From Echinarachnius parma (taxonomy: Eukaryota > Echinodermata > Echinoidea > Clypeasteroida > Echinarachniidae), in assembly GCA_037951105.1 (NCBI GenBank), contig JBAMJV010003345.1, forward strand, positions 186,001 to 250,000: a stretch of 64,000 nucleotides of DNA. The letters run 5' to 3'. Shown here in pieces: positions 1 through 64,000 of the stretch. The notes below the pieces were generated by a model, which did not search any database, was not told the origin of the DNA, and worked only from the letters and a program-made list of their open reading frames with translations. Every line of letters starts with the position of its first letter. The stretch's first letter is position 1. The translations under genes and the position numbers were made by a program.

Positions 1-4
1 ATAG

Positions 5-171
5 GTTGCGACACCTGTCCCTGTGAGAGAAGGGCCTCAAAACACTCAGCTCCTAGACATGGAACATACATCTATGCATTCCACAGCAGGTCAAAGGTCA
101 TATTGCTTCTGGGCTAGCCCACTGCTGGATCACTTTGTCAACATGCTAGCCACTCTCATGGCTCCTGTCAG
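5..171 (+). CDS. EPG5: EPG5 exon 1 of window
   Basis: The frame reads ...[19 protein letters not shown] and ends at donor GTGAGC (172), phase 2. In this frame bases 2-4 are a stop, so the exon most likely starts at 5, just after the AG at 3-4. The upstream intron and earlier exons are outside the window. Confidence 0.85.
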
Positions 172-3100
172 GTGAGCTTTAAGAACTGATAATAATACTA
201 ATTATTGTCCATTTTTCTATAGCACTTTATTACAGTTAAGTCACAAAGCGTAAGAGCATTATTACTTTGGCTTTAGCCGAGCAGCCTTATTCAATTGCCC
301 ATTAACTACATCTGGGTTGAGAGCAGCAAGTGTGGATGAAGTGTCTTGCTGAAGAAAGCATGTGCTGCGGCTGGGAATCGAACCCACGACCTTCGTATTT
401 AAAGACGAAGGCCCAAGCCAATATACCAAAACACTCCCACTACTGATAATACGAAAGACCCCCCAAAAAAACTTTGATATTTGAAGCTTGAATAACTGAT
501 GGAACAAAAGACCCCAAGAAAACAAAGATACATGTATTTTAATCTTGAATAATTGTTGGCATGAAAGATCCCAAGTAAATAAAAATATTTGAATCTTGAA
601 TAAGTGATGGTACGAAAGACCATAAATAAGTATTTAAAGCTTGAATAACTGCTAACCGAGTACCTTGCTAAGATGACGGTGGCAGTCTCGCGAAATGGTT
701 GTTTTCATTTGTTTGTGTGTGTGTCAGTCGGTTTGTTTGTTTGTCTGTTTCTATGTAAGTTTGTTTTTATTGATCAATTATCCATTTTCACTTCTCCTTG
801 TCGGGTACCGTGAAGAGTACCTGGCTAAAATGCCAGTGACAGCAAGCTCATTTCTAGAAATTACATTTTCTTTTGTATTTGTTTGTAATATTTCATGTTC
901 ATTTTTGCTTGTTTTAATTGATAGATTTGTCCTTTCTCGTATTACCTATACCAGATACCGTGAGGAGTACCTGGCTAAGATGACAGTGACAGCAAACTCT
1001 TCTCAGACCTCGAGTGATAGCGCAATCAACTGGACCTTGGTCGATGAGGATCTAGATGCTGAAGACGTATGTTACAATGTTCAAATTTATTCAGAAACAT
1101 TCAACAATTTTGTTGCTACATTTGTTTAAAAGAGATCAAATGGTTCAAATATACACATCTGTGCAATCTTTTAAATTATTTTAGTAAATTTTTATATCTA
1201 ATTTGAGTAAATTTTATCAGTTTTCTTGATTTTCATTCATACAGATTATTTTTGCATAACTTTTTTTGTTTAATATGGTACAAAGAGTGAGGACAAAGGG
1301 AAAAGAAACAAATTTGTTGATGAGATTTTAATAATAGGTCTTTTAATCTGTTGTAACTCATATATTCTGCTTGTGTATTTCAGGAGGAGTCTTGTCATTC
1401 TCTGTTACTCAACGAGAGTGACTTGGTGGATCTGTTTGCCCAGTTTCCATTCAGGGAGATGTTCAGCCACGTACTCTTAGTTGATACCAGTGGTAAGTTG
1501 AGAGCATAATATTTATTTTGTCACAGGAAAAACTGTGGGTTACAATATTGAACTGTGTTTAATTTAATATAGATGTACATTTGTATTTTTGTCTGAAATA
1601 CATTCTGATTTGAACTTTGGTATTGTTTAAAATGTAGTTTTTTATCAGCTTTGCACATTCCAAGAGTCTCTTGTAGTAAGAATTAAGATTTTTGTTTTGT
1701 CACATCTTGAATTTGACCCATGTTGACATTTCTTATTGTTTAAATGTGTCTCTACAACACAATTCAATAAAGCATACATAATTCAATATATTGATAGTCT
1801 GAGGGTTGACGTGGTTGAGTCTAAGCCATGCTTATGATACTGTATTTTGTGTTCATTTAATACTTCTTTGAATTTTGTTGTTGTCTAATCCCTGTTTATT
1901 TTCTATTATTTTACAGCTGACAAGGCGTACAGTATAGAGCAGGTTGAGAGCCAGGACATGCTGAAGCTAGTAGCTTTCAGTTCCTCACTCATCGATATCT
2001 TCCACTCGGGACTACAGACATTCAACAGGTCTAGATATAGGCAGTTTGTCAAGAGAATCGGCAGACTTATCAGGTAAGCCCATAAAATGTTTCTATAGCA
2101 TGCATTTGAAGGCCCTGTCACGCGTAGGCTTCCAATAAGATTAGTAGACTCACTAAGTAACAAGACATGTTGGAGACATGTTAAAGCTTGTAGTTCTCAG
2201 TTCCATGCTCATTGGGTTCAAATGCATACATTTTAATAACAATCAGTATTATAAAACGGCTCCGGTAAATTCAGTAACGTGATTGGCTAATACCAATCAC
2301 GTGGGCATTGATTACTTTTCTCCAACTGCACCACCGTGCCGATACTGCGCAACCATCGTGCAGAAGGTGTGCAACCCCGTGACGTCACAATGCTTGTTTA
2401 CATAGTTCTACGAAGACAAACTCGCGAAAGTGAAGAAAAAAAAAGATGTAAAATGCTTCGTTTTTGTAAATTATCTGTTCTGTAGTAAATAAATCGTAGC
2501 AGTTTCGTAAATTATATGGTGTGTGGTTTGATATGGTTAAGTTTTGGAATGGAAATGCATAACATTCTTTGATAATTCTCAATTTTATGGGAAAATATTC
2601 GGCAATGTCCCATCAACTGCATTTGATCCAGTGCTGAGCTGCAAAGTCAAATTCAGTGAAGCGAATGCAGTAGTGATGATTAATTTGGTAAATTCCTAAT
2701 TAATTCACACTCTAGAGAGTAGATAGACTGGGTTACTAATTGTGGCAAGTCTGTTTTCAATAATCCAGCAAAATAAAACAATCCGTGGTTTTATAAAACA
2801 AATAATACTATGTCAGCCTTATTATCGTGCATCATGTAAATGCATCACACTCTCGGGCTATGTTAGCTGTGCGCATGCGCACTCGGATTACGCCTCGTGC
2901 GTAATGCACAGCTAACATAGCCCTCGCGTGCAATGCATTTACACAATGCACTCTAGACCGTGTATTATTTGTATAATATTGGTTATTACCAAGAAGCTTT
3001 GATGTAATAGATTTGTTGTTTTTGTCGAAGTCTCAAATCCTTGCATTTTTTTGCTTTTGAGTATGTTTTATTCCAAGAGTACAAATGGCTTTCCATAATT

Positions 3101-6100
3101 GTTAGGTCCAATTTAGAGTTAAGTTCAACTTAGAATCTTTGTGAAACATCACCCTGGTCTCTGCCGACATACAGTGCAATAAATACCCCCCTGGTCTGTG
3201 CAGACATACAGTGCAATACGTGGCTAACCACTACTTGCATTTGTTTTGCTTTCGAATATTTTTTATTCCAAGAGTACAATATGGCTCACCTTAATTCTAA
3301 TTAAGTCTAATTTAGAATTTAAGTTCAACTTAGTTAAAATTATTGTGATACACCCCATCTGCAGACATACAGTGCAATACGTGGCTAACCACTGGACCAA
3401 TTATCGGACCTGGAGGATGGACATCTGTGGCGATGCGGAAGACTCGGCCCTTCCCTCATCGGACCAACAGAGGGCGATAACGCTGCAGCAGATCCAGCTT
3501 GAAGTTGACGAGCTGTTCTTCAGGGCTGTGCAGTGCATCATGAGTTCTCCAAGGTAAGCTACAGCAAAAAAAAAGACATGTATACAAAATTTACTTTAAA
3601 TGAAAATGAGCCTAGACAATTCAATTTTTAGTATGAATGCTTTGATAACTGCCAATGATGAATTTTCTCAAAAAGTGACTGAAAATATATTCCCTAATTT
3701 GTATGTAAATATATTTTAAAAGAGAGGTAACACCAACAGAGTAGAAAATGGGTCTGGTTCTCTAAGCACAAGCTTTATGCCACTGCCATATAAAGTACCT
3801 GGAGACATTTTCTTATGGTTTTCCCCTCACATGATGTGGAGGTTTCTATGGTTCTGGCATCACTATGACAAAATATACAATGTCTTACACACTCTAGTTT
3901 AATTGATAAACATGTGTGGTGACTTCAGTAGAATTAATATATGGTGAATTTTATATTTTGTTGGCTATAAATAGACTTGGTACCTGGCAGTTCCTGGCTG
4001 ACATGCCCTACTCGTGCCTGTCCCCTCACATGATGTGGCGGTTGCTATGGTTCCTGCATCACTCTGACAAGGGGGAGATCTCTCAACCTGGCTCCATCAG
4101 TGTCAGTGCCAGAGCCAAGCTGAACGAGTACAAATGGGACCTCAAAGGTACTATACGCGTCTAAATTTGTCATGATGTTAACTAGAGCAGAGTCAAAATG
4201 TTGACTAAATATTTAAATGTTTTTTGTATACGTTTTAAAACATTTAAAGAAACAGAATAATTCAGCACCAATGTGAACTATTACTAAGCATAGAAATCTA
4301 GATGATGAAAGTGGGGAAAAGCACTAATCTGCTTTAAAAATGCCAGTGTAATACAAATGAAGTGTCTTTAGACGTTGGACGAGTACAAATGGGACCTCAA
4401 AGGTACTACTGATGTTAACTATTTCTAGGATAGAAATCTAGATGAAGAAAAGGTGGGAAAAGGCACTGATATGCTGGAAAAATGCTGCTGTATTAAAATT
4501 AAGAGTCATTTATAGACAGCCTAAGCTTTCGATCACTCAGAATCAAACAACAAACTGTTGCACATGCCCATGCCAGTAATCCTGAATCAGTTGAATTATA
4601 TCCCGTATTTCCATGAGAGTAAATGATTATACCTGTACAAAGGCCATATAACAAAGTCATAGTGATTTCAGGTAATGATATCAGTTTTGCATGCCTCATT
4701 TCCTTTCAGATATAACGAAGAAGGAGAAGTTTGGCAACAAGCTGCTGAACATGCCGATGTCAGAGGTCATCTATCTCCTGACCACGTTTGCCAACATGGC
4801 CAGCGCCAGGACCAACAAGGAAGCAGACTTTGTGGAGTTCATCACCACTGAGGTCTATGAGGTATGTTTAAAGTTAAGTTAAATTCCTTCCCGTACCAAT
4901 TTGGCACATAAGGCAGCGCCTATCTCCAATTCGTTAGCCCTAGGCCACACGTCTACTATCTCCTGACCACGTTTGCCAACGTGGCATGTTCTATTGCATG
5001 TTCTCATTATAATAATGAATTTACAGATTGTATGTAGTTTCTTGAGATTTAGTTTAGCATCACAAGTTAGGAAATGCTTTGTTTTTTTCTTGTCTTTATC
5101 CATCCAGCTTGCCTACCTGAACAAGTACACAAGAGACTCGTGTTCCAAGGTTGGCAGAGAACTGTTGGCACTTGGCAGGCATCGCTCTATCACATCCTTT
5201 CAGTCTCACTTGTATCAATAAATAAACTTGAATTTATGGTTAATTTATTGCATGTTCTCATTATAATGATTCCTTTACATAGATTCTTGAGATTTAGCTT
5301 CACAAAAAAGAGAAAATAAGTTATGAAATGTTTTGCTTTTTTCTTGTCTTTATCCGTCCAGCTTGCATACCTGAACAAGTACACGAGAGACTCGTGTTCC
5401 AAGGTTGGCCGAGAACTGTTGGCAGGCATCGCCCTGACCCATCCCTTCATCCTGACCAACATCCTGGACCTCATCCAGTCTTCCATGGACATCATTGGAT
5501 CTGTGAGAATACATTCCTTTTACATTTAACACTATCTAGTTTGGGTTTAAAGACACTAGTTGATTCATTAGGCTCAATAAGAAAGCATTTGTTAATTTTT
5601 GTTGGTATCAATTTACTGACTGTTAGTGTTTTTTGCACTAAATTAATTGTGCATAGCTGCAGTGACTGCAGCGACTGCAGCTATGTAATCCATTAACTTT
5701 TGTCATTTCAACCAAAAGCACTTGGAGCTATCACATTTCTCTTGTACCTTATTGTTTGGCTTATGGTAACAGAAGAATTAAAATTAACATGTAATTGTTT
5801 TATTTTGTCTCATTTTAGATGAGTCTGTACCTGTGTGCAGAGCTCCCTCTGCACCTATGGCTGCCTGCTCTCTCTGACATGCTGGTCATCAGGAAGTGGC
5901 TCCTAGACCACCCTTCTGACTCCATCCAGAACCAGCTAGCCAGACTCATCCTGTCCAAACTCAACTGGGGCTTCAATGAACAGGTGTGTAGTTACGTATC
6001 ACATGGATGTCACATGCATTTCACATGTGCAACCATGTCTGTCACATGTGTGCTGCAAGTGTGTCACATGTTTGCCTTATGTATAACATACATTGGCTAG

Positions 6101-9100
6101 CCAGACTCATCCTGTCCAAACTCAACTGGGGCTTCAATGAACAGGTATGTAGTTGTGTACGAATAGGTATGTAGTTGTATCACATGGATGTCACATGCAT
6201 TTCAAATGTGATTCTAATGTCTGCCACATGTGTGTTGCATGTATTTCGAATAGCTCTTACATGTGTGCTGCATGTGTGAGACATGATTGTTATATGTAGT
6301 GCATATGTGTCAGAATCGGCTAGCCAGGCTCATCCTATCCAAACTCAACTGGGGCTTCAATGAACAGGTATGTACAGTAGTTGTACCACATAGATGTCAC
6401 ATGCATTTCACATGTGCTTCCATTGTCTGTCACATGTTTGTAGCATTCAGTGGACACGTGTAGCTGTCTCACGAAATATAGCTGGAACTGCATGTTTCAA
6501 TTAACTGATTATAACGTAATATTGTACCAAGCTACGCATTCAGATATCCTTAGTTATGATAAGGATTCTCGATTTGTCCCTTTCTAGGAGGATGAGTTGG
6601 TTCTAGACCTTGGTCTCCATCGCAGGGTGGCCATCTTGGTGATGGAGTCCTTCAGTAAACACACCAGTGAGAGGCAGCAGGGAGCATTCATCACTTCCAC
6701 ACTCTCAGTAAGTTGCTTTTTCTACAACCTCCCCTTTCTGGTTTTTATCAAGTCTCAGTAAGTTGTTTTTCTACATCATCTCCTTTCTAGCTGGTATTTA
6801 TTAAGTCTTTGATAAATTTAAACCCTCTTCTCAGATTTGTGTTGAGTGTATTATATTTTCCATATCATCCTGTATGATGATTCGCAAGATAATTGTGCGG
6901 GTTTGAACTGTACCTGATGGCCAAGGGTAATAATGCGCCTCTGTATAGGGCACCTAGATGGCACTTTATAAATGCTATATATATATTATTATTATTTAAT
7001 GTATGATTATTTGATGTTTGTTTTACATGTTGGTTCTTATTTTGAACAGCTAATCCAAGATTGAAAATACAAGAGAGTTGTTGCATGCAAATGTCTATTC
7101 ATTGTCTATTTTGCTTGCTACAGTGGGGCATATCCGTTGTATATGGTGATGTCATCAACCTGGATGCCTGGTGCTGGGACCTTCTCAACAAGCTCCGCCT
7201 CCACAAGCAGGACCAGCCAACCCCCGTCCTCCACGCCGTTCCCATGGATACCTCCCGTGGCAACCAGATGCAGGGGTATGCCTCCAAGGCCTTCGAGGCA
7301 GCTGCAGGCCCCGGGGGAGCGGGAGGAGTTGGTCCGACGGAGGGAGGATTGTCGTCATCGGCAGGTGCTGGGAGAGAATTTGAACCCCTGGATTTGACCT
7401 CTGACCCCAGTATGTACCCGGTCAACAAAGCTCTGGATAACAAGATACCTTTGGCTTGTCACATCGCTGTGGCTATGACCAGGGCTGGACACATGTAAGT
7501 TTTATTTCATTGTGTATCTCACCAATAAACAGGTTCTCTTGTATGTAAATATGCATGCATTTGTAAGGGTCAGGAGAAAATTTGAACCCCTGGATTTGAC
7601 CTCTGACCCTAGTATGTACCTGGTCAACAAAGCTCTGGATAACAAGATACCTTTGGCTTGTTATATCGCTGTGGCTATGACCAGAGCTGGACACACCCTT
7701 ACTTGTAATTGTATCCAAACAACTGGCATTTCTAACAAAAATTTGATTAAATTCAAATATAAAGGAAACAGATTCGAAATATTTTATATGAATGAAAATG
7801 AGCAGAAATTTGATTGAAATGATTTGACCCAGATTATTGCAAATTCAGTCTTATTTGACTACTGTTATACTGTCTTTTGTATCTCTATTTTCTGTATTTT
7901 TTAGTGTTGAGGATTTCCTCACCAAGGGGCTGGAATATCTTCAGAATCTGGTCACCTCCGGGTGCCACCGGATGTGCATCCCCCTCATTGGGAAAATAGT
8001 CCCAACCTTCATCAAGTCAGGCCAACAGGAGTACCTACTCACCAATGTCAAGTAAGGAATCCTACATTTCTCTGTAGGGGTATATTGCTAGGATGGGCAG
8101 GAAACTACATTTTGTATATTGTTATATTTAAGTATTGTTGCTCACTTTCTAGACACTGCATATCCATTGTTTTAACTCTTAAAGTGCCAGGGATTGCAAT
8201 GCTCTATGGCATTTGTGTGTATTGTAACTTGCAAAAATGCGAGCTTGGCACTCAATGAGTTAAGGGGTCATGGTGGAGAGAAACTACCGAGGCTATTAAT
8301 TTTTGTTTTACGTCTAAAATTAATACAAAATTTAAAATGAAGTTCACTTCATACTATTCTGTATAAAGGTTCATAATATAACTTACCTTGCTGTTATTCA
8401 GTAAATACTTTAATCTTTCAGTACATATTAGTTTTAAAATCTAAACAGCCATATTGTAACAAATGTGTAAGTCGTCTCTGATCAGACAAATTTTTACATT
8501 AATCTATTGACTGATGACCTTTTTTTCCATCCATGATACAGGTTCATTTCCCTGATCGAGGTGATCCTGAATGGTGACCGCCAGTACTCCAGAATCCTAC
8601 AGAAACTGTCTGTGTCTTTCCAAACCGAGTGCACTGCTCTCTTCTCAAGCATGATTGCGGTAAGTCAAGTACTGTAAACGTGTAATATTCGCAGTGCTTT
8701 AGTTTTCAGGGATTTCACGCTGAAGTCGGCGTCCGAGAACATTAAATACCGCAAATATGCAATTTTATTCATTTTCATTTACTTATTGATATCATTTTGA
8801 TGAGGGTCTTACGATCGGCCGCGAAATTAAAAACCCGCAAATGTGTTTTGCGTCGCTCAGCGCGAAATATTAATCGCGCGAAAATAACAATGTTTACAGT
8901 ATGTGTTGTCACATCAACAGTTGTATTGTTTGTATAATCTCTCCATACAGAGTGTCCCAGATAAAACAAAACCTGATTTCATGGCAGACATTTTCTGTCA
9001 TAATGAATAATTCTTTGATGAGATATACATGAATGAAAAGCTATGTTTCTCTTCTTTCATTTGATGTACAACTTATGGCACATAATTCACGCATGACTAA

Positions 9101-12100
9101 TTAGAACAATGGAAATTGGAGTTACCAAAATTCCATTTGCACGCAGAAATTGCAGGTTTGGGTGAGTTTTTAGGGTAGTAAACGTACTTATTTTGAAAAG
9201 GTACAAACACCGCATAAAAATTCATATTTGTATCTTTTATATGACACCTCACGATTAAAAAATAAATGATTTATGCCGGAGACGAGTACAATGAAAACAT
9301 GCTTGATTTCAGCCCAAATGAGTAACTTTCCTGATCTAGCATGTTTCCCATGTTTTCCCTGATCCCCATGTTTGTGTAAGTTCACTCATGCATCAAGTCC
9401 ATTGTCAGCTGCTAAGTCAGGAAAGCTGAGCGACTTCTTACTCAACTATCTACTCATTAGGGCAAATCAGTCATGTTTTCATTGTACTTGTTCTCTGGCA
9501 TACATCGTTTATTTTTTGTGCATGAGGTGTCATATAAAAGATACAAATATGAATTTGTATGCAGTCTTTGTCCTTTTTCAAAATAAGTACGTTTACTACC
9601 CTAAAAACTCACCCAAACCTGCAATTTCTGCGTGCAAATGGAATTTTGGTAACACCAATTTCTATTGTTTAATTCAGTCATACGTGAATTATGTGCCATA
9701 AGTTGTACATCAAATGAAAGAAGAGAAACAGAGCTTTTCATTCATTCACCGATGCCTTGTTAGTGAAATTAGATCCAATTAGATAGGATAATATTAGATT
9801 TATTGGATTTTGCTTCATTATTAATTATCTATATCCAAACCCTGCTTCATTCTTCCAAGGCCCCCAGCTCCACACCATGTTCCTCTGACACTCTGTTTTG
9901 TGAAGTTGGTTTAGATTATAAAATGGGATCCTTTTGGAATGATTATATTTTGTTTGATTTTCCAGACCTTGCTTCAGGCTTCCAAGGCCCCCAGCTCCCC
10001 ACCGGGTTCCACAGAGGCTCTGTTTGAGTTCTGGATGGTGGTGCTGACATCGTGCAAGAGCTGGCACACCAACTACAACGTCTGTCAGGTGCTGGACGCA
10101 ACGTTGAAAGCTGCCCTCGTCTGTCACAAAGCAAGCAGTGTGTTCACTCAGGAGGTCTTCAGTACGCACTTCAAGGTAAGACACACACAGGCACAGAAGC
10201 ACACATACAAACAGACATAGACACACATACAGACACATACATACACACATACACAATTCTTGCACACTCATACACATTGTTATGTACTCCATTTAATCTT
10301 ATGAGCAAATTTTAAGGTATGGAACCAACTTTGAGCATAGATCCTGTAACCGATTCAGGACTGATCTTTTAATTACTCAGGCTGGGATCTATGGAGAATG
10401 CTTGTTAGACAATAGTCAAGAGTCAAATTCCCATAGAACCAAAACCCATAGGAAACCCAGAGAAACCCATAGGCCTATTGGTTTCTATGGATTCCTATGG
10501 GTTTCAATAGGGAAAGTGGAACATGGGTTTCTATGGGTTTCCTATGGGTTTTGATTCTATGGGAATTTCGACCTGAGAAATGTCTATGGGTCCCATTGAA
10601 ACCCATAGAAACCCATAGGAAACCCATAGGATTGTCCTGTAGGTTTCTATGGGAATTTCGACTTGGGGATGTGAGATGTGAGATGTGAGAGTTCACCCCA
10701 CTTTACTAGATTTGGGACTAAAGGTACTCTATAAACATAATACTACATACCCTGTTTCAAGCACTTTGGAATTTGTATCAATTTGAATTGTGCTTGCGCC
10801 AAGGAATGTTTAATCTCAATGCCAAAATAGAACATTATCCTGATATAAATGTAGCTTATATGTCATATTTGTTTCTTTCTGAACAGTCAAGTCTTGCCAT
10901 GAATACAGGAGAGGTACTAAAAATATCTTTAGAAATAGCAACATTTTGCACATTTACACTGGCTTTCTTGGTGCATGAATCGCATTTGAAATGTGTCACT
11001 TTTATGATTTTAGTTTATGTGGAGTTTATTTATTGCTGTACTTGCTAACATGTTGCATATTGTGAAAACGTATTTGGGATTTAATTTCAAGAGAAGTGCA
11101 TATCCATATTTTTTCTAGCAGTATTTGTTTATCTATTATTTGAAATAAATAGAACTGCATTCCTTATTTGTTATTGTAAGTTTTGTTTCATACACTACAT
11201 ACCTTACAGTGCCAGAGTTTTTGCATGCGTAGTATCATTAGTTTGGTGTCACCCCCCCCCCCCCCCCCCCCCCTCCTCCCAAGATATGTGTGGTGTTTGT
11301 TTGATATTTTTGTGATGACTTGCTACTTTGTTGTTCCCCCATAATAGTAAGTTGCATGTACTTCTGAAATAAGCCTATAGATACATAATTGAGCACCTAA
11401 AAATGCAAGTGTAGAATAAGCAAAATTACTAGAAATTAGATATTACGTGTCTGAAGAGTTTTTTCTGTTTAGAATAACACAAATTAAATAGATATCAATT
11501 GTCTACCTGCTATTAATAGCTATTATTTAGATAATATGATTTGTGGTTTATTATAAAAAATTTAAACCCTAAAGTAGGATAGGGGGTGTCTAATTATATT
11601 TGCAGTGGTCCTGTTTCTTGCAGCAAGTATAATAATTTGGTGATGACATATTAGAAAGAAACAAAAGCAAAAATGAAAAGCACCAAGAGATATCACTAAT
11701 AATGCACAGCAAAAGTACAGGAGTCAAATTCTTTGGTTTGAAGTTTGAAGTCTTATTTAATTTCTGTCGACCCCTTTCGGAGTATGAGAAACAAATTATG
11801 CAACATGAGTATACAAACTACAAAATACAATGGAATAAGGCAAAATACATAAAATGTGCCAAATGACATGAAGTGACATGAAAATAATCAAGTAACGAGA
11901 AATATAACATATTTACTCCTGCTTCCCTGCAATGGCTTCTTTCCTACGTTATTTTAAAGGCTTTTCTTTGTTCTATTTGCTCCTGCCTCCATTAGAAGAA
12001 GGTCTCTGGATCCAGGGCTCCAGGTCTCCTGGCCTCTGTGATGTCCCTGGTCTCCAACTCCAGCTCCCTCCCCTCCATGCCTGAACACTATAAGAAGGCC

Positions 12101-14926
12101 TTCCCCTGGCTGGCGTACTCCCTCATGTCAGCCGAGACTCGGTTCCTGCAGGAGACTGGTGTTCTCCAGGTCATCTCACAGGAGCTCCATGCCAACTCCT
12201 CCTTCACCATCGACCAAGCTGTCAAGGTAGGCAAATATTCACTTTTTCATGGCAGCTGAGACTTGGCTGGCTCCTGCAGGAGGCTTGTTTCCTCCAAGTC
12301 ATTTTATTGGAGCTCTTTGTCAATTCCTCCTTCACTATCGACCAAGCTGTCACGGTATGCATATGTTCACTTTAATCTAAGGATATAATTATTGATAACC
12401 TTTAAGGCAAACAATATTCTATTCGTAACTTAATCACGAATGGCAACTAAAGACTTGGACCCTGCAGGAGACTGGCATTCTCCAGGACATCTCACAGGAG
12501 CTCCATGACAACCCCTCCTTCACCATCGACCAAGCTGACAAAATGAACAATTTATAAATAGTCTGTTTATATTCCATGAATGTTTATACTTCAAAGTAAC
12601 TTCTTGATGTGACCATTTCAAAGCCATTCAGAGACTCTTAGGCCGGGACCATTGACCCTAGTGAGCTGAACCAGATATCTCAATGGTCTGCAGGATTTTA
12701 CTTTAAACCTGACAAGCCCTGCCTTTTCTCAACTGCAATTCTCAACTTCATTAACTTTCGTTAAATTTCATTCTCTTCCAGAAGGCAAGCCAGCGACTTA
12801 AGGATAATCTTCTGGTTAATGTGAACCAACTCCCCATCTACCGGTGGGCTCAGCTAGCTCTGGATACGGACATCTCACACCCACTCCTTCCTGTTATCTG
12901 GCAGATGTTCTTCTCTCTGTACCTGGAGCGCATGAGAGCACAAGAAGGGTAGGTCATTAAACACTAACCAATCAATCAAAGCACTGTAAGCAAGCGATAT
13001 AACTCATATAATGATCCCCGTGATGGCACATCTATCAGTGGGCTCTGCTAGCTCTAGATACAGACATCAATCGCCCACTGCTTCCCGTCACAAGTTAGAT
13101 GTATTTCTCTCTGTACCTGGAGCGCATGAGAGCACAAGAAGGGTAGGACATTCATCTCTTTTATTGACAAGTTTATAAAAGCACTTTAAGCGAGTGATTT
13201 AACTCACATAAAGCTCCCAATAATGACCCATTTATTGGTGGGCCCAGCTAGCTCTAGATACGGACATCTCACACCCGCTCCTTCCTGTCATCTGGCAAAT
13301 GTTCTTCTCTCTGTACCTGGAGCGCATGAGAGCACAAGAAGGGTAGGTTATTAAAGCAAGCGATATAACTCATATAAAGCTCCCAATGATGACCCATCTA
13401 TCAGTGGGCCCTGCTAGCTCTAGATACGGACATCTCTCACCCACTCCTTTCATTTAACTCTTTCATCGTCAATCTGTATAAGAATTGAAAGTGATATTAT
13501 TTTTTGAAACAAAATTTATCATAAATGTTCTCATTGGAGAAACCCTAACCTGCTTCAGGATTCTATGAGTAAAATGAATACATCAAGATACAAAAGGACC
13601 ACTACATTTCCAAATAGGATTTGGTGTTATGGATAAAATAAAATGTACTATTTTCCTTTAATCGATTTGGATTTGGTACAACACAGCATACATACATGTA
13701 TTCTTGGAAAACATTATTGGACCAAGCACTTTTTGCTAAATTGTTTAGATTGTTTACACTATTTTGTCACTTTCATGATATTTTAAAGAAACATTTTCTA
13801 TTCTATTTTCTATTTTCTTCAGGACCTTGGAGCGTTTCAGCCTTGGCTACCGCTACTTCATGGCTGACGTCCCTTTCCTGAAGCAACTCAAGCAGAAGCT
13901 GCTCCGCTGCGCAGACTTCCACCACCAGGCCAGTCAGGGACACTTCCCACAAGGCCACAGACCCAGGAGGAAGTCTACACTGACCTCTGGGGCTCAGGGG
14001 TCAACTGCAGAGGGCGGTGTTGATGGGGCAGAGGATGAGAGGCAGGGCAGCGAGTGGGAGGACTTTGATGTCCAGGTGGACAAGGAGTTTCAAACTAATG
14101 TCCTCAAGTAAGTATTGGAGGCACTTTGTATTTAAGTTTTTAATACAAAATTATGATTTAGAAAGAAATAACCACAGAGAAAGAGGAACCCTTGCTGCTT
14201 GATGCAAGACTTTACATGATTATCCATCATTACCCATGCAATATGACACAGACAGGCACTTTATGCATTTGTATGTTTGATAATTTGGGGGTGGTAGTGC
14301 TGCTGGTTGTTTTAGTTTGTTTTTTGTATAATGTTCCTGTTTTTTATTTATTTTCTGTGCTTTCTAAAGGTTGTATCAGATGTACCTATCGTGGCTTGAG
14401 GAACCCTTGTTGCATGATGCCAGTCTCTACCTGCCTTCACTGCCTGTACAGTATGACAGAGACAAGCTGGGCAGAATATTCGGTGGCGATATGGTAGGTG
14501 ACTTTGGTCTTTGTGATCTACTACTTATGATTGTAACATGAATTCTTCTACACCATTTGAAATTGTCTTTAATAATAATTATGCATTTATATAGCACATT
14601 TTCCATCTTTAGATATTCAAAAGCGCTGTAATTGGGTTAATAGCAACAATGAATTATCTTTAAAAGTACTGGGTCTGTTTTGTTTCCCCAGGATCCCTGG
14701 ATGGAGTATGTGGACTGGGATGAGGTCAGCTATGGAGTGGACAGACTGGTCACTCGCTGGCTGAATGTGACCAGACCACCAGGCTACAAAACCACCGCTT
14801 CTTCCTCAAGAGGCCAGGAAATTGGAGGTAAACATTGTGATGATGATGGTGTTGATTTGGTTTTGGTGGTGGTGGTGGTGGTGGTGGTGGTTATGATGAT
14901 GATGATGATAATGATGATGGTGATGG

Positions 14927-14979
<53 letters not shown>

Positions 14980-17900
14980 TCGATGGTGATGGTAATGGTG
15001 ATGGTGATGATGATGATTTTTTTTCTTCCTTTTTGGTCATTCAGCTTCAGCCATTTTCCTGATTCAGAATCAGAAACCGACTTCATTTTCAAATGTTCAT
15101 GTTGCTGAATAATATATAATTTTGTTTATTGTCAGTGCAGTAAGTGACTTAAGTTGATCTGGCCGCCAGGAAAAATAAAGTTGGACTTCTTCTTCTTTCG
15201 TATCCTACATCTACACTACTCTACACTACGCTACACTACTAGTCTAAAATATTAAATATTTGGCCATGACTTTGCACATCGCAGGGCTGTCTCATTCGCA
15301 ACCACCAGATCTTCTTGACTACACTGTTCCTCAAGGTTAGGACACTGAAGGAGGTGTTGCATGGTTTGTGATGTGCCACAGTCGCAGTTAATGTTGTCAT
15401 CATCTGTGTATCCCCACTTTTTCATGTTGACTTTGCATCGACCCATCCCTGTGCGAAGTCGGTTGAGGGACTTCCATGTCTTCCAGTCTTGCTTGTGTCC
15501 TGGGGGTAACTGCTCCTTAGTAGGGAGAGGTAGCTTGTCATGGTGGTGGGTACTGCTGCGCCTCTCCTCCCAAAGCCTACGTCTGGCCACCTGTTGGACT
15601 GTTGGACTAGTATCTATAGGTGGGCGTTGCCATAGACGCTGTGAAGATGAGTTTCTATTATAACAATGATGAGTAGAATAAGTTGTACTTTTTTTTGGAT
15701 TCCCCATCAAATCTTTGTAGCGACCACCCAGATCCTGAACCGTCTGAACCAGTATGACACACCCAAACCTGCTCCCACTGTCCAGGAGCTAGTGGCTCCT
15801 GTAGGAGACATCCCTGACAGTCTCCTGCTGGACCATCAGGCAATGCTCGCATTCATCCAGAAAGATCTCAAAGAGATGCTGGACTATGCCAAGTAAGATA
15901 CGAACCCTGTATTATTCCAAGATTATTTGAGTTTGAAGTATTTAATGTCTTCATCATAGACAAAGTTTGCCAAGATTTGCACAATAACAAACTAATCTTG
16001 ACCCGAACCCTGTTACTTTGTATTTTATACAATATCAAATACTTTTTTTTTTTAAAGAATGTTCTAAGATTATTTGATTTTATTGTATCATGTCTACATC
16101 ATAGACCAGGTTTGCCGAGATTGGCAAAATGACCAAAAAATCATGGGAAGAGTTTATTATTTTGTTTAGGCTCTTGCAATAAAATTGTAATTTGTAAAAC
16201 TGCTTAGAATATTATACATTGTGATATTGATAATTGACATATACATAAACATGTGGTATACATGTAGGTCTCACATTTTATTTGAATAAACAAGCAGTAA
16301 ACAAACTGTGAGCATGTTTATTTGTATTCATCTGCTTGCAGCTCGTTTTCAACGAGGGAAAGCTACAACGTTGCCTTGGACCTGACCTACATTGAGCTCA
16401 GCCCTACACTCTACCACAACTCAGAAGTCGAGGTAAGCAACTGTACTAGACAGCAGGGGTTTTCTTGTAGAATCTTAGTCTTTTGTTTTCTAAATACATT
16501 CAACATGAAGACAACGTTTGTTTTTCTATGTATTGTTCATGTTGTTGTTTTATAAGGAGTTTGAAATTGCTTGCATTCAATCTTTTCTATAACATTTTTT
16601 AATAATGGTATTGATATAAAAAAATGATTTGCTCTAAATTTAAATATAATCATGCTCATTATTCTTGTCTGTGTGTGGTTTAAAGAGTTCTTAAAATTAG
16701 CTACGTCATATTAACCCACTGCCTAATAGAGGTAAGGTGGACCCTATACAAACCATATGGATGTGCAAATATTTCAAAGGCAACTTGTGAACTGTGTATT
16801 TGTTTATTATCTTTCCATTGTATGTGGCCAGACGAGATTGGAAGTGCCCTGCAAGACTGGAGTAGTTTCCAGACATCGATGTCTGGGTCCTGCAAGGATC
16901 GTTGTCATGGTAAGATATACAAACTAACCAATTAAAAAAGGTTAAGAAACCTACATTATATGATTTAGTCATAATGTTCTCATGGTAAAGAACATCAAAG
17001 CTATGTAGCTGTCGATAATTTGTGTAAAAAATATTTTCATACTTAATCTAAATCTGATAATTTATGCAGATAATTAAAACAGAGATGCCAACCAGTACGA
17101 TTTTATCGTATTTAGTACGTTTTGTTGATGAAAATACGACAAAAAATATGATTTTGGCTTTGTGAAGAAAAAAAATGATTTTTCTACCTCAAGGTTGGCT
17201 GTAAATTTTAATGAAAAAACAAACATTTTACTTGCCCGTTCTTACCAGTAAAACATTTCCCGGACATTTTAAAGGCCTGGGGCCAACGGGCCAGTGTTAG
17301 TGTCGAGTTTTCGTGAAAATCTGATTTTTCTCTCCAAAATCTTTTTTTTGTGTGGATATTCAGTCTGTTTTTTTGTGTCAAGAGGTTGGCATCTCTGTTA
17401 AAAGTTGTTTTGTTTATAGAATAAACATTAAACAAACACTGTGAACGTTAAATGGCACCTAGAAAATAGTATAACCAGCTATTGATAATAAAATTATACA
17501 TTACAATGTATATTCATATCTGTTTTACAGCACAAGGAAAGTAAGATAAGTGATGGAGTGAAGAGAAAGTTAGATGAGAACAGAACGGAGTACAAACAGT
17601 TGTCAATAGAGATGGAAGCCGCCCCGCCCCCTGTCATCTGCTCTGCGGCTGTACTCATTGAGAATGCCATCACGTGAGTACATTTTCCCCTCACAAGTTC
17701 AAGGTAATCGGGGAGAAATGGCAAACCTCTATACTTCCTTTGGGGGTGTTGCATAAAGAGTTGCGATTAGTCGCAAAGTTGCGTTTAATTGCAAGTCAGA
17801 AAATGCGCCTGAATGCGCAATTCTGATTGGCTCATGTGCGAGTGTTTTCTGACTTAGGATCAAACGCAACTTTGAGATTAATCGCAACTCTTTATGCAAC

Positions 17901-20900
17901 ACCCCCCTGAAGGTGTAATATCACTAGTTGTAACATGTACACGTATATGTACATATACATGTATGTCTAATGGCCTAGTAGTATGTAAGTTTTGTTTGTT
18001 TGTATGTTTGTTTATCTTGTTTGTTGATGCATTCCTAGAAATCTGTTGAATCATGAATGTGAGTCAATTATTTATTCTCTGTATCTGTAGAGATCTGATC
18101 AATGCGACTCGTTCAGCCAGTGCGGAGGAGAAGGATGCTCACATCCAGGTGGGCGTGGCTCTGCTCTATCATCTAGCCAATCAGATGACAGATGACTGCA
18201 GACACTACCCGCCCACCAGGCAGTTTTTCACTTCATGTATAGAGATACTGGGACAGGTAATACCGACTGCTCCGATACAACAACTTCCCATAGTAGTACA
18301 GTCAAACCTCCTCTAGCGACCACCTGTACGTAAATACCACTTTTCTTGAAAACCCATCACAATACTATAGTAATTGTTCATAGGTCTGCAGACGAAGACT
18401 AGTCCATATTACATCTAGCATACTTCTATTGTCTCCAAACGTGCGCGAGTATATAATTGGCGCACTCGCAATGTTTGTCTCTTGAAGAACAATCGGCCCT
18501 GTTGTTCCATGAGTTTGGGTGATTATTTACATTTTGCATAGTGTTGGACATTTATTTCATATTAAACAATGGTACCAAAACATACAATGTATAACCCTTT
18601 GTGTGGTGATCCCCTTTAACCCATCGCTTACAGGAACCTGGTGGGTTAGTACAAAGTCTATGGGGATTTCAGAATCTCCAAGGGAATGGGTTAAACTTGT
18701 ATACATTCAGTCAGTTGAACTGGTTGGGATGGTTATTTCATCTATACTATCAAATTATTATCTATCAAATTAGGGGCTGTGATACGAGTTTTAATCATTT
18801 ACTTACCCATGTGTTTTATTTCTCCAAACAGGAGTTTGTTAGGCCGTTCCCTGAGCATGCGCAACCACTGCTGCACGAGATTCTGACCAATCACAAGCTA
18901 GCTGGCGTCCTGTCTCCAAACTTTGTGCCCTGCAACTGTGAAGCCTCCTTCGTACACATGTACACCGAGGTGGTCCGTGCCACTGCTAATGATATGCAGG
19001 ATCTGGCATTTATGCTTCTTACAAAGGTAATTCCATCAGCTTTTACAGATGATCTTTTGACTTACAAATTTAAGGTAATTCAACAGCTTTTTGCAGATTA
19101 TCTTTTCACTGATCCAGGAATAAATAGATGAGGTGTCGTTGGTATTTGAGACAAAGCTAAACTATTTTGATGCCTGATGTGGAACTCTATGCAGATATTA
19201 AATATCGATCTTTAGTATTATTCGCATTGACTCATGTTTTGTATTCTTTTACCCTATCTAGTTTGATGTATGTCAGTGGTTAGAAAGGCACCGCCCCACC
19301 CACTCTTTGTGCTCTCACCTAATCAGTTAGATAGGTTAGGCATTGACTCATGTTTTGTATTCTCTCACTCTATCCAGTTTGATGTAGGTCAGTGGTTAGA
19401 GAGGCACCGCCCCACCCACCTTCTGTGCTCGCAGCTGATCAGCATAATAGGTTAGGCGTTGACTCATGTTTTGTATTCTCTCATCCTATCTAGTTTGATG
19501 TAGGTCAGTGGTTAGAGAGGCACCGCCCCACCCACCCTCTCTGCTCTCAGCTCATCAGTACAATATGAGAGGTGTTGACTCATGTTTTGTATTCTCTCAT
19601 CCTATCCAGTTTGATGTAGGTCAGTGGTTAGAGAGGCATCGCCCCACCCACCTTCTGTGCTCGCAGCTGATCAGCATAATAGGAGAGGCCTTGACTGCTT
19701 GCAAGTTTGGAGAGGAGGTCGACTCGAAGCCCCTCCCCCACTACGAGGTCTACCGCTCCCACATGCGGACCATGTTCGTGTACAGCTTTCCCCAGCATTA
19801 TGCTGACGTCATGCACATCATCATGAAAGGTGAGATGAGCTTGCATATTATGTAACTTTGCTTGTAATTCTTGAATTTAACATTTACTGATAAAAAAAAG
19901 TGGAAAGCCTAAAAGAATATAAAAGTGTGACACTGGATAGCATCAAGTCAAACACTCTTTAAGCCGTAACTCCTTGAGTGCCAAGCTCGCATTTTTGCGA
20001 GTTACAATACACACAGATGCCATTGAGCATTAAAATCCCTGGCACTTAAGAGTTAAGCGCCGTTATTGACATAATATATACGTAATTACAGACCTATTAT
20101 AATTAAAAAGATCCTTGAGAATAAATTGCTTAATCATTGCATTCTGCATTTCAAGGTAATGTTTTCTTTATGGCTGCCTATGCCTAAGAAAACATGTTTT
20201 TTTCAACTTCAAATTTCAAATTTCAATTTCAACTTCAACCTGTTACTTTGATTTTGCATTTTGATTTTATAATTGTATGTTTGTTTTTTCTCATTCTTTG
20301 TATGTTAGGCATGGAGGAGAAGAACTTGCAGTTGGGTGTTCTGCAGGATGTGTTGAAATCTCTAGACTGCCCTCTACTGCCCGACGTTGGAGATATTGGT
20401 CAGAAGCAAGTGGAGAAGCTTGTTCAGGAGGACTCGCTACTCTCACCGACTGAGGTAAGCTAATTAAAGTGATCCATTAAAGGGATCTAGTAACTTTGTT
20501 GAGATGTGCAAAAACTGATGAATGGTTGATGCAATGTATACTGTTGTTATCTCATATGTCCTCAGGGTATTGTGTGAAAATTTCAGGTCAAATGGACAAT
20601 GTATGGCCAAGTAATGAGCGAAAATGCAAAGTGATATTGGGTGATATTCACCAACTCACTGCATTCACTTTGTACAGGGATGAAAATCTCGCCCGGAGAT
20701 TTTCTTATCTAAATACTTCAATCATACATATCTTTGTAATGAAAGGGAAATTTGAAAAACCGAAAGCTGTCCCATGATTTTATTGTTAATACGAATACAA
20801 CAAGGTATAAAGGAACCGCTAGAATTACAATTTTATTTTGAGGATTTGGACAATGTTACTAAGTCCCTTTAACTTCTGTACAGCCACTGAAAAGACTACA

Positions 20901-23900
20901 TGTTTTCAATATCCAGCCTTAAACACCTTGCTTGGATCATGTTTTTTTTAATCATTCTGTGCCCTAAAATATATTATTCTTTGTTCTCTCTCATCAACTG
21001 AAGGAGAGCTTTATAGAGTGGTTGGGGAGTTACTTCTCACGGCAGCCTCACAGCAAGCCAAGCCTGCTACAGTTTGGTTGTTACAACTGCCGTAAGGACT
21101 AAATGTCTGTATTATCCAGCCTTTCATACTTTGTTCTGAACATGTTTTGTGTTATCTGCTCTGAAATATATATTTCTTTGTTTTTTCTCTCACCAGCTAA
21201 AGGAGAGCTTAGAATGGTTGGGGAGTTACTTCTCACGGCAGCGTCACAACAAGCAAAGCCTGCTACAGTTTGGTTGTTACAACTGCCATAAGGACTACAT
21301 GCCTTCATTATCCAGCCTTCTAGGATACATTGCTTGAATCATGATATATTGTACATGTATATACTTCTTTGTTTTTCTCTCACCAGCTAAAGGAGAGCTT
21401 AGAATGGTTGGGGAATTACTTCTCATGGCAGCGTCACAACAAGCCAAACATGCTGCAGTTTGGTCTGTACAGCCACTGGAAGGACTACATGCCATCATTA
21501 TCCAGCCTTCTAGAATACATTTCTTGAATCATGATTGATTGTACATGTATATACTTCTTTGTTTTTCTCCCACCAGCTAAAGGAGAGCTTAGAATGGTTG
21601 GGGAATTACTTCTCACGGCAGCGTCACAACAAGCCAAACATGCTGCAGTTTGGTCTGTACAGCCACTGGAAGGACTACATGCCTTCATTATCCAGCCTTC
21701 TAGAATACATTGCTTGAATCATGATTTATTGTACATGTACAGTATATAATGTACTTCTTTGTTTTTCTCCCACCAGCTAAAGGAGAGCTTAGAGTGGTTG
21801 GGGAATTACTTCTCACGGCAGCGTCACAACAAGCCAAACATGCTGCAGTTTGGTCTGTACAGCCACTGGAAGGACTACATGCCTTCATTATCGAGCCTTC
21901 TAGGATATCTTGTTCTCAACTGTGCGTTGCATGAAGCAAAGAGGCTACAAGAAATCACCTCATCTATTGAACAAGGTAAGTTTCATCTGTCCATACTAGC
22001 TTGTTGCTTTTCTTTTTTACTTTGTCTCTTTATTTTTCTGCTTCCCTTAATTCTTTAATTTTTGTGTACAGTCACATTTTCAAAAATCAGTTCGTATTTT
22101 GTGTTATATGTTTTTTTTCTCCTCTGAGAATCTGAATATATAGATCTTATCAACACGAGAAATTAAACAGGGTTATTTGGAAGTACCACCATCGTGAGAG
22201 TTTGTTTGTAGCCCATTTGTTAAAGGGCAATGCAACTCAAGAATAGAGTTTATCCTACTTGATATATCGTAATATGCCTTTTTATTATATAATAACATAA
22301 CTCCGACTCAGATTTCTGCTTTGGGAGAAATATGTGAAAACTCTATCGGGTTTACCACTATTCATGCGAACACTGGAGGCCGCCATTATTAGGTGTGTGC
22401 GGACTTATGGTCAGTGATATGCACTAATGCATTTCAATAGCACCTATTGAAACCATTGTCTGAATACTTGTAGATGCTTTGACGAGTCTGTAAATCAGTG
22501 AAAAGCTTTTTGTTCGGCCCGTAGCGCACTCGTCATAGTTTGCAAAGCATGTCGGGCAATTACGAGAACATGGCCGCTCCCATCACCTTTTGCCGCCGTA
22601 AGAATTAGTAAAATGTGGGTATGTTCACGTAAGGATTTCATGGGATCCAGAAGGCCAAAATTGCCAAGTTATTTATCAAATAAAATGTCTGTTCACCCTC
22701 TAAACGATAATAATAGCCGAAAGCCATAGTTTCATTGCCCTTTAAAGAACTAATCTAGCAATCTGGAGATTCATTTATTTATTGATTGATCAGTGGTCTT
22801 GAAAATACTTGCTTGATTGATTAATACATATAGGATAATTTGTTTATTAGTCAGTGAAATAAAGATGTCATTCATTCACTGATTGTTTCATGTTGTATGC
22901 TGGAAGGTATCAAGACTGGGTTTATTTATTAATTGATTGATCATAATGAATATTCATCCGTTAATCAATGGATTAATGATGCCATTCATTGATGGAATGT
23001 TTCATGTTGTATGCTCGCAGGTATCAAGACTCTGTGGGACCTGGTGGTATCTTTCTTCTCGCCCTGGATCGGCCCGGCTGAGATCCCATCTCCTTCCAAG
23101 TGAGTTCCCGCCATCGTAATGTATCCATTAACCCATTCAGGGGGGTGTTTCACAAAGATCCTAAGTTGAACTTAACTCTAAGTTGGACCTAACTATTATG
23201 GAAAGCCATTTGTAGCCTTGGAATAAAATATATTCAAAAACAAACAAAAAGAATTTTAGACTTTTCATGAATGTTGCATCAAGAACATGAAATCTCCTTA
23301 GTTGGGGACTACGAAAACTTTCTGTTGCTCGATAAACTGCACATTTAAAAAACACTTAGCAAGGAACTAAGCAAGCAGGGGTTGATGAATATGGGGCCTG
23401 GTTAATAATAATGATAATAGAAATAATATTTTAAAAATTCTCGCCTGAGGCTCATTATACTATACGTCATGGAAACTACTCAGGGCTAGAGAGAATAATA
23501 TCTGTTGTGTCGCAATAAAAATTACTTCAATGGGTCACCCATTCATCAGTGGCAAAGGATGGGTAGACTTATGCTTTTTATTTGCGGGTACACCCTTTGA
23601 ATTTCTTTATATTTACTCTTTTTTAAAAATTATTTTGGTGAAATTTTTGCGAGGCATGTGGACTGCACTACTGATGGCCACTGGTTCTATCCAAGCTTCA
23701 TGCAGACACTTTATTTAATGATGAAAATATGTGGAGATATTTTGAATTTCCTCCACATGAATCGAAAGTGTTTGATTGGTTGTATCTCTCATACCAGGAA
23801 CCAATCAGAGCTTAGTTGCTTGTTTAGTGCATGTTGTGGACAATGGTGTTCATTGGTTCTGGGCACTCTTATTTCTTGAGACAACCAGCTTTATGTTTGA

Positions 23901-26900
23901 TTAGATTTTGAACTTTCTCTACATCAATATAAAGCATATGATTGGTTGTATCTTTCAGACCGGGAACCCATCAGATCTTGGCTGCGTGATCAGAGAGTGA
24001 TGTGGTCATGGTTACTCTATTTGTAGAGACTACCACCGTCATGCAGACATTTCTTAGGATTAAATGTGTTTGAAATTTTGAATTTCCCCCCACTAATATA
24101 AAGCATTGATTGGTTGTATCTTTCAGACCGGGAACCCATCAGATCTTGGCCGCGTGGTCAGAGGGTGATGTGGACAGTGCGCTGGTGATGGTCACTCTGT
24201 TTGTGGAGACTACCGGCTTCATGCAGGCTCTGTTCCACAGTGAGTCTTGTAGGTTACCCCCCTCCCTTATTTTGATTTTCATGCAACTATCATCATAACA
24301 TCTAACTCCCTGGTGCTTTATTGGGTATGTACTATGTACTATAAACATTTGTATTGTTCAAATATTTGATCACTTCATCAATTTGTGTTAGACTTTATTT
24401 GAAACTTGCTTTATTTTACATGCTAATCTTATAACTATTCATTTTGAATTGACCCGACATTATTCATTCAGTTGAAATATACACTATTTGAGTATCATGG
24501 TCTCACTTTTGATTACTTTGCCAACATTTACAACTAATTAAATGTTCAACTCGGTGGACGGTCTGCTCAAGCTTTTGCTTTAAAAAACATGTATTATTTG
24601 CTTAAACATGTATAGGCAACCTTCTGCTTTCTTTGTTTACATATTGGCCCAGCCCACATCTAAATGCATATAATTTGTGTTTTATATCATTATCTATTTT
24701 TGTTGTAACTTATATATATTGATTTGCAGAAAACTGCAATCTTTGAAATGAAAAAAAAATGAAAATGAAGATTCCTCTTTATATACTCTGAAATGTCATT
24801 CAAATGTTCCAAGCCAATGTTACTATCTAGTCTTTTGAATATGCATTTTTTTTGTAAAGCACATCTTGAAGTTTTCTTCTTCTGTTGCTCAGTTTTAAAA
24901 CAATCTGGATATCAACACATCTGCTGGTATGAAAGCATAACAATGTTTATTCAAATCTCATTAGCTGTTGATACTATGTTATTTCATGCCTTCTCTTTGT
25001 TCACAATTATCATTAATTAATCTCTAATAACTCCTTAGAGTAAAAACTTTATCTTGTACCTGTTCCAGCTTTCTCCCATCTGTTTTATGCAGTATTTAGC
25101 TTTATGTAACAGTAATGTACTTCTCATTTCCAGCCCACACAAAGGATCTGCTAGATTTGATAGCTCGGCTACTTACTTTGACTCATTTTAAAAACTTTAA
25201 TATCAAAACCCCTCAAAATAGTGTAAAAATACTCACATATGTCATCGAGTTTGTAAATCTCAACTTTGTTCAAATAAAAAGTACTGTACTTTGAATCGTA
25301 TGTCTTCTTTGAACATTCTCATGAGGCCATCCATCCTGTGTTACTGTCTAAAGCACAGTCAAGTTTTTATTTGTGAATGTTGTGTTGCCATCAATACAGC
25401 AACTTGCAAAGCTGCATGCCATAAGTCAATTTTAAAAAATGTATCTACATGTATTCAAGCAATGCTAATGTAAAGAAGTCAAAAATAATCTTTTCATGCG
25501 ACGCTAATTCTCAAAGTTTGAGCAGTTTTCTATTTATACACTCACTATTCTACTCCAAACCTCTTCTCTAAGCGCTTAGATGCTTATTTGCAATAAGCTC
25601 TATATAAATACATCATATGTTGTATTATTATACTACAAATACATGTATAATACAAGTATAGGATAAGTTTAGACAATGAAAGAGATGTTTCGCCTTATAA
25701 GGCTCTTCAGTAAATGAGTAAGTTTCACTGTTACAAGTACATGTGTATATTAAGATCAAAATAAAGAAGGGGTATTTGTTTAAGGGAGTATATATTTTTA
25801 AAAGGGAAGAGGATAAATCAAACTGCTATCAAGTAAGATTTCATATGTGGTCTAATTTTGTTCAATCGTCTTCCTGAGAATATGAAACAAGTTGATACCA
25901 TTGAAATGTTTAGTACCAATTTAAAAACATACTTATTTATTAAATAATTATTTTAGACTTTAGTTCACATTGTCACTTGTGTCAGCCTTCGTTCTTCCTC
26001 TCTGTCTCTTATCTATCTCTGTATTTACCTATCCCCTTCTAATGTAACTTTCTTTATATACTGTATGTGACCGGCTATAGCAAACCCGGCACTTGTCAGT
26101 AAAAATCAAAATGTCGATTTTCACACCATTAGAAAGGCCTCATCACAAGCTTTCATTTTATGCTTTGTTCTCACTATTTTACAATCATAGGTCATTTACA
26201 CACATTGTGTGAACTTAAAATGCCCATTTCTTCAAAACATGAATTACCGACAAGTGCCGGGTTTTGCTAAAGCGGGCACATATATGCGCATATAGACCCT
26301 AACCTTAGTGTGATATGCGCTATAGAAGAACCGTTTATTATTATTATTATTAATTGAAATTGTTCTATTTTTTTGTCTACGTCCAGCTGCTCAACAGCCA
26401 GGCTCTAGCAACATCCTGTCCCACTTCTGGGCCTACTACTCTCGCTTCCTCTGCAAGAAGGGCCTGCGAGAGGATGTCCTCTTCGTCTTCCATCGAGCCA
26501 TGGGCAGTCTGCCTTGGAATGAGTTCTACCCCGATGTCCACTGCATGGAATCCATGATCAGGGTATGGTGGCGTTATCCCCATTTGGGAATTTTAAAATA
26601 TCTGTATTTTTGATAAATATCTACGACACTCGCTTCCTCTGCAAGAAAGGCCTGCGAGAGGATGTCCTCTTCGTCTTCCATCGAGCCATGGGCAGTCTGC
26701 CTTGGAACGAGTTCTACCCCGATGTCCACTGCATGGAATCCATGATCAGGGTATGATGGCGTTTTCCCCATTTGGGAATTTTAAAATATCTGTATTTTTG
26801 ATAAATATCTGCAACTCCTGCTTCCTCTGCAAGAAGGGCCTGCGAGAAGATGTCCTCTTCGTCTTCCACCGAGCCATGGGCAGCCTGCCTTGGAACGAGT

Positions 26901-29900
26901 TCTACCCCGATGTCCACTGCATGGAATCCATGATCAGGGTATGTAATAGCGTTATCCCCATTTGGGAATTTAAAAATATCTGTATTTTTGATAAATATCT
27001 ACGACTCCTGCTTCATCTGCAAGAAGGGCCTGCGAGAGGATGTCCTCTTTGTCTTCCATCGAGCCATGGGCAGCCTGCCTTGGAATGAGTTCTACCCTGA
27101 TGTCCACTGCATGGAATCCATGATCAGGGTATGTTAGCGTTATCCCCATTTTAGAATTTAAAAATTTCTGTATTTTTGATAAATATCTACGACTCTCGCT
27201 TCCTCTGCAAGAAGGGCCTGCGAGAGGATGTCCTCTACGTCTTCCATCGAGCCATGGGCAGTCTGCCTTGGAACGAGTTCTACCCCGATGTCCACTGCAT
27301 GGAATCCATGATCAGGGTATGTTAGCATTATCCTCATTTGGGAATTTAATAGTATCTGAATAGATGTATTTGTGATAAATATCTACGACTGTTCAACTAT
27401 ATAAGTTTGTTTTTTATGAAAACTTGTGTCAATTTTCAAAATCAATACTTCTTTTGGGAGAAAGAGACATTAACTTTGCCAACTGAACTCTTTTCACTTG
27501 TGGCCATACATATTTTTTTTCTTCTTCAATTCCAGCATATTTCTATTCAAGCCTACATCTTTATTACTGTTTGTAATTTTAAACATGTGGATAAAGTTAA
27601 AGAAATAAGGAAATGTTAACCATGCAGTAAATGTTTTGATAAAAAAGTCATTAATTCTTCTGATTGCTTCTCCCCTAGATGTATGAGAGTCGTCAGGAGA
27701 GCTGTCTCCTCTTCCTCTCATCCATCTTCCCCCGCATCCAGTGGCAGGGCATCCTGGAGTGCATGGTTGCCAGGGGCGACCTGCACGCGACCAATCAGTA
27801 CCTATCTGCTCTCATCAGCATGCTCATCATCTTCTCAACCTCCCAACCCATCATGCAGGCTCAGGTATGTATTAGAGCTAGTTATGACAATAATAATATA
27901 CTCGGTTTATATAGCGCCTAATATGATTGATAATCATCTCTAAGCGCTTTACAATGATATTATTACCCCCGGTCATAGGATACAATGCAAACCAGCACAC
28001 ATTGTGTGCACCATCTCCACTCCCTGGGGAGCATTCTTTCCAAGCGGCTCATGGGCATTGAGAAGATCCTTCACATATATAGGCTTTCACCTCCTACCGG
28101 GCTTGGAGCATGGTTGCCAGGGGCGACCTACACGCAGCCAATCAGTACCTATCTGCTCTAATCAGCATGCTCATCATCTTCTCAACCTCCCAACCCATCA
28201 TGCAGGCTCAGGTCAGTGTTAGAGCTAGTATTAGTACTAAGGTTTGAATTAGAGTTATAGTTAGATCTAGAGTTTGGCTTTGACAGAAGGGATGGTAAGG
28301 GTAAGAACAAGATTGGAATAAGATTATCCTGAGGGTGCTATTTATAGTGGAGCCACATTCCATTGGTCTTTTGGATGGGAGCTGCTGTCATAATGTAAAT
28401 ATCAGCTTTTATTAACAATGCTTCCAGTTAAGACTCTCTATACATGCCGCTTTTATTTGGTAGGTCTCGCATGTATTTATTTTGAACAGTACTTATGTGA
28501 AAGTATTTGACTTTATCTGTTTTCAGGGGAGTAGCTTGAAGGTGTTGATAGCTGATGCTCATCACCTACCGTGGCAGTACATGGACGAGAGCTGCTATCA
28601 CAGCGCCACCATGTGGCAGCTCAAGAAGAGTAACCCGCGCCTGGTGCTAGAGGAACAGAACACTGGAACCATCATGAGGTGAGATTACTGTGGGCTAACT
28701 CCAGTCAAAGCAACACAGTGTTAAAGGTGCACCTGTAAAGTGTCTAACTCCACAAAAAATTTATTTGAGCTTCCACATTTCTCTTCTACCGTTTTATTTG
28801 GCTTATGGTAAGAGAAGAATAAAATAGGGTTAGATTTTTTTCAAATGCCCCTTTAGTATGACTATATCTATCAGTTAATAATCATTCAGCTCAAGAGCGT
28901 TTATAAACGGTCATAAATGTCATACTGTAATTAGTTGTAAAAGATGACGCAAATTTTCACTTCTTTAACCAGGAGAGCTTTCACACATCCTTACAATGAT
29001 TTGGGTATAGGATTGAAGTTTCAAATGTCATTTTGGGCAATATCTGACACTTTACAGGTGCACCTTTAACCAAAATTCACCCATTTGTCATTTGAATCCT
29101 GCCAATATTTATATAATATGACTCCTGCAAGCATTTCAGTAATTATGATAAGGAGAATAACACTATTTGAAGGATTCAAATGTTTTGTCCATGTTTGCTT
29201 GGAATTGCCCTGCGGCATATTGTTCATTCTCTAAAAAGCCAATTTGCATTCTCTTCTGTGATACTGATTTCAGCTCTGTAACAACGCTAAATACAGATAC
29301 TAAATATGTTGGTAATAGTTGATGCTTGATGCACCTTATCAGGGTAGCTCAGCTAAATCCAGTTACCCAAAGTAATAATGGTACATAGTGCACTGCTTTG
29401 AAACATTAGTATAAAGTGCATTATATACCTCATTTCGAGAATCCGGCAATCTGATTGGTTGAACGAGCGGGCATATTTTTCAATATGCCCGCTGGCATAT
29501 TTTTCATTATATCCTACATGAATGAAATCCTGTTTAGTGATTGGTCTACATAGTGTCATGTGACCAAACATAGTATTGCCCATGGAGAAAAATGTGCTAT
29601 GCGTGACGTCATTCATGGAATAGTAAATGCTATTCCATGAATGATGTCATAGACGCCGGGTGATCATATTGAGCCCATAGAGATGCGTGTTAAAAAACTT
29701 CCCTGCGAGCAGAGGTCTTGTTTTAGCTTGCGAAAGATGCTCGACGAGATTTCTCAAAGAGTTATTTAAAAAGAAATACAGCATATTTTCACCCGTGAAT
29801 ATCAATAAGTTCCAAAGAATATTCTAGAGATGCATTTCATGTATAACGTAGCAGTATTCGAATTTAAAAATTCCGACAATGGTGCACATTGTGCATCGTT

Positions 29901-32900
29901 GTCCTTCTGTGGTCGGGACACTAATTCGTCATTTAACAATCGGCCGCGGTGTGCACTGCACTAGCTGTATGTGTAATGTACGAATAACTATTTTCTCCAT
30001 ACAATTACACGTGTGTAGTATGTAAAGCAGGTTAATTATTCACTTTGATGCGCGCGTTTTGCATTTGGGTGCGCATTAGTTGTTAAGGCGCGTAACCATG
30101 AATGGAAAGGTAGCGCAATACGCGCTCTGCGCTAGGACTATTGCGCAAAGGGGGTCAGTGTCACAAACAGAAAATAGTCACTGTAGTGATGGTTCCATGA
30201 TCAATGTTTTGTTTTTCTTTATATTTTTCTTTGATTTAATTGAAATCATTTATTTTTGCGATGATTATGATTATGCAAAGGATATAAAACAAATATATCA
30301 TGCACTATTTCGAGCCACTAGTGAAATTATGTATTCCTCGGTGACAGAAAAAGCACTATTTTCTTCGGGTCTACGACCCTCAGAAAATAGTGCTTTTCCT
30401 GTCACCTCGGAATCCATAATTTCTACTAGAGGCTCTCAGTGCATGGTATATTTGTTTAATATGCCCGCTCAGCAAACAAACAAAATAAATAAAAACAAAA
30501 AAAACAAACCGGGCTCCGGGCGATCATATTGATTTTTTTACAAAATGTCCATAGAGAAGTATGTTATAAAAGCCTCTCTGCGAGCGGAAATCTTGTTTTA
30601 GCTTGCGAAAAATACTCGACCCAATCTCCCAAAGAGCAATTTAAAAGAAATACTGATTATTTTTACCTGTAAATATAAATAAGTTCCAAAGAATATTCTA
30701 GAGATGCATTTCGTGTATAACATGGCGGTATTTGAATTTAAAATTCTCAAAATGGTGCACATTTTGCATCCTTGTCCTTCCGGGGTCGCGACAGTAATTT
30801 GTCATTCAACAATTAACTTGCATACATATGCCTGAGCTGTGCCCATCCCCACTATATAACTATTCTCCCCATTCAATTACATATGTGTATGAACTAGGTG
30901 GGTTAATTATACACCTTGATGCGCGCGTCTTACTCTTATTACGCACACAATGTTGCATTTGGGCGCGCAATAGTTGTTAAAGGGATCTAATAACTTTGTT
31001 GACATGTGCAAAAAGCGATGAGTGGTTGATACAATGTATATTGTTGTTATCTGATATATCCACTGGGTGTTGTGTGAAAATTAAATGGACTTTATGTGTC
31101 AGTGTTCTCAGAGCAAGAAACTCAATATAAATAACTAACAATATGATATGTCTCATATTCTACCCCTAGTTTGATGCGTTCAGTAGCTGGCATTGCTAGT
31201 ACCGAGCCCCCTAACCCACGTCTAGCGGCCAAGCAGTCAGCCTACATCGGCCTGATGGTGGGCCTCATGTGTCAATGTTCTCAGACCAGAGAGGTGAGAG
31301 GGGAGCAGTTCACCATCCCACTCCATGCTCTGCTCAATGATGTCAACATAATCTCAACCTCTGGTGAGTTGACTGTACTTGTTGCGATTGTTTGATTAGT
31401 GAACATTATGGTATTTCTGTCATTTTTGTTTACAAATGAGATTTAGCATTCTCTTAAATAAAATTTTAATTTAAATTCATTATAAGCATGAAAACTGTCA
31501 TCTCTGCATATTTAAATATCAATATTACAATATTGTGTTAGAGTGAGTCCTCATTTAAATTCATGACGGAATATGATATGATAATCTTATCTGTGTTGGT
31601 TAATTACATGTATCTCCATGAAGATTGACCTGTGATAGGTCACCAGATTGACCTGGTGTCAATCTGGTGTCAATCTGGTGTCAATCTGGTGTCAATCTTC
31701 AATTCAGCTTAAATGTGTTATTTGTGATATATAATTCGCTCTACTTTTCACTACATGCATGCTACATTTGAACCATGTGATTGAAACAGTGAAAACTACC
31801 ATGTATACACTGGGAAGATTGACAATTTGAGACTGAAAGTTGATTTTAATTCTGCCTTGGATTCATTGGATCTTTATACTGGTCCCATGTGTAGGACTCT
31901 GTGTGAGCAATTTGCTAGAATTACGAACTAACATCATTTGGACATACATGCATCTAGCAGAGACCAGAGACTTTTGTATTCTATTGAGACCAACGTTCTT
32001 ATTGAAACAGTAACAATAGTTACGTGTGACACTGTCTATTGATCCATGAACTTTAATCCAACAAGCCTTTGATACCAACAGCAATCACTTTCTTTTCAAC
32101 CGTGGAAGCCTTTTGAAAGTTTATAATCACTTCTATTCACTGATAAACTTGCCTCTTGGCCCGCAAACTGAAGGCTATTTATAAACTCAGTAAAAAGGTA
32201 AACAAACTCACCCACAATGCCAACAAGTAAAGCAAAGAAAAACACTGTTGCTGCTTCTGCTCAACCCGAGACTGAATCATATGACAACCATGATCATATA
32301 GCAGACGAAGTCCAGAACTTCTTCAACAGTAAACACTTTAACAAGATGCTCCAGCTAGCAGTCACGAAGTCGACGAAGCGGGAGACGCAGGACCTGCGTG
32401 AGAAATTGGAGAAGGCTGAAGGCAGCATCCTAGAACTAGAGAATCAGCTGCGAACGAAGACTGAAACCATCAAGAGACTTCAGGAAATACAAGAAAGCAG
32501 CATGGCCAGCATCAACAAGCTAAAGGCAGAATCCAATGAGGCAGAACAACACTCCAGGCGTACATGTATTCGGGTGTACGGCGTTCCTGAACACCCAGGA
32601 GAAGACACGGACAAGCTGATCTTGGATCTGGCGCGCTCGAAGCTGGACATCAACCTGGATCAGACGGAGATTGACAAATCCCATCGTGTCGGTGCACCAG
32701 CCGCTGCAGGAGAAACGACTGGGAGGAGCGCTACCAAACCGAGGCCGATCATAGTGAGGTGTACCTCATACCGAACCAGAGAGAGAATCCTGAAGAACCG
32801 CAGAAAGTTGAAAGGAACCCACATAGGCATAGAAGAAGATCTGACTGTAAGAAATAGGACCATCCTGTACAAAGCGAAAGAAGAAGCCAAGAAAAATGAC

Positions 32901-35900
32901 AAGATAGACGCAGCATGGTCGACCGACGGCAGGATCATCCTGCTGCTGAAGGCAGCGAACGGGAGATCTGTCAGGAAAAGAATTTGGTCGGTGAGTGAGC
33001 TTTCAAAGATATAAACTACAAAACATTTTTTTAATTTCTCTATCCGGACCTTATCATGATATTGACATTGACATTTATTGAGACAATACACATTCCCATG
33101 ATACCGGAAGTCTACATTTGTGCCTTAGGGCTATACATCTGAACTCTGAAATTTGAATTTAATATTATTGCTAATTTTCTTATAAATTAATTTCATATTC
33201 TTCCCATGTGTATACAACCATTATGAACTGTTATTCGCTATATTTTTAAGATAATATTATTTGTCGTTGTTTGTTGTTTGTCTTTTTGATGTCATTTGAA
33301 TGTAGTTGTATCTTGTGTAACAGGCAAAATAATGTAACATGTAGTAATTGTTTCTTGTGCAAAGTGGATGATCAAACTGATTTTACACTTGATGATGATA
33401 CTGGTGATCTCATTGAAAATCAATATTACACTCCCTTGGAATTTAGTCATGTTTTGGAAAACTTTAAACAATCTACGCTATCTCTTGCCCAATTTAATTG
33501 TCGGAGCTTAAAACAAAATTTTGATACATTCACAAACTGTCTTGATGTTTTCAATAAACCATTATCATTAATTGGAGTTTGTGAAACATGGTTAAAACAA
33601 GGAGAAGAACAAGAAATTTGTATTCCTCATTATAACTTTGTTGGAAATTGTCGCCCAAATAAAAGAGGAGGTGGAGTTGGTTTATATATTAATGATACCC
33701 TAAGATTTTTTAGACGTTTGGATTTAGATATTTTTAGTGATGATATGGAAAGTGTGTTTATTGAATTACGTAATAATGTGAAAAATGTTATAGTTGCTGT
33801 TGTATATCGACCTCCAGCTCAAAATCCGTTAAATTGTTTACTTCAACTTCAAGTATCGTTGAATAAGATTGTGGAAGAAAGAAAAGAATGTATTGTTATG
33901 GGCGATGTTAATGTTGATTTTCTGAAAAAGGAAGAAAGTATGAGTGTAATGGATTTTTTTAATAGCTTTGTTACTCTCTCATTTTTACCATATATTTATA
34001 AGCCGACTAGAATAACAAAAGATACTGCATCAACTTTAGATAATATATTTTATAATTATTTTGAAAATGTTTTAAAATGTGGCATAGTTATTACGGATGT
34101 GAGTGATCACTTAACACCATTCATTATTTTGAAATCAAATACGTTTGATTCCGAGGCTGATGATGAAGTTCCTAAAGTTGATTTGAATGAAGAAAATATT
34201 AAACACTTTTGTAATGAGTTGAATAAAGTAAGATGGGAACGACTAAATTTAATTCATGATGTGAATGATAGGTATAATTACTTTTTTAAGTTATACAATG
34301 TATAAAGAGGTTTATGATGAATGTTTTCCTGTTAAATTTGTTAAAAAGAAAAAGAAAATAGATAAGCCTTGGGTAACAAAAGAGGTAATACAATTGAGTA
34401 AACGTAAACACTTGTTATATCGGAAGTACTTAAGAAATTCAACTCCTTTACGTGAACTTGCATATAAAACATGTAGAAACACTTTAAATAATTTAATTCG
34501 GGAAAATAAACGTGCATACTATGATTCTAAATTTGATAATGCTCGTAATAACGTGAAAGCAACATGGAAACTAATTAATATGATTTTGAATAAGAAAACA
34601 TCTAAGCATGGTGTAAATGATATTGAAGTTGATGGTGAAAAAATTGTGGATAAACAAAGAATTGTCAATATATTTAATTCTTATTTCAGTAAAATTGGGC
34701 AAGAATTGCAGCAAAATATTAATACTAACTTGTGTAATGATGGGTCAGTTAAATATGATCAGTACCTAAAAGGAAATTTTCGGAACTCAATGTTTTTATC
34801 CCCTGTTACAAATGCAGATATTATTGATGTGGTTATGAAGTTTGATGTAAATAAAAGTCCTGGTTATGATGGAGTTCACCCTAAGGTACTGAAACAGTCG
34901 ATTCATTTAATTGTTACACCTTTATGTAATATTATTAATTTGTCATTTGAAAATGGAATATTCCCAGATGCTCTGAAGATTGCTAAGGTAATTCCAGTTT
35001 TTAAAAAAGGCAATAAATCTCTTTTGAATAATTATAGACCAATATCCGTTTTATCAGTTTTTAGTAAATTATTTGAAAAGATTTTATGTACTCAATTGAC
35101 TAGTTTTATATGTAAAAATAATATTTTATATGAGAAACAGTTTGCTTTTAGAAAAGGTTATAGTACTTGCCATGCACTTCTCGATTTTACAGATAAAGTA
35201 GCAAATGCTTTTGAAAGTAATGAATTCTTAATTGGTGTATTTTTAGACCTCTCAAAAGCGTTTGATTGTATTGATCATGATATTTTAATAAATAAATTAT
35301 GTTTTTATGGAGTAAGAGGAATTCCTCTTCTTTTAATGAAAAGTTATTTAACACACCGAAGGCAATTTGTTAGTATGGGCAAATTTTACTCAGAACATAG
35401 TTCTATTTTAACTGGGGTCCCACAAGGTTCAAATCTTGGACCACTCTTGTTTTTATTGTATATTAATGATTTGCCACTTGTCAGTAATATTTTATCTTCT
35501 ATTTTATTTGCTGACGACACTACCTTGTTTGTATCTGGTAAAGATCCTGTACATGTTAATATTTTATTAAATAGTGAAATTGCTAAAATACATAAATGGT
35601 TTCTTGCCAATAAATTGTTGATAAACTTTGATAAAACAAACTATATTATTTTTAAAACTAAAAATAAATATGTGAAGGATGATGATATCAAGATATGTAT
35701 TAATGGAAAAGAAATAAAGCAAGTACACCAAGTAACCTTTTTAGGTATTATTATTGATGAACACTTAACCTGGAAATACCATATAAATTGTATTTTCAAT
35801 AAGATCTCTAAAGTAATTGGTGTTTTAAATAGACTTAAATTTATATTGCCGTTACGTATACTAGTAAACTTGTATAATACTATGATTTTACCATATCTTA

Positions 35901-38900
35901 ATTATTGTATAATCGTATGGGGCAATTGTGCAATGTATTTGATGCAAAAGATATTTTTATTACAAAAGAGAGTTGTCAGGGTTATAACAAATTCTTTTTA
36001 TAGAGCACATACAGACAAATTATTTTTTAAATTGAAAATTTTAAAACTTCATGATTTATATGAGATAAGTGTTGCCGCTTTTATGTTCACTTATGTATAC
36101 GATCAAATTCACTTGCCTATTTGTTTTAATGATTACTTTGTTTTTAATAGAAACATAAATGTATATACAACTAGAAATTCACACAAAATTTATGTTCCAT
36201 TCTTTCGTTATAGTTTTTCTAGATAGTTTTTCTGTTATTAGATATAGAGGGTCAGTTATTTGGAATAATCTACCAGACTTTTTAAAAGAGTGTCCAACAT
36301 TACTTAATTTTAAGCGGAAATTTAAATGTAAACAATTATCAAGTTACAATTTATCCATATAATTTCATACGAAAACCTAATTTTGCCTGCCTGTATGTAT
36401 GTTTGTATATGTGTGCCTTTGTAGTTTGTAAATATTAGTTGCATTATTGTGAACAACATTTTTATTATTGTTTATTTATGATATAATTCATGGTGCTGTA
36501 GAAAAAGGGGACCGGCCTAGACAGGCCAATGGCCTTTTCCGGTCCCTCACATCCCTGCAATACCCACTACCAATATTTGTTGTTTGCTGTTGTACAATAT
36601 CTTTTCTCATTACATGTTGTAAATAGTTTGTATAAATTTAAATGTATTCGATTGTTAAATGTTGATTTTATGGATGTGAAATAAACTGAACTGAACTGAA
36701 ATAGTAATGATGCCTACATTTCTCACCTAAATCTACATGCGTTCCTAATGCTATCCTGGCTGGCCTCTATCAGCTGGTAGATGGGAAATAGTGGCTATTT
36801 ATTGATGATTTTCTCTTGTCTCTTTCCCCAGCTGGTCCCAGTGTAGGTACATCGAGCCACCTGTGTTTCCTTCTCACAACTATTCTCTCCCTCCTCAATG
36901 GCTGCTCCCCACTGACTGGTGCCCCTGATGCTATCCTAGGATTACATTCATTGGCCACTGGTTGGCTGATGTAGAGGATAGATGTTTTCTTAAATATATT
37001 TTATGAGTATCTATTGATGTTTGTTTATTTCCTCTCTGCAGCGGGTCCCAGTGTAGGTACATCGAGCCACCTGTGTTCCCTCCTCACCACTATTCTCTCC
37101 CTCCTCAATGGCTGCTCCCCCCCGACTGGTGCCCCTGATGCTATCCTGGGAGGGCTGTGCCAGTGGCTGTCTGGCTGATGTAGAGATGTTTTCTGATATA
37201 TCTATTGATGTTTGTTACCTATCCTCTCTGCAGCGGGTCCCAGTGTGGGTACATCGAGCCACCTGTGTTCCCTCCTCACCACTATTCTCTCCCTCCTCAA
37301 TGGCTGCTCCCCCCTGACTGGTGCCCCCGATGCTATCCTGGGAGGGCTGTGCCAGTGGCTGGCTGGCTGTGCTGATAGCTCCCTGGTCCTCAACATCATC
37401 TCTGTGGCTTGTAATACACTGGCTTCTACTAAACACATGGCAACCATCATTGAGGCCTGCATCGATTCCTACTTTGCTACGGGTAAAGTAAAGCTTCTTT
37501 GATTGGGTATAGATATATATTTTAAATGTGTAAATGCAAATGAAAGCTTGTTGGTGGTATATAAAATCTCTGTGGTATGCAAAAACACTGGTTTCCACTA
37601 AACACATGGCCACCATCATTGATTTGTACTTTGCTATAGGTAAATATATGTCTATATGGCATCCCCTCTTTAAACCCCTTCATTTGCTTGCTAAAACTGT
37701 TTTGAGCATACCGGTAAATATGTGTTTAACCAAGGACAAACAAAATTGAGGGAGGTCTTGAGTGAGGTGCATACCTAACCCTCTATGTGTACCTCACCCA
37801 GAGGACACCTGTAACCTTCTCATTCTTGTTCTTCCTATTTCAGTTAAACCCTCTCCTAGCGATCAGACCCACGGCTGGTCTGGCATAGCGGCAGTGCTAC
37901 AGATCCCCCAGCTGTCACACGATGAGTTCCTGACCCAGTGTCTTGAGGGAGGTGCGTACCTGACCCTCTATGGGTACCTCACCCAGAGGCTGCCGCTATG
38001 TCAGAACCTGGATGAGGAGACGGCCCTGCAAGCCAAGCTGGTGGACTGGTGCATCAACTGCAAACCATGGTAAAAACAAATTTTACTTTTTAAATGAAAA
38101 TAAGCAAAAAAGATTTGGGCTTCCCCGGAAATCTAACCTGAGACCGCTGGGTTGTTAGACTGGTGCTCTAATAACTGAGCTAGAAAGCTCTTGTGATGGT
38201 TATCCGTCCCCAAAACACTTTTTAGCTTGTGCTAGTAAAAAAATGGACATGTCTGCACTGGACATTTGCAGAAGGCGTAATATGGAGACATTTGTATCGT
38301 GTATATGACTCTCTCATGGATAATCAGGATATGTATATGGTATTTTTCTGTATCTTTTTCTTTATTAAAACAAAATCATAAGAATAATACAACTGCTATC
38401 ATCTTTTCTTTGCTTCTAACCAGTCGAGAGAATGAGTACAAGCTGTTACTATGGTGGTACAAAGCCCTGGAGGTCTGCATAAGAATGGTGAAGTTCGGAA
38501 CCCCGGAGTATTCTGTGTCTCGCTCGCTCAACAATCTAACACCGTCCATCTTGGCTCTGGGAGAGGACCGCCGGACGTCAGGCATCCTGGGAGCTCTGGG
38601 CTTTGGCAGACAGTCGCAGCTCTCCTACAGGTTAGTTTCTTCTGGAATATTCTTCAGAAAGGCCCATGTTAATAAGACCATGCTAGCTTTAGTTCCATTC
38701 TTAGTCAGTTTTTAGATTTTAGTCATGGTATTCAACAACAGATGCTTTTAATTGTTTTGCTCCTATCCTACATTTTTGTTCTCAACAGAAACAGACTTTG
38801 AATAGAACTAAGTAGTGTGGTTTTATGAATATGAGCCCTGGGCCCCGTTGCAGAAAGAGATACAATCGATTGTAAGTTGCAATTAATCATAAGTCAGATC

Positions 38901-39961
38901 ACGTGTTCTAGATGCGCAAATCTGATTGGCTGAAACGCGTACATTTTCTGACTTACGATCAATTGTAACTTACAATCGATTGTATCTCTTTCTGCAACGG
39001 GGCCCTGGACTTTCAAATGCCATTTGGTTTAACGAAGTGTTGAGATTTGAAACCCCGCTGGAACTCTTAATAATAAGATATAGCAGTTATAGCACTATGG
39101 GATTAAATTGGCGCCTGCATTTAATAAATTTGTCCTTTTTGATCTGTCTTCCATCTATTGTCCCTTGTCTGTTGTTCAGTGATGTTAGTAACAATAGTTA
39201 AAGTTTTCAACGAGACAAATAAATTTTGCTTTCAGGCAAGTGGGCGAAACTTGACCTCTGATTGACAACAGTTATACATTTGACTTAATATTTTATGGTA
39301 CATGTATCTGTATAATGCACCTGTGGAATTAAAGACATTGTGAGATGTTGAAGTTGTTGAATTATTAGTTGATATTTGATGGTATCTGGATGATGCCTTT
39401 AATTCAAAGACATTGTGAGATGTTAAAGTTGTTCAATGTTTAGTTAATGTTTGATGGTTTCTGGATGATTATTTTTAAATTAAAGACATTGTGGGATTTT
39501 GAAGTTGTTCAGTGTTTAGTTAATATTTCATGGTATCTGGATGATGCCTTTGAACTAGAAACGTTGTGAGATGTTAAGCCGATATTCCCTCTGCTTTCTG
39601 TGCCCCATTTAATTACAGGTTTCGTCTGGCAGCCAGATGCCTTGCAGTGTTCATCATGGCTCAGCTCCCCAAGGACGGGATCCGCATGGTGGCCAATGCC
39701 CCAGGGGCGGTGGGTGTGCCCCCCTCCGCCCGCAGCAGCAGCGTCCAGCAGGGCATGAAGCTCCTGGACAGTGCTCTGGAGAACCGCAGCTACCTGGACC
39801 TCAAGACCGTGACGGAATACGTGAGGAGGTTTGTGCTGGACGGACACCACTGCCTGCCCGACTCGTTGCCCCTCATCTCGTACCTCACTGGACAACTCTT
39901 CCCAGAGAGGGCGTGCCTCAACATCATCCTTCAGCAAAATGCGAATGTTTCTCCATCATAG
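5..39961 (+). CDS. EPG5: EPG5 (ectopic P-granules autophagy protein 5 homolog), 3' 38 exons
   Basis: EPG5 is a large Rab7 effector on late endosomes and lysosomes that tethers autophagosomes (LC3, STX17-SNAP29) for fusion. That is family knowledge. In the sequence, 38 exons joined by GT-AG introns give one uninterrupted frame of 2203 codons including TAG at 39959-39961. Many blocks match vertebrate EPG5 as I remember it: [56 protein letters not shown]. Vertebrate EPG5 is about 2580 residues, so roughly 380 N-terminal residues lie upstream. The protein is mostly helical with no obvious signal peptide or membrane segment. The gene spans 40 kb and converges on FAIM. Oddities: partial tandem exon copies beside about twenty exons, a LINE in intron 34, a LINE fragment in intron 19, and foldback elements in many introns. 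Exons are numbered within this window. Confidence 0.97.
188..445 (-). repeat. tRNA-derived SINE (minus strand) in EPG5 intron 1
   Basis: Read on the minus strand, about 443-371 looks like a degenerate tRNA head with a clear B box (GGGTTCGATTCCCAGCC). It is followed by a SINE body (GCACATGCTTTCTTCAGCAAGAC...) and a tail with AAAGTGCTATAG and short ATT repeats. The cloverleaf is not intact, so this is a SINE and not a working tRNA gene. Similar tails (GCGCTATATAA-like, followed by ATT repeats) recur near 6.9, 14.6, 25.6, 26.3 and 46.7 kb. Confidence 0.7.
449..655. repeat. Short tandem repeat, about 50-57 bp unit, four units
   Basis: The units share (a)cgaaagacc, a T/A-rich middle and ttgaataactgatgg. 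They start near 449, 507, 561 and 609. The array lies directly upstream of the first partial copy of exon 2. Confidence 0.7.
654..851 (+). pseudogene. Two decayed partial copies of EPG5 exon 2
   Basis: Bases 654-688 (accgagtaccttgctaagat...) and 806-851 (ggtaccgtgaagagtacctg...) copy the start of exon 2 (955 onward). Neither ends in a usable donor at the equivalent place, so they are probably unused acceptor-side copies. Confidence 0.75.
955..1066 (+). CDS. EPG5: EPG5 exon 2
   Basis: Acceptor ccag, donor gtatgt. It completes a split Arg codon and reads [18 protein letters not shown], then [14 protein letters not shown]. It ends in phase 0. Confidence 0.93.
1384..1492 (+). CDS. EPG5: EPG5 exon 3
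   Basis: Acceptor tttcag, donor gtaagt. It reads [18 protein letters not shown] and [14 protein letters not shown], ending in phase 1. Confidence 0.93.
1917..2073 (+). CDS. EPG5: EPG5 exon 4
   Basis: Acceptor ttacag, donor gtaagc. It contains [20 protein letters not shown] followed by VKRIGRLIR, a strongly conserved EPG5 block. It ends in phase 2. Confidence 0.96.
2247..2990. repeat. Composite foldback element in EPG5 intron 4
   Basis: The core is a near-perfect hairpin at about 2836-2943: gctatgttagctgtgc faces gcacagctaacatagc across a CpG-rich loop. Outer segments share ataaaacaaataatac-type ends. It looks like a non-autonomous DNA element; no coding capacity is seen and the outer limits are approximate. 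Confidence 0.5.
3060..3364 (+). repeat. Tandem copies of intron 4 end plus exon 5 start
   Basis: A unit holding a mini-element (ttattccaagagtac... ...gttcaacttag) and the first bases of exon 5 (cagacatacagtgcaatac) occurs at 3060-3236 and again at 3245 into exon 5. A further short exon-start copy is at 3161-3182. The mini-element also occurs in the other orientation at 23143-23235. Confidence 0.75.
3365..3553 (+). CDS. EPG5: EPG5 exon 5
   Basis: Acceptor tctgcag, donor gtaagc. It reads [18 protein letters not shown] and, after a less conserved stretch, [15 protein letters not shown]. It ends in phase 2. Two acceptor-side partial copies precede it. Confidence 0.95.
3795..3872 (+). pseudogene. 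Decayed internal copy of EPG5 exon 6
   Basis: cctcacatgatgtggaggtt and following bases match exon 6 at about 4024-4070 with substitutions. No splice sites accompany it. Confidence 0.7.
3975..4147 (+). CDS. EPG5: EPG5 exon 6
   Basis: Acceptor aatag, donor gtacta. It reads [20 protein letters not shown] and [16 protein letters not shown], matching the vertebrate block LGIWLFMSEMPF...LWKLFYLMH. It ends in phase 1. A short 3'-end copy with donor lies at 4378-4408. Confidence 0.95.
4710..4861 (+). CDS. EPG5: EPG5 exon 7
   Basis: Acceptor tttcag, donor gtatgt. It reads [30 protein letters not shown] and [12 protein letters not shown], ending in phase 0. A fragment of it (ctatctcctgaccacgtttg) recurs in the intron at 4957-4984. 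Confidence 0.96.
5107..5200 (+). pseudogene. Frame-broken upstream copy of EPG5 exon 8
   Basis: It has a good acceptor (tccag at 5106) and begins [20 protein letters not shown], like exon 8. It carries a 7-base insertion relative to exon 8 (a repeat of acttggc) and then diverges, so it cannot substitute for exon 8. Its pyrimidine tract is also duplicated from exon 8. Confidence 0.8.
5362..5502 (+). CDS. EPG5: EPG5 exon 8
   Basis: Acceptor gtccag, donor gtgaga. It reads [20 protein letters not shown], then [16 protein letters not shown], 47 codons, phase 0 on both sides. Confidence 0.95.
5819..5983 (+). CDS. EPG5: EPG5 exon 9
   Basis: Acceptor ttttag, donor gtgtgt. It reads [20 protein letters not shown], then VIRKWLLD and [17 protein letters not shown], a hallmark EPG5 segment. 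55 codons, phase 0 on both sides. Confidence 0.97.
6095..6367 (+). repeat. Two donor-side copies of EPG5 exon 9
   Basis: Bases 6095-6144 and 6311-6367 repeat the 3' third of exon 9 (ggctagccagactcatcc...), each followed by a donor (gtatgt) and by intron sequence rich in cacatg motifs. Neither has an acceptor of its own, so the first donor at 5984 is the one consistent with the protein. Confidence 0.8.
6588..6707 (+). CDS. EPG5: EPG5 exon 10
   Basis: Acceptor ttctag, donor gtaagt. It reads [19 protein letters not shown] and [17 protein letters not shown], 40 codons, phase 0 on both sides. The donor region (ctctcagtaagttg) is echoed at 6752-6766. Confidence 0.93.
6890..6997 (+). repeat. SINE 3' tail fragment
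   Basis: gatggccaagggtaataatg, followed by tggcactttataaatgctat and ATT repeats, matches the tail type of the SINE at 188-445. No tRNA-like head is visible. Confidence 0.5.
7124..7494 (+). CDS. EPG5: EPG5 exon 11
   Basis: Acceptor ctacag, donor gtaagt; the largest internal exon (371 nt). It reads [20 protein letters not shown] and [11 protein letters not shown], then a low-complexity Gly/Ala/Ser linker ([20 protein letters not shown]), then [20 protein letters not shown]. It ends in phase 2. Confidence 0.95.
7573..7695 (+). pseudogene. Duplicate of the EPG5 exon 11 3' part, donor lost
   Basis: It repeats about 7366-7494 at high identity with an open frame ([20 protein letters not shown]...). 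Where exon 11 has its donor, the copy reads acaccctta, so that donor is gone. It is presumably intronic. Confidence 0.8.
7905..8051 (+). CDS. EPG5: EPG5 exon 12
   Basis: Acceptor ttttag, donor gtaagg. It reads [19 protein letters not shown], then [19 protein letters not shown]. It ends in phase 2. Confidence 0.94.
8173..8264. repeat. Foldback mini-element (cttaaagtgccagg family), copy 1
   Basis: It runs from ttaaagtgccagggattgca to gagcttggcactcaatgag. The same sequence in reverse orientation is at about 19969-20055 in intron 26. Confidence 0.6.
8542..8659 (+). CDS. EPG5: EPG5 exon 13
   Basis: Acceptor atacag, donor gtaagt. It reads [20 protein letters not shown] and [14 protein letters not shown]. 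It ends in phase 0. Confidence 0.93.
8670..8902. mobile_element. TA-flanked MITE in EPG5 intron 13
   Basis: The ends are TACTGTAAAC and GTTTACAGTA, i.e. TA followed by an inverted repeat CTGTAAAC, which suggests a Tc1/mariner-like target site. The interior is CpG-rich (cgcgaaatattaatcgcgcg) and non-coding. Confidence 0.6.
9030..9748. repeat. Long foldback element (about 320-bp arms)
   Basis: The left arm (about 9030-9345) and right arm (about 9415-9748) are reverse complements over most of their length. For example atgtacaacttatggcacat faces atgtgccataagttgtacat, and ttagggtagtaaacgtac faces gtacgtttactaccctaa. There is no protein coding of note. A transcript could form a very long hairpin. 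Confidence 0.8.
9832..9905 (+). pseudogene. Decayed acceptor-side copy of EPG5 exon 14
   Basis: aaccctgcttcattcttcca and following bases resemble the start of exon 14 (9966 onward). The AG before the exon is lost. Confidence 0.7.
9966..10175 (+). CDS. EPG5: EPG5 exon 14
   Basis: Acceptor ttccag, donor gtaaga. It reads [20 protein letters not shown], then [17 protein letters not shown], exactly 70 codons, phase 0 on both sides. It is followed by an (ACACAT)-type microsatellite at about 10180-10257. Confidence 0.93.
10425..10662. repeat. Palindromic repeat of CCCATAGAAA / TTTCTATGGG motifs
   Basis: Blocks of cccataggaaacccatag alternate with their reverse complement ctatgggtttcctatggg. The whole is a clustered foldback. 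A second short motif, ctatgggaatttcgac, occurs twice (10557, 10648). Confidence 0.7.
10690..11995. other. EPG5 intron 14, remainder
   Basis: AT-rich intron with a roughly 25-base C run at about 11250-11274 and no gene or recognisable element. The open frame near 10773-11048 has no family resemblance. Confidence 0.6.
11996..12226 (+). CDS. EPG5: EPG5 exon 15
   Basis: Acceptor attag, donor gtaggc. It reads [20 protein letters not shown], then [18 protein letters not shown] and FTIDQAVK, exactly 77 codons, phase 0 on both sides. It corresponds to the vertebrate block ending in FTPDQALKK. Confidence 0.92.
12250..12541 (+). repeat. Two donor-side copies of EPG5 exon 15
   Basis: Bases 12250-12354 (gctgagacttggctggctcc...gaccaagctgtcacg, followed by gtatgc) and 12450-12541 (gacttggaccctgcagga...) repeat the exon's last third. 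The first keeps a donor-like gt; the second does not. Both differ from the exon at many positions. Confidence 0.8.
12782..12948 (+). CDS. EPG5: EPG5 exon 16
   Basis: Acceptor ttccag, donor gtaggt. It reads [20 protein letters not shown] and [19 protein letters not shown], matching vertebrate LLIYRWAHQAL...HPLLPLIWQKFFLLYL. It ends in phase 2. Confidence 0.97.
13033..13455 (+). repeat. Three donor-side copies of EPG5 exon 16
   Basis: Copies at 13033-13146 (interrupted), 13231-13347 (very close to the exon) and 13399-13455 (truncated) each contain the exon's 3' part; the first two include a gtagg donor. Spacing is about 195 bp, then 168. The unit is exon 3' end plus intron 5' end. Confidence 0.85.
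13823..14107 (+). CDS. EPG5: EPG5 exon 17
   Basis: Acceptor cttcag, donor gtaagt. It reads [33 protein letters not shown], and an acidic tail region [20 protein letters not shown]. It ends in phase 2. Confidence 0.94.
14168..14262 (+). pseudogene. Decayed internal copy of EPG5 exon 18
   Basis: gaggaacccttgctgcttga and following bases match exon 18 at about 14396-14470 with many changes. No splice sites are visible. Confidence 0.65.
14370..14493 (+). CDS. EPG5: EPG5 exon 18
   Basis: Acceptor ctaaag, donor gtaggt. It reads [20 protein letters not shown] and [18 protein letters not shown], like vertebrate RLFNVYILWLEDE...IPSLPKHYDIHRL. It ends in phase 0. Confidence 0.94.
14692..14827 (+). CDS. 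EPG5: EPG5 exon 19
   Basis: Acceptor ccccag, donor gtaaac. It reads [20 protein letters not shown] and [11 protein letters not shown]. It ends in phase 1. A microsatellite starts right after the donor. Confidence 0.93.
14840..15016. repeat. Compound microsatellite (GGT)n / (GAT)n
   Basis: Runs of ggt and gat with gatggt interruptions. The long Met-rich and Ile-rich frames on both strands here are artefacts of the repeat. Confidence 0.9.
15185..15665 (-). mobile_element. Truncated LINE 3' end in EPG5 intron 19
   Basis: The minus strand encodes the C-terminal end of a non-LTR retrotransposon ORF2: [20 protein letters not shown], then [19 protein letters not shown] (a Cys/His metal-binding-like tail). 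The stop is near 15252, followed by a short 3' UTR ending in ACGAAAGAAGAAGAAG, typical of such elements. The open frame extends to 15710 but its first residues probably read into host intron, because the exon 20 pyrimidine tract starts about 15690. The element is 5'-truncated and dead. Confidence 0.8.
15721..15892 (+). CDS. EPG5: EPG5 exon 20
   Basis: Acceptor ttgtag, donor gtaaga. It reads [20 protein letters not shown], then [20 protein letters not shown]. It ends in phase 2. Only about 55 bp separate it from the LINE fragment. Confidence 0.93.
16342..16432 (+). CDS. EPG5: EPG5 exon 21
   Basis: Acceptor ttgcag, donor gtaagc. It reads [20 protein letters not shown] and [11 protein letters not shown]. 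It ends in phase 0. Confidence 0.92.
16832..16909 (+). CDS. EPG5: EPG5 exon 22 (short)
   Basis: Acceptor ggccag, donor gtaaga; 26 codons, phase 0 on both sides. It reads [20 protein letters not shown] then ARIVVM, aligning with vertebrate TTLHLECRGSSGKKCQGAAVV. Confidence 0.9.
17078..17399. mobile_element. MITE with 16-bp inverted ends in EPG5 intron 22
   Basis: AACAGAGATGCCAACC at the left faces GGTTGGCATCTCTGTT at the right. TTAAAA flanks CAGAGATG...CATCTCTG on both sides as a possible 6-bp duplication. Non-coding interior. Confidence 0.7.
17531..17673 (+). CDS. EPG5: EPG5 exon 23
   Basis: Acceptor ttacag, donor gtgagt. It reads [20 protein letters not shown] (a charged, likely helical stretch) and [16 protein letters not shown]. 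It ends in phase 2. Confidence 0.93.
17742..17907. mobile_element. Palindromic MITE (gggggtgttgcataaagagt)
   Basis: ggggtgttgcataaagagtt faces aactctttatgcaacacccc, and gcgattaatctcaaagttgcg-type inner repeats continue the palindrome. Related elements are at 38840-39005 and 42780-42926. Confidence 0.8.
18091..18256 (+). CDS. EPG5: EPG5 exon 24
   Basis: Acceptor ctgtag, donor gtaata. It reads [18 protein letters not shown] then [18 protein letters not shown], nearly identical to the vertebrate block. It ends in phase 0. Confidence 0.97.
18345..18622. repeat. Copy of the GGWACCACC TTAA-type mini-element (decayed)
   Basis: aaaacccatcacaatactat, then gtgttggacatttatttcat and tgtgtggtgatccccttta match the element at 40075-40352. 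The left end is lost. Confidence 0.6.
18832..19026 (+). CDS. EPG5: EPG5 exon 25
   Basis: Acceptor aaacag, donor gtaatt. It reads [40 protein letters not shown] and [11 protein letters not shown]; 65 codons, phase 0. Confidence 0.96.
19223..19609 (+). repeat. Three tandem acceptor-side copies of EPG5 exon 26
   Basis: A roughly 117-bp unit (intron end ttgactcatgttttgtattc, acceptor, then [14 protein letters not shown] and a few more codons) occurs at 19261, 19378 and 19493 before the true exon at 19610. Copies 2 and 3 are almost identical to the true one. Each copy keeps an AG acceptor (tctag or ccag) but continues into ggttaggc or tgagaggt and not into the rest of the exon. Confidence 0.88.
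19610..19829 (+). CDS. EPG5: EPG5 exon 26
   Basis: Acceptor atccag, donor gtgaga. It reads [20 protein letters not shown], then [20 protein letters not shown]. It is the last of four tandem starts and the only one that continues through the exon. It ends in phase 1. Confidence 0.95.
19969..20055. repeat. Foldback mini-element (cttaaagtgccagg family), copy 2
   Basis: Reverse-orientation relative of 8173-8264: gagtgccaagctcgcatttt ... ccctggcacttaagagttaa. Confidence 0.6.
20309..20454 (+). CDS. EPG5: EPG5 exon 27
   Basis: Acceptor tgttag, donor gtaagc. It reads [20 protein letters not shown] and [18 protein letters not shown]. It ends in phase 0. Confidence 0.92.
20477..20872. mobile_element. 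TTAA-flanked MITE (AGGGATCTAGTAAC family)
   Basis: TTAA then AGGGATCTAGTAACTTTGTT at the left; AATGTTACTAAGTCCCT then TTAA at the right. A truncated relative is at 30977-31085. No transposase. Confidence 0.75.
20877..21776 (+). repeat. Tandem array of acceptor-side copies of EPG5 exon 28
   Basis: A roughly 190-bp unit (pyrimidine tract, caccag, exon start) begins its exon part near 20998, 21197, 21387 and 21577, with the true exon at 21777. A tail-only partial copy is at 20877-20943. Copies 2-4 encode [19 protein letters not shown]... and then end at LLGYIA or LLEYIA and a stop, without a donor. Copy 1 has lost its AG acceptor. Later copies are nearly identical to each other. Confidence 0.9.
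21777..21975 (+). CDS. EPG5: EPG5 exon 28
   Basis: Acceptor caccag, donor gtaagt. It reads [40 protein letters not shown] and [15 protein letters not shown]. It is the last of the tandem copies and the only one that runs on to a donor. It ends in phase 1. Confidence 0.95.
22220..22745. mobile_element. TTAA-flanked MITE (AGGGCAATG family)
   Basis: TTAAAGGGCAATGCAAC at the left and CATTGCCCTTTAA at the right. The 526-bp interior is non-coding and CpG-containing. Confidence 0.7.
23021..23099 (+). CDS. EPG5: EPG5 exon 29 (short)
   Basis: Acceptor tcgcag, donor gtgagt. It reads [20 protein letters not shown] and ends in phase 2. A partial acceptor-side copy (catgttgtatgctggaaggt) lies at 22889-22920. 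Confidence 0.93.
23143..23235. repeat. Mini-element gggtgtttcacaaagatcct
   Basis: The reverse complement of this stretch occurs upstream of exon 5 (3060-3146), so it is a dispersed element. It contains taagttgaacttaactctaa. Confidence 0.6.
23643..24070 (+). repeat. Three decayed upstream copies of EPG5 exon 30
   Basis: At 23648-23711, 23779-23880 and 23939-24060 sequence resembling intron 29's end and exon 30 recurs (for the last: tctttcagaccgggaaccca ... gtagagactaccaccgtcat). The copy nearest the exon keeps ttcag but has an in-frame stop (tttgtag where the exon has tttgtgg). Confidence 0.75.
24127..24239 (+). CDS. EPG5: EPG5 exon 30
   Basis: Acceptor tttcag, donor gtgagt. It reads [20 protein letters not shown] and [17 protein letters not shown]. 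It ends in phase 1. Confidence 0.92.
24240..26386. other. EPG5 intron 30
   Basis: A 2.1-kb AT-rich intron. No gene is seen. It holds a SINE-like tail near 25570-25640 (aagcgcttag...ctctatataaat), the mini-element at 26065-26280, and another tail (gatatgcgctatagaagaac plus ATT repeats) at 26300-26352. Confidence 0.6.
26065..26280. mobile_element. MITE (TGTGACCGGCTATAGC family), copy 1
   Basis: The ends contain gtgaccggctatagcaaacc and gggttttgctaaagcgggca, with cccggcacttgtcag facing ccgacaagtgccggg just inside. Other copies: 42331-42581 and 48164-48420. Confidence 0.75.
26387..26562 (+). CDS. EPG5: EPG5 exon 31
   Basis: Acceptor gtccag, donor gtatgg. It reads [40 protein letters not shown] and [12 protein letters not shown], matching vertebrate [23 protein letters not shown]. 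It ends in phase 0. It is the first of five tandem copies and the only one with an acceptor. Confidence 0.96.
26563..27392 (+). repeat. Tandem array of four donor-side copies of EPG5 exon 31
   Basis: A roughly 188-bp unit (exon part from about TCGCTTCCTCTGC to ATGATCAGG, donor gtatg, then about 60 bp of intron) recurs with exon-part ends at 26750, 26938, 27128 and 27316. Spacing is 188, 188, 190 and 188. All copies keep the coding sequence and donor; none has an AG acceptor where the exon begins (tctacgac instead). Confidence 0.92.
27679..27864 (+). CDS. EPG5: EPG5 exon 32
   Basis: Acceptor ccctag, donor gtatgt. It reads [40 protein letters not shown] and [17 protein letters not shown]; 62 codons, phase 0. 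Confidence 0.95.
27886..28104. repeat. SINE-like dispersed repeat between exon 32 and its copy
   Basis: ctcggtttatatagcgccta, then ctctaagcgctttacaatga and attattacccccggtcatag are typical of a common marine-invertebrate short repeat. It continues with agcacacattgtgtgcacca. It sits exactly between exon 32's donor and the duplicated exon end. Confidence 0.55.
28105..28212 (+). pseudogene. Donor-side copy of EPG5 exon 32
   Basis: It repeats the exon from gagcatggttgccaggggcg to caggctcag with a gtcagt donor; only a few substitutions. No acceptor. Confidence 0.85.
28527..28678 (+). CDS. EPG5: EPG5 exon 33
   Basis: Acceptor tttcag, donor gtgaga. It reads [20 protein letters not shown] and [19 protein letters not shown]. 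It ends in phase 2. Confidence 0.93.
28721..29069. mobile_element. TTAA-flanked MITE (AGGTGCACCTGTAAAG family)
   Basis: TTAAAGGTGCACCTGTAAAG at the left faces CTTTACAGGTGCACCTTTAA at the right: a perfect 20-bp inverted repeat including the TTAA. Part of its interior (ccacatttctcttctaccgt...) also occurs at 5735-5800. Confidence 0.8.
29430..30980. repeat. Composite repeat: two roughly 450-bp direct copies around a palindrome
   Basis: Bases 29640-30088 and 30507-30976 are diverged direct copies (shared ataagttccaaagaatattc, gcttgcgaaa, gcgcgcgt). Between them 30300-30450 is a long palindrome in which agaaaatagtgcttttcctg is the near-reverse complement of acagaaaaagcactattttc. No protein domain is seen. 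Confidence 0.7.
30977..31085. repeat. Truncated TTAA MITE, relative of 20477-20872
   Basis: ttaaagggatctaataactt and following bases match the left end of 20477-20872. The right end is missing. Confidence 0.7.
31170..31363 (+). CDS. EPG5: EPG5 exon 34
   Basis: Acceptor ccctag, donor gtgagt. It reads [40 protein letters not shown] and [17 protein letters not shown]. It ends in phase 1. The LINE lies in the intron that follows. Confidence 0.93.
31640..31702. repeat. Minisatellite, 12-bp unit
   Basis: tggtgtcaatc repeats about four times, next to two cases of agattgacctg. Confidence 0.75.
32217..33014 (+). CDS. LINE ORF1 protein (coiled coil plus RRM-like), 265 aa
   Basis: An RNA-binding chaperone of the L1 ORF1p type by family resemblance. 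A heptad-rich coiled coil spans about residues 55-115 ([20 protein letters not shown]...). It is followed by an RRM-like domain starting [12 protein letters not shown] and a C-terminal domain with [17 protein letters not shown] and [20 protein letters not shown]. The frame is complete from ATG to TAA. Its base composition is clearly richer in G and C than ORF2 downstream. Confidence 0.85.
   Translation: MPTSKAKKNTVAASAQPETESYDNHDHIADEVQNFFNSKHFNKMLQLAVTKSTKRETQDLREKLEKAEGSILELENQLRTKTETIKRLQEIQESSMASINKLKAESNEAEQHSRRTCIRVYGVPEHPGEDTDKLILDLARSKLDINLDQTEIDKSHRVGAPAAAGETTGRSATKPRPIIVRCTSYRTRERILKNRRKLKGTHIGIEEDLTVRNRTILYKAKEEAKKNDKIDAAWSTDGRIILLLKAANGRSVRKRIWSVSELSKI
33271..34305 (+). pseudogene. 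LINE ORF2, N-terminal part: AP-type endonuclease
   Basis: The endonuclease motifs are in order: [71 protein letters not shown]. The catalytic Asn, Glu, Tyr, GDxN and SDH residues all appear present. The frame ends at 34305; the reverse-transcriptase part continues in another frame from about 34265, so there is a frameshift near 34270-34300. It is very AT-rich. Confidence 0.85.
34265..36226 (+). pseudogene. LINE ORF2, reverse transcriptase part
   Basis: RT motifs in order: [10 protein letters not shown]...[82 protein letters not shown] (catalytic FADD), [12 protein letters not shown]. The style is that of the Jockey/CR1/Rex group; there is no RNase H. The frame leaves at 36226 by a second frameshift; the remaining C-terminus is in frame 36159-36362. 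Confidence 0.9.
36215..36362 (+). pseudogene. LINE ORF2, C-terminal end
   Basis: [18 protein letters not shown] and [17 protein letters not shown] is the usual C-terminal signature of this LINE group. It is in a different frame from the RT part, ending at a TAA-type stop at 36360-36362. Confidence 0.8.
36728..37233 (+). repeat. Acceptor-side copies of EPG5 exon 35
   Basis: Full-start copies at 36831 (cccag acceptor) and 37042 (tgcag acceptor), plus a fragment at 36744-36786, precede the true exon at 37234; spacing is about 211 and 192 bp. Each encodes [11 protein letters not shown]...[14 protein letters not shown]..., then diverges at about ggctgatgtagag. Confidence 0.88.
37234..37482 (+). 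CDS. EPG5: EPG5 exon 35
   Basis: Acceptor ctgcag, donor gtaaag. It reads [40 protein letters not shown] and [19 protein letters not shown], matching vertebrate LASVRHMAETTEACITAYF. It ends in phase 1. Confidence 0.96.
37563..37645 (+). pseudogene. Donor-side copy of EPG5 exon 35
   Basis: atctctgtggtatgcaaaaa ... actaaacacatggccaccat ... tactttgctataggtaaata repeats the exon's 3' end with its donor, with deletions. Exon 35 is thus duplicated at both edges. Confidence 0.8.
37757..37806 (+). pseudogene. Decayed internal copy of EPG5 exon 36
   Basis: gaggtgcatacctaaccctc ... tacctcacccagagga resembles exon 36 at 37948-37990. Confidence 0.7.
37844..38069 (+). CDS. EPG5: EPG5 exon 36
   Basis: Acceptor tttcag, donor gtaaaa. 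It reads [40 protein letters not shown] and [13 protein letters not shown], matching vertebrate [37 protein letters not shown]. It ends in phase 2. Confidence 0.97.
38424..38630 (+). CDS. EPG5: EPG5 exon 37
   Basis: Acceptor accag, donor gttagt. It reads [19 protein letters not shown], then [20 protein letters not shown]. It ends in phase 2. Confidence 0.96.
38840..39005. mobile_element. Perfect-ended palindromic MITE in EPG5 intron 37
   Basis: gggccccgttgcagaaagag faces ctctttctgcaacggggccc; the inner bases (tacaatcgattgtaagttgc...) extend the inverted repeat. Same style as 17742-17907. Confidence 0.85.
39325..39560. repeat. Short tandem repeat, about 75-90 bp unit, in EPG5 intron 37
   Basis: gacattgtgagatgttgaag followed by gttgaatta or gttcaatg, then tagttgatatttgatggtat and ctggatgatgcctttaattc, repeats about three times. 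Confidence 0.7.
39619..39961 (+). CDS. EPG5: EPG5 exon 38 (last coding exon)
   Basis: Acceptor ttacag. It reads [40 protein letters not shown] and [20 protein letters not shown], ending NVSPS and TAG at 39959. Vertebrate EPG5 ends similarly (RHPGHCLQDGKSFLALLVNCLYPE...). Decayed copies of its 3' half follow in the 3' UTR or downstream. Confidence 0.95.
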
Positions 39962-40074
39962 TAGATGGTGGAGACAGGGGACTTACCCTCACGCAGTATG
40001 TCAGCAAGTCATTGAAGGATGGGCATCAGTGTTTGCCAGATTCGGTGCAGCTTGTTTTATACCTTTAAAAGGAA

Positions 40075-40352
40075 CCACCACCCAAAAATGATATTCTTAT
40101 AAATGAAAGGTAATTGTTTTCGTAGTGCATTCCACCTACACCTTCAGAAAAATTGGCTTCCAGATAAAAATGAAATAATTTGAAAACTCATCACCATACT
40201 AGCGTAAATGTTCATGGGTCTGTATACGAAGACTACGGCTATTGTATAGGCATACACAACCCTTTGCAAAGTGTTGTACATTTATTTAATATTACACGCT
40301 GATACCAAAACATACGAGTCTGTGTTGTCCTTTGCATGGTGGTCCCCTTTAA
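40075..40352. mobile_element. TTAA-flanked MITE (AAGGAACCACC family), copy 2
   Basis: TTAA, AAGGAACCACCACCC at the left; GCATGGTGGTCCCCTT, TTAA-overlapping end at the right. Relatives: 18345-18622 (right part) and 46983-47270 (left part). Confidence 0.7.
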
Positions 40353-40879
40353 GGTATGATATCTGGCCAGTAATACTGAACAATCTTCCCAAAGGGGGCT
40401 TGCATTGTTCTGCAAAATGGAAATGTTTCCCATCCTAGCAGATGGAGACAAGTGACTTGTGGATCTGAAGATCATTATAGTATGAGTACAGCAGAGTCCG
40501 CAGCGTTAGAGTTTGTCCGCAGATTTGTGCCAGCTTCATCACAACTTGTCACATACCTGGACAGCTCTTCCCAGAGAGAGCTTGCCTTAATGATATCAGT
40601 CAACAAAATGTGGTGTCCGAATCATGGTCGATTGAAACAACTTTCACACAGCTTTCAAGATGGCAAGGGATTGTGTCCACAGGATCCTGCTGGATGGATA
40701 TCAGTCTACTGTACTCCTTCAGTTTGTTTCATACTTGACTGAACAACTCTTCAATGAATAAAAGGGCATGCCTCAATGTTATCCGTCAACAAAATACCAA
40801 TGTCTCTATCATAGTAGATAGAAACAACTTTCGGATGGACCACGATAGAGTTTTGCTGGATGGAAATCTCAGTCTTCCA

Positions 40880-41099
40880 GGGGCCTGTTTCGTGAAAGGC
40901 TCTATGTTCGTACACAACCTTGATATAACTTTGACATGTACGGCAACACGTGTTGCATGAAAGCGTCTTTGCTATAATACTTCCAACCTTGTCCTTTGTG
41001 ATCGGAACAAATGCCATGCGTATGTCCGTAGATCAGTCACAGTCACCGGACAGTTAAGACTGTCTTTAATAGCTAAGAGCCTTTCATGAAACAGGCCCC
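40880..41099. mobile_element. MITE (GGGGCCTGTTTCRTGAAAGG)
   Basis: ggggcctgtttcgtgaaagg at the left faces cctttcatgaaacaggcccc at the right. Interior non-coding. Confidence 0.75.
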
Positions 41100-41323
41100 A
41101 GAATACCTTCAGCTCACTTCATTCTTGACTTCATACAACTCTGTCTAGAGAGGGCATGCCATATTGTCATCTGGTAGTAAACGTTTGAACATCTCGGCGT
41201 CGTAGCAGATTGGGCCTTGACATGTGGACAGAGCATGACGAGATATTCTTGCTGGATGAATATTTTCATTTTCTTGACTTCCTCGCCTGGTTTTCAACTA
41301 GGCAACTCTCACAGAGAGCATGT

Positions 41324-41542
41324 GTGGAATTCACAAAGGAGGTTTGTACAAACCATGGTTTGACCAATGTTTACATCTATGGAATGCCATTTGTAAACTG
41401 ATGGAGAAGGAATGTAAACTCCTTACTTGTTAACAATGTGGATGTACAATTTACTTGTATACGAGCAGCATTCCATAGATGTAGACCATCATCAAACCAT
41501 GGTTTGTACAAACCTCCTACAAACCTCCTTTGTGAATTCCAC
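41324..41542. mobile_element. Foldback element (GTGGAATTCACAAAGGAGG)
   Basis: gtggaattcacaaaggaggt at the left faces cctcctttgtgaattccac at the right; aggtttgtacaaaccatggt and its reverse complement extend the arms. There is a small extra repeat of acaaacctcct in the right arm. Confidence 0.8.
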
Positions 41543-41559
41543 CCCATGTCTTTATGTAA

Positions 41560-42330
41560 GAATTAACCCTCCATTTTTTGCAATTGAAGACAATAAACAT
41601 CCACTTGCTTTCTTGTACCTCTTATCATGATATCCCCATTGGTGGGTGTCCTAATATTGTATGTTTCTGGTGCAAATTTACATGTTTCATGGTGCAAGAT
41701 AGGGACGTATTGTCAAATCTACTTAATTTGTTTGTATTGAAATTGTTGTTGAAATTGTGTCACATCATGTACTGGATTATTTCATGAAATACTCAAAAGT
41801 AATAATGATGATTGAAGAGTATGGTGATGAATGAATTTGTATTTATCATTTTATAAAGAGAGATATGTTTACTTCTATTAATTTGTCTTTCAGCTTCCAA
41901 GATTTTTTGAAGAAAGATTGTTCAAACAGATTTATTCAATACAGATAATTTCATGTGTCATTAATTCAGCAATCAAATGCTTAGAGCATATCATGTTTTG
42001 TTAGACAGTTCAAATTACCACTGTTTTGAAGAGTTACATTATTTCAAACAACATTATTTCAAATTGGCTTTCCAAATTTGCTGGATTCACCTCCACTTAT
42101 TCTAATGTTACAAAATGCTGTGAATTTGTTAATATTATGTTGTTGTCAAACAGTACAAATCACACAGAGATAGTAACAGGTGTGATGTAGCATTGTGTCA
42201 GGCATCTTGCTTTAGTACAAGATTTTATTTTTCACAGAATATTCTGTTGCTTGTAATTTAACCAAAAAAATGTAACGATTTAATTTACAATATGATGCAC
42301 AGCCTTATGAATAATGCTTTCAAAGCGGTT
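41560..42330. other. Intergenic / EPG5 3' UTR
   Basis: AT-rich DNA with no gene or recognised element. Confidence 0.5.
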
Positions 42331-42581
42331 TGTGACTGGCTATAGTAAAACCCGGCACTTGTCGGTAAATATCCAAATGTAGATTTTCATACCATTAGAA
42401 AGGCCTCATCAGAAGCTTTCATTTTATGCTTTGTTTAACTAATTGGTCAATAATTGGCGAAGATATGATTGATTCAATTTTACAATCATATGTCTTTTCA
42501 CACATCGTGTGAACTTAAAATGCCTATTTCTTCAAAACATGAAGTATCGACAAGTGCCATGTTTTGCTATGGCCGGTCACA
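42331..42581. mobile_element. MITE (TGTGACTGGCTATAG family), copy 2
   Basis: tgtgactggctatagtaaaa ... gttttgctatggccggtcac; interior ttttcataccattagaaagg is shared with 26065-26280 and 48164-48420. Confidence 0.8.
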
Positions 42582-42779
42582 TTTGTCTCCATGTTATTCT
42601 ACTGCAATATACAGTTAGTTTTTATGTTTAGTGTGCGGTCGGTCAGTCAGCTCTCTGGAATATATTGTGGAACCTCATTATAATAAGGGGTTTGGAAATG
42701 AAATTACCTTGTAAGGGTACAAAATCAAGAGAGCTTGGTCCAGCAAAATTATCTTGTTATTTAGGGTTTTGTTATATCA

Positions 42780-42926
42780 GGGGGGTGTTGCACAACAAGT
42801 AGCAATCGAGTGCAAGACATAAAATATGCACATTTGAACCAATGAGACTTGCACTTGTTAACAAATATTCTGACTTGCAATTAATTGCAACGTTACAATC
42901 GAGTACAACTGTATGCAACACCTCCC
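42780..42926. mobile_element. Palindromic MITE (gggggtgttgcacaacaagt)
   Basis: ggggtgttgcacaac at the left and gtatgcaacacctccc at the right; family of 17742-17907. Confidence 0.7.
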
Positions 42927-42929
42927 AGA

Positions 42930-44170
42930 GGTCATTATGGTAGCGTTGCACTGTATATGTATAAAACCACTTTCCAACATTTTCTTGTTGTAGCAAAATT
43001 ATCTTACAAAGATTTTTTACATATTACAAAGTATTATTTTGGCTCATTTAATGAGAATTCACTTACATTTCATATTATACCTTTTTCTTCTTTTAACAAA
43101 ATGTTCTTATTAGCTATAAGTGATGCAGTACAGTAGTTCTGGCTGAAACAGCTGTAACGTGGATATTAACAGCTTGTTATGAGTATCATGAGAATATGTG
43201 ACCGTTTATTAATTATCCCCTCGTGCATTTCCATCTGTAATCCTCCTCCAAGTATCCTTGCATACATCTATGTTACATAATACATGCAATTCAGTACAAA
43301 ATTATAGTTTGATATTGTACATAACAGTACTCTATGTATAAATATGTAAATATCCAGTATAAATTCATCCTAGAAAAGAAATAGTTTTATAACTTGTTAG
43401 GTTATCAGAGTAAACGGTTCTATATCTTTGCTTTGTATGAGTAGAACATCTACAGGTGTATGTGAAAGCACTGTTTTAGTATTAAGATATTCCTTACTAA
43501 AATATGCAATTCCTGTAGAATTAATACAGGTCCCACCAAGTTCCAATAGGCAATTGGTTAAACACTGCATTCAAATTAATAGGGAAAATGAAAAATTCAC
43601 TGAAGATGTGTGTTTGGGGTGGCATCCGGATTTCCAAAGCAAGGGACAAGGCCTGTGACCAGCTGATAGGCCAAAACATTACTTCAAGAGGGAACAGCCC
43701 CCATGCCCTTTGGTACCGCTACTGGTTCATTTAGTTCTTGTAAAATCAAATTACAGTACATGTATATCTCTTTAACATGCATTAATTATTTCAATGAAAC
43801 ATAAGCATATTGGTACTTAATTGCAATGGAGCACTTTGTTTACTTGATTGAACAAAACATCCTCAAAATGATTTATATTTATTTATCCCTTTTACCAGCA
43901 TAACATATTTGTTTTCAGGGATATAGCCAATAACTAATACAATAGATTGTTTAGTTGAATGAATATGTTTTGTTATTTTTCCACTTCAAATAATCATTAT
44001 ATTTTCTACTGTGCAATATATGTGATTTGGAAATTATTTCATTTCATTTCACATGTATGAATATACATTATATTAAAATTATAAGATTATATCAGAAATA
44101 AATGTGTATTAATGACCATATTTCTTGATGTTTTAATGAGTGTTTGTAAGTTTGTACTTGTGTATAATGC
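42930..44170. other. Intergenic, no feature seen
   Basis: AT-rich. A 76-codon open frame at 43428-43658 has no family resemblance and is not called as a gene. Confidence 0.5.
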
Positions 44171-44172
44171 AC

Positions 44173-44178
44173 AATAAA
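44173..44178 (+). terminator. Candidate EPG5 poly(A) signal
   Basis: AATAAA on the plus strand, followed by a T/G-containing stretch. It lies 4.2 kb past the stop, and other AATAAA sites exist earlier, so this is only a guess based on the facing signal at 44213-44218. Confidence 0.25.
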
Positions 44179-44212
44179 TACAAGATTCGTTCATCATTTC
44201 ATTAGAAAAACA

Positions 44213-44218
44213 TTTATT
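44213..44218 (-). terminator. Candidate FAIM poly(A) signal
   Basis: AATAAA on the minus strand (TTTATT on plus), 35 bases from the plus-strand signal. It would give FAIM a 2.5-kb 3' UTR. Inference only. Confidence 0.25.
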
Positions 44219-44755
44219 AACATAAATACTAGTACTAAAGACAAACAAATGTAATGTTACATCAAAGACACAATTTTCAAAAAAATTATGTAATTGTAAT
44301 TGATTTTAGTGAATCTATCAAATGAGGGTTTCAAATAAGGTAAGCCATCACCTTAAGTTTTCATAGGATTTTTTTTTAGGGTCATAAAAAAAAACAGTTC
44401 TAAGATTCCTGAATTTGTACAAGACTTCTTCAAATGCAGTCATGATTGGAGTAAAAATAAATGCCCCAAAAAGTATTAAAAAGCCCCACTTATAACAATT
44501 TTAAAATGGTAAAATACCACACATGCCATATTTAAACATTTAAACTTCACAATATGAATAGATGACGATATGGCAAGATATAATTCATAAGTGCATAATT
44601 CCTGTCATTTCTAGTCATATACATGTCTATTCTCTTGGGTATCATTAATAATAGAAATAATGTTTCAGAAACCACTACATTGTATATTGACTGAACACTG
44701 GAGGCTGCCATGTTTTTCAACTTTACTATACTGTGGGAAATGGTATCTGACCTTC

Positions 44756-44836
44756 CACTAACAAAAGTGGGTTATGTAACCACCGACATAGCAGCAGATT
44801 CAACAACAGCGGTTACATAACCCACTTTTGTTAGTG
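44756..44836. repeat. Perfect 26-bp inverted repeat (hairpin)
   Basis: The arms at 44756-44781 and 44811-44836 are exact reverse complements (core aaaagtgggttatgtaacc), with a 29-base loop. It lies in the probable FAIM 3' UTR. Confidence 0.9.
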
Positions 44837-44839
44837 CAC

Positions 44840-46460
44840 GCTCAGATGACATTTCATGATCTCTTTCTGCAAAGGGACCAAGAAGTGACAGGAATTATGC
44901 ACTTATCATTAACAGCAAGCAAAAATTGGAATGACTCAATCAGAAAGATTTTAATTATACCCCCCTCTCCATCAGTTTATTGTATACAACATAACATTTG
45001 GATGCTTTTAACCACAAGACAATTCTTATATCAAATAATCCTCCAGAATGTAAATATTCCAAATAAGTTATAGAAAATCTACTAATAACTTGATTTGAAA
45101 AATGGCCTCAAGAGGACCAATAGCATGTGCATCAATTCAAAGTAACTACTCTTCTGAATAACCACAATATGTATTATTTTACATAAATTCACACACAGAA
45201 GAAAAATAAATATGCAACCCCTTTTTAATAAAAGGCAATTGTCAACAAAGAATAAAAACATGTTCTTGAAAAAGATTATCTTTCTAATGATCTGCAGCAT
45301 ATTATACAATAAAAAAAGCATACATGTACATGTATTTCTGTGCCCTATTGCATAAAAGCTTGAGTTAGGATAAACTGCAACTATGCTTTTGCAACAATGA
45401 GCTGCATTTGATGAACTGGAAAGTGTGATATTCTGATATTATGGTTAAGCATTACAATGCAAAGCTGTTTTATGAAAACTTCATGCAAAAGGCCTCTAGT
45501 ACATCCTTACATATTAAATAACTTGTATTCTGAAACTATTACAGTTGAACTTCTTTAAAACGAGCTCTGGACGTATAAATCTATGCACCTTGGCAACTAT
45601 GAAGGCAAGCTAAACATAATGGAATCATTGTCATTTGTAGAGTACCTAAATATCCACTGCAAAGCTAACATAGCATTAAAACAATTCTTCCGTTTATTTA
45701 CAAATACATCTGGCACATGATTATTCAAGGTTTAATATCATCAAAGTATATACTTTACATAAATTCTTGTTTAATATTTGAAAGAATAAATGTAGTAGAA
45801 TATTGAAAATACAGAAGAAGAAAAAAAAAATAAAAAATTGAGAGACAAGTGACACAGTTGACTTTAAAAGATTCACCATAATTCATTTGGCCCATACATA
45901 AAAGTATTCCTGGAATAAAGGATGGCTCGCTATGCGAGAAAAAGTACCACATAGGAAATTATATCACTAAATAATTAGGGGCTTACAGATAAAAAAATAT
46001 ATGAGTTTTATGTCCCATTCTCACCAGAGATCCAAGTAAAACAGCAATTTAAAAACCCATCTTAGATTTTGGAAATAAATTAACGCAATTCAAGTTAACT
46101 TACAGCACTGTTTTGGGGACATAAAGAGTGCTCGCAGACGCTGTCATAAAACTTATACCGTGCTGTTAACTTCCTTGCAAAGTTACTATAACCATTGAAT
46201 TTCACCATCATTATCCTGAACACATGTTATTTTATAGTCACACATAATTGGAACAAGGAAAGAACAATATAAGATAACACAAAATTAGATCAACAAACCA
46301 TATTTCGGGAGAAAACAAAAATGGTTCATTAAATTTGTGAGCTAGAAATAAAGAACCTTCAAAATAACAAGTTATACAACTAATGGATTAAAACATCATA
46401 ATTTCATGTTACTAAGTTAAAAGGCAGCAGAGAACATAACTAAAGATGCTGAACAAGTCG
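44840..46460. other. Probable FAIM 3' UTR / intergenic
   Basis: AT-rich; no gene recognised. The minus-strand frames are short and without resemblance. Confidence 0.45.
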
Positions 46461-46470
46461 CAGGGCTATA

Positions 46471-46640
46471 GCCACGATAATAATGCTCCAAGCACATTCA
46501 AGAATTAATTGAAATAAGCGCATTATATATTGCGTAATATTGTCACAATTGTTATTCTAACTTGTCTTGCACGTCATTGTCATCGAAGATCAGAGAATGC
46601 ACAATCCTGTTAAATCAAGGTAATAATGCTCCAAGTGATT
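46471..46640 (-). pseudogene. Decayed copy of FAIM exon 4 end
   Basis: ttattctaacttgtcttgca ... catcgaagatcagagaatg (46550-46600) resembles 46711-46760 in the true exon. The neighbouring motif aataatgctccaag also appears twice (46481, 46622), marking a tandem unit. Confidence 0.7.
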
Positions 46641-46710
46641 TAAGTTTTTATTGTCATAATGTGCTATATAAATAGGGATGACTATTAATATTAATATATA
46701 ACTATTATCA

Positions 46711-46860
46711 TTATTCTAACGTGTCGGGTATTTCTTTGTCGTCGATGATGAGAGAATGAACGATGCCTTCTCTCCTCTTGCCACTACTGACAGCTTTGAT
46801 GTAACAGCCGTGACCTCCGACCTCAAAGTGCGTCTCCGTCCCGTCATCCACAAATTCACC
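46711..46860 (-). CDS. FAIM: FAIM exon 4 (last)
   Basis: Acceptor gcacag on the minus strand. It reads GEFVDDGTETHFEVGGHGCY, KAVSSGKRREGIVHSLIIDD and KEIPDTLE, then TAA. Confidence 0.97.
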   Translation of the reverse strand, partial: GEFVDDGTETHFEVGGHGCYIKAVSSGKRREGIVHSLIIDDKEIPDTLE

Positions 46861-48856
46861 CTGTGCAAAACAATGAACAGAAAAAAACATCCCATTAAGA
46901 AGATAAACGAATGTACACAAAAGTAGTAATAATACATACAGTGCTTAATACAGGGTTTTGTAATAGTGCTGTAGCATTATCATTAAAGGGAACCACCATG
47001 CAAAGAACATGGGCATATATAATTTTAGTACCGTAATTTGATATCAAATATATGTCCAGCACTTTGCAAACTGCTGTGTAATTCATAAACAATGCAGTTA
47101 ATCACCTGATTATACAGAACTTAACAGGGCGGTTCTGTAAGCACCAAACGTTTGCGAGTGCGTCAATAGAACATGTTTAGTATGTAGGTTAATAACTAAG
47201 TAAAATAATTGTAGTAATTTAGTATGGGGATGATTTTTCAAATAATATCATTTTTCTAAAAAATGAAGGTGACAAGAATTGTTCATGCATGGTTGAAAAT
47301 GTGATCTGATTGTGAGTTTGATTGAGACCTATATTCTAGCTTACCGCTGTTTCCAATGTGCGCCCATCACACCAAACCTCCATGGAGTCCTTTTCTGTAA
47401 GACAATTCAACAAAAACAGTAAATATATTATCATGTTCAGAACAAGGTAATAGGCATTTATTATTCATTTTATTTTTTAGATTAGTGTAAATTGAAATGT
47501 TGTTGCCAGTTGCCACACAAAAACAAGGTAAGTTAACTTATTATTTATTTTGTTTACTTATACAAGCATTGTACTTTTATTTTATTTAAACTAACACATT
47601 TGGAACAATTGCAACATGAAACATGAAACAACATGAAACTTCATCTATTGCAGGACTACAAACCCAAGATATATTTGGCTTTTTTCTATGAAAAATGTGT
47701 ATTATATCAAATTATACCAAGTTATTTCCAATGGTTTATGGCACAACTCTCCCTTAAGCTTTTCTTTCAGACGGACAAATCAACCCTTACCCAGTACAAT
47801 CCTGTGCCAAACACCAGCTATCATACATGTAGGTGTCCACACTTACCCAGTACAATCCTGTGCCCAACACCAGCTATCATAGGTGTCCACACTTTGCACG
47901 TCCTGGAGCGCTGTTCAACAAACTTCTCCAGGCTCTTGCCCCCAACCTCCAGCTGGTACTCGTAGGCAAACCCACTGCACGCATCTATGTTAATCACTGC
48001 TCGTGTTCCACTGATGGTGAATGTCTCTCGACCGACCAATTTGAACATCCAGTTCTTTCGGGTAATCTCCTGCAGAGAAGTTATATTACAGAAATACATT
48101 TTAGGAGGGCTACAATTGCAATACAGGGTTTGGCACTGATACACCCCCATTTTGCATAATAAATGTGACTGGACATAGCAAAACCCTGCACTTGACGGTA
48201 AAATTTAAATGTAGATTTTCATACCATTAGAAATGCCTTATTGATCACAAGCTTTCATTTGATGCTTTATTCTTTAAAAAAATGGTCAATAATTGGCAAA
48301 CATATGTTTGTTTCAATTTTACGAACATATGTCTTTTACACACATTATGTGAACTTAAAATGTAAATTTCTTCAAAATATTAATTACTGACAAGTGCACG
48401 GTTTTGCTATATCCAGTCACGAATGTTCCGATATATTTTGATGGATGAGTTCGAATCAATGATTCTTATCACCTTGGTGATTGGGTTGGGCTGGCTTTAA
48501 AGCTGGTTTGGGCTGGGCTGGGCTGGGCTGGGCTGGGCTGGGCTGGGCTGGGCTGGGCTGAGCTGAGCTGGGCTGGTTTCGGGCTGGTTTTGAGCCCAGT
48601 GGCCAAATAATTGGATCATCCAGACATCTTGACTATTTTATAAAAAGAGATGCTAACAGTCAATTAAAAACTCTTAAGGAACATTCTGTTCTTCATCTAT
48701 ATACTGTATATCATTACTAAAAAGTATTTGTGGTTGTAAACTTACTTTGCCATCGACCCAGATGACTCGTTTGCCACTCGTTGTTCCATGTTCAAACTTG
48801 ACTCTGTGCACTCCATCACTCAAGGACACTGACCATACAGCCACTACGTCTGCCAT
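46711..48856 (-). CDS. FAIM: FAIM (Fas apoptotic inhibitory molecule 1), whole coding region
   Basis: A small soluble beta-sandwich protein that protects cells against Fas-triggered death and against protein aggregation (family knowledge). Four coding exons join in frame to 534 nt = 177 residues plus stop, close to the 179 of human FAIM. Near-identical blocks: SLSDGVHRVKFEHGTTSGKR, WMFKLVGRETF, INIDACSGFAYEY, GEFVDDGTETHF, GCYIKAVSSGKRREGI. The start ATG at 48854-48856 (MADVVAVW) matches the family; a putative acceptor (AG at 48891-48892) just upstream suggests a separate 5' UTR exon, not located. It converges on EPG5. Confidence 0.97.
46983..47270. mobile_element. TTAA MITE (AAGGAACCACC family), truncated, in FAIM intron 3
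   Basis: ttaaagggaaccaccatgca and following bases, with cagcactttgcaaa, match 40075-40352 in reverse. The far end is decayed. Confidence 0.6.
47345..47394 (-). CDS. FAIM: FAIM exon 3
   Basis: Minus-strand acceptor ttacag, donor gtaagc; 50 nt. It completes a split Glu and reads KDSMEVWCDGRTLETA, ending in phase 0. Confidence 0.95.
47784..47832 (-). pseudogene. Donor-side copy of FAIM exon 2 end
   Basis: cttacccagtacaatcctgt gccaaacaccagctatcat repeats 47843-47882. The copy lies on the intron side and keeps a GTAAG donor. Spacing is about 58 bp. Confidence 0.88.
47847..48069 (-). CDS. FAIM: FAIM exon 2
   Basis: Minus-strand acceptor ctgcag, donor gtaagt. It reads EITRKNWMFKLVGRETFTIS, AVINIDACSGFAYEYQLEV and KSLEKFVEQRSRTCKVWT, then GHRIVL. 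It ends in phase 1. Confidence 0.97.
48164..48420. mobile_element. MITE (TGTGACTGG family), copy 3, in FAIM intron 1
   Basis: tgtgactggacatagcaaaa ... cggttttgctatatccagtcac-type ends; interior shared with 26065-26280 and 42331-42581. Confidence 0.8.
48505..48575. repeat. (GGGCT)n microsatellite
   Basis: About a dozen units of gggct/gagct in FAIM intron 1. Confidence 0.95.
48746..48856 (-). CDS. FAIM: FAIM exon 1 (first coding)
   Basis: MADVVAVWSVSLSDGVHRVK, FEHGTTSGKRVIWVDGK, then donor gtaagt; exactly 37 codons. An upstream in-frame reading without ATG is not counted. Confidence 0.96.
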
Positions 48857-48991
48857 TGTGGGCAAATGACAGCCTTCTTTTAATGTTGACCTAATTTGGG
48901 TTTTAAAAAAATAGAGGGCACTTACATTGCAGCAGGTTAATTACAACAAAAACACTTCAAATGCTTTCATTTCTTTAGTTATTACAATTAT

Positions 48992-49976
48992 CAACGCTTT
49001 CCATCACTTTTTCTTGGGTCTTTCACGGTACCTTTTTTCAAACTGCATAATGTGCATCCGTATGCGCGAACACTTTTTCAGAAACTGACAGCTAGGTACG
49101 ATACAGCGCCAGGTTCTGTATCACCCCTGCAAGTCAAGAGGCTCACGCTGCTGCGTGAGCCCCTTGCTCCATTGTAGTCAATACTAACATGAAACTAAGG
49201 CAGTGGGCACATAATTAACAATATCACGTCAGCTAGTGGGTTACATGCCTTCTAATTCTATTTATATTTTGAGTAATTTTCCATTCTATTTTAGCCACCA
49301 CAAAGTAGAATTTGTTCTAATTAACACATGAACATGGTAATTACATGTAAAACCCTCACCTTCTTTTCCAACTTTCCCCCTATACGGTTCTCTATCACTC
49401 GTCTGCAAAATTAGGATGTCTATTCGATAGGAGCGCGATAGCGTTAAACGATTGCGATCGCAGTACAAAACGGCTATACATTTGATAGAAGCATATACGC
49501 GAACATTTTCCAATTATCGTAATCGTTAGAACCGATAATCGCGATGTCCCTGAAATTGTCGTTGAGGGCAGTGTGATTTTGTATTCATCTGTACATTCCA
49601 ATGGGAAACCAGTCTGATCAGATTCTCGCTGGATTTTGACCATCAAAATAATCTTTTTTTTAGGATTTGTATATCAGTTAAACCAGAATATGTGCCATAA
49701 TTACATCCCATGGAACTGAAATCTGCTAAGTATTTTCCATCTACTACTTGAGCGAGTGAGAATGAACGATTCCCCAGTCCCACACGTTCAATTAACGTTG
49801 GGTACATACAGGAATGGCCCTAGAGTGGTTCTGTATAGCAGCTTTGCAGCGCTGTATCGTACCTAGCTGCCTAACTAAGTTTCTGAAAAAGTGTTCGCGC
49901 ATACGGATGCACATTATATATGCAGTTTGAAAAAAGGTACCGCGAAAGACCCAAGAAAAAGTGATGGAAAGCGTTG
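48992..49976. repeat. Segment bounded by about 120-bp inverted arms, upstream of FAIM
   Basis: The left arm 48992-49112 (tttttcttgggtctttcacg, atccgtatgcgcgaacactt) is the reverse complement of the right arm about 49849-49976 (aagtgttcgcgcatacggat, cgaaagacccaagaaaaagt). The middle has no protein coding I recognise. It could be a non-autonomous element or a FAIM 5'-region duplication. Confidence 0.7.
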
Positions 49977-49979
49977 GAA

Positions 49980-51480
49980 AATCCTCCAAATCGCCGAAAT
50001 TAAGATGTGACATGAAGTGAGACTCATGAGATTTGTGTGTTAATATATCATAGTAGCTCGAAATATATTGATCGGACTACAAAATGCGCGCAAAAAGGAA
50101 CATTTTAATGAAATTTTCACTGACATGACAGTAATTGATTTTCCGTAAGTAACTTTTACTGGTGACTTGCAGTGTTCTTGGATCGCACCGCCGACGGAAT
50201 CAGTAGCGTCTATCGCTAGAATGCCGACAGTGAAAATAACAATAATAATGTCAAAGAGGCCATGAAAGCGATAGATTTGTCGATCTATAGCCAGGCCACC
50301 CACCCAACCACTGCAGTCATTGAACCCTACACATGACGAGAGCGGCAGATAGCAGCTAGCTAACTACGGGCAGCGCGCGGCGTCCTCCTGCCAATGGCAA
50401 CGGTACCTCTGCGACTCCATCCAGTCACACCATCAACGTTTCCTAAATTCTCTGCTGGATCTAACTTGATACAACGGCCTGCCACTTTAAGTAGCAATTC
50501 AGTCACACATTCACAATGTCGTATTTCATAATATCTACAATTAGAGTTCAAGTTACAAGAAAACATGTTAAAAGGGGAATTTAAATGTGACTTACCGAAA
50601 TACTTTTTGAGGGCCGTCGGATCTTATCTTCCGCTACCAAAATATTATACCAATCTTTGTAATTGTACAAACGTTGAGGGCAGCACAAACCGAAACCACA
50701 AAAATAACAAAACTATGATTCCATTTGAAAATATTGTACTGAGTGGCATAATTATACTATAATTATGATCATATGGTTAAATTAATAAATTCAATTCGAT
50801 TTTCTAAGGAGCTCTCAGGACTGTTTATTGTCCCCAGACCTGTTATATGACATTTGCCCAGCTATTAATTTTTCATAAATTCGTAATCATAACCAAAATA
50901 CACTAATGCATAATCCAAACCCTATAGTTACATTTCATCAAAACCATTTCTAGTATGTGGCGAGGGGTGGCGATCAACTTTTGGAGCAGCGTTCACCAAA
51001 GCGAAATGTTGTATAGGGTGACTGACTTGACCCTGACTTGATAATCACAAAGATAGCTTCTCTATTGAAAAATAAAACAAAATAAGACGGGCAGTTGTGA
51101 GCAATGTTTATAATGATGGATCTATTGGAGCATATCAAGTCTTCTTGGAAAGTTAGTGAAACTATATATTGATAGCATTTATAATGCATGTCTAATTGTA
51201 TATGAAATGTTTGTATCAGAACCGTGATACAAGATGGCCAATTTTACCTGCAAGAAGGTATATTACCTAAGAGAAGATTACCCCAAAACATGCAGATAAC
51301 CATTTCTCAAAGTTGACTATCCCCATCCCCTCCACGTTCCGGGTAGGATACCACGGTTGATTATGATTATGACCTCAAGTATTCCCTGATAATTACCCCT
51401 CCTCTCTCACAACAGAGACACATGACTGTCACCGTGCTATTAGTAATTGTTGCCTTCTTCCTACTGTATTATCTACCCGG
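49980..51480. other. Region upstream of FAIM, no gene recognised
   Basis: Short frames only. A CpG-richer stretch near 50300-50420 (gggcagcgcgcggcg) could hold the FAIM promoter and a 5' UTR exon, but I see no decisive signal. Confidence 0.35.
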
Positions 51481-51508
51481 CTCTTATCAGTGAACGGTTT
51501 TCAAATAA

Positions 51509-52221
51509 ATTATCATCATTGATCATCACCACCATCATCACTTTCATCACCATCATCACCATCATCACCATCATCACCATCATCACCATCATCATCATCA
51601 TCACGATCATTATCATCTTTATGGGCGGGGGGGGGGGGGGATGATCTATTCATTTATCCCCCCCCACCCAGTTGAATAGGTATTACGTAACTCGCTACGC
51701 CCGTGATCATCTTCATCACCATCATCACCATCATCACCATCACCATCATCATCATCATCATCACCATCATCACCATCATCACCATCATCACCATCATCAT
51801 CATCATTACCATCATCTCCATCATCATCATTATCATCATTGATCATCATCACCATCATCACTTTCATCACCATCATCACCATCATCATCATCATCACGAT
51901 CATTATCATCTTCATGGGCGGGGGGGGGGGGGATGATCTATTCATTCATCCCCCCCCCCCACCCAGATGAATAGGTATTACGTAACTCGCTACGCCCGTG
52001 AGCATCTTCATCACCATCACCATATCACCATCATCACCATCACCATCATCATCATCATCATCATCACCATCATCACCATCATCACCATCATCACCATCAT
52101 CACCATCATCACCATCATCACCATCATCATCATCATCATCACCATCATCACTTTCATCACCATCATCATCATCATATGCATCATCACCATCATCATCATC
52201 ATTATCATCATCATCATCATA
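51509..52221. repeat. (CATCAC)n microsatellite block in about 300-bp direct repeats
   Basis: CATCAC/CATCAT tracts at 51514-51615, 51710-51910 and 52005-52221 are separated by two near-identical spacers (51620-51709 and 51915-52004). Each spacer has a G run, gatgatctattcat, a C run, cacccag(t/a)tgaataggta and ttacgtaactcgctacgccc. The block is tandemly duplicated. Met-, His- and Asp-rich frames here are artefacts. Confidence 0.9.
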
Positions 52222-53130
52222 ATGCCCCTCCCTCTTAGCTATAATGTTTAAAAATGTGATCATATTATGAATAACCATTTGATTTGTCTTATTCTTTACT
52301 GCCTATTTGTCTTATTTTATGTTTTGTGTTATCTTATTTTGGTCCCTGTCTTCGCAGCTGACAACTCGGTAATTGAACTGCACATGCGTACTTCTGCCAA
52401 AACACAACAAGACTAACCTCATCTCTCACAGCTGATAAGTAGGGCAAAAGAAAGACTACTTATCATTGGTCCACTTTACGATGGGCCTTCAACGCATTAT
52501 GACTCAATCAGCTACTTAATTTTTGCATCAAATATGACTAGTGAGTGATTTAAATATTTAAATGAACAAGTTGTGCTCTTAAATATGTAATGAAATTAAA
52601 GATTTGACATGAAATGAAGTGTCTTTCAATGAAAGTCGTTATCAGATAAAATAAATTTCAACCAATCAACGTAGCGTTTCTAAACGGCACACAATAACAT
52701 TGTTAAAGGTCCTTCATATTACATGTACTGTACTGCATGCACTGTATACATGTACTGGAGCATATAGCGCCCGGTATTATGGTATATGTGTTACCGTCTT
52801 GAAGCAGGCCGTAAAACGCGTAGCCGTAAAATTTGAAGTTGACGGTAGTTTTCAAGGATTCATCGAAACGTGACCGGTAGTGTGATTGCCGTTTTGAAGA
52901 TGGTGCATATACTGTAGTGATCTTAAGTGTATAGGAATAGCTACGGGATGAGGCATAGTAGTGATCATGGTGATTGGTGGGATCTGATAGCGACTCTATA
53001 CGGGATGAGACATAGTAATTTGACCAAGAATCGGCCGGGGGGAGGGGTGGGGGGGGGGGGGGGGAGGGGGGAGGGGGGTGTAATTTTTTACTCCCTCACC
53101 AGTTTTGAATAGGATTTGTAAATCGTACTT
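52222..53130. other. Spacer, no gene seen
   Basis: No recognisable gene. gggatgaggcatagtagtga and gggatgagacatagtaattt form a small direct repeat; a G-rich run sits at 53038-53080. Confidence 0.5.
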
Positions 53131-53133
53131 CGG

Positions 53134-53185
53134 TGTGGAGTATTTCGGGAACTTACAGGTAAATTACCTCATATGAGAGCATTAA
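53134..53185 (-). repeat. Single end of the 232-bp satellite (reverse orientation)
   Basis: atttcgggaacttacaggta aattacctcatatgagagcat is the reverse complement of the unit start seen at 62944 and later. It abuts the G-run satellite exactly as at 62940. Confidence 0.8.
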
Positions 53186-56100
53186 ATATGAACAGATTAT
53201 GGGACTAGTGTCGAGAGGGGGGAAGAGGTAGGGCATAACAAGGTTTCATGGATGGTCAGGGGGAGCCAAGGGGGGGGGGGGGGGTAGGTCAGGATAAGGG
53301 AATATAAAGCAGTATATATTACCTCCTTGGTTTTAGGTTTTTTATTAAATATGAACAGATTATGGGGCATAACAAGGTTTCATAGATGGTTAGGGGGAGC
53401 CAAGGGGGGGGGGGGGGTAGGTCGTGGTTTTAGGTTTTGTTTAATTAAATATGAACAGATTATGGGACTATCGCGAGAGGGGGGGGGGGGAAGGGGGGGG
53501 GGAGCATAACAAGGTTTCATGGATGGTTAGGGGGAGCCAAGGGGGGGGGGGGGTAGGTCTGGAGAAGGGAATATAAAGCAGTATATATTACCTTCTTGGA
53601 TTTAGTTTTTTTTAAATTAAATATGAACAGATTATGGGACTAGTGTCGAGAGGGGGAAAGGGGGGGGGGGGCATAACAAGGTTTCATAGATGGTTAGGGG
53701 GAGCCAAGGGGGGGGGGGGGGGGGTAGGTCTGGATAAGGGAATATAAAGCAGTATATATTACCTCCGTGGTTTTAGGTTTTGTTTTATTAAATATGAACA
53801 GATTATGGGACTAGTGTCGAGAGGGGGGGGAAGGGGGGGGGGCATAACAAGGTTTCATGGATGGTTAGGGGGAGCCAAGGGGGGGGGGGGGGGTAGGTCT
53901 GGATAAGGGAATATAAAGCAGTATATATTACCTCCTTGGTTTTAGGTTTTTTAAATTAAATATGAACAGATTATGGGACTAGTGTCGAGAGGGGGGAAGG
54001 GGCAGGGCATAACAAGGTTTCATGGATGGTTAGGGGGAGCCAAGGGGGGGGGGGGGGTAGGTCTGGATAAGGGAATATAAAGCAGTATATATTACCTCCG
54101 TGGTTTTAAGTTTTGTTTTATTAAATATGAACAGATTATGGGACTAGTGTCGAGAGGGGGGGAAGAGGGGGGGGGGGGGGGGGCATAACAAGGTTTCATG
54201 GATGGTTAGGGGGAGCCAAGGGGGGGGGGGGGGGGTAGGTCTGGATAAGGGAATATAAAGCAGTATATATTACCTCCTTGGATTTAGGTTTTTTTAAATT
54301 AAATATGAACAGATTATGGGACTATCGCGAGAGGGTGGAAGGGGTAGGGCATAACAAGGTTTCATGGATGGTTAGGGGGAGCCAAGGGTAGGGGGGGGGG
54401 GAGGTCTGGATAAGGGAATATAAAGCAGTATATATTACCTCCGTGGTTTTAGGTTTTGTTTTATTAAATATGAACAGATTATGGGACTAGTGTCGAGAGG
54501 GGGGAAGAGGGGGGGGGGCATAACAAGGTTTCATGGATGGTTAGGGGGATCCAAGGGGGGGGGTAGGTCTGGATAAGGGAATATGAAGCAGTATATCTTA
54601 CCTCCTTGGTTTTTAGTTTTTTTAAAAATTAAATATGAACAGATTATGGGACTAGTGTCGAGAGGGGGGAAGGGGTAGGGCATAACAAGGTTTCATGGAT
54701 GGTTAGGGGGAGCCAAGGGGGGGGGGGGTAGGTCAGGATAAGGGAATATAAAGCAGTATATATTACCTCCTTGGTGTTAGGTTATTTCTAATTAAATATG
54801 AACAGATTATTTGACTAGTGTCGAGAGGGGGGAAGGTGTACGGCATAGCAAGGTTTCATGGATGGTTAGGGGGAGCCAAGGGGGGGGGGGTAGGTCTGGA
54901 TAAGGGAATATAAAGCAGTATATATTACCTCCTTGGTTTTAGGTTTTTTAAATTAAATATGAACAGATTATGGGACTAGTGTCGAGAGGGGGGGAAGGGG
55001 GGGGGGGGCATAACAAGGTTTCATGGATGGTTAGGGGGAGCCAAGGGGGGGGGGGGGTAGGTCTGGATAAGGGAATATAAAGCAGTATATATTACCTCCT
55101 TGGTTTTAGGTTTTTTAAATTAAATATGAACAGATTATGGGACTAGTGTCGAGAGGGGGGAAGGGGCAGGGCATAACAAGGTTTCATGGATGGTTAGGGG
55201 GAGCCAAGGGGGGGGGGGGGTAGGTCTGGATAAGGGAATATAAAGCAGTATATATTACCTCCGTGGTTTTAGGTTTTGTTTTATTAAATATGAACAGATT
55301 ATGGGACTAGTGTCGAGAGGGGGGGAAGAGGGGGGGGGGGGGGGGCATAACAAGGTTTCATGGATGGTGAGGGGGAGCCAAGGGGGGGGGGGGTAGGTCT
55401 GGATAAGGGAATATAAAGCAGTATATATTACCTCCTTGGTTTTAGGTTATTTCTAATTAAATATGAACAGATTATTTGACTAGTGTCGAGAGGGGGGAAG
55501 GTGTACGGCATAGCAAGGTTTCATGGATGGTTAGGTGGAGCCAAGGGAGGGGGGGGGGGGGGGGGGGCTGGATAAGGGAATATAAAGCAGTATATATTAC
55601 CTCCTTGGTTTTAGTTTTTTAAATTAAATATGAACAGATTATGGGACTAGTGTCGAGAGGGGGGAAGGGGGGGGGGGGGGGGCATAACAAGGTTTCATAG
55701 ATGGTTAGGGGGAGCCAAGGGTAGAGGGGGGGTAGGTCTGGATAAGGGAATATAAAGCAGTATATATTACCTCCGTGGTTTTAGGTTTTGTTTTATTAAA
55801 TATGAGCAGATTATGGGACTAGTGTTGAGAGGGGCGAAGGGGGTGGCATAACAAGGTTTCATAGATGGTTAGGGGAGCTAAGGGGAGGGGGAGGGGTAGG
55901 TCTGGATAAGGGAATATAAAGCAGTATATATACTCCTTGGTTTTATGGTTTTAAATAAATATGAACAGATTATGGGACTAGTGTCGGAATGGGGAAGGGG
56001 GAGGGCATAACAAGGTTTCATGGATGTCTAGGGGGAGCTAAGGGGGGGGGGGGTAGGTCTTGATAATGGAATATAAAGCAGTTTATATTACCTCCTTGGT

Positions 56101-56256
56101 TTTATTTTTTATTTTTTTAATTTAAATATGAACAGATTATGGGACTAGTGTCGAGAGGGGGTAGGTGGAGGGCATAACAATGTTTTATGGCTAGGTGGAG
56201 CCAAGGGAGGGGGGGGGGGGGTCTGGAAATGGAATATAAAGCAGTATATATTACCT
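53184..56256 (+). repeat. Satellite with G-runs, about 160-175 bp unit, about 19 units
   Basis: Units begin aaatatgaacagattatggg, then ctagtgtcgaga, a G-run, gcataacaaggtttcatgga, gatggttagggggagccaag, a second G-run of 8-18, taggtctggataagggaata, taaagcagtatatattacct, then tggttttaggtt. Unit starts: about 53184, 53347, 53448, 53618, 53790, 53959, 54126, 54301, 54468, 54634, 54796, 54956, 55126, 55286, 55459, 55626, 55797, 55957, 56126. Length varies with the G-runs. Later units are more diverged. Confidence 0.95.
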
Positions 56257-57209
56257 CCTTAAAAACCGATGTCAATACCAATAAATGTATTTTATTGGAA
56301 TGTATGGCAATACAAAAAAATTAAATAAAATACTTAGACGACGGGGGCCAAGTAGAGACCTATGGATTTCGATTTATTGATTATTAATTGACATCTGAGA
56401 AGTGGTGGCCTCCTGGCCCCAACCGTTTCATTGCTTTAAAACCGATGTCAAGGAAATATATACCAATAGATGTATTTTATTGGAGTATACAGCAATACAA
56501 AAAATTAAATAAAATACTCTGACGTCTGAGGCAGGACCTATGTATTTAATTTTATTGATTATAAATTGACATCTGAGAAGTGGTGGCCTCCTGGCCCCAG
56601 CCGTTTCATTGCTTTAAAACCGAGGACAAGGAAATATATAGCAATAGATGTATTTCATTGGAGTATATAGCAATACAAAAAAATTAATTAAATACTTAGA
56701 CGGCTGAGGCCAAGTAGGGACCTATGTATTTCCATTTATTGATTATCAATTGACATCTGAGAAGTGGTGGCCTTCTGGCCTTAGCCGTTTCATTGCTTTA
56801 CAAACGATGTCAAAGAAATTTTTACCAATATATGTATTTTATTGGAGTATATAGCAATACAAAGATATAAATTAAATACTTAGACGGCGGGGGCCAAGTA
56901 GGGACCTATGGATTTCGATTTATTGATTATTAATTGACATCTGAGAAGTTGTGGCCTCCTGGCCCCAACCGTTTCATTGCTTTACAAACGATGTCAAGGA
57001 AATATTTACCAATATATGTATTTTATTGGAGTATATAGCAATACAAAAACATAAATTAAATACTTAGACGGCTGAGGCCAGGTAGGGACGTATGTATTTC
57101 ATTTTATTGATTATCAATTGACATCTGAGAAGTGGTGGCCTCCTGGCCCCAGCCGTTTCATTGCTTTAAAACCGATGTCAAGGAAATATTTTCCAATAGA
57201 TGTATTTTA
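56257..57209 (+). repeat. 183-bp satellite, left block
   Basis: Units (aaaccgatgtcaaggaaata ... tgtattttattggagtatat ... gacatctgagaagtggtggc ... cagccgtttcattgcttta) start near 56265, 56439, 56619, 56802, 56987 and 57169. The last is cut by the hAT-type element at 57210. Confidence 0.93.
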
Positions 57210-57221
57210 CAGTGTTGTATC

Positions 57222-57365
57222 CGAGTCCACCCAATCCGAGTCCGAGACCGAGTCCGAGTCCAGACTGTCCGAGTCCGAGACCGAGACCGAGTCCAGACCA
57301 TCCGAGTCCGAGTCCGAGTCCGAGTCCAGACCATCCGAGTCCGAGACCGAGTCCGAGTCCAACTC
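57222..57365. repeat. GAGTCC/GAGACC subterminal repeat (left)
   Basis: Repeats of ccgagtccgagaccgagt. The frames rich in Ser-Glu, Pro-Ser or Gly-Leu that it creates are not genes. Confidence 0.9.
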
Positions 57366-57483
57366 TTTTTTTTTTATTAATTATTTTTATTTTACATTGA
57401 TTCATTTTCTTTTCCAAAAGGCAATTGATCTATCACTCGATCAAGTGATTAACCCTAGATATGTGTCACATAATATGCACTCA

Positions 57484-58028
57484 TTAAAGGGGTAGTTTAG
57501 TTTTGGTAGAGAGGGCGCTGCACATCACAATTTCTTTGTGAGGTAATGAAAAACTGAGTGCCGAATTTGAGAGAACATGCAATTTTAATGGCAGAATAAA
57601 CTTTATTTGGTCAAAATCGACCCAGAAACGGCTAAAATATCAATAAATATATCTGATCTTATAATTATTTGGGGCCCAAATAATTAGATGATTTTTAGAA
57701 AAAATTTTTAAAATGCTTGCACTTTTTCAAAAATTTTCAAAAGCGTTTTTTAAATAGTTGTTGATGATCTCGCTATTCAATCATTATATCAATAAAACAT
57801 CACATGCATAATTTTGTATGAAAAATGGTTAAAAACCAATGCCTTTTTAAAAAGCGCCCTCTTGTGTTTTAATGGCTGTTTTTGAATGATAACAGGCTTT
57901 TTACTTAGTCGTTTGTAATTTTGTATACCTTTCGAGCATGGTGGAGTTATAACTATTAGTTTATAATGTTACTGTGCATGTTTTGGCTACTAAAGTTCAG
58001 CCTTACCAAAACTAAACTACCCCTTTAA
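57484..58028. mobile_element. TTAA-flanked MITE nested in the hAT element
   Basis: TTAA, AGGGGTAGTTTAGTTTTGG at the left; CCAAAACTAAACTACCCCT, TTAA at the right: a perfect 19-bp inverted repeat. 545 bp, non-coding. Confidence 0.85.
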
Positions 58029-58031
58029 GGG

Positions 58032-59200
58032 CTCCCCGGCACTCACGTTTTTTTTTAACAGGCCCTTTTGGGCCAGTAGATTTGTTTCAATTATTGTATG
58101 GGTATATTCGTTGTATTACTTATTATGGCGTTATGAAGGGTAATATAGTCACCCGACGTTGTGAGATATTATGTATGCGAGCGAACGGAGCGAGCTAGAA
58201 AATTTTACCTATTTCACAGCGGAAAATTGCCATTTATTTCAATTACTGTATGGCTATATTCGTTTTATTACTTATGATATGGCGTTATAAAGAGAAATAC
58301 AATCACCCGACGTTGTGAAATATTTTGTATGCGAGCGAGCGGACCGAGCTTGAAAATTTTACCTATTTCACAGCGGAAAATTGCCATTTGTTTCAATTAC
58401 TGTATCGCTATATTCATGTTATTACTTATGATATGGCGTTATAAAGGGAAATACAATCACCCGACGTTGTGAAATATTTTGTATGCGAGCGAGCGGAGCG
58501 AGCTTGAACATTTTACCTATTTCACAGCGGAAAATTGCCATTTGTTTCAATTATTGTATGGATATATCCGTTTTATTACTTATGATATGGCGTTATGAAG
58601 GGTAATATAATCACCCGACGTTGTGAAATATTATGTATGCGAGCGAGCGGAGCGAGCTTGAAAATTTTACCTATTTCACAGCCGCAAATTGCCATTTATT
58701 TCAATTACTGTATGGCTATATTCGTTTTATTACTTATGATATGGCGTTATAAAGGGAAATACAAAGGCACCCGACGTTGTGAAATATTTTGTATGCGAGC
58801 GAGCGGAGCGAGCTTGAAAATTTTACCTATTTCACAGCGGAAAATTGCCATTTGTTTCAATTATTGTATGGGTATATTCGTTTTATTACTTATGATATGG
58901 CGTTATGAAGGATAATATAATCACCCGACGTTGTGAAATATTATGTATGCGAGCGGAGCGGAGCGAGCTTGAAAATTTTAGCAATTTCACAGCGGAAAAT
59001 CCCAAAATCCCGGAGAAAATGAGGGAGAAAAGAGGGGAAAGGAATACATGAAAAAAGGGACCCGCATGTCTAAGGATTTTTTTAATGAAAAGGGGACCCA
59101 TGTCTAAGGATCTTTTTTGAAAAAGTCACCCTTCCCAGCGGCACATCCCCGTATACCCAATATACGTGAGTACCCCCCCCCCCCCCCCCCCCCCGGGTGT
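58032..59200. repeat. Inner element with 154-bp tandem array
   Basis: The edges ctccccggcactcacgt and acgtgagtacccccccc are imperfect inverted repeats. Six units starting tttcaattactgtat (58085, 58237, 58391, 58545, 58699, 58855) share gcgttatgaagggtaatata, cacccgacgttgtgaaatat, gcgagcgagcggagcgagct and ttttacctatttcacagcgg. A roughly 27-base C run follows at about 59167. Confidence 0.8.
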
Positions 59201-59517
59201 TTGATAGCCGAACATTTTCAGAATCGCGGTGTCAATTCATAAAAAAGACAGTATAAAATGAAAGCATACCTATCAAATATAAGCTTGGGCTATTTGTTAT
59301 GGATATGTAACTTCCGTGTCCATTCGTTTCTCACAAATGTGATTTTTTGCTCACTTTCTTGTTGGTTGTCAGTTCATTCGCTATCTCTTTTTCAAGCAAC
59401 AATCGCTTGGTGGATTGGATAGAATATTTGGCTTGTTTCTTGCAGAATTATAGCACAGAATAGCCAATATACAAGTATACAAAATATACGGAAATTGGCC
59501 GGTCTCGAGCTGGACTC

Positions 59518-59650
59518 GGCCCGAGTCATCGAGTCAACGACCTTCGAGTCCGAGTCCGAGGCCGAGTCCAGGGTCCCCGAGTCCGAGTCCGAGGCCGAGG
59601 CCGGCAATGTCGACCTCGAGTCCGGTCTCGAGACCAAGACCGGCCTCGAG
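59518..59650. repeat. GAGTCC/GAGGCC subterminal repeat (right)
   Basis: cgagtccgagtccgaggccg-type repeats in the same direct orientation as the left ones. Confidence 0.88.
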
Positions 59651-59663
59651 TCATACAACACTG

Positions 59664-60480
59664 GTATTTTATTGGAGTATATAGCAATACAAACAATTAA
59701 ATTAAATACGTTCACGTCTGAGGCAGGACCTATGTATTTCAGTTTATTGATTATCAATTGACATCTTAGAAGTGGTGGCCTTCTGGCCCCAGCCGTTTCA
59801 TTGCTTTACAAACGATGTCAAGGAAATTACCAATATATGTATTTTATTGGAGTATATAGCAATACCAAAAATTAAATAAAATACTTAGACGGCAGGGGCC
59901 AGGTAGGGACCTATGGATTTCGACTCATTGATTATCAATTGACATCTGAGAAGTGGTAGCCTCCTGGCCCCAGCCGTTCCATTGCCTTAAAACCGATGAC
60001 AAGGAAATATATACCAATATATGTATTTTATTGGAGTATAAGGCAATTCAAAAAATAAAATAAAATACTTAGACGTCTGAGGCCAGGTAGGGACCTATGT
60101 ATTTCAGTTTATTGATTATCACTTGACATCTTAGAATTGGTGGCCTCCTGGCCCCAGCCGTTTCATTGCTTTAAAAACGATGTCAAGAAAATATATACCA
60201 ATAGATGTATTTTATTGGAGTATAAGGCAATTCAAAAAATAAAATAAAATACTTAGACGTTTGAGGCCAGGTAGGGACCTATGTATTTCAGTTTATTGAT
60301 TATCAATTGACATCTTAGAATTGGTGGCCTTCTGGCCCCAGCCGTTTCATTGCTTTACAAACGATGTCAAGGAAATATTTACCAATATATGTATTTTATT
60401 GGAGTATATAGCAATACAAACAATTAAATAAAATACTTAGACGGCATGGGCCAGGTAGGGACCTATGTATTTCCATTCAT
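59664..60480 (+). repeat. 183-bp satellite, right block
   Basis: It continues the interrupted unit at tattttattggagtatatag; further unit starts near 59811, 59991, 60176 and 60359. Stops inside a unit after tgattatcaat at about 60491. Confidence 0.93.
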
Positions 60481-60491
60481 TGATTATCAAT

Positions 60492-61184
60492 AATAAAGGA
60501 GTATTATGTTCCCCCTCTTTTGTTTAAGGGTTTTTATTAAAAAAATGATGGCTAGGGGGAGCAATCATAGCTATATGACTCTAGCATATTATTTTTAAAA
60601 GACAAAGTATATTATCAATATCGCTGCTGTATGTTTAGGTAAAATGTCTTCTATTGAGTCAAATATATATGTGTAAGCAGATCTTTTCCGAACAAAAATA
60701 TTTCATGTTTCTTTTGTGTTCGGTTTCAGCTGCCCGTTTGCTGTCCATACGAACTGAACATCGTAATATGTTGCTGATGTTATTGTTTCATGTAGTTTTT
60801 AATTCCAACGCACAAATAAACCATCAATAGGGTCATATGCTGATACTTATTTTAAAGATTTTATATTAGGTTCATGGCAAAGGTTACGAAAGTGACCAGT
60901 GGTATCGAAAGTCCGTACAATTCCTAGACTTAGGAGCCTTTCTTGCAGGACGACTGTCGTATGTAATGCAGTCGTAGTCACGTGACAGTTAGGACGCTCT
61001 TAGATGAGACCCTTACATAAAACGCGCCCCTGATCCTGTAATTATTAGCAGATTTGACTTCGGTATAATGATCATAGTAGCATAATACGAGGGTCGCGAG
61101 CATATCAACCTCTTAAACAAAGCAGATTATAACCACAGCCTTATCCAAGGGGCTTGGCATTGTGCGCTCGCGTGTTTGTCAAAC
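60492..61184. other. Spacer, no gene seen
   Basis: No coding. A fragment at 60905-61025 (aggagcctttcttgcaggac ... cttacataaaacgcgcccc) resembles a foldback element end. Confidence 0.5.
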
Positions 61185-62380
61185 GATTACAATAGGTAAT
61201 GTAACTTCCCCACTCAAAAGCGTGCAGTGAAAAGCGCTCAAGTGGTTCACCATGAAAACAAAAGCATAGGGTCAGACTCAAGTGCGAACTTCCTGCCGTT
61301 TGTAGCCTTTATCCAGAGGCTTGGTCAGCTAGGTCATGATCACGAGACGGCACCCGCACTTGACCCGAGTCGAAATGTGTGGTGCCGTCAAAGAAATTGA
61401 TGGCCCTTTCATCATGTCCAATGATTTAATCTTCCATGTTACGACACGTCATTACCCGAGTTGTTTTTCTGTGGCTTTATATATAATATAAGTTGTGCAA
61501 TGCAAATGGAATTCAAAATAAAATTTACACCATTTTTTTATTTTTAATATACACTTTGTAACAAATTGTAATGAATAATCCATTTAAATAAAACTACTAA
61601 TAAATATATATTGGCGAAACAAATCGTTAGAATGACATGATGCTTTAAATAAGATCAAATTTTAGTAACAAATGCAGACACATGCATCGAAATGATTATG
61701 AATGTGAACATGATAACAACGAGAATATTAATATAAATGTCGATGTTAATAATAGTTGTGGTGGTGGTGGGATGGTTTCGATGATTACAATAGGTAATGT
61801 AACTTCCCCACTCAAAAGCGTGCAGTGAAAAGCGCTCAAGTGGTTCACCATGAAAACAAAAGCATAGGGTCAGACTCAAGTGCGAACTTCCTGCCGTTTG
61901 TAGCCTTTATCCAGAGGCTTGGTCAGCTAGGTCATGATCACGAGACGGCACCCGCACTTGACCCGAGTCGAAATGTGTGGTGCCGTCAAAGAAATTGATG
62001 GCCCTTTCATCATGTCCAATGATTTAATCTTCCATGTTACGACACGTCATTACCCGAGTTGTTTTTCTGTGGCTTTATATATAATATAAGTTGTGCAATG
62101 CAAATGGAATTCAAAATAAAATTTACACCATTTTTTTATTTTTAATATACACTTTGTAACAAATTGTAATGAATAATCCATTTAAATAAAACTACTAATA
62201 AATATATATTGGCGAAACAAATCGTTAGAATGACATGATGCTTTAAATAAGATCAAATTTTAGTAACAAATGCAGACACATGCATCGAAATGATTATGAA
62301 TGTGAACATGATAACAACGAGAATATTAATATAAATGTCGATGTTAATAATAGTTGTGGTGGTGGTGGGATGGTTTCGAT
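61185..62380. repeat. 598-bp direct tandem duplication
   Basis: 61185-61782 and 61783-62380 look identical by eye (both start gattacaataggtaatgtaa and end ggtggtgggatggtttcgat). No coding. Very recent, or an assembly join. Confidence 0.9.
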
Positions 62381-62403
62381 GTAGTGATGACTTGTAAAGA
62401 AAA

Positions 62404-62455
62404 TAATATGATGATACGTTGATGATGATGATACGTTGATGATGATGATACGATG

Positions 62456-62487
<32 letters not shown>

Positions 62488-62535
62488 GATGATGATGATG
62501 ATGGTGATGATAATGATGATAATGATGATGATGGT
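62404..62535. repeat. (GAT)n microsatellite
   Basis: gatgatgat with gatacgtt and gatggt interruptions. Confidence 0.95.
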
Positions 62536-62552
62536 GTTAAACATAAAAAAAT

Positions 62553-62943
62553 GACTGTCCTACCCCTTCCCCCCTCTCGACACTAGTCCCATAATCTGTT
62601 CATATTTAATACAAAAACCTAAAACCAAGGAGGTAATATATACTGCTTTATATTCCATTATCCTGACCTACCCCCCCCCCCCCCCCCCCTTGGCTCCCCC
62701 TAACCATCCATGAAACCTTGTTATGCCCTACCCCTTCCCCCCTCTCGACACTAGGTCCCATAATATGTTCATATTTAATTTTAAAAAACCTAAAACCAAG
62801 GAGGTAATATATACTGCTTTATATTCCCTTATCCTGACCTACCCCCCCCCCCCCCCTTGGCTCCCCCTAACCATCCATGAAACCTTGTTATGCCCTACCC
62901 CTTCCCCCCTCTCGACACTAGTCCCATAATCTGTTCATATTTA
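62553..62943 (-). repeat. G-run satellite, inverted piece (about 2.5 units)
   Basis: Reverse complement of the 53184-56256 unit: cccataatctgttcatattt, ccaaggaggtaatatatact, ttggctccccctaaccatcc, ccatgaaaccttgttatgcc. The minus-strand frames across it are not genes. Confidence 0.93.
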
Positions 62944-64000
62944 ATGCTCTCATATGAGGTAATTTACCTTTAAAGTACCCAAAATAGCCATCGAACGCAC
63001 CCCCTCCCCTCGACCCTCGCCTATGCAATATGCCGCCCATAGACATAACACGCAGCTGAAAGATTACGGCTGGGTATGCCAGCCGTAATTTCAAATTTTC
63101 TATGTCTAAAACCACTTATTTTTTCGAAATTTTTCTTTTAAAAGCTAGCTTATATATATCTGGCTACCCCCCACATATGCTCTCATATGAGGTAATTTAC
63201 CTTTAAAGTACCCGAAATCGCCATCTAACGCACCCCTCCTCAGGACCCTCGCCTATGCAATATACCGCCCATAGACATAACACGCAGCCCGAAAGATTAC
63301 CTGTAGCTGGGTATGTCAGACGTAATTTCAATTTTCTATATCTTAAACCACTTATTTTTAAAAGATTTTTGATTTAAAAGCTAGCTAATATATCTGGCTA
63401 TCCCGTACATATGCTCTCATATGAGGTAATTTACCGTTAAAGTACCCGAAATCGCCATTGAACGCACCCCTCCCCTCGACCCTCGCCTATACAATATACC
63501 TCTCATAGACACAACACACAGCCGAAAGATTACGGCTGGCTTCAGCCGGCGTAATTTCATTTTGTCCATATCTAAAACCACTTATTTATTCGAGATTTTA
63601 GTTTTAAAAGCTAGCTAATATATCTGGCTATCCCGTACATATGCTCTCATATGAGGTAATTTACAGTTAAAGTACCCGAAATCGCCATTGAACGCACCCC
63701 TCCCCTCGACCCTCGCCTATACAATATACCTCCCATAGACATAACACACAGCCGAAAGATTACGGCTGGCTTCAGCCTGAGTAATTTCGATTTTTCTATA
63801 TCTAAAACCACTTATTTTTTCGAGATTTTTCTTTTAAAAGCTAGCTAATATATCTGGCTATCCCGTACATATGCTCTCATATGAGGTAATTTACAGTTAA
63901 AGTACCCGAAATCGCCATTGAACGCACCCCTCCCCTCGACCCTCGCCTATACAATATACCGCGCATAGCTACAACACGGGGCCGAAGGATTACGGCTGGG
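62944..64000 (+). repeat. 232-bp satellite, runs off the right edge
   Basis: Units start at 62944, 63177, 63411, 63641 and 63871 (atgctctcatatgaggtaat). Each has tttaccgttaaagtacccga, cctcgaccctcgcctatac, cagccgaaagattacggctg, aaaccacttatttttt and aaaagctagctaatatatct. Later units are nearly identical. Confidence 0.95.

Follow-up and report, generated by a model that had tools for sequence, protein, structure and literature searches.

Many exons of a long gene in the window are accompanied by short, partial, tandem copies of their edges that lie in the flanking introns, and copies of this kind also occur in other genes of the assembly. The copies have diverged much as non-coding DNA would, and most of those that cross a splice junction retain the AG or GT of the duplicated site. 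The explanation that we favor, with good though not complete confidence, is frequent local tandem duplication, the copies of exon edges being tolerated because the decoy splice sites lie farther from the partner site than does the true site.

A 39-exon gene with an intact reading frame

The window is the whole stretch of DNA that was analysed, 64,000 nucleotides corresponding to positions 186001-250000 of contig C3344 in a 1.2-Gb assembly. Its plus strand carries the coding part of a gene at positions 5-39961, for which exons were placed by matching of exon edges. The model has 39 exons totaling 6636 nt, which give an open frame of 2211 aa with no internal stop; all introns are GT/AG and the host frame is intact. 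The 5' end is beyond the window, and the gene probably extends further upstream, past the window start. The gene is provisionally called EPG5; neither Pfam nor PDB yielded a match for the 2211-aa protein, and an Rfam search had no match either. Exon 15, a putative in-frame microexon of 27 nt (10887-10913) between exons 14 and 16, is doubtful. Provided that this microexon went uncounted in an earlier sequence-only reading, the exons named there as carrying copies (2, 5-9, 11, 14-16, 18, 26, 28-32, 35, 36 and 38) are exons 2, 5-9, 11, 14, 16, 17, 19, 27, 29-33, 36, 37 and 39 of our model.

The window also contains repeats of other kinds. Intron 35 holds a LINE-like element (32202-36223, plus strand) with frames for an endonuclease (33250-34302) and for a reverse transcriptase (34265-36223), both with Pfam matches, and ahead of the endonuclease frame an open frame (32202-33011) that gave weak coiled-coil matches only. 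An inverted repeat in intron 13 (9029-9324 and 9451-9745) has a foldback-like form, with 92% identity over 298 aligned positions. A dispersed element of ~250 bp is present in three copies (26063-26281, 42328-42582 and 48163-48420). Positions 51465-64000 are dense in satellites, with CATCAT-rich runs and units of 184, 154 and 230 bp, and a satellite at 53.2-56.3 kb consists of 17-18 copies of a ~165 bp unit with long G runs. Two stretches of 300 bases, 61185-61484 and 61783-62082, lie 598 apart and share 100% identity, which is either a very recent duplication or an assembly join.

Exon copies lie beside their source exons

Each exon was used as the query against positions 1-41500 of the window with the exons masked, and matches with E≤0.05 were kept. 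The search gave 44 same-strand matches, each in an intron adjoining the query exon or in its 3' flank, together with only one match elsewhere, of 18 nt, and no inverted match. As matches elsewhere are drawn from the same letters and serve as the control, chance is excluded. Matches were obtained for 21 of the 39 exons; exon 30 joins these via repeat clustering and exon 1 via copies just upstream of the window. The weak matches were those of exon 4 (E 4e-4), exon 7 upstream (0.005), exon 35 (0.002) and a fourth piece of exon 39 (0.011). When local repeats were clustered, 27 arrays resulted, of which 22 touch an exon; by comparison, there were five distant direct pairs and six inverted pairs. 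The sequence-only reading had reported over 35 partial tandem copies at about 20 exons; all 20 exons that it named do have copies (on the numbering assumption above), and the 44 local matches agree with its total.

The affected exons are given below with their own positions followed by the span that includes the copies, all on the plus strand. On the acceptor side, exon 1 (span 5-171) has two copies immediately before the window start, with a unit of 145 and 97.7 and 94.4% identity. Exon 5 (3365-3553; span 3040-3553) has acceptor-side copies at 3167 and 3204, the former weak on exonic letters (E 0.021) yet within a 152-nt alignment. Single acceptor-side copies precede exon 8 (5362-5502; span 4992-5502), at 5108 with a unit of 254, exon 14 (9966-10175; span 9779-10175), at 9839 with the AG lost, and exon 30 (23021-23099; span 22847-23099), with a unit of 114. 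There are three such copies at exon 27 (19610-19829; span 19224-19829; unit 116), four plus a fragment at exon 29 (21777-21975; span 20875-21975; unit ~190) and two, at 23793 and 23959, at exon 31 (24127-24239; span 23654-24239). The exon-versus-intron search also placed copies upstream of exon 2 (955-1066; span 658-1066) at ~658 and ~805.

Donor-side copies follow exon 9 (5819-5983; span 5819-6461), with ends at 6144 and 6367, exon 32 (26387-26562; span 26387-27390), where there are four with a unit of 188, and exon 33 (27679-27864; span 27679-28229), where there is one at 28108-28229. Two copies lie downstream of exon 16 (11996-12226; span 11996-12541) and three downstream of exon 17 (12782-12948; span 12782-13449). 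The end of exon 11 (7124-7494; span 7124-7695) recurs downstream as a copy of 123 nt (7573-7695), in which the donor was not copied. Exon 6 (3975-4147; span 3822-4408) has an exon-internal copy upstream (3822-3871) and a donor-side copy downstream (4376-4402), and exon 36 (37234-37482; span 36796-37622) has two acceptor-side copies upstream and one exon-internal copy downstream. Exon 7 (4710-4861; span 4548-4985) has exon-internal copies without a junction at 4548-4576 (weak) and 4956-4985, and exons 19 (14370-14493; span 14183-14493) and 37 (37844-38069; span 37755-38069) have exon-internal copies upstream, at 14183-14257 and 37755-37804. Three or four degenerate copies lie 3' of the stop codon of the last exon, 39 (39619-39961 including the stop; span 39619-41246). 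As these copies of the exon 39 end (39878-41246) are 3' of the stop, copies are not confined to introns.

Most copies cross a single splice junction

A splice junction is crossed by 26 of the 44 alignments, with acceptor-side copies upstream of the exon and donor-side copies downstream, and both boundary types are copied (the acceptor side in, for example, exons 27, 29 and 36 and the donor side in exons 9, 17 and 32). The order of the copies and which copy is used are forced, because only the junction adjoining the rest of the exon keeps exon and frame whole. The statement of the sequence-only reading that most copies contain a junction is roughly correct, with the exception of nine single copies that have none.

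The one-junction pattern is mostly geometry. When units were placed at random using the observed unit and exon lengths, 82% covered one junction, 10% a whole exon and 7.5% lay within an exon. None of the 22 exon-touching arrays has a whole-exon or exon-internal unit (P 0.013, with arrays lacking a visible junction entered as one-junction); no match among the 44 covered both junctions of an exon, and at the threshold used no exon contained an internal repeat. A selective filter against whole-exon and exon-internal units, of which the latter had been proposed from the sequence, is thus plausible but weakly supported, as random placement already gives so high a one-junction share.

The nine single copies without a junction are exon-internal and belong to exons 4, 6 (upstream), 7 (both sides), 11, 19, 35, 36 (downstream) and 37; a junction is likewise missing from the outer copy of exon 16 and from that of exon 17. 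In 10 of these 11 copies there is no homology between the copy edge and the junction, the exception being that downstream of exon 36. Across 30-123 nt, four of these nine share 90-97% identity with their source, and simple tandem duplication followed by decay therefore fails to explain them. The distance to the source is steady, 168-220 bp in all nine, although the homologous block measures just 29-123 bp.

The copies decay like non-coding DNA

Among the 26 copies that cross a junction, the mean identity was 0.916 for the exonic part versus 0.847 for the intronic part (within 60 nt), and the exonic part was the more identical in 18 of the 26 (Wilcoxon P 6e-4, copies in one array not being independent). 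This is the expected direction, as only one partner changes freely in the exonic part whereas two do so in the intronic part. Summed over all 44 alignments, exon and copy differed at 9.4, 8.0 and 17.5% of codon positions 1, 2 and 3, respectively. Both patterns fit a free copy paired with a constrained exon.

The splice dinucleotides have fared similarly. All 11 donor copies keep GT, and of the 15 acceptor copies 10 keep AG (an additional exon 5 copy, beyond these 15, also retains AG); the resulting 21 of 26 compares with an expectation of 0.83, calculated from a divergence of 8.7% over the first two codon positions. Extension to the decoy would add a multiple of three nucleotides in 9 of 26 cases, the chance level, and in 25 of 26 the decoy, if used, would bring in a stop codon, the exception being exon 2, whose decoy AG is lost. 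With a matrix built from the true sites, many decoys scored as high as the true site and AG- or GT-keeping decoys of exons 8, 27, 29, 32 and 36 outscored it, a scoring biased toward the decoys because the true sites were scored leave-one-out and the decoys were not. Hence the copies decay like non-coding DNA and the decoy sites persist at about the neutral rate. The earlier description of the copies as decoy or alternative splice sites is apt as a description, but their survival is about what neutrality predicts and their use would nearly always truncate the frame.

Exon preference and unit length

A decay simulation gave an expectation of 41-46% of visible arrays at exons, against 22 of 27 observed (P at most 2e-4). 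A twofold visibility bonus had appeared to explain part of the exon excess, but the simulation did not bear this out. Counting intronic letters only, which puts exon-touching and intron-only arrays on an equal footing, the numbers were 8 versus 4, or 7 versus 5 when the array at 4273-4507 is taken as intron-only, as in the repeat clustering. The expected exon share on intronic letters was 32% when the introns were used in full (for 8 of 12, P 0.013) and 45, 53 and 63% if 70, 50 and 35% of the intron sequence is kept (P 0.12, 0.25 and 0.53). On the full count, exons may be preferred beyond the effect of visibility, but on intronic letters the balance could go either way. Local direct matches with a score of at least 50 were found for 76 of 246 mostly exonic 80-base windows and 309 of 1157 intronic ones (controls, ~1 of 1840), a test that does not separate exonic from intronic cases because the intronic matches include exon copies.

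The shortest offset was 140-220 bp in 17 of the 27 arrays in the gene and in 35 of 70 outside it, the 70 being what is left of 80 arrays after removal of those with more than eight pairs and of the zinc-finger cluster. The homologous block was less than 80% of the offset in 38 of 56 single-pair arrays; offsets of 160-220 were seen in 15 of these 38 spaced pairs and in 6 of the 18 contiguous pairs. Offsets of 140-220 bp are near nucleosome spacing, although any link between the two is speculation, and our literature search for a nucleosome or Okazaki-fragment origin of such units returned nothing.

Similar copies in other genes

The 177 kb upstream on the contig contain 59 arrays (satellites and zinc-finger repeats counted) versus 27 in the 41.5 kb of the gene, and 36 local inverted pairs versus four. 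Some of these arrays lie where exons are not known, the exons there being unannotated. Upstream of the gene, at G000:C3344:151500-165000, zinc-finger-like open frames were recognized by eye together with arrays of 84-bp units. Four random stretches of 10 kb had 3, 2, 1 and 0 arrays, below the contig density, and a 389-base piece (L026) had one.

For a neighboring gene on the opposite strand, three pieces were compared with Pfam and matched APAF1_C and WD40. Its 18 coding segments, which we take as a guess to be one gene, TEP1-like, were hand-picked among the segments listed by a codon-usage scan, with low-complexity segments and ~91-108 kb left out. The scan matched 37 of the 39 known exons plus 108 other in-gene segments, many of them opposite-strand over exons, and served solely for this choice. 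Nine of the 18 segments have local direct copies; in all there were 18 local direct, no local inverted and three far matches.

The dynein heavy chain family (PF08393) gave at least 108 matches on 20 contigs among the best candidates. Same-strand pairs of matches sharing at least 15 profile positions numbered 20, on 11 of the 20 contigs, and opposite-strand pairs were absent; some of the 20 may be ordinary exon-edge overlaps. Four dynein loci, selected for overlap, all had tandem copies of exon edges, and as many as 11 of the 20 contigs probably carry dynein genes with such copies. The same pattern is thus present in other genes of the assembly. The sequence-only reading had considered either the locus or the lineage unusually prone to these duplications: the contig arrays, the WD40/APAF1_C gene and the dynein genes are, within this genome, compatible with a lineage prone to them, and they argue against anything special to the gene called EPG5.

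Discussion

Frequent local tandem duplication would act as follows. The genome would often form short local tandem duplications, with a unit of 140-220 bp in at least half of the sampled arrays. A unit placed across one splice junction would give a full exon adjoining an array of partial intronic copies, and the copy next to the rest of the exon would retain both true splice sites. Decoy acceptors would lie farther upstream from the true donor and decoy donors farther downstream from the true acceptor, and exon definition by the nearest partner would, judging from this geometry, pass over them. If the decoys are so ignored, the copies would be nearly neutral, could increase in number through slippage or unequal exchange and would decay as non-coding DNA. 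As the real exon does not change, arrays that contain one would be recognizable longer and would in part stand out for that reason. Several observations speak against this account: the nine single copies without a junction, the 38 of 56 single-pair arrays with a block below 80% of the offset, the excess of arrays at exons over the simulation, the lower array numbers in the four random stretches and the local inverted pairs outside the gene.

It is possible, but doubtful, that exon edges are instead true hot spots of duplication, owing for instance to nucleosome-bound exons, transcription or paired nicks, in which case the focus on exons would be mechanistic rather than a matter of visibility and geometry. 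The 22 of 27 arrays at exons against the simulated 41-46%, the shared 140-220 bp offsets (17 of 27 in the gene, 35 of 70 outside) and the 168-220 bp that separate all nine junction-less copies from their sources speak for such hot spots. The excess shrinks to 8 versus 4 or 7 versus 5 on intronic letters, however; transposon-driven turnover of introns would be expected to deplete old intron-only arrays, and arrays also occur where no exons are known, exons there being unannotated. Retention of the copies for function, as alternative splice sites or regulated decoys, seems very improbable. The differences are those of unconstrained copies, the dinucleotides survive at a nearly neutral rate, 25 of 26 extended exons meet stops and multiples of three are not enriched, whereas the decoys of exons 8, 27, 29, 32 and 36 that outscore their true sites do so under a scoring that favors decoys.

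That alleles or reads were fused by the assembly into false tandem copies is hardly credible. Contigs C9335 and C9139, and likewise C7299 and C7896, have near-equal dynein scores with differing match spacing, and haplotypes are therefore probably incompletely collapsed. However, the exon copies are short and partial and their blocks of more than 60 nt are 70-98% identical, unlike near-identical long allelic copies; two stretches searched in the assembly occur on this contig only, and the same geometry recurs in other genes. Merged haplotypes, which the sequence-only reading had named as what could overturn it, are thus an unlikely explanation.

The host was examined through its mitochondrial DNA. 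In COX1 (contig C14600) TGA is read as Trp, and ATA, AAA (a single occurrence) and AGA are found at conserved Ile, Asn and Ser positions. The gene order is cox1, trnR, nad4L, cox2, trnK (anticodon CTT), atp8, atp6, cox3, trnS (other strand), nad3 and nad4, with tRNAs assigned by ARAGORN, proteins by eye and an ARAGORN trnL within the stretch taken as false. The code and the gene order are those of echinoderm mitochondria, and on this basis the host is probably an echinoderm rather than an amphioxus, which the mirage duplications described below had first suggested. A GFP-family search gave no match, but its control was likewise silent.

Intron gain by tandem duplication was reportedly proposed by Gao and Lynch in 2009. 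Intron gain through tandem duplication of AGGT-containing segments is reported in PMC4974935. The arrays described here are similar in that a within-gene tandem duplication copies splice signals, but differ from that account in that no gained intron is seen and the copies lie inside existing introns. In mutually exclusive splicing, tandemly duplicated whole exons carry both splice sites. Here too there are additional exon-like intronic copies, but whole-exon copies with both sites are absent (0 of 44).

The closest known systems are the amphioxus "mirages", minisatellite-like duplications at intron/exon boundaries of the globins BflGb6 and BflGb9, Adh3, PGBD5 and troponin C (PMC3087553, PMC3902484; the second adds PGBD5 and cites troponin C). 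According to these papers, BflGb6 has 150-160 bp units of 81-100% identity in haplotypes of 6 and 3 units (PMC3087553), the BflGb9 unit is 157, and haplotype differences with normal mRNA are reported (PMC3087553, PMC3902484). Among the matches listed from titles and abstract starts of open-licence literature, none concerned mirage duplications outside cephalochordates, echinoderms included. We raise only tentatively, and consider unlikely, the broad view that amphioxus and one or more echinoderms share a genome-wide tendency to nucleosome-scale exon-edge duplication, which might be ancient among deuterostomes, with exons favored and nearest-partner splicing tolerating dozens of intact decoys. 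If true, those dozens of intact decoy sites would be a standing supply of new introns and longer exons. Dozens of natural decoys, many of them intact, also offer a ready test of how the spliceosome chooses among near-identical sites, and the arrays bear on intron growth and origin and may mislead gene predictors into false exons.

As in the amphioxus mirages, upstream copies take in the end of the intron and the start of the exon, downstream copies take in the end of the exon and the start of the intron, AG or GT persists in many copies though not in every one (21 of 26 here) and the host gene is intact, here as judged from its frame. A mirage copy spans one intron/exon boundary, as do 26 of the 44 alignments but not the nine single copies. 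Unlike the mirages in those accounts, which are reported in cephalochordates, the present copies are found at about half of the exons in a single long gene and also in further genes, some copies lack a junction and the host appears to be an echinoderm. A curiosity of a few amphioxus genes is thereby extended to probably another phylum, where it is apparently common: the phenomenon is real and of a known kind, in a probably new host group and at high density.
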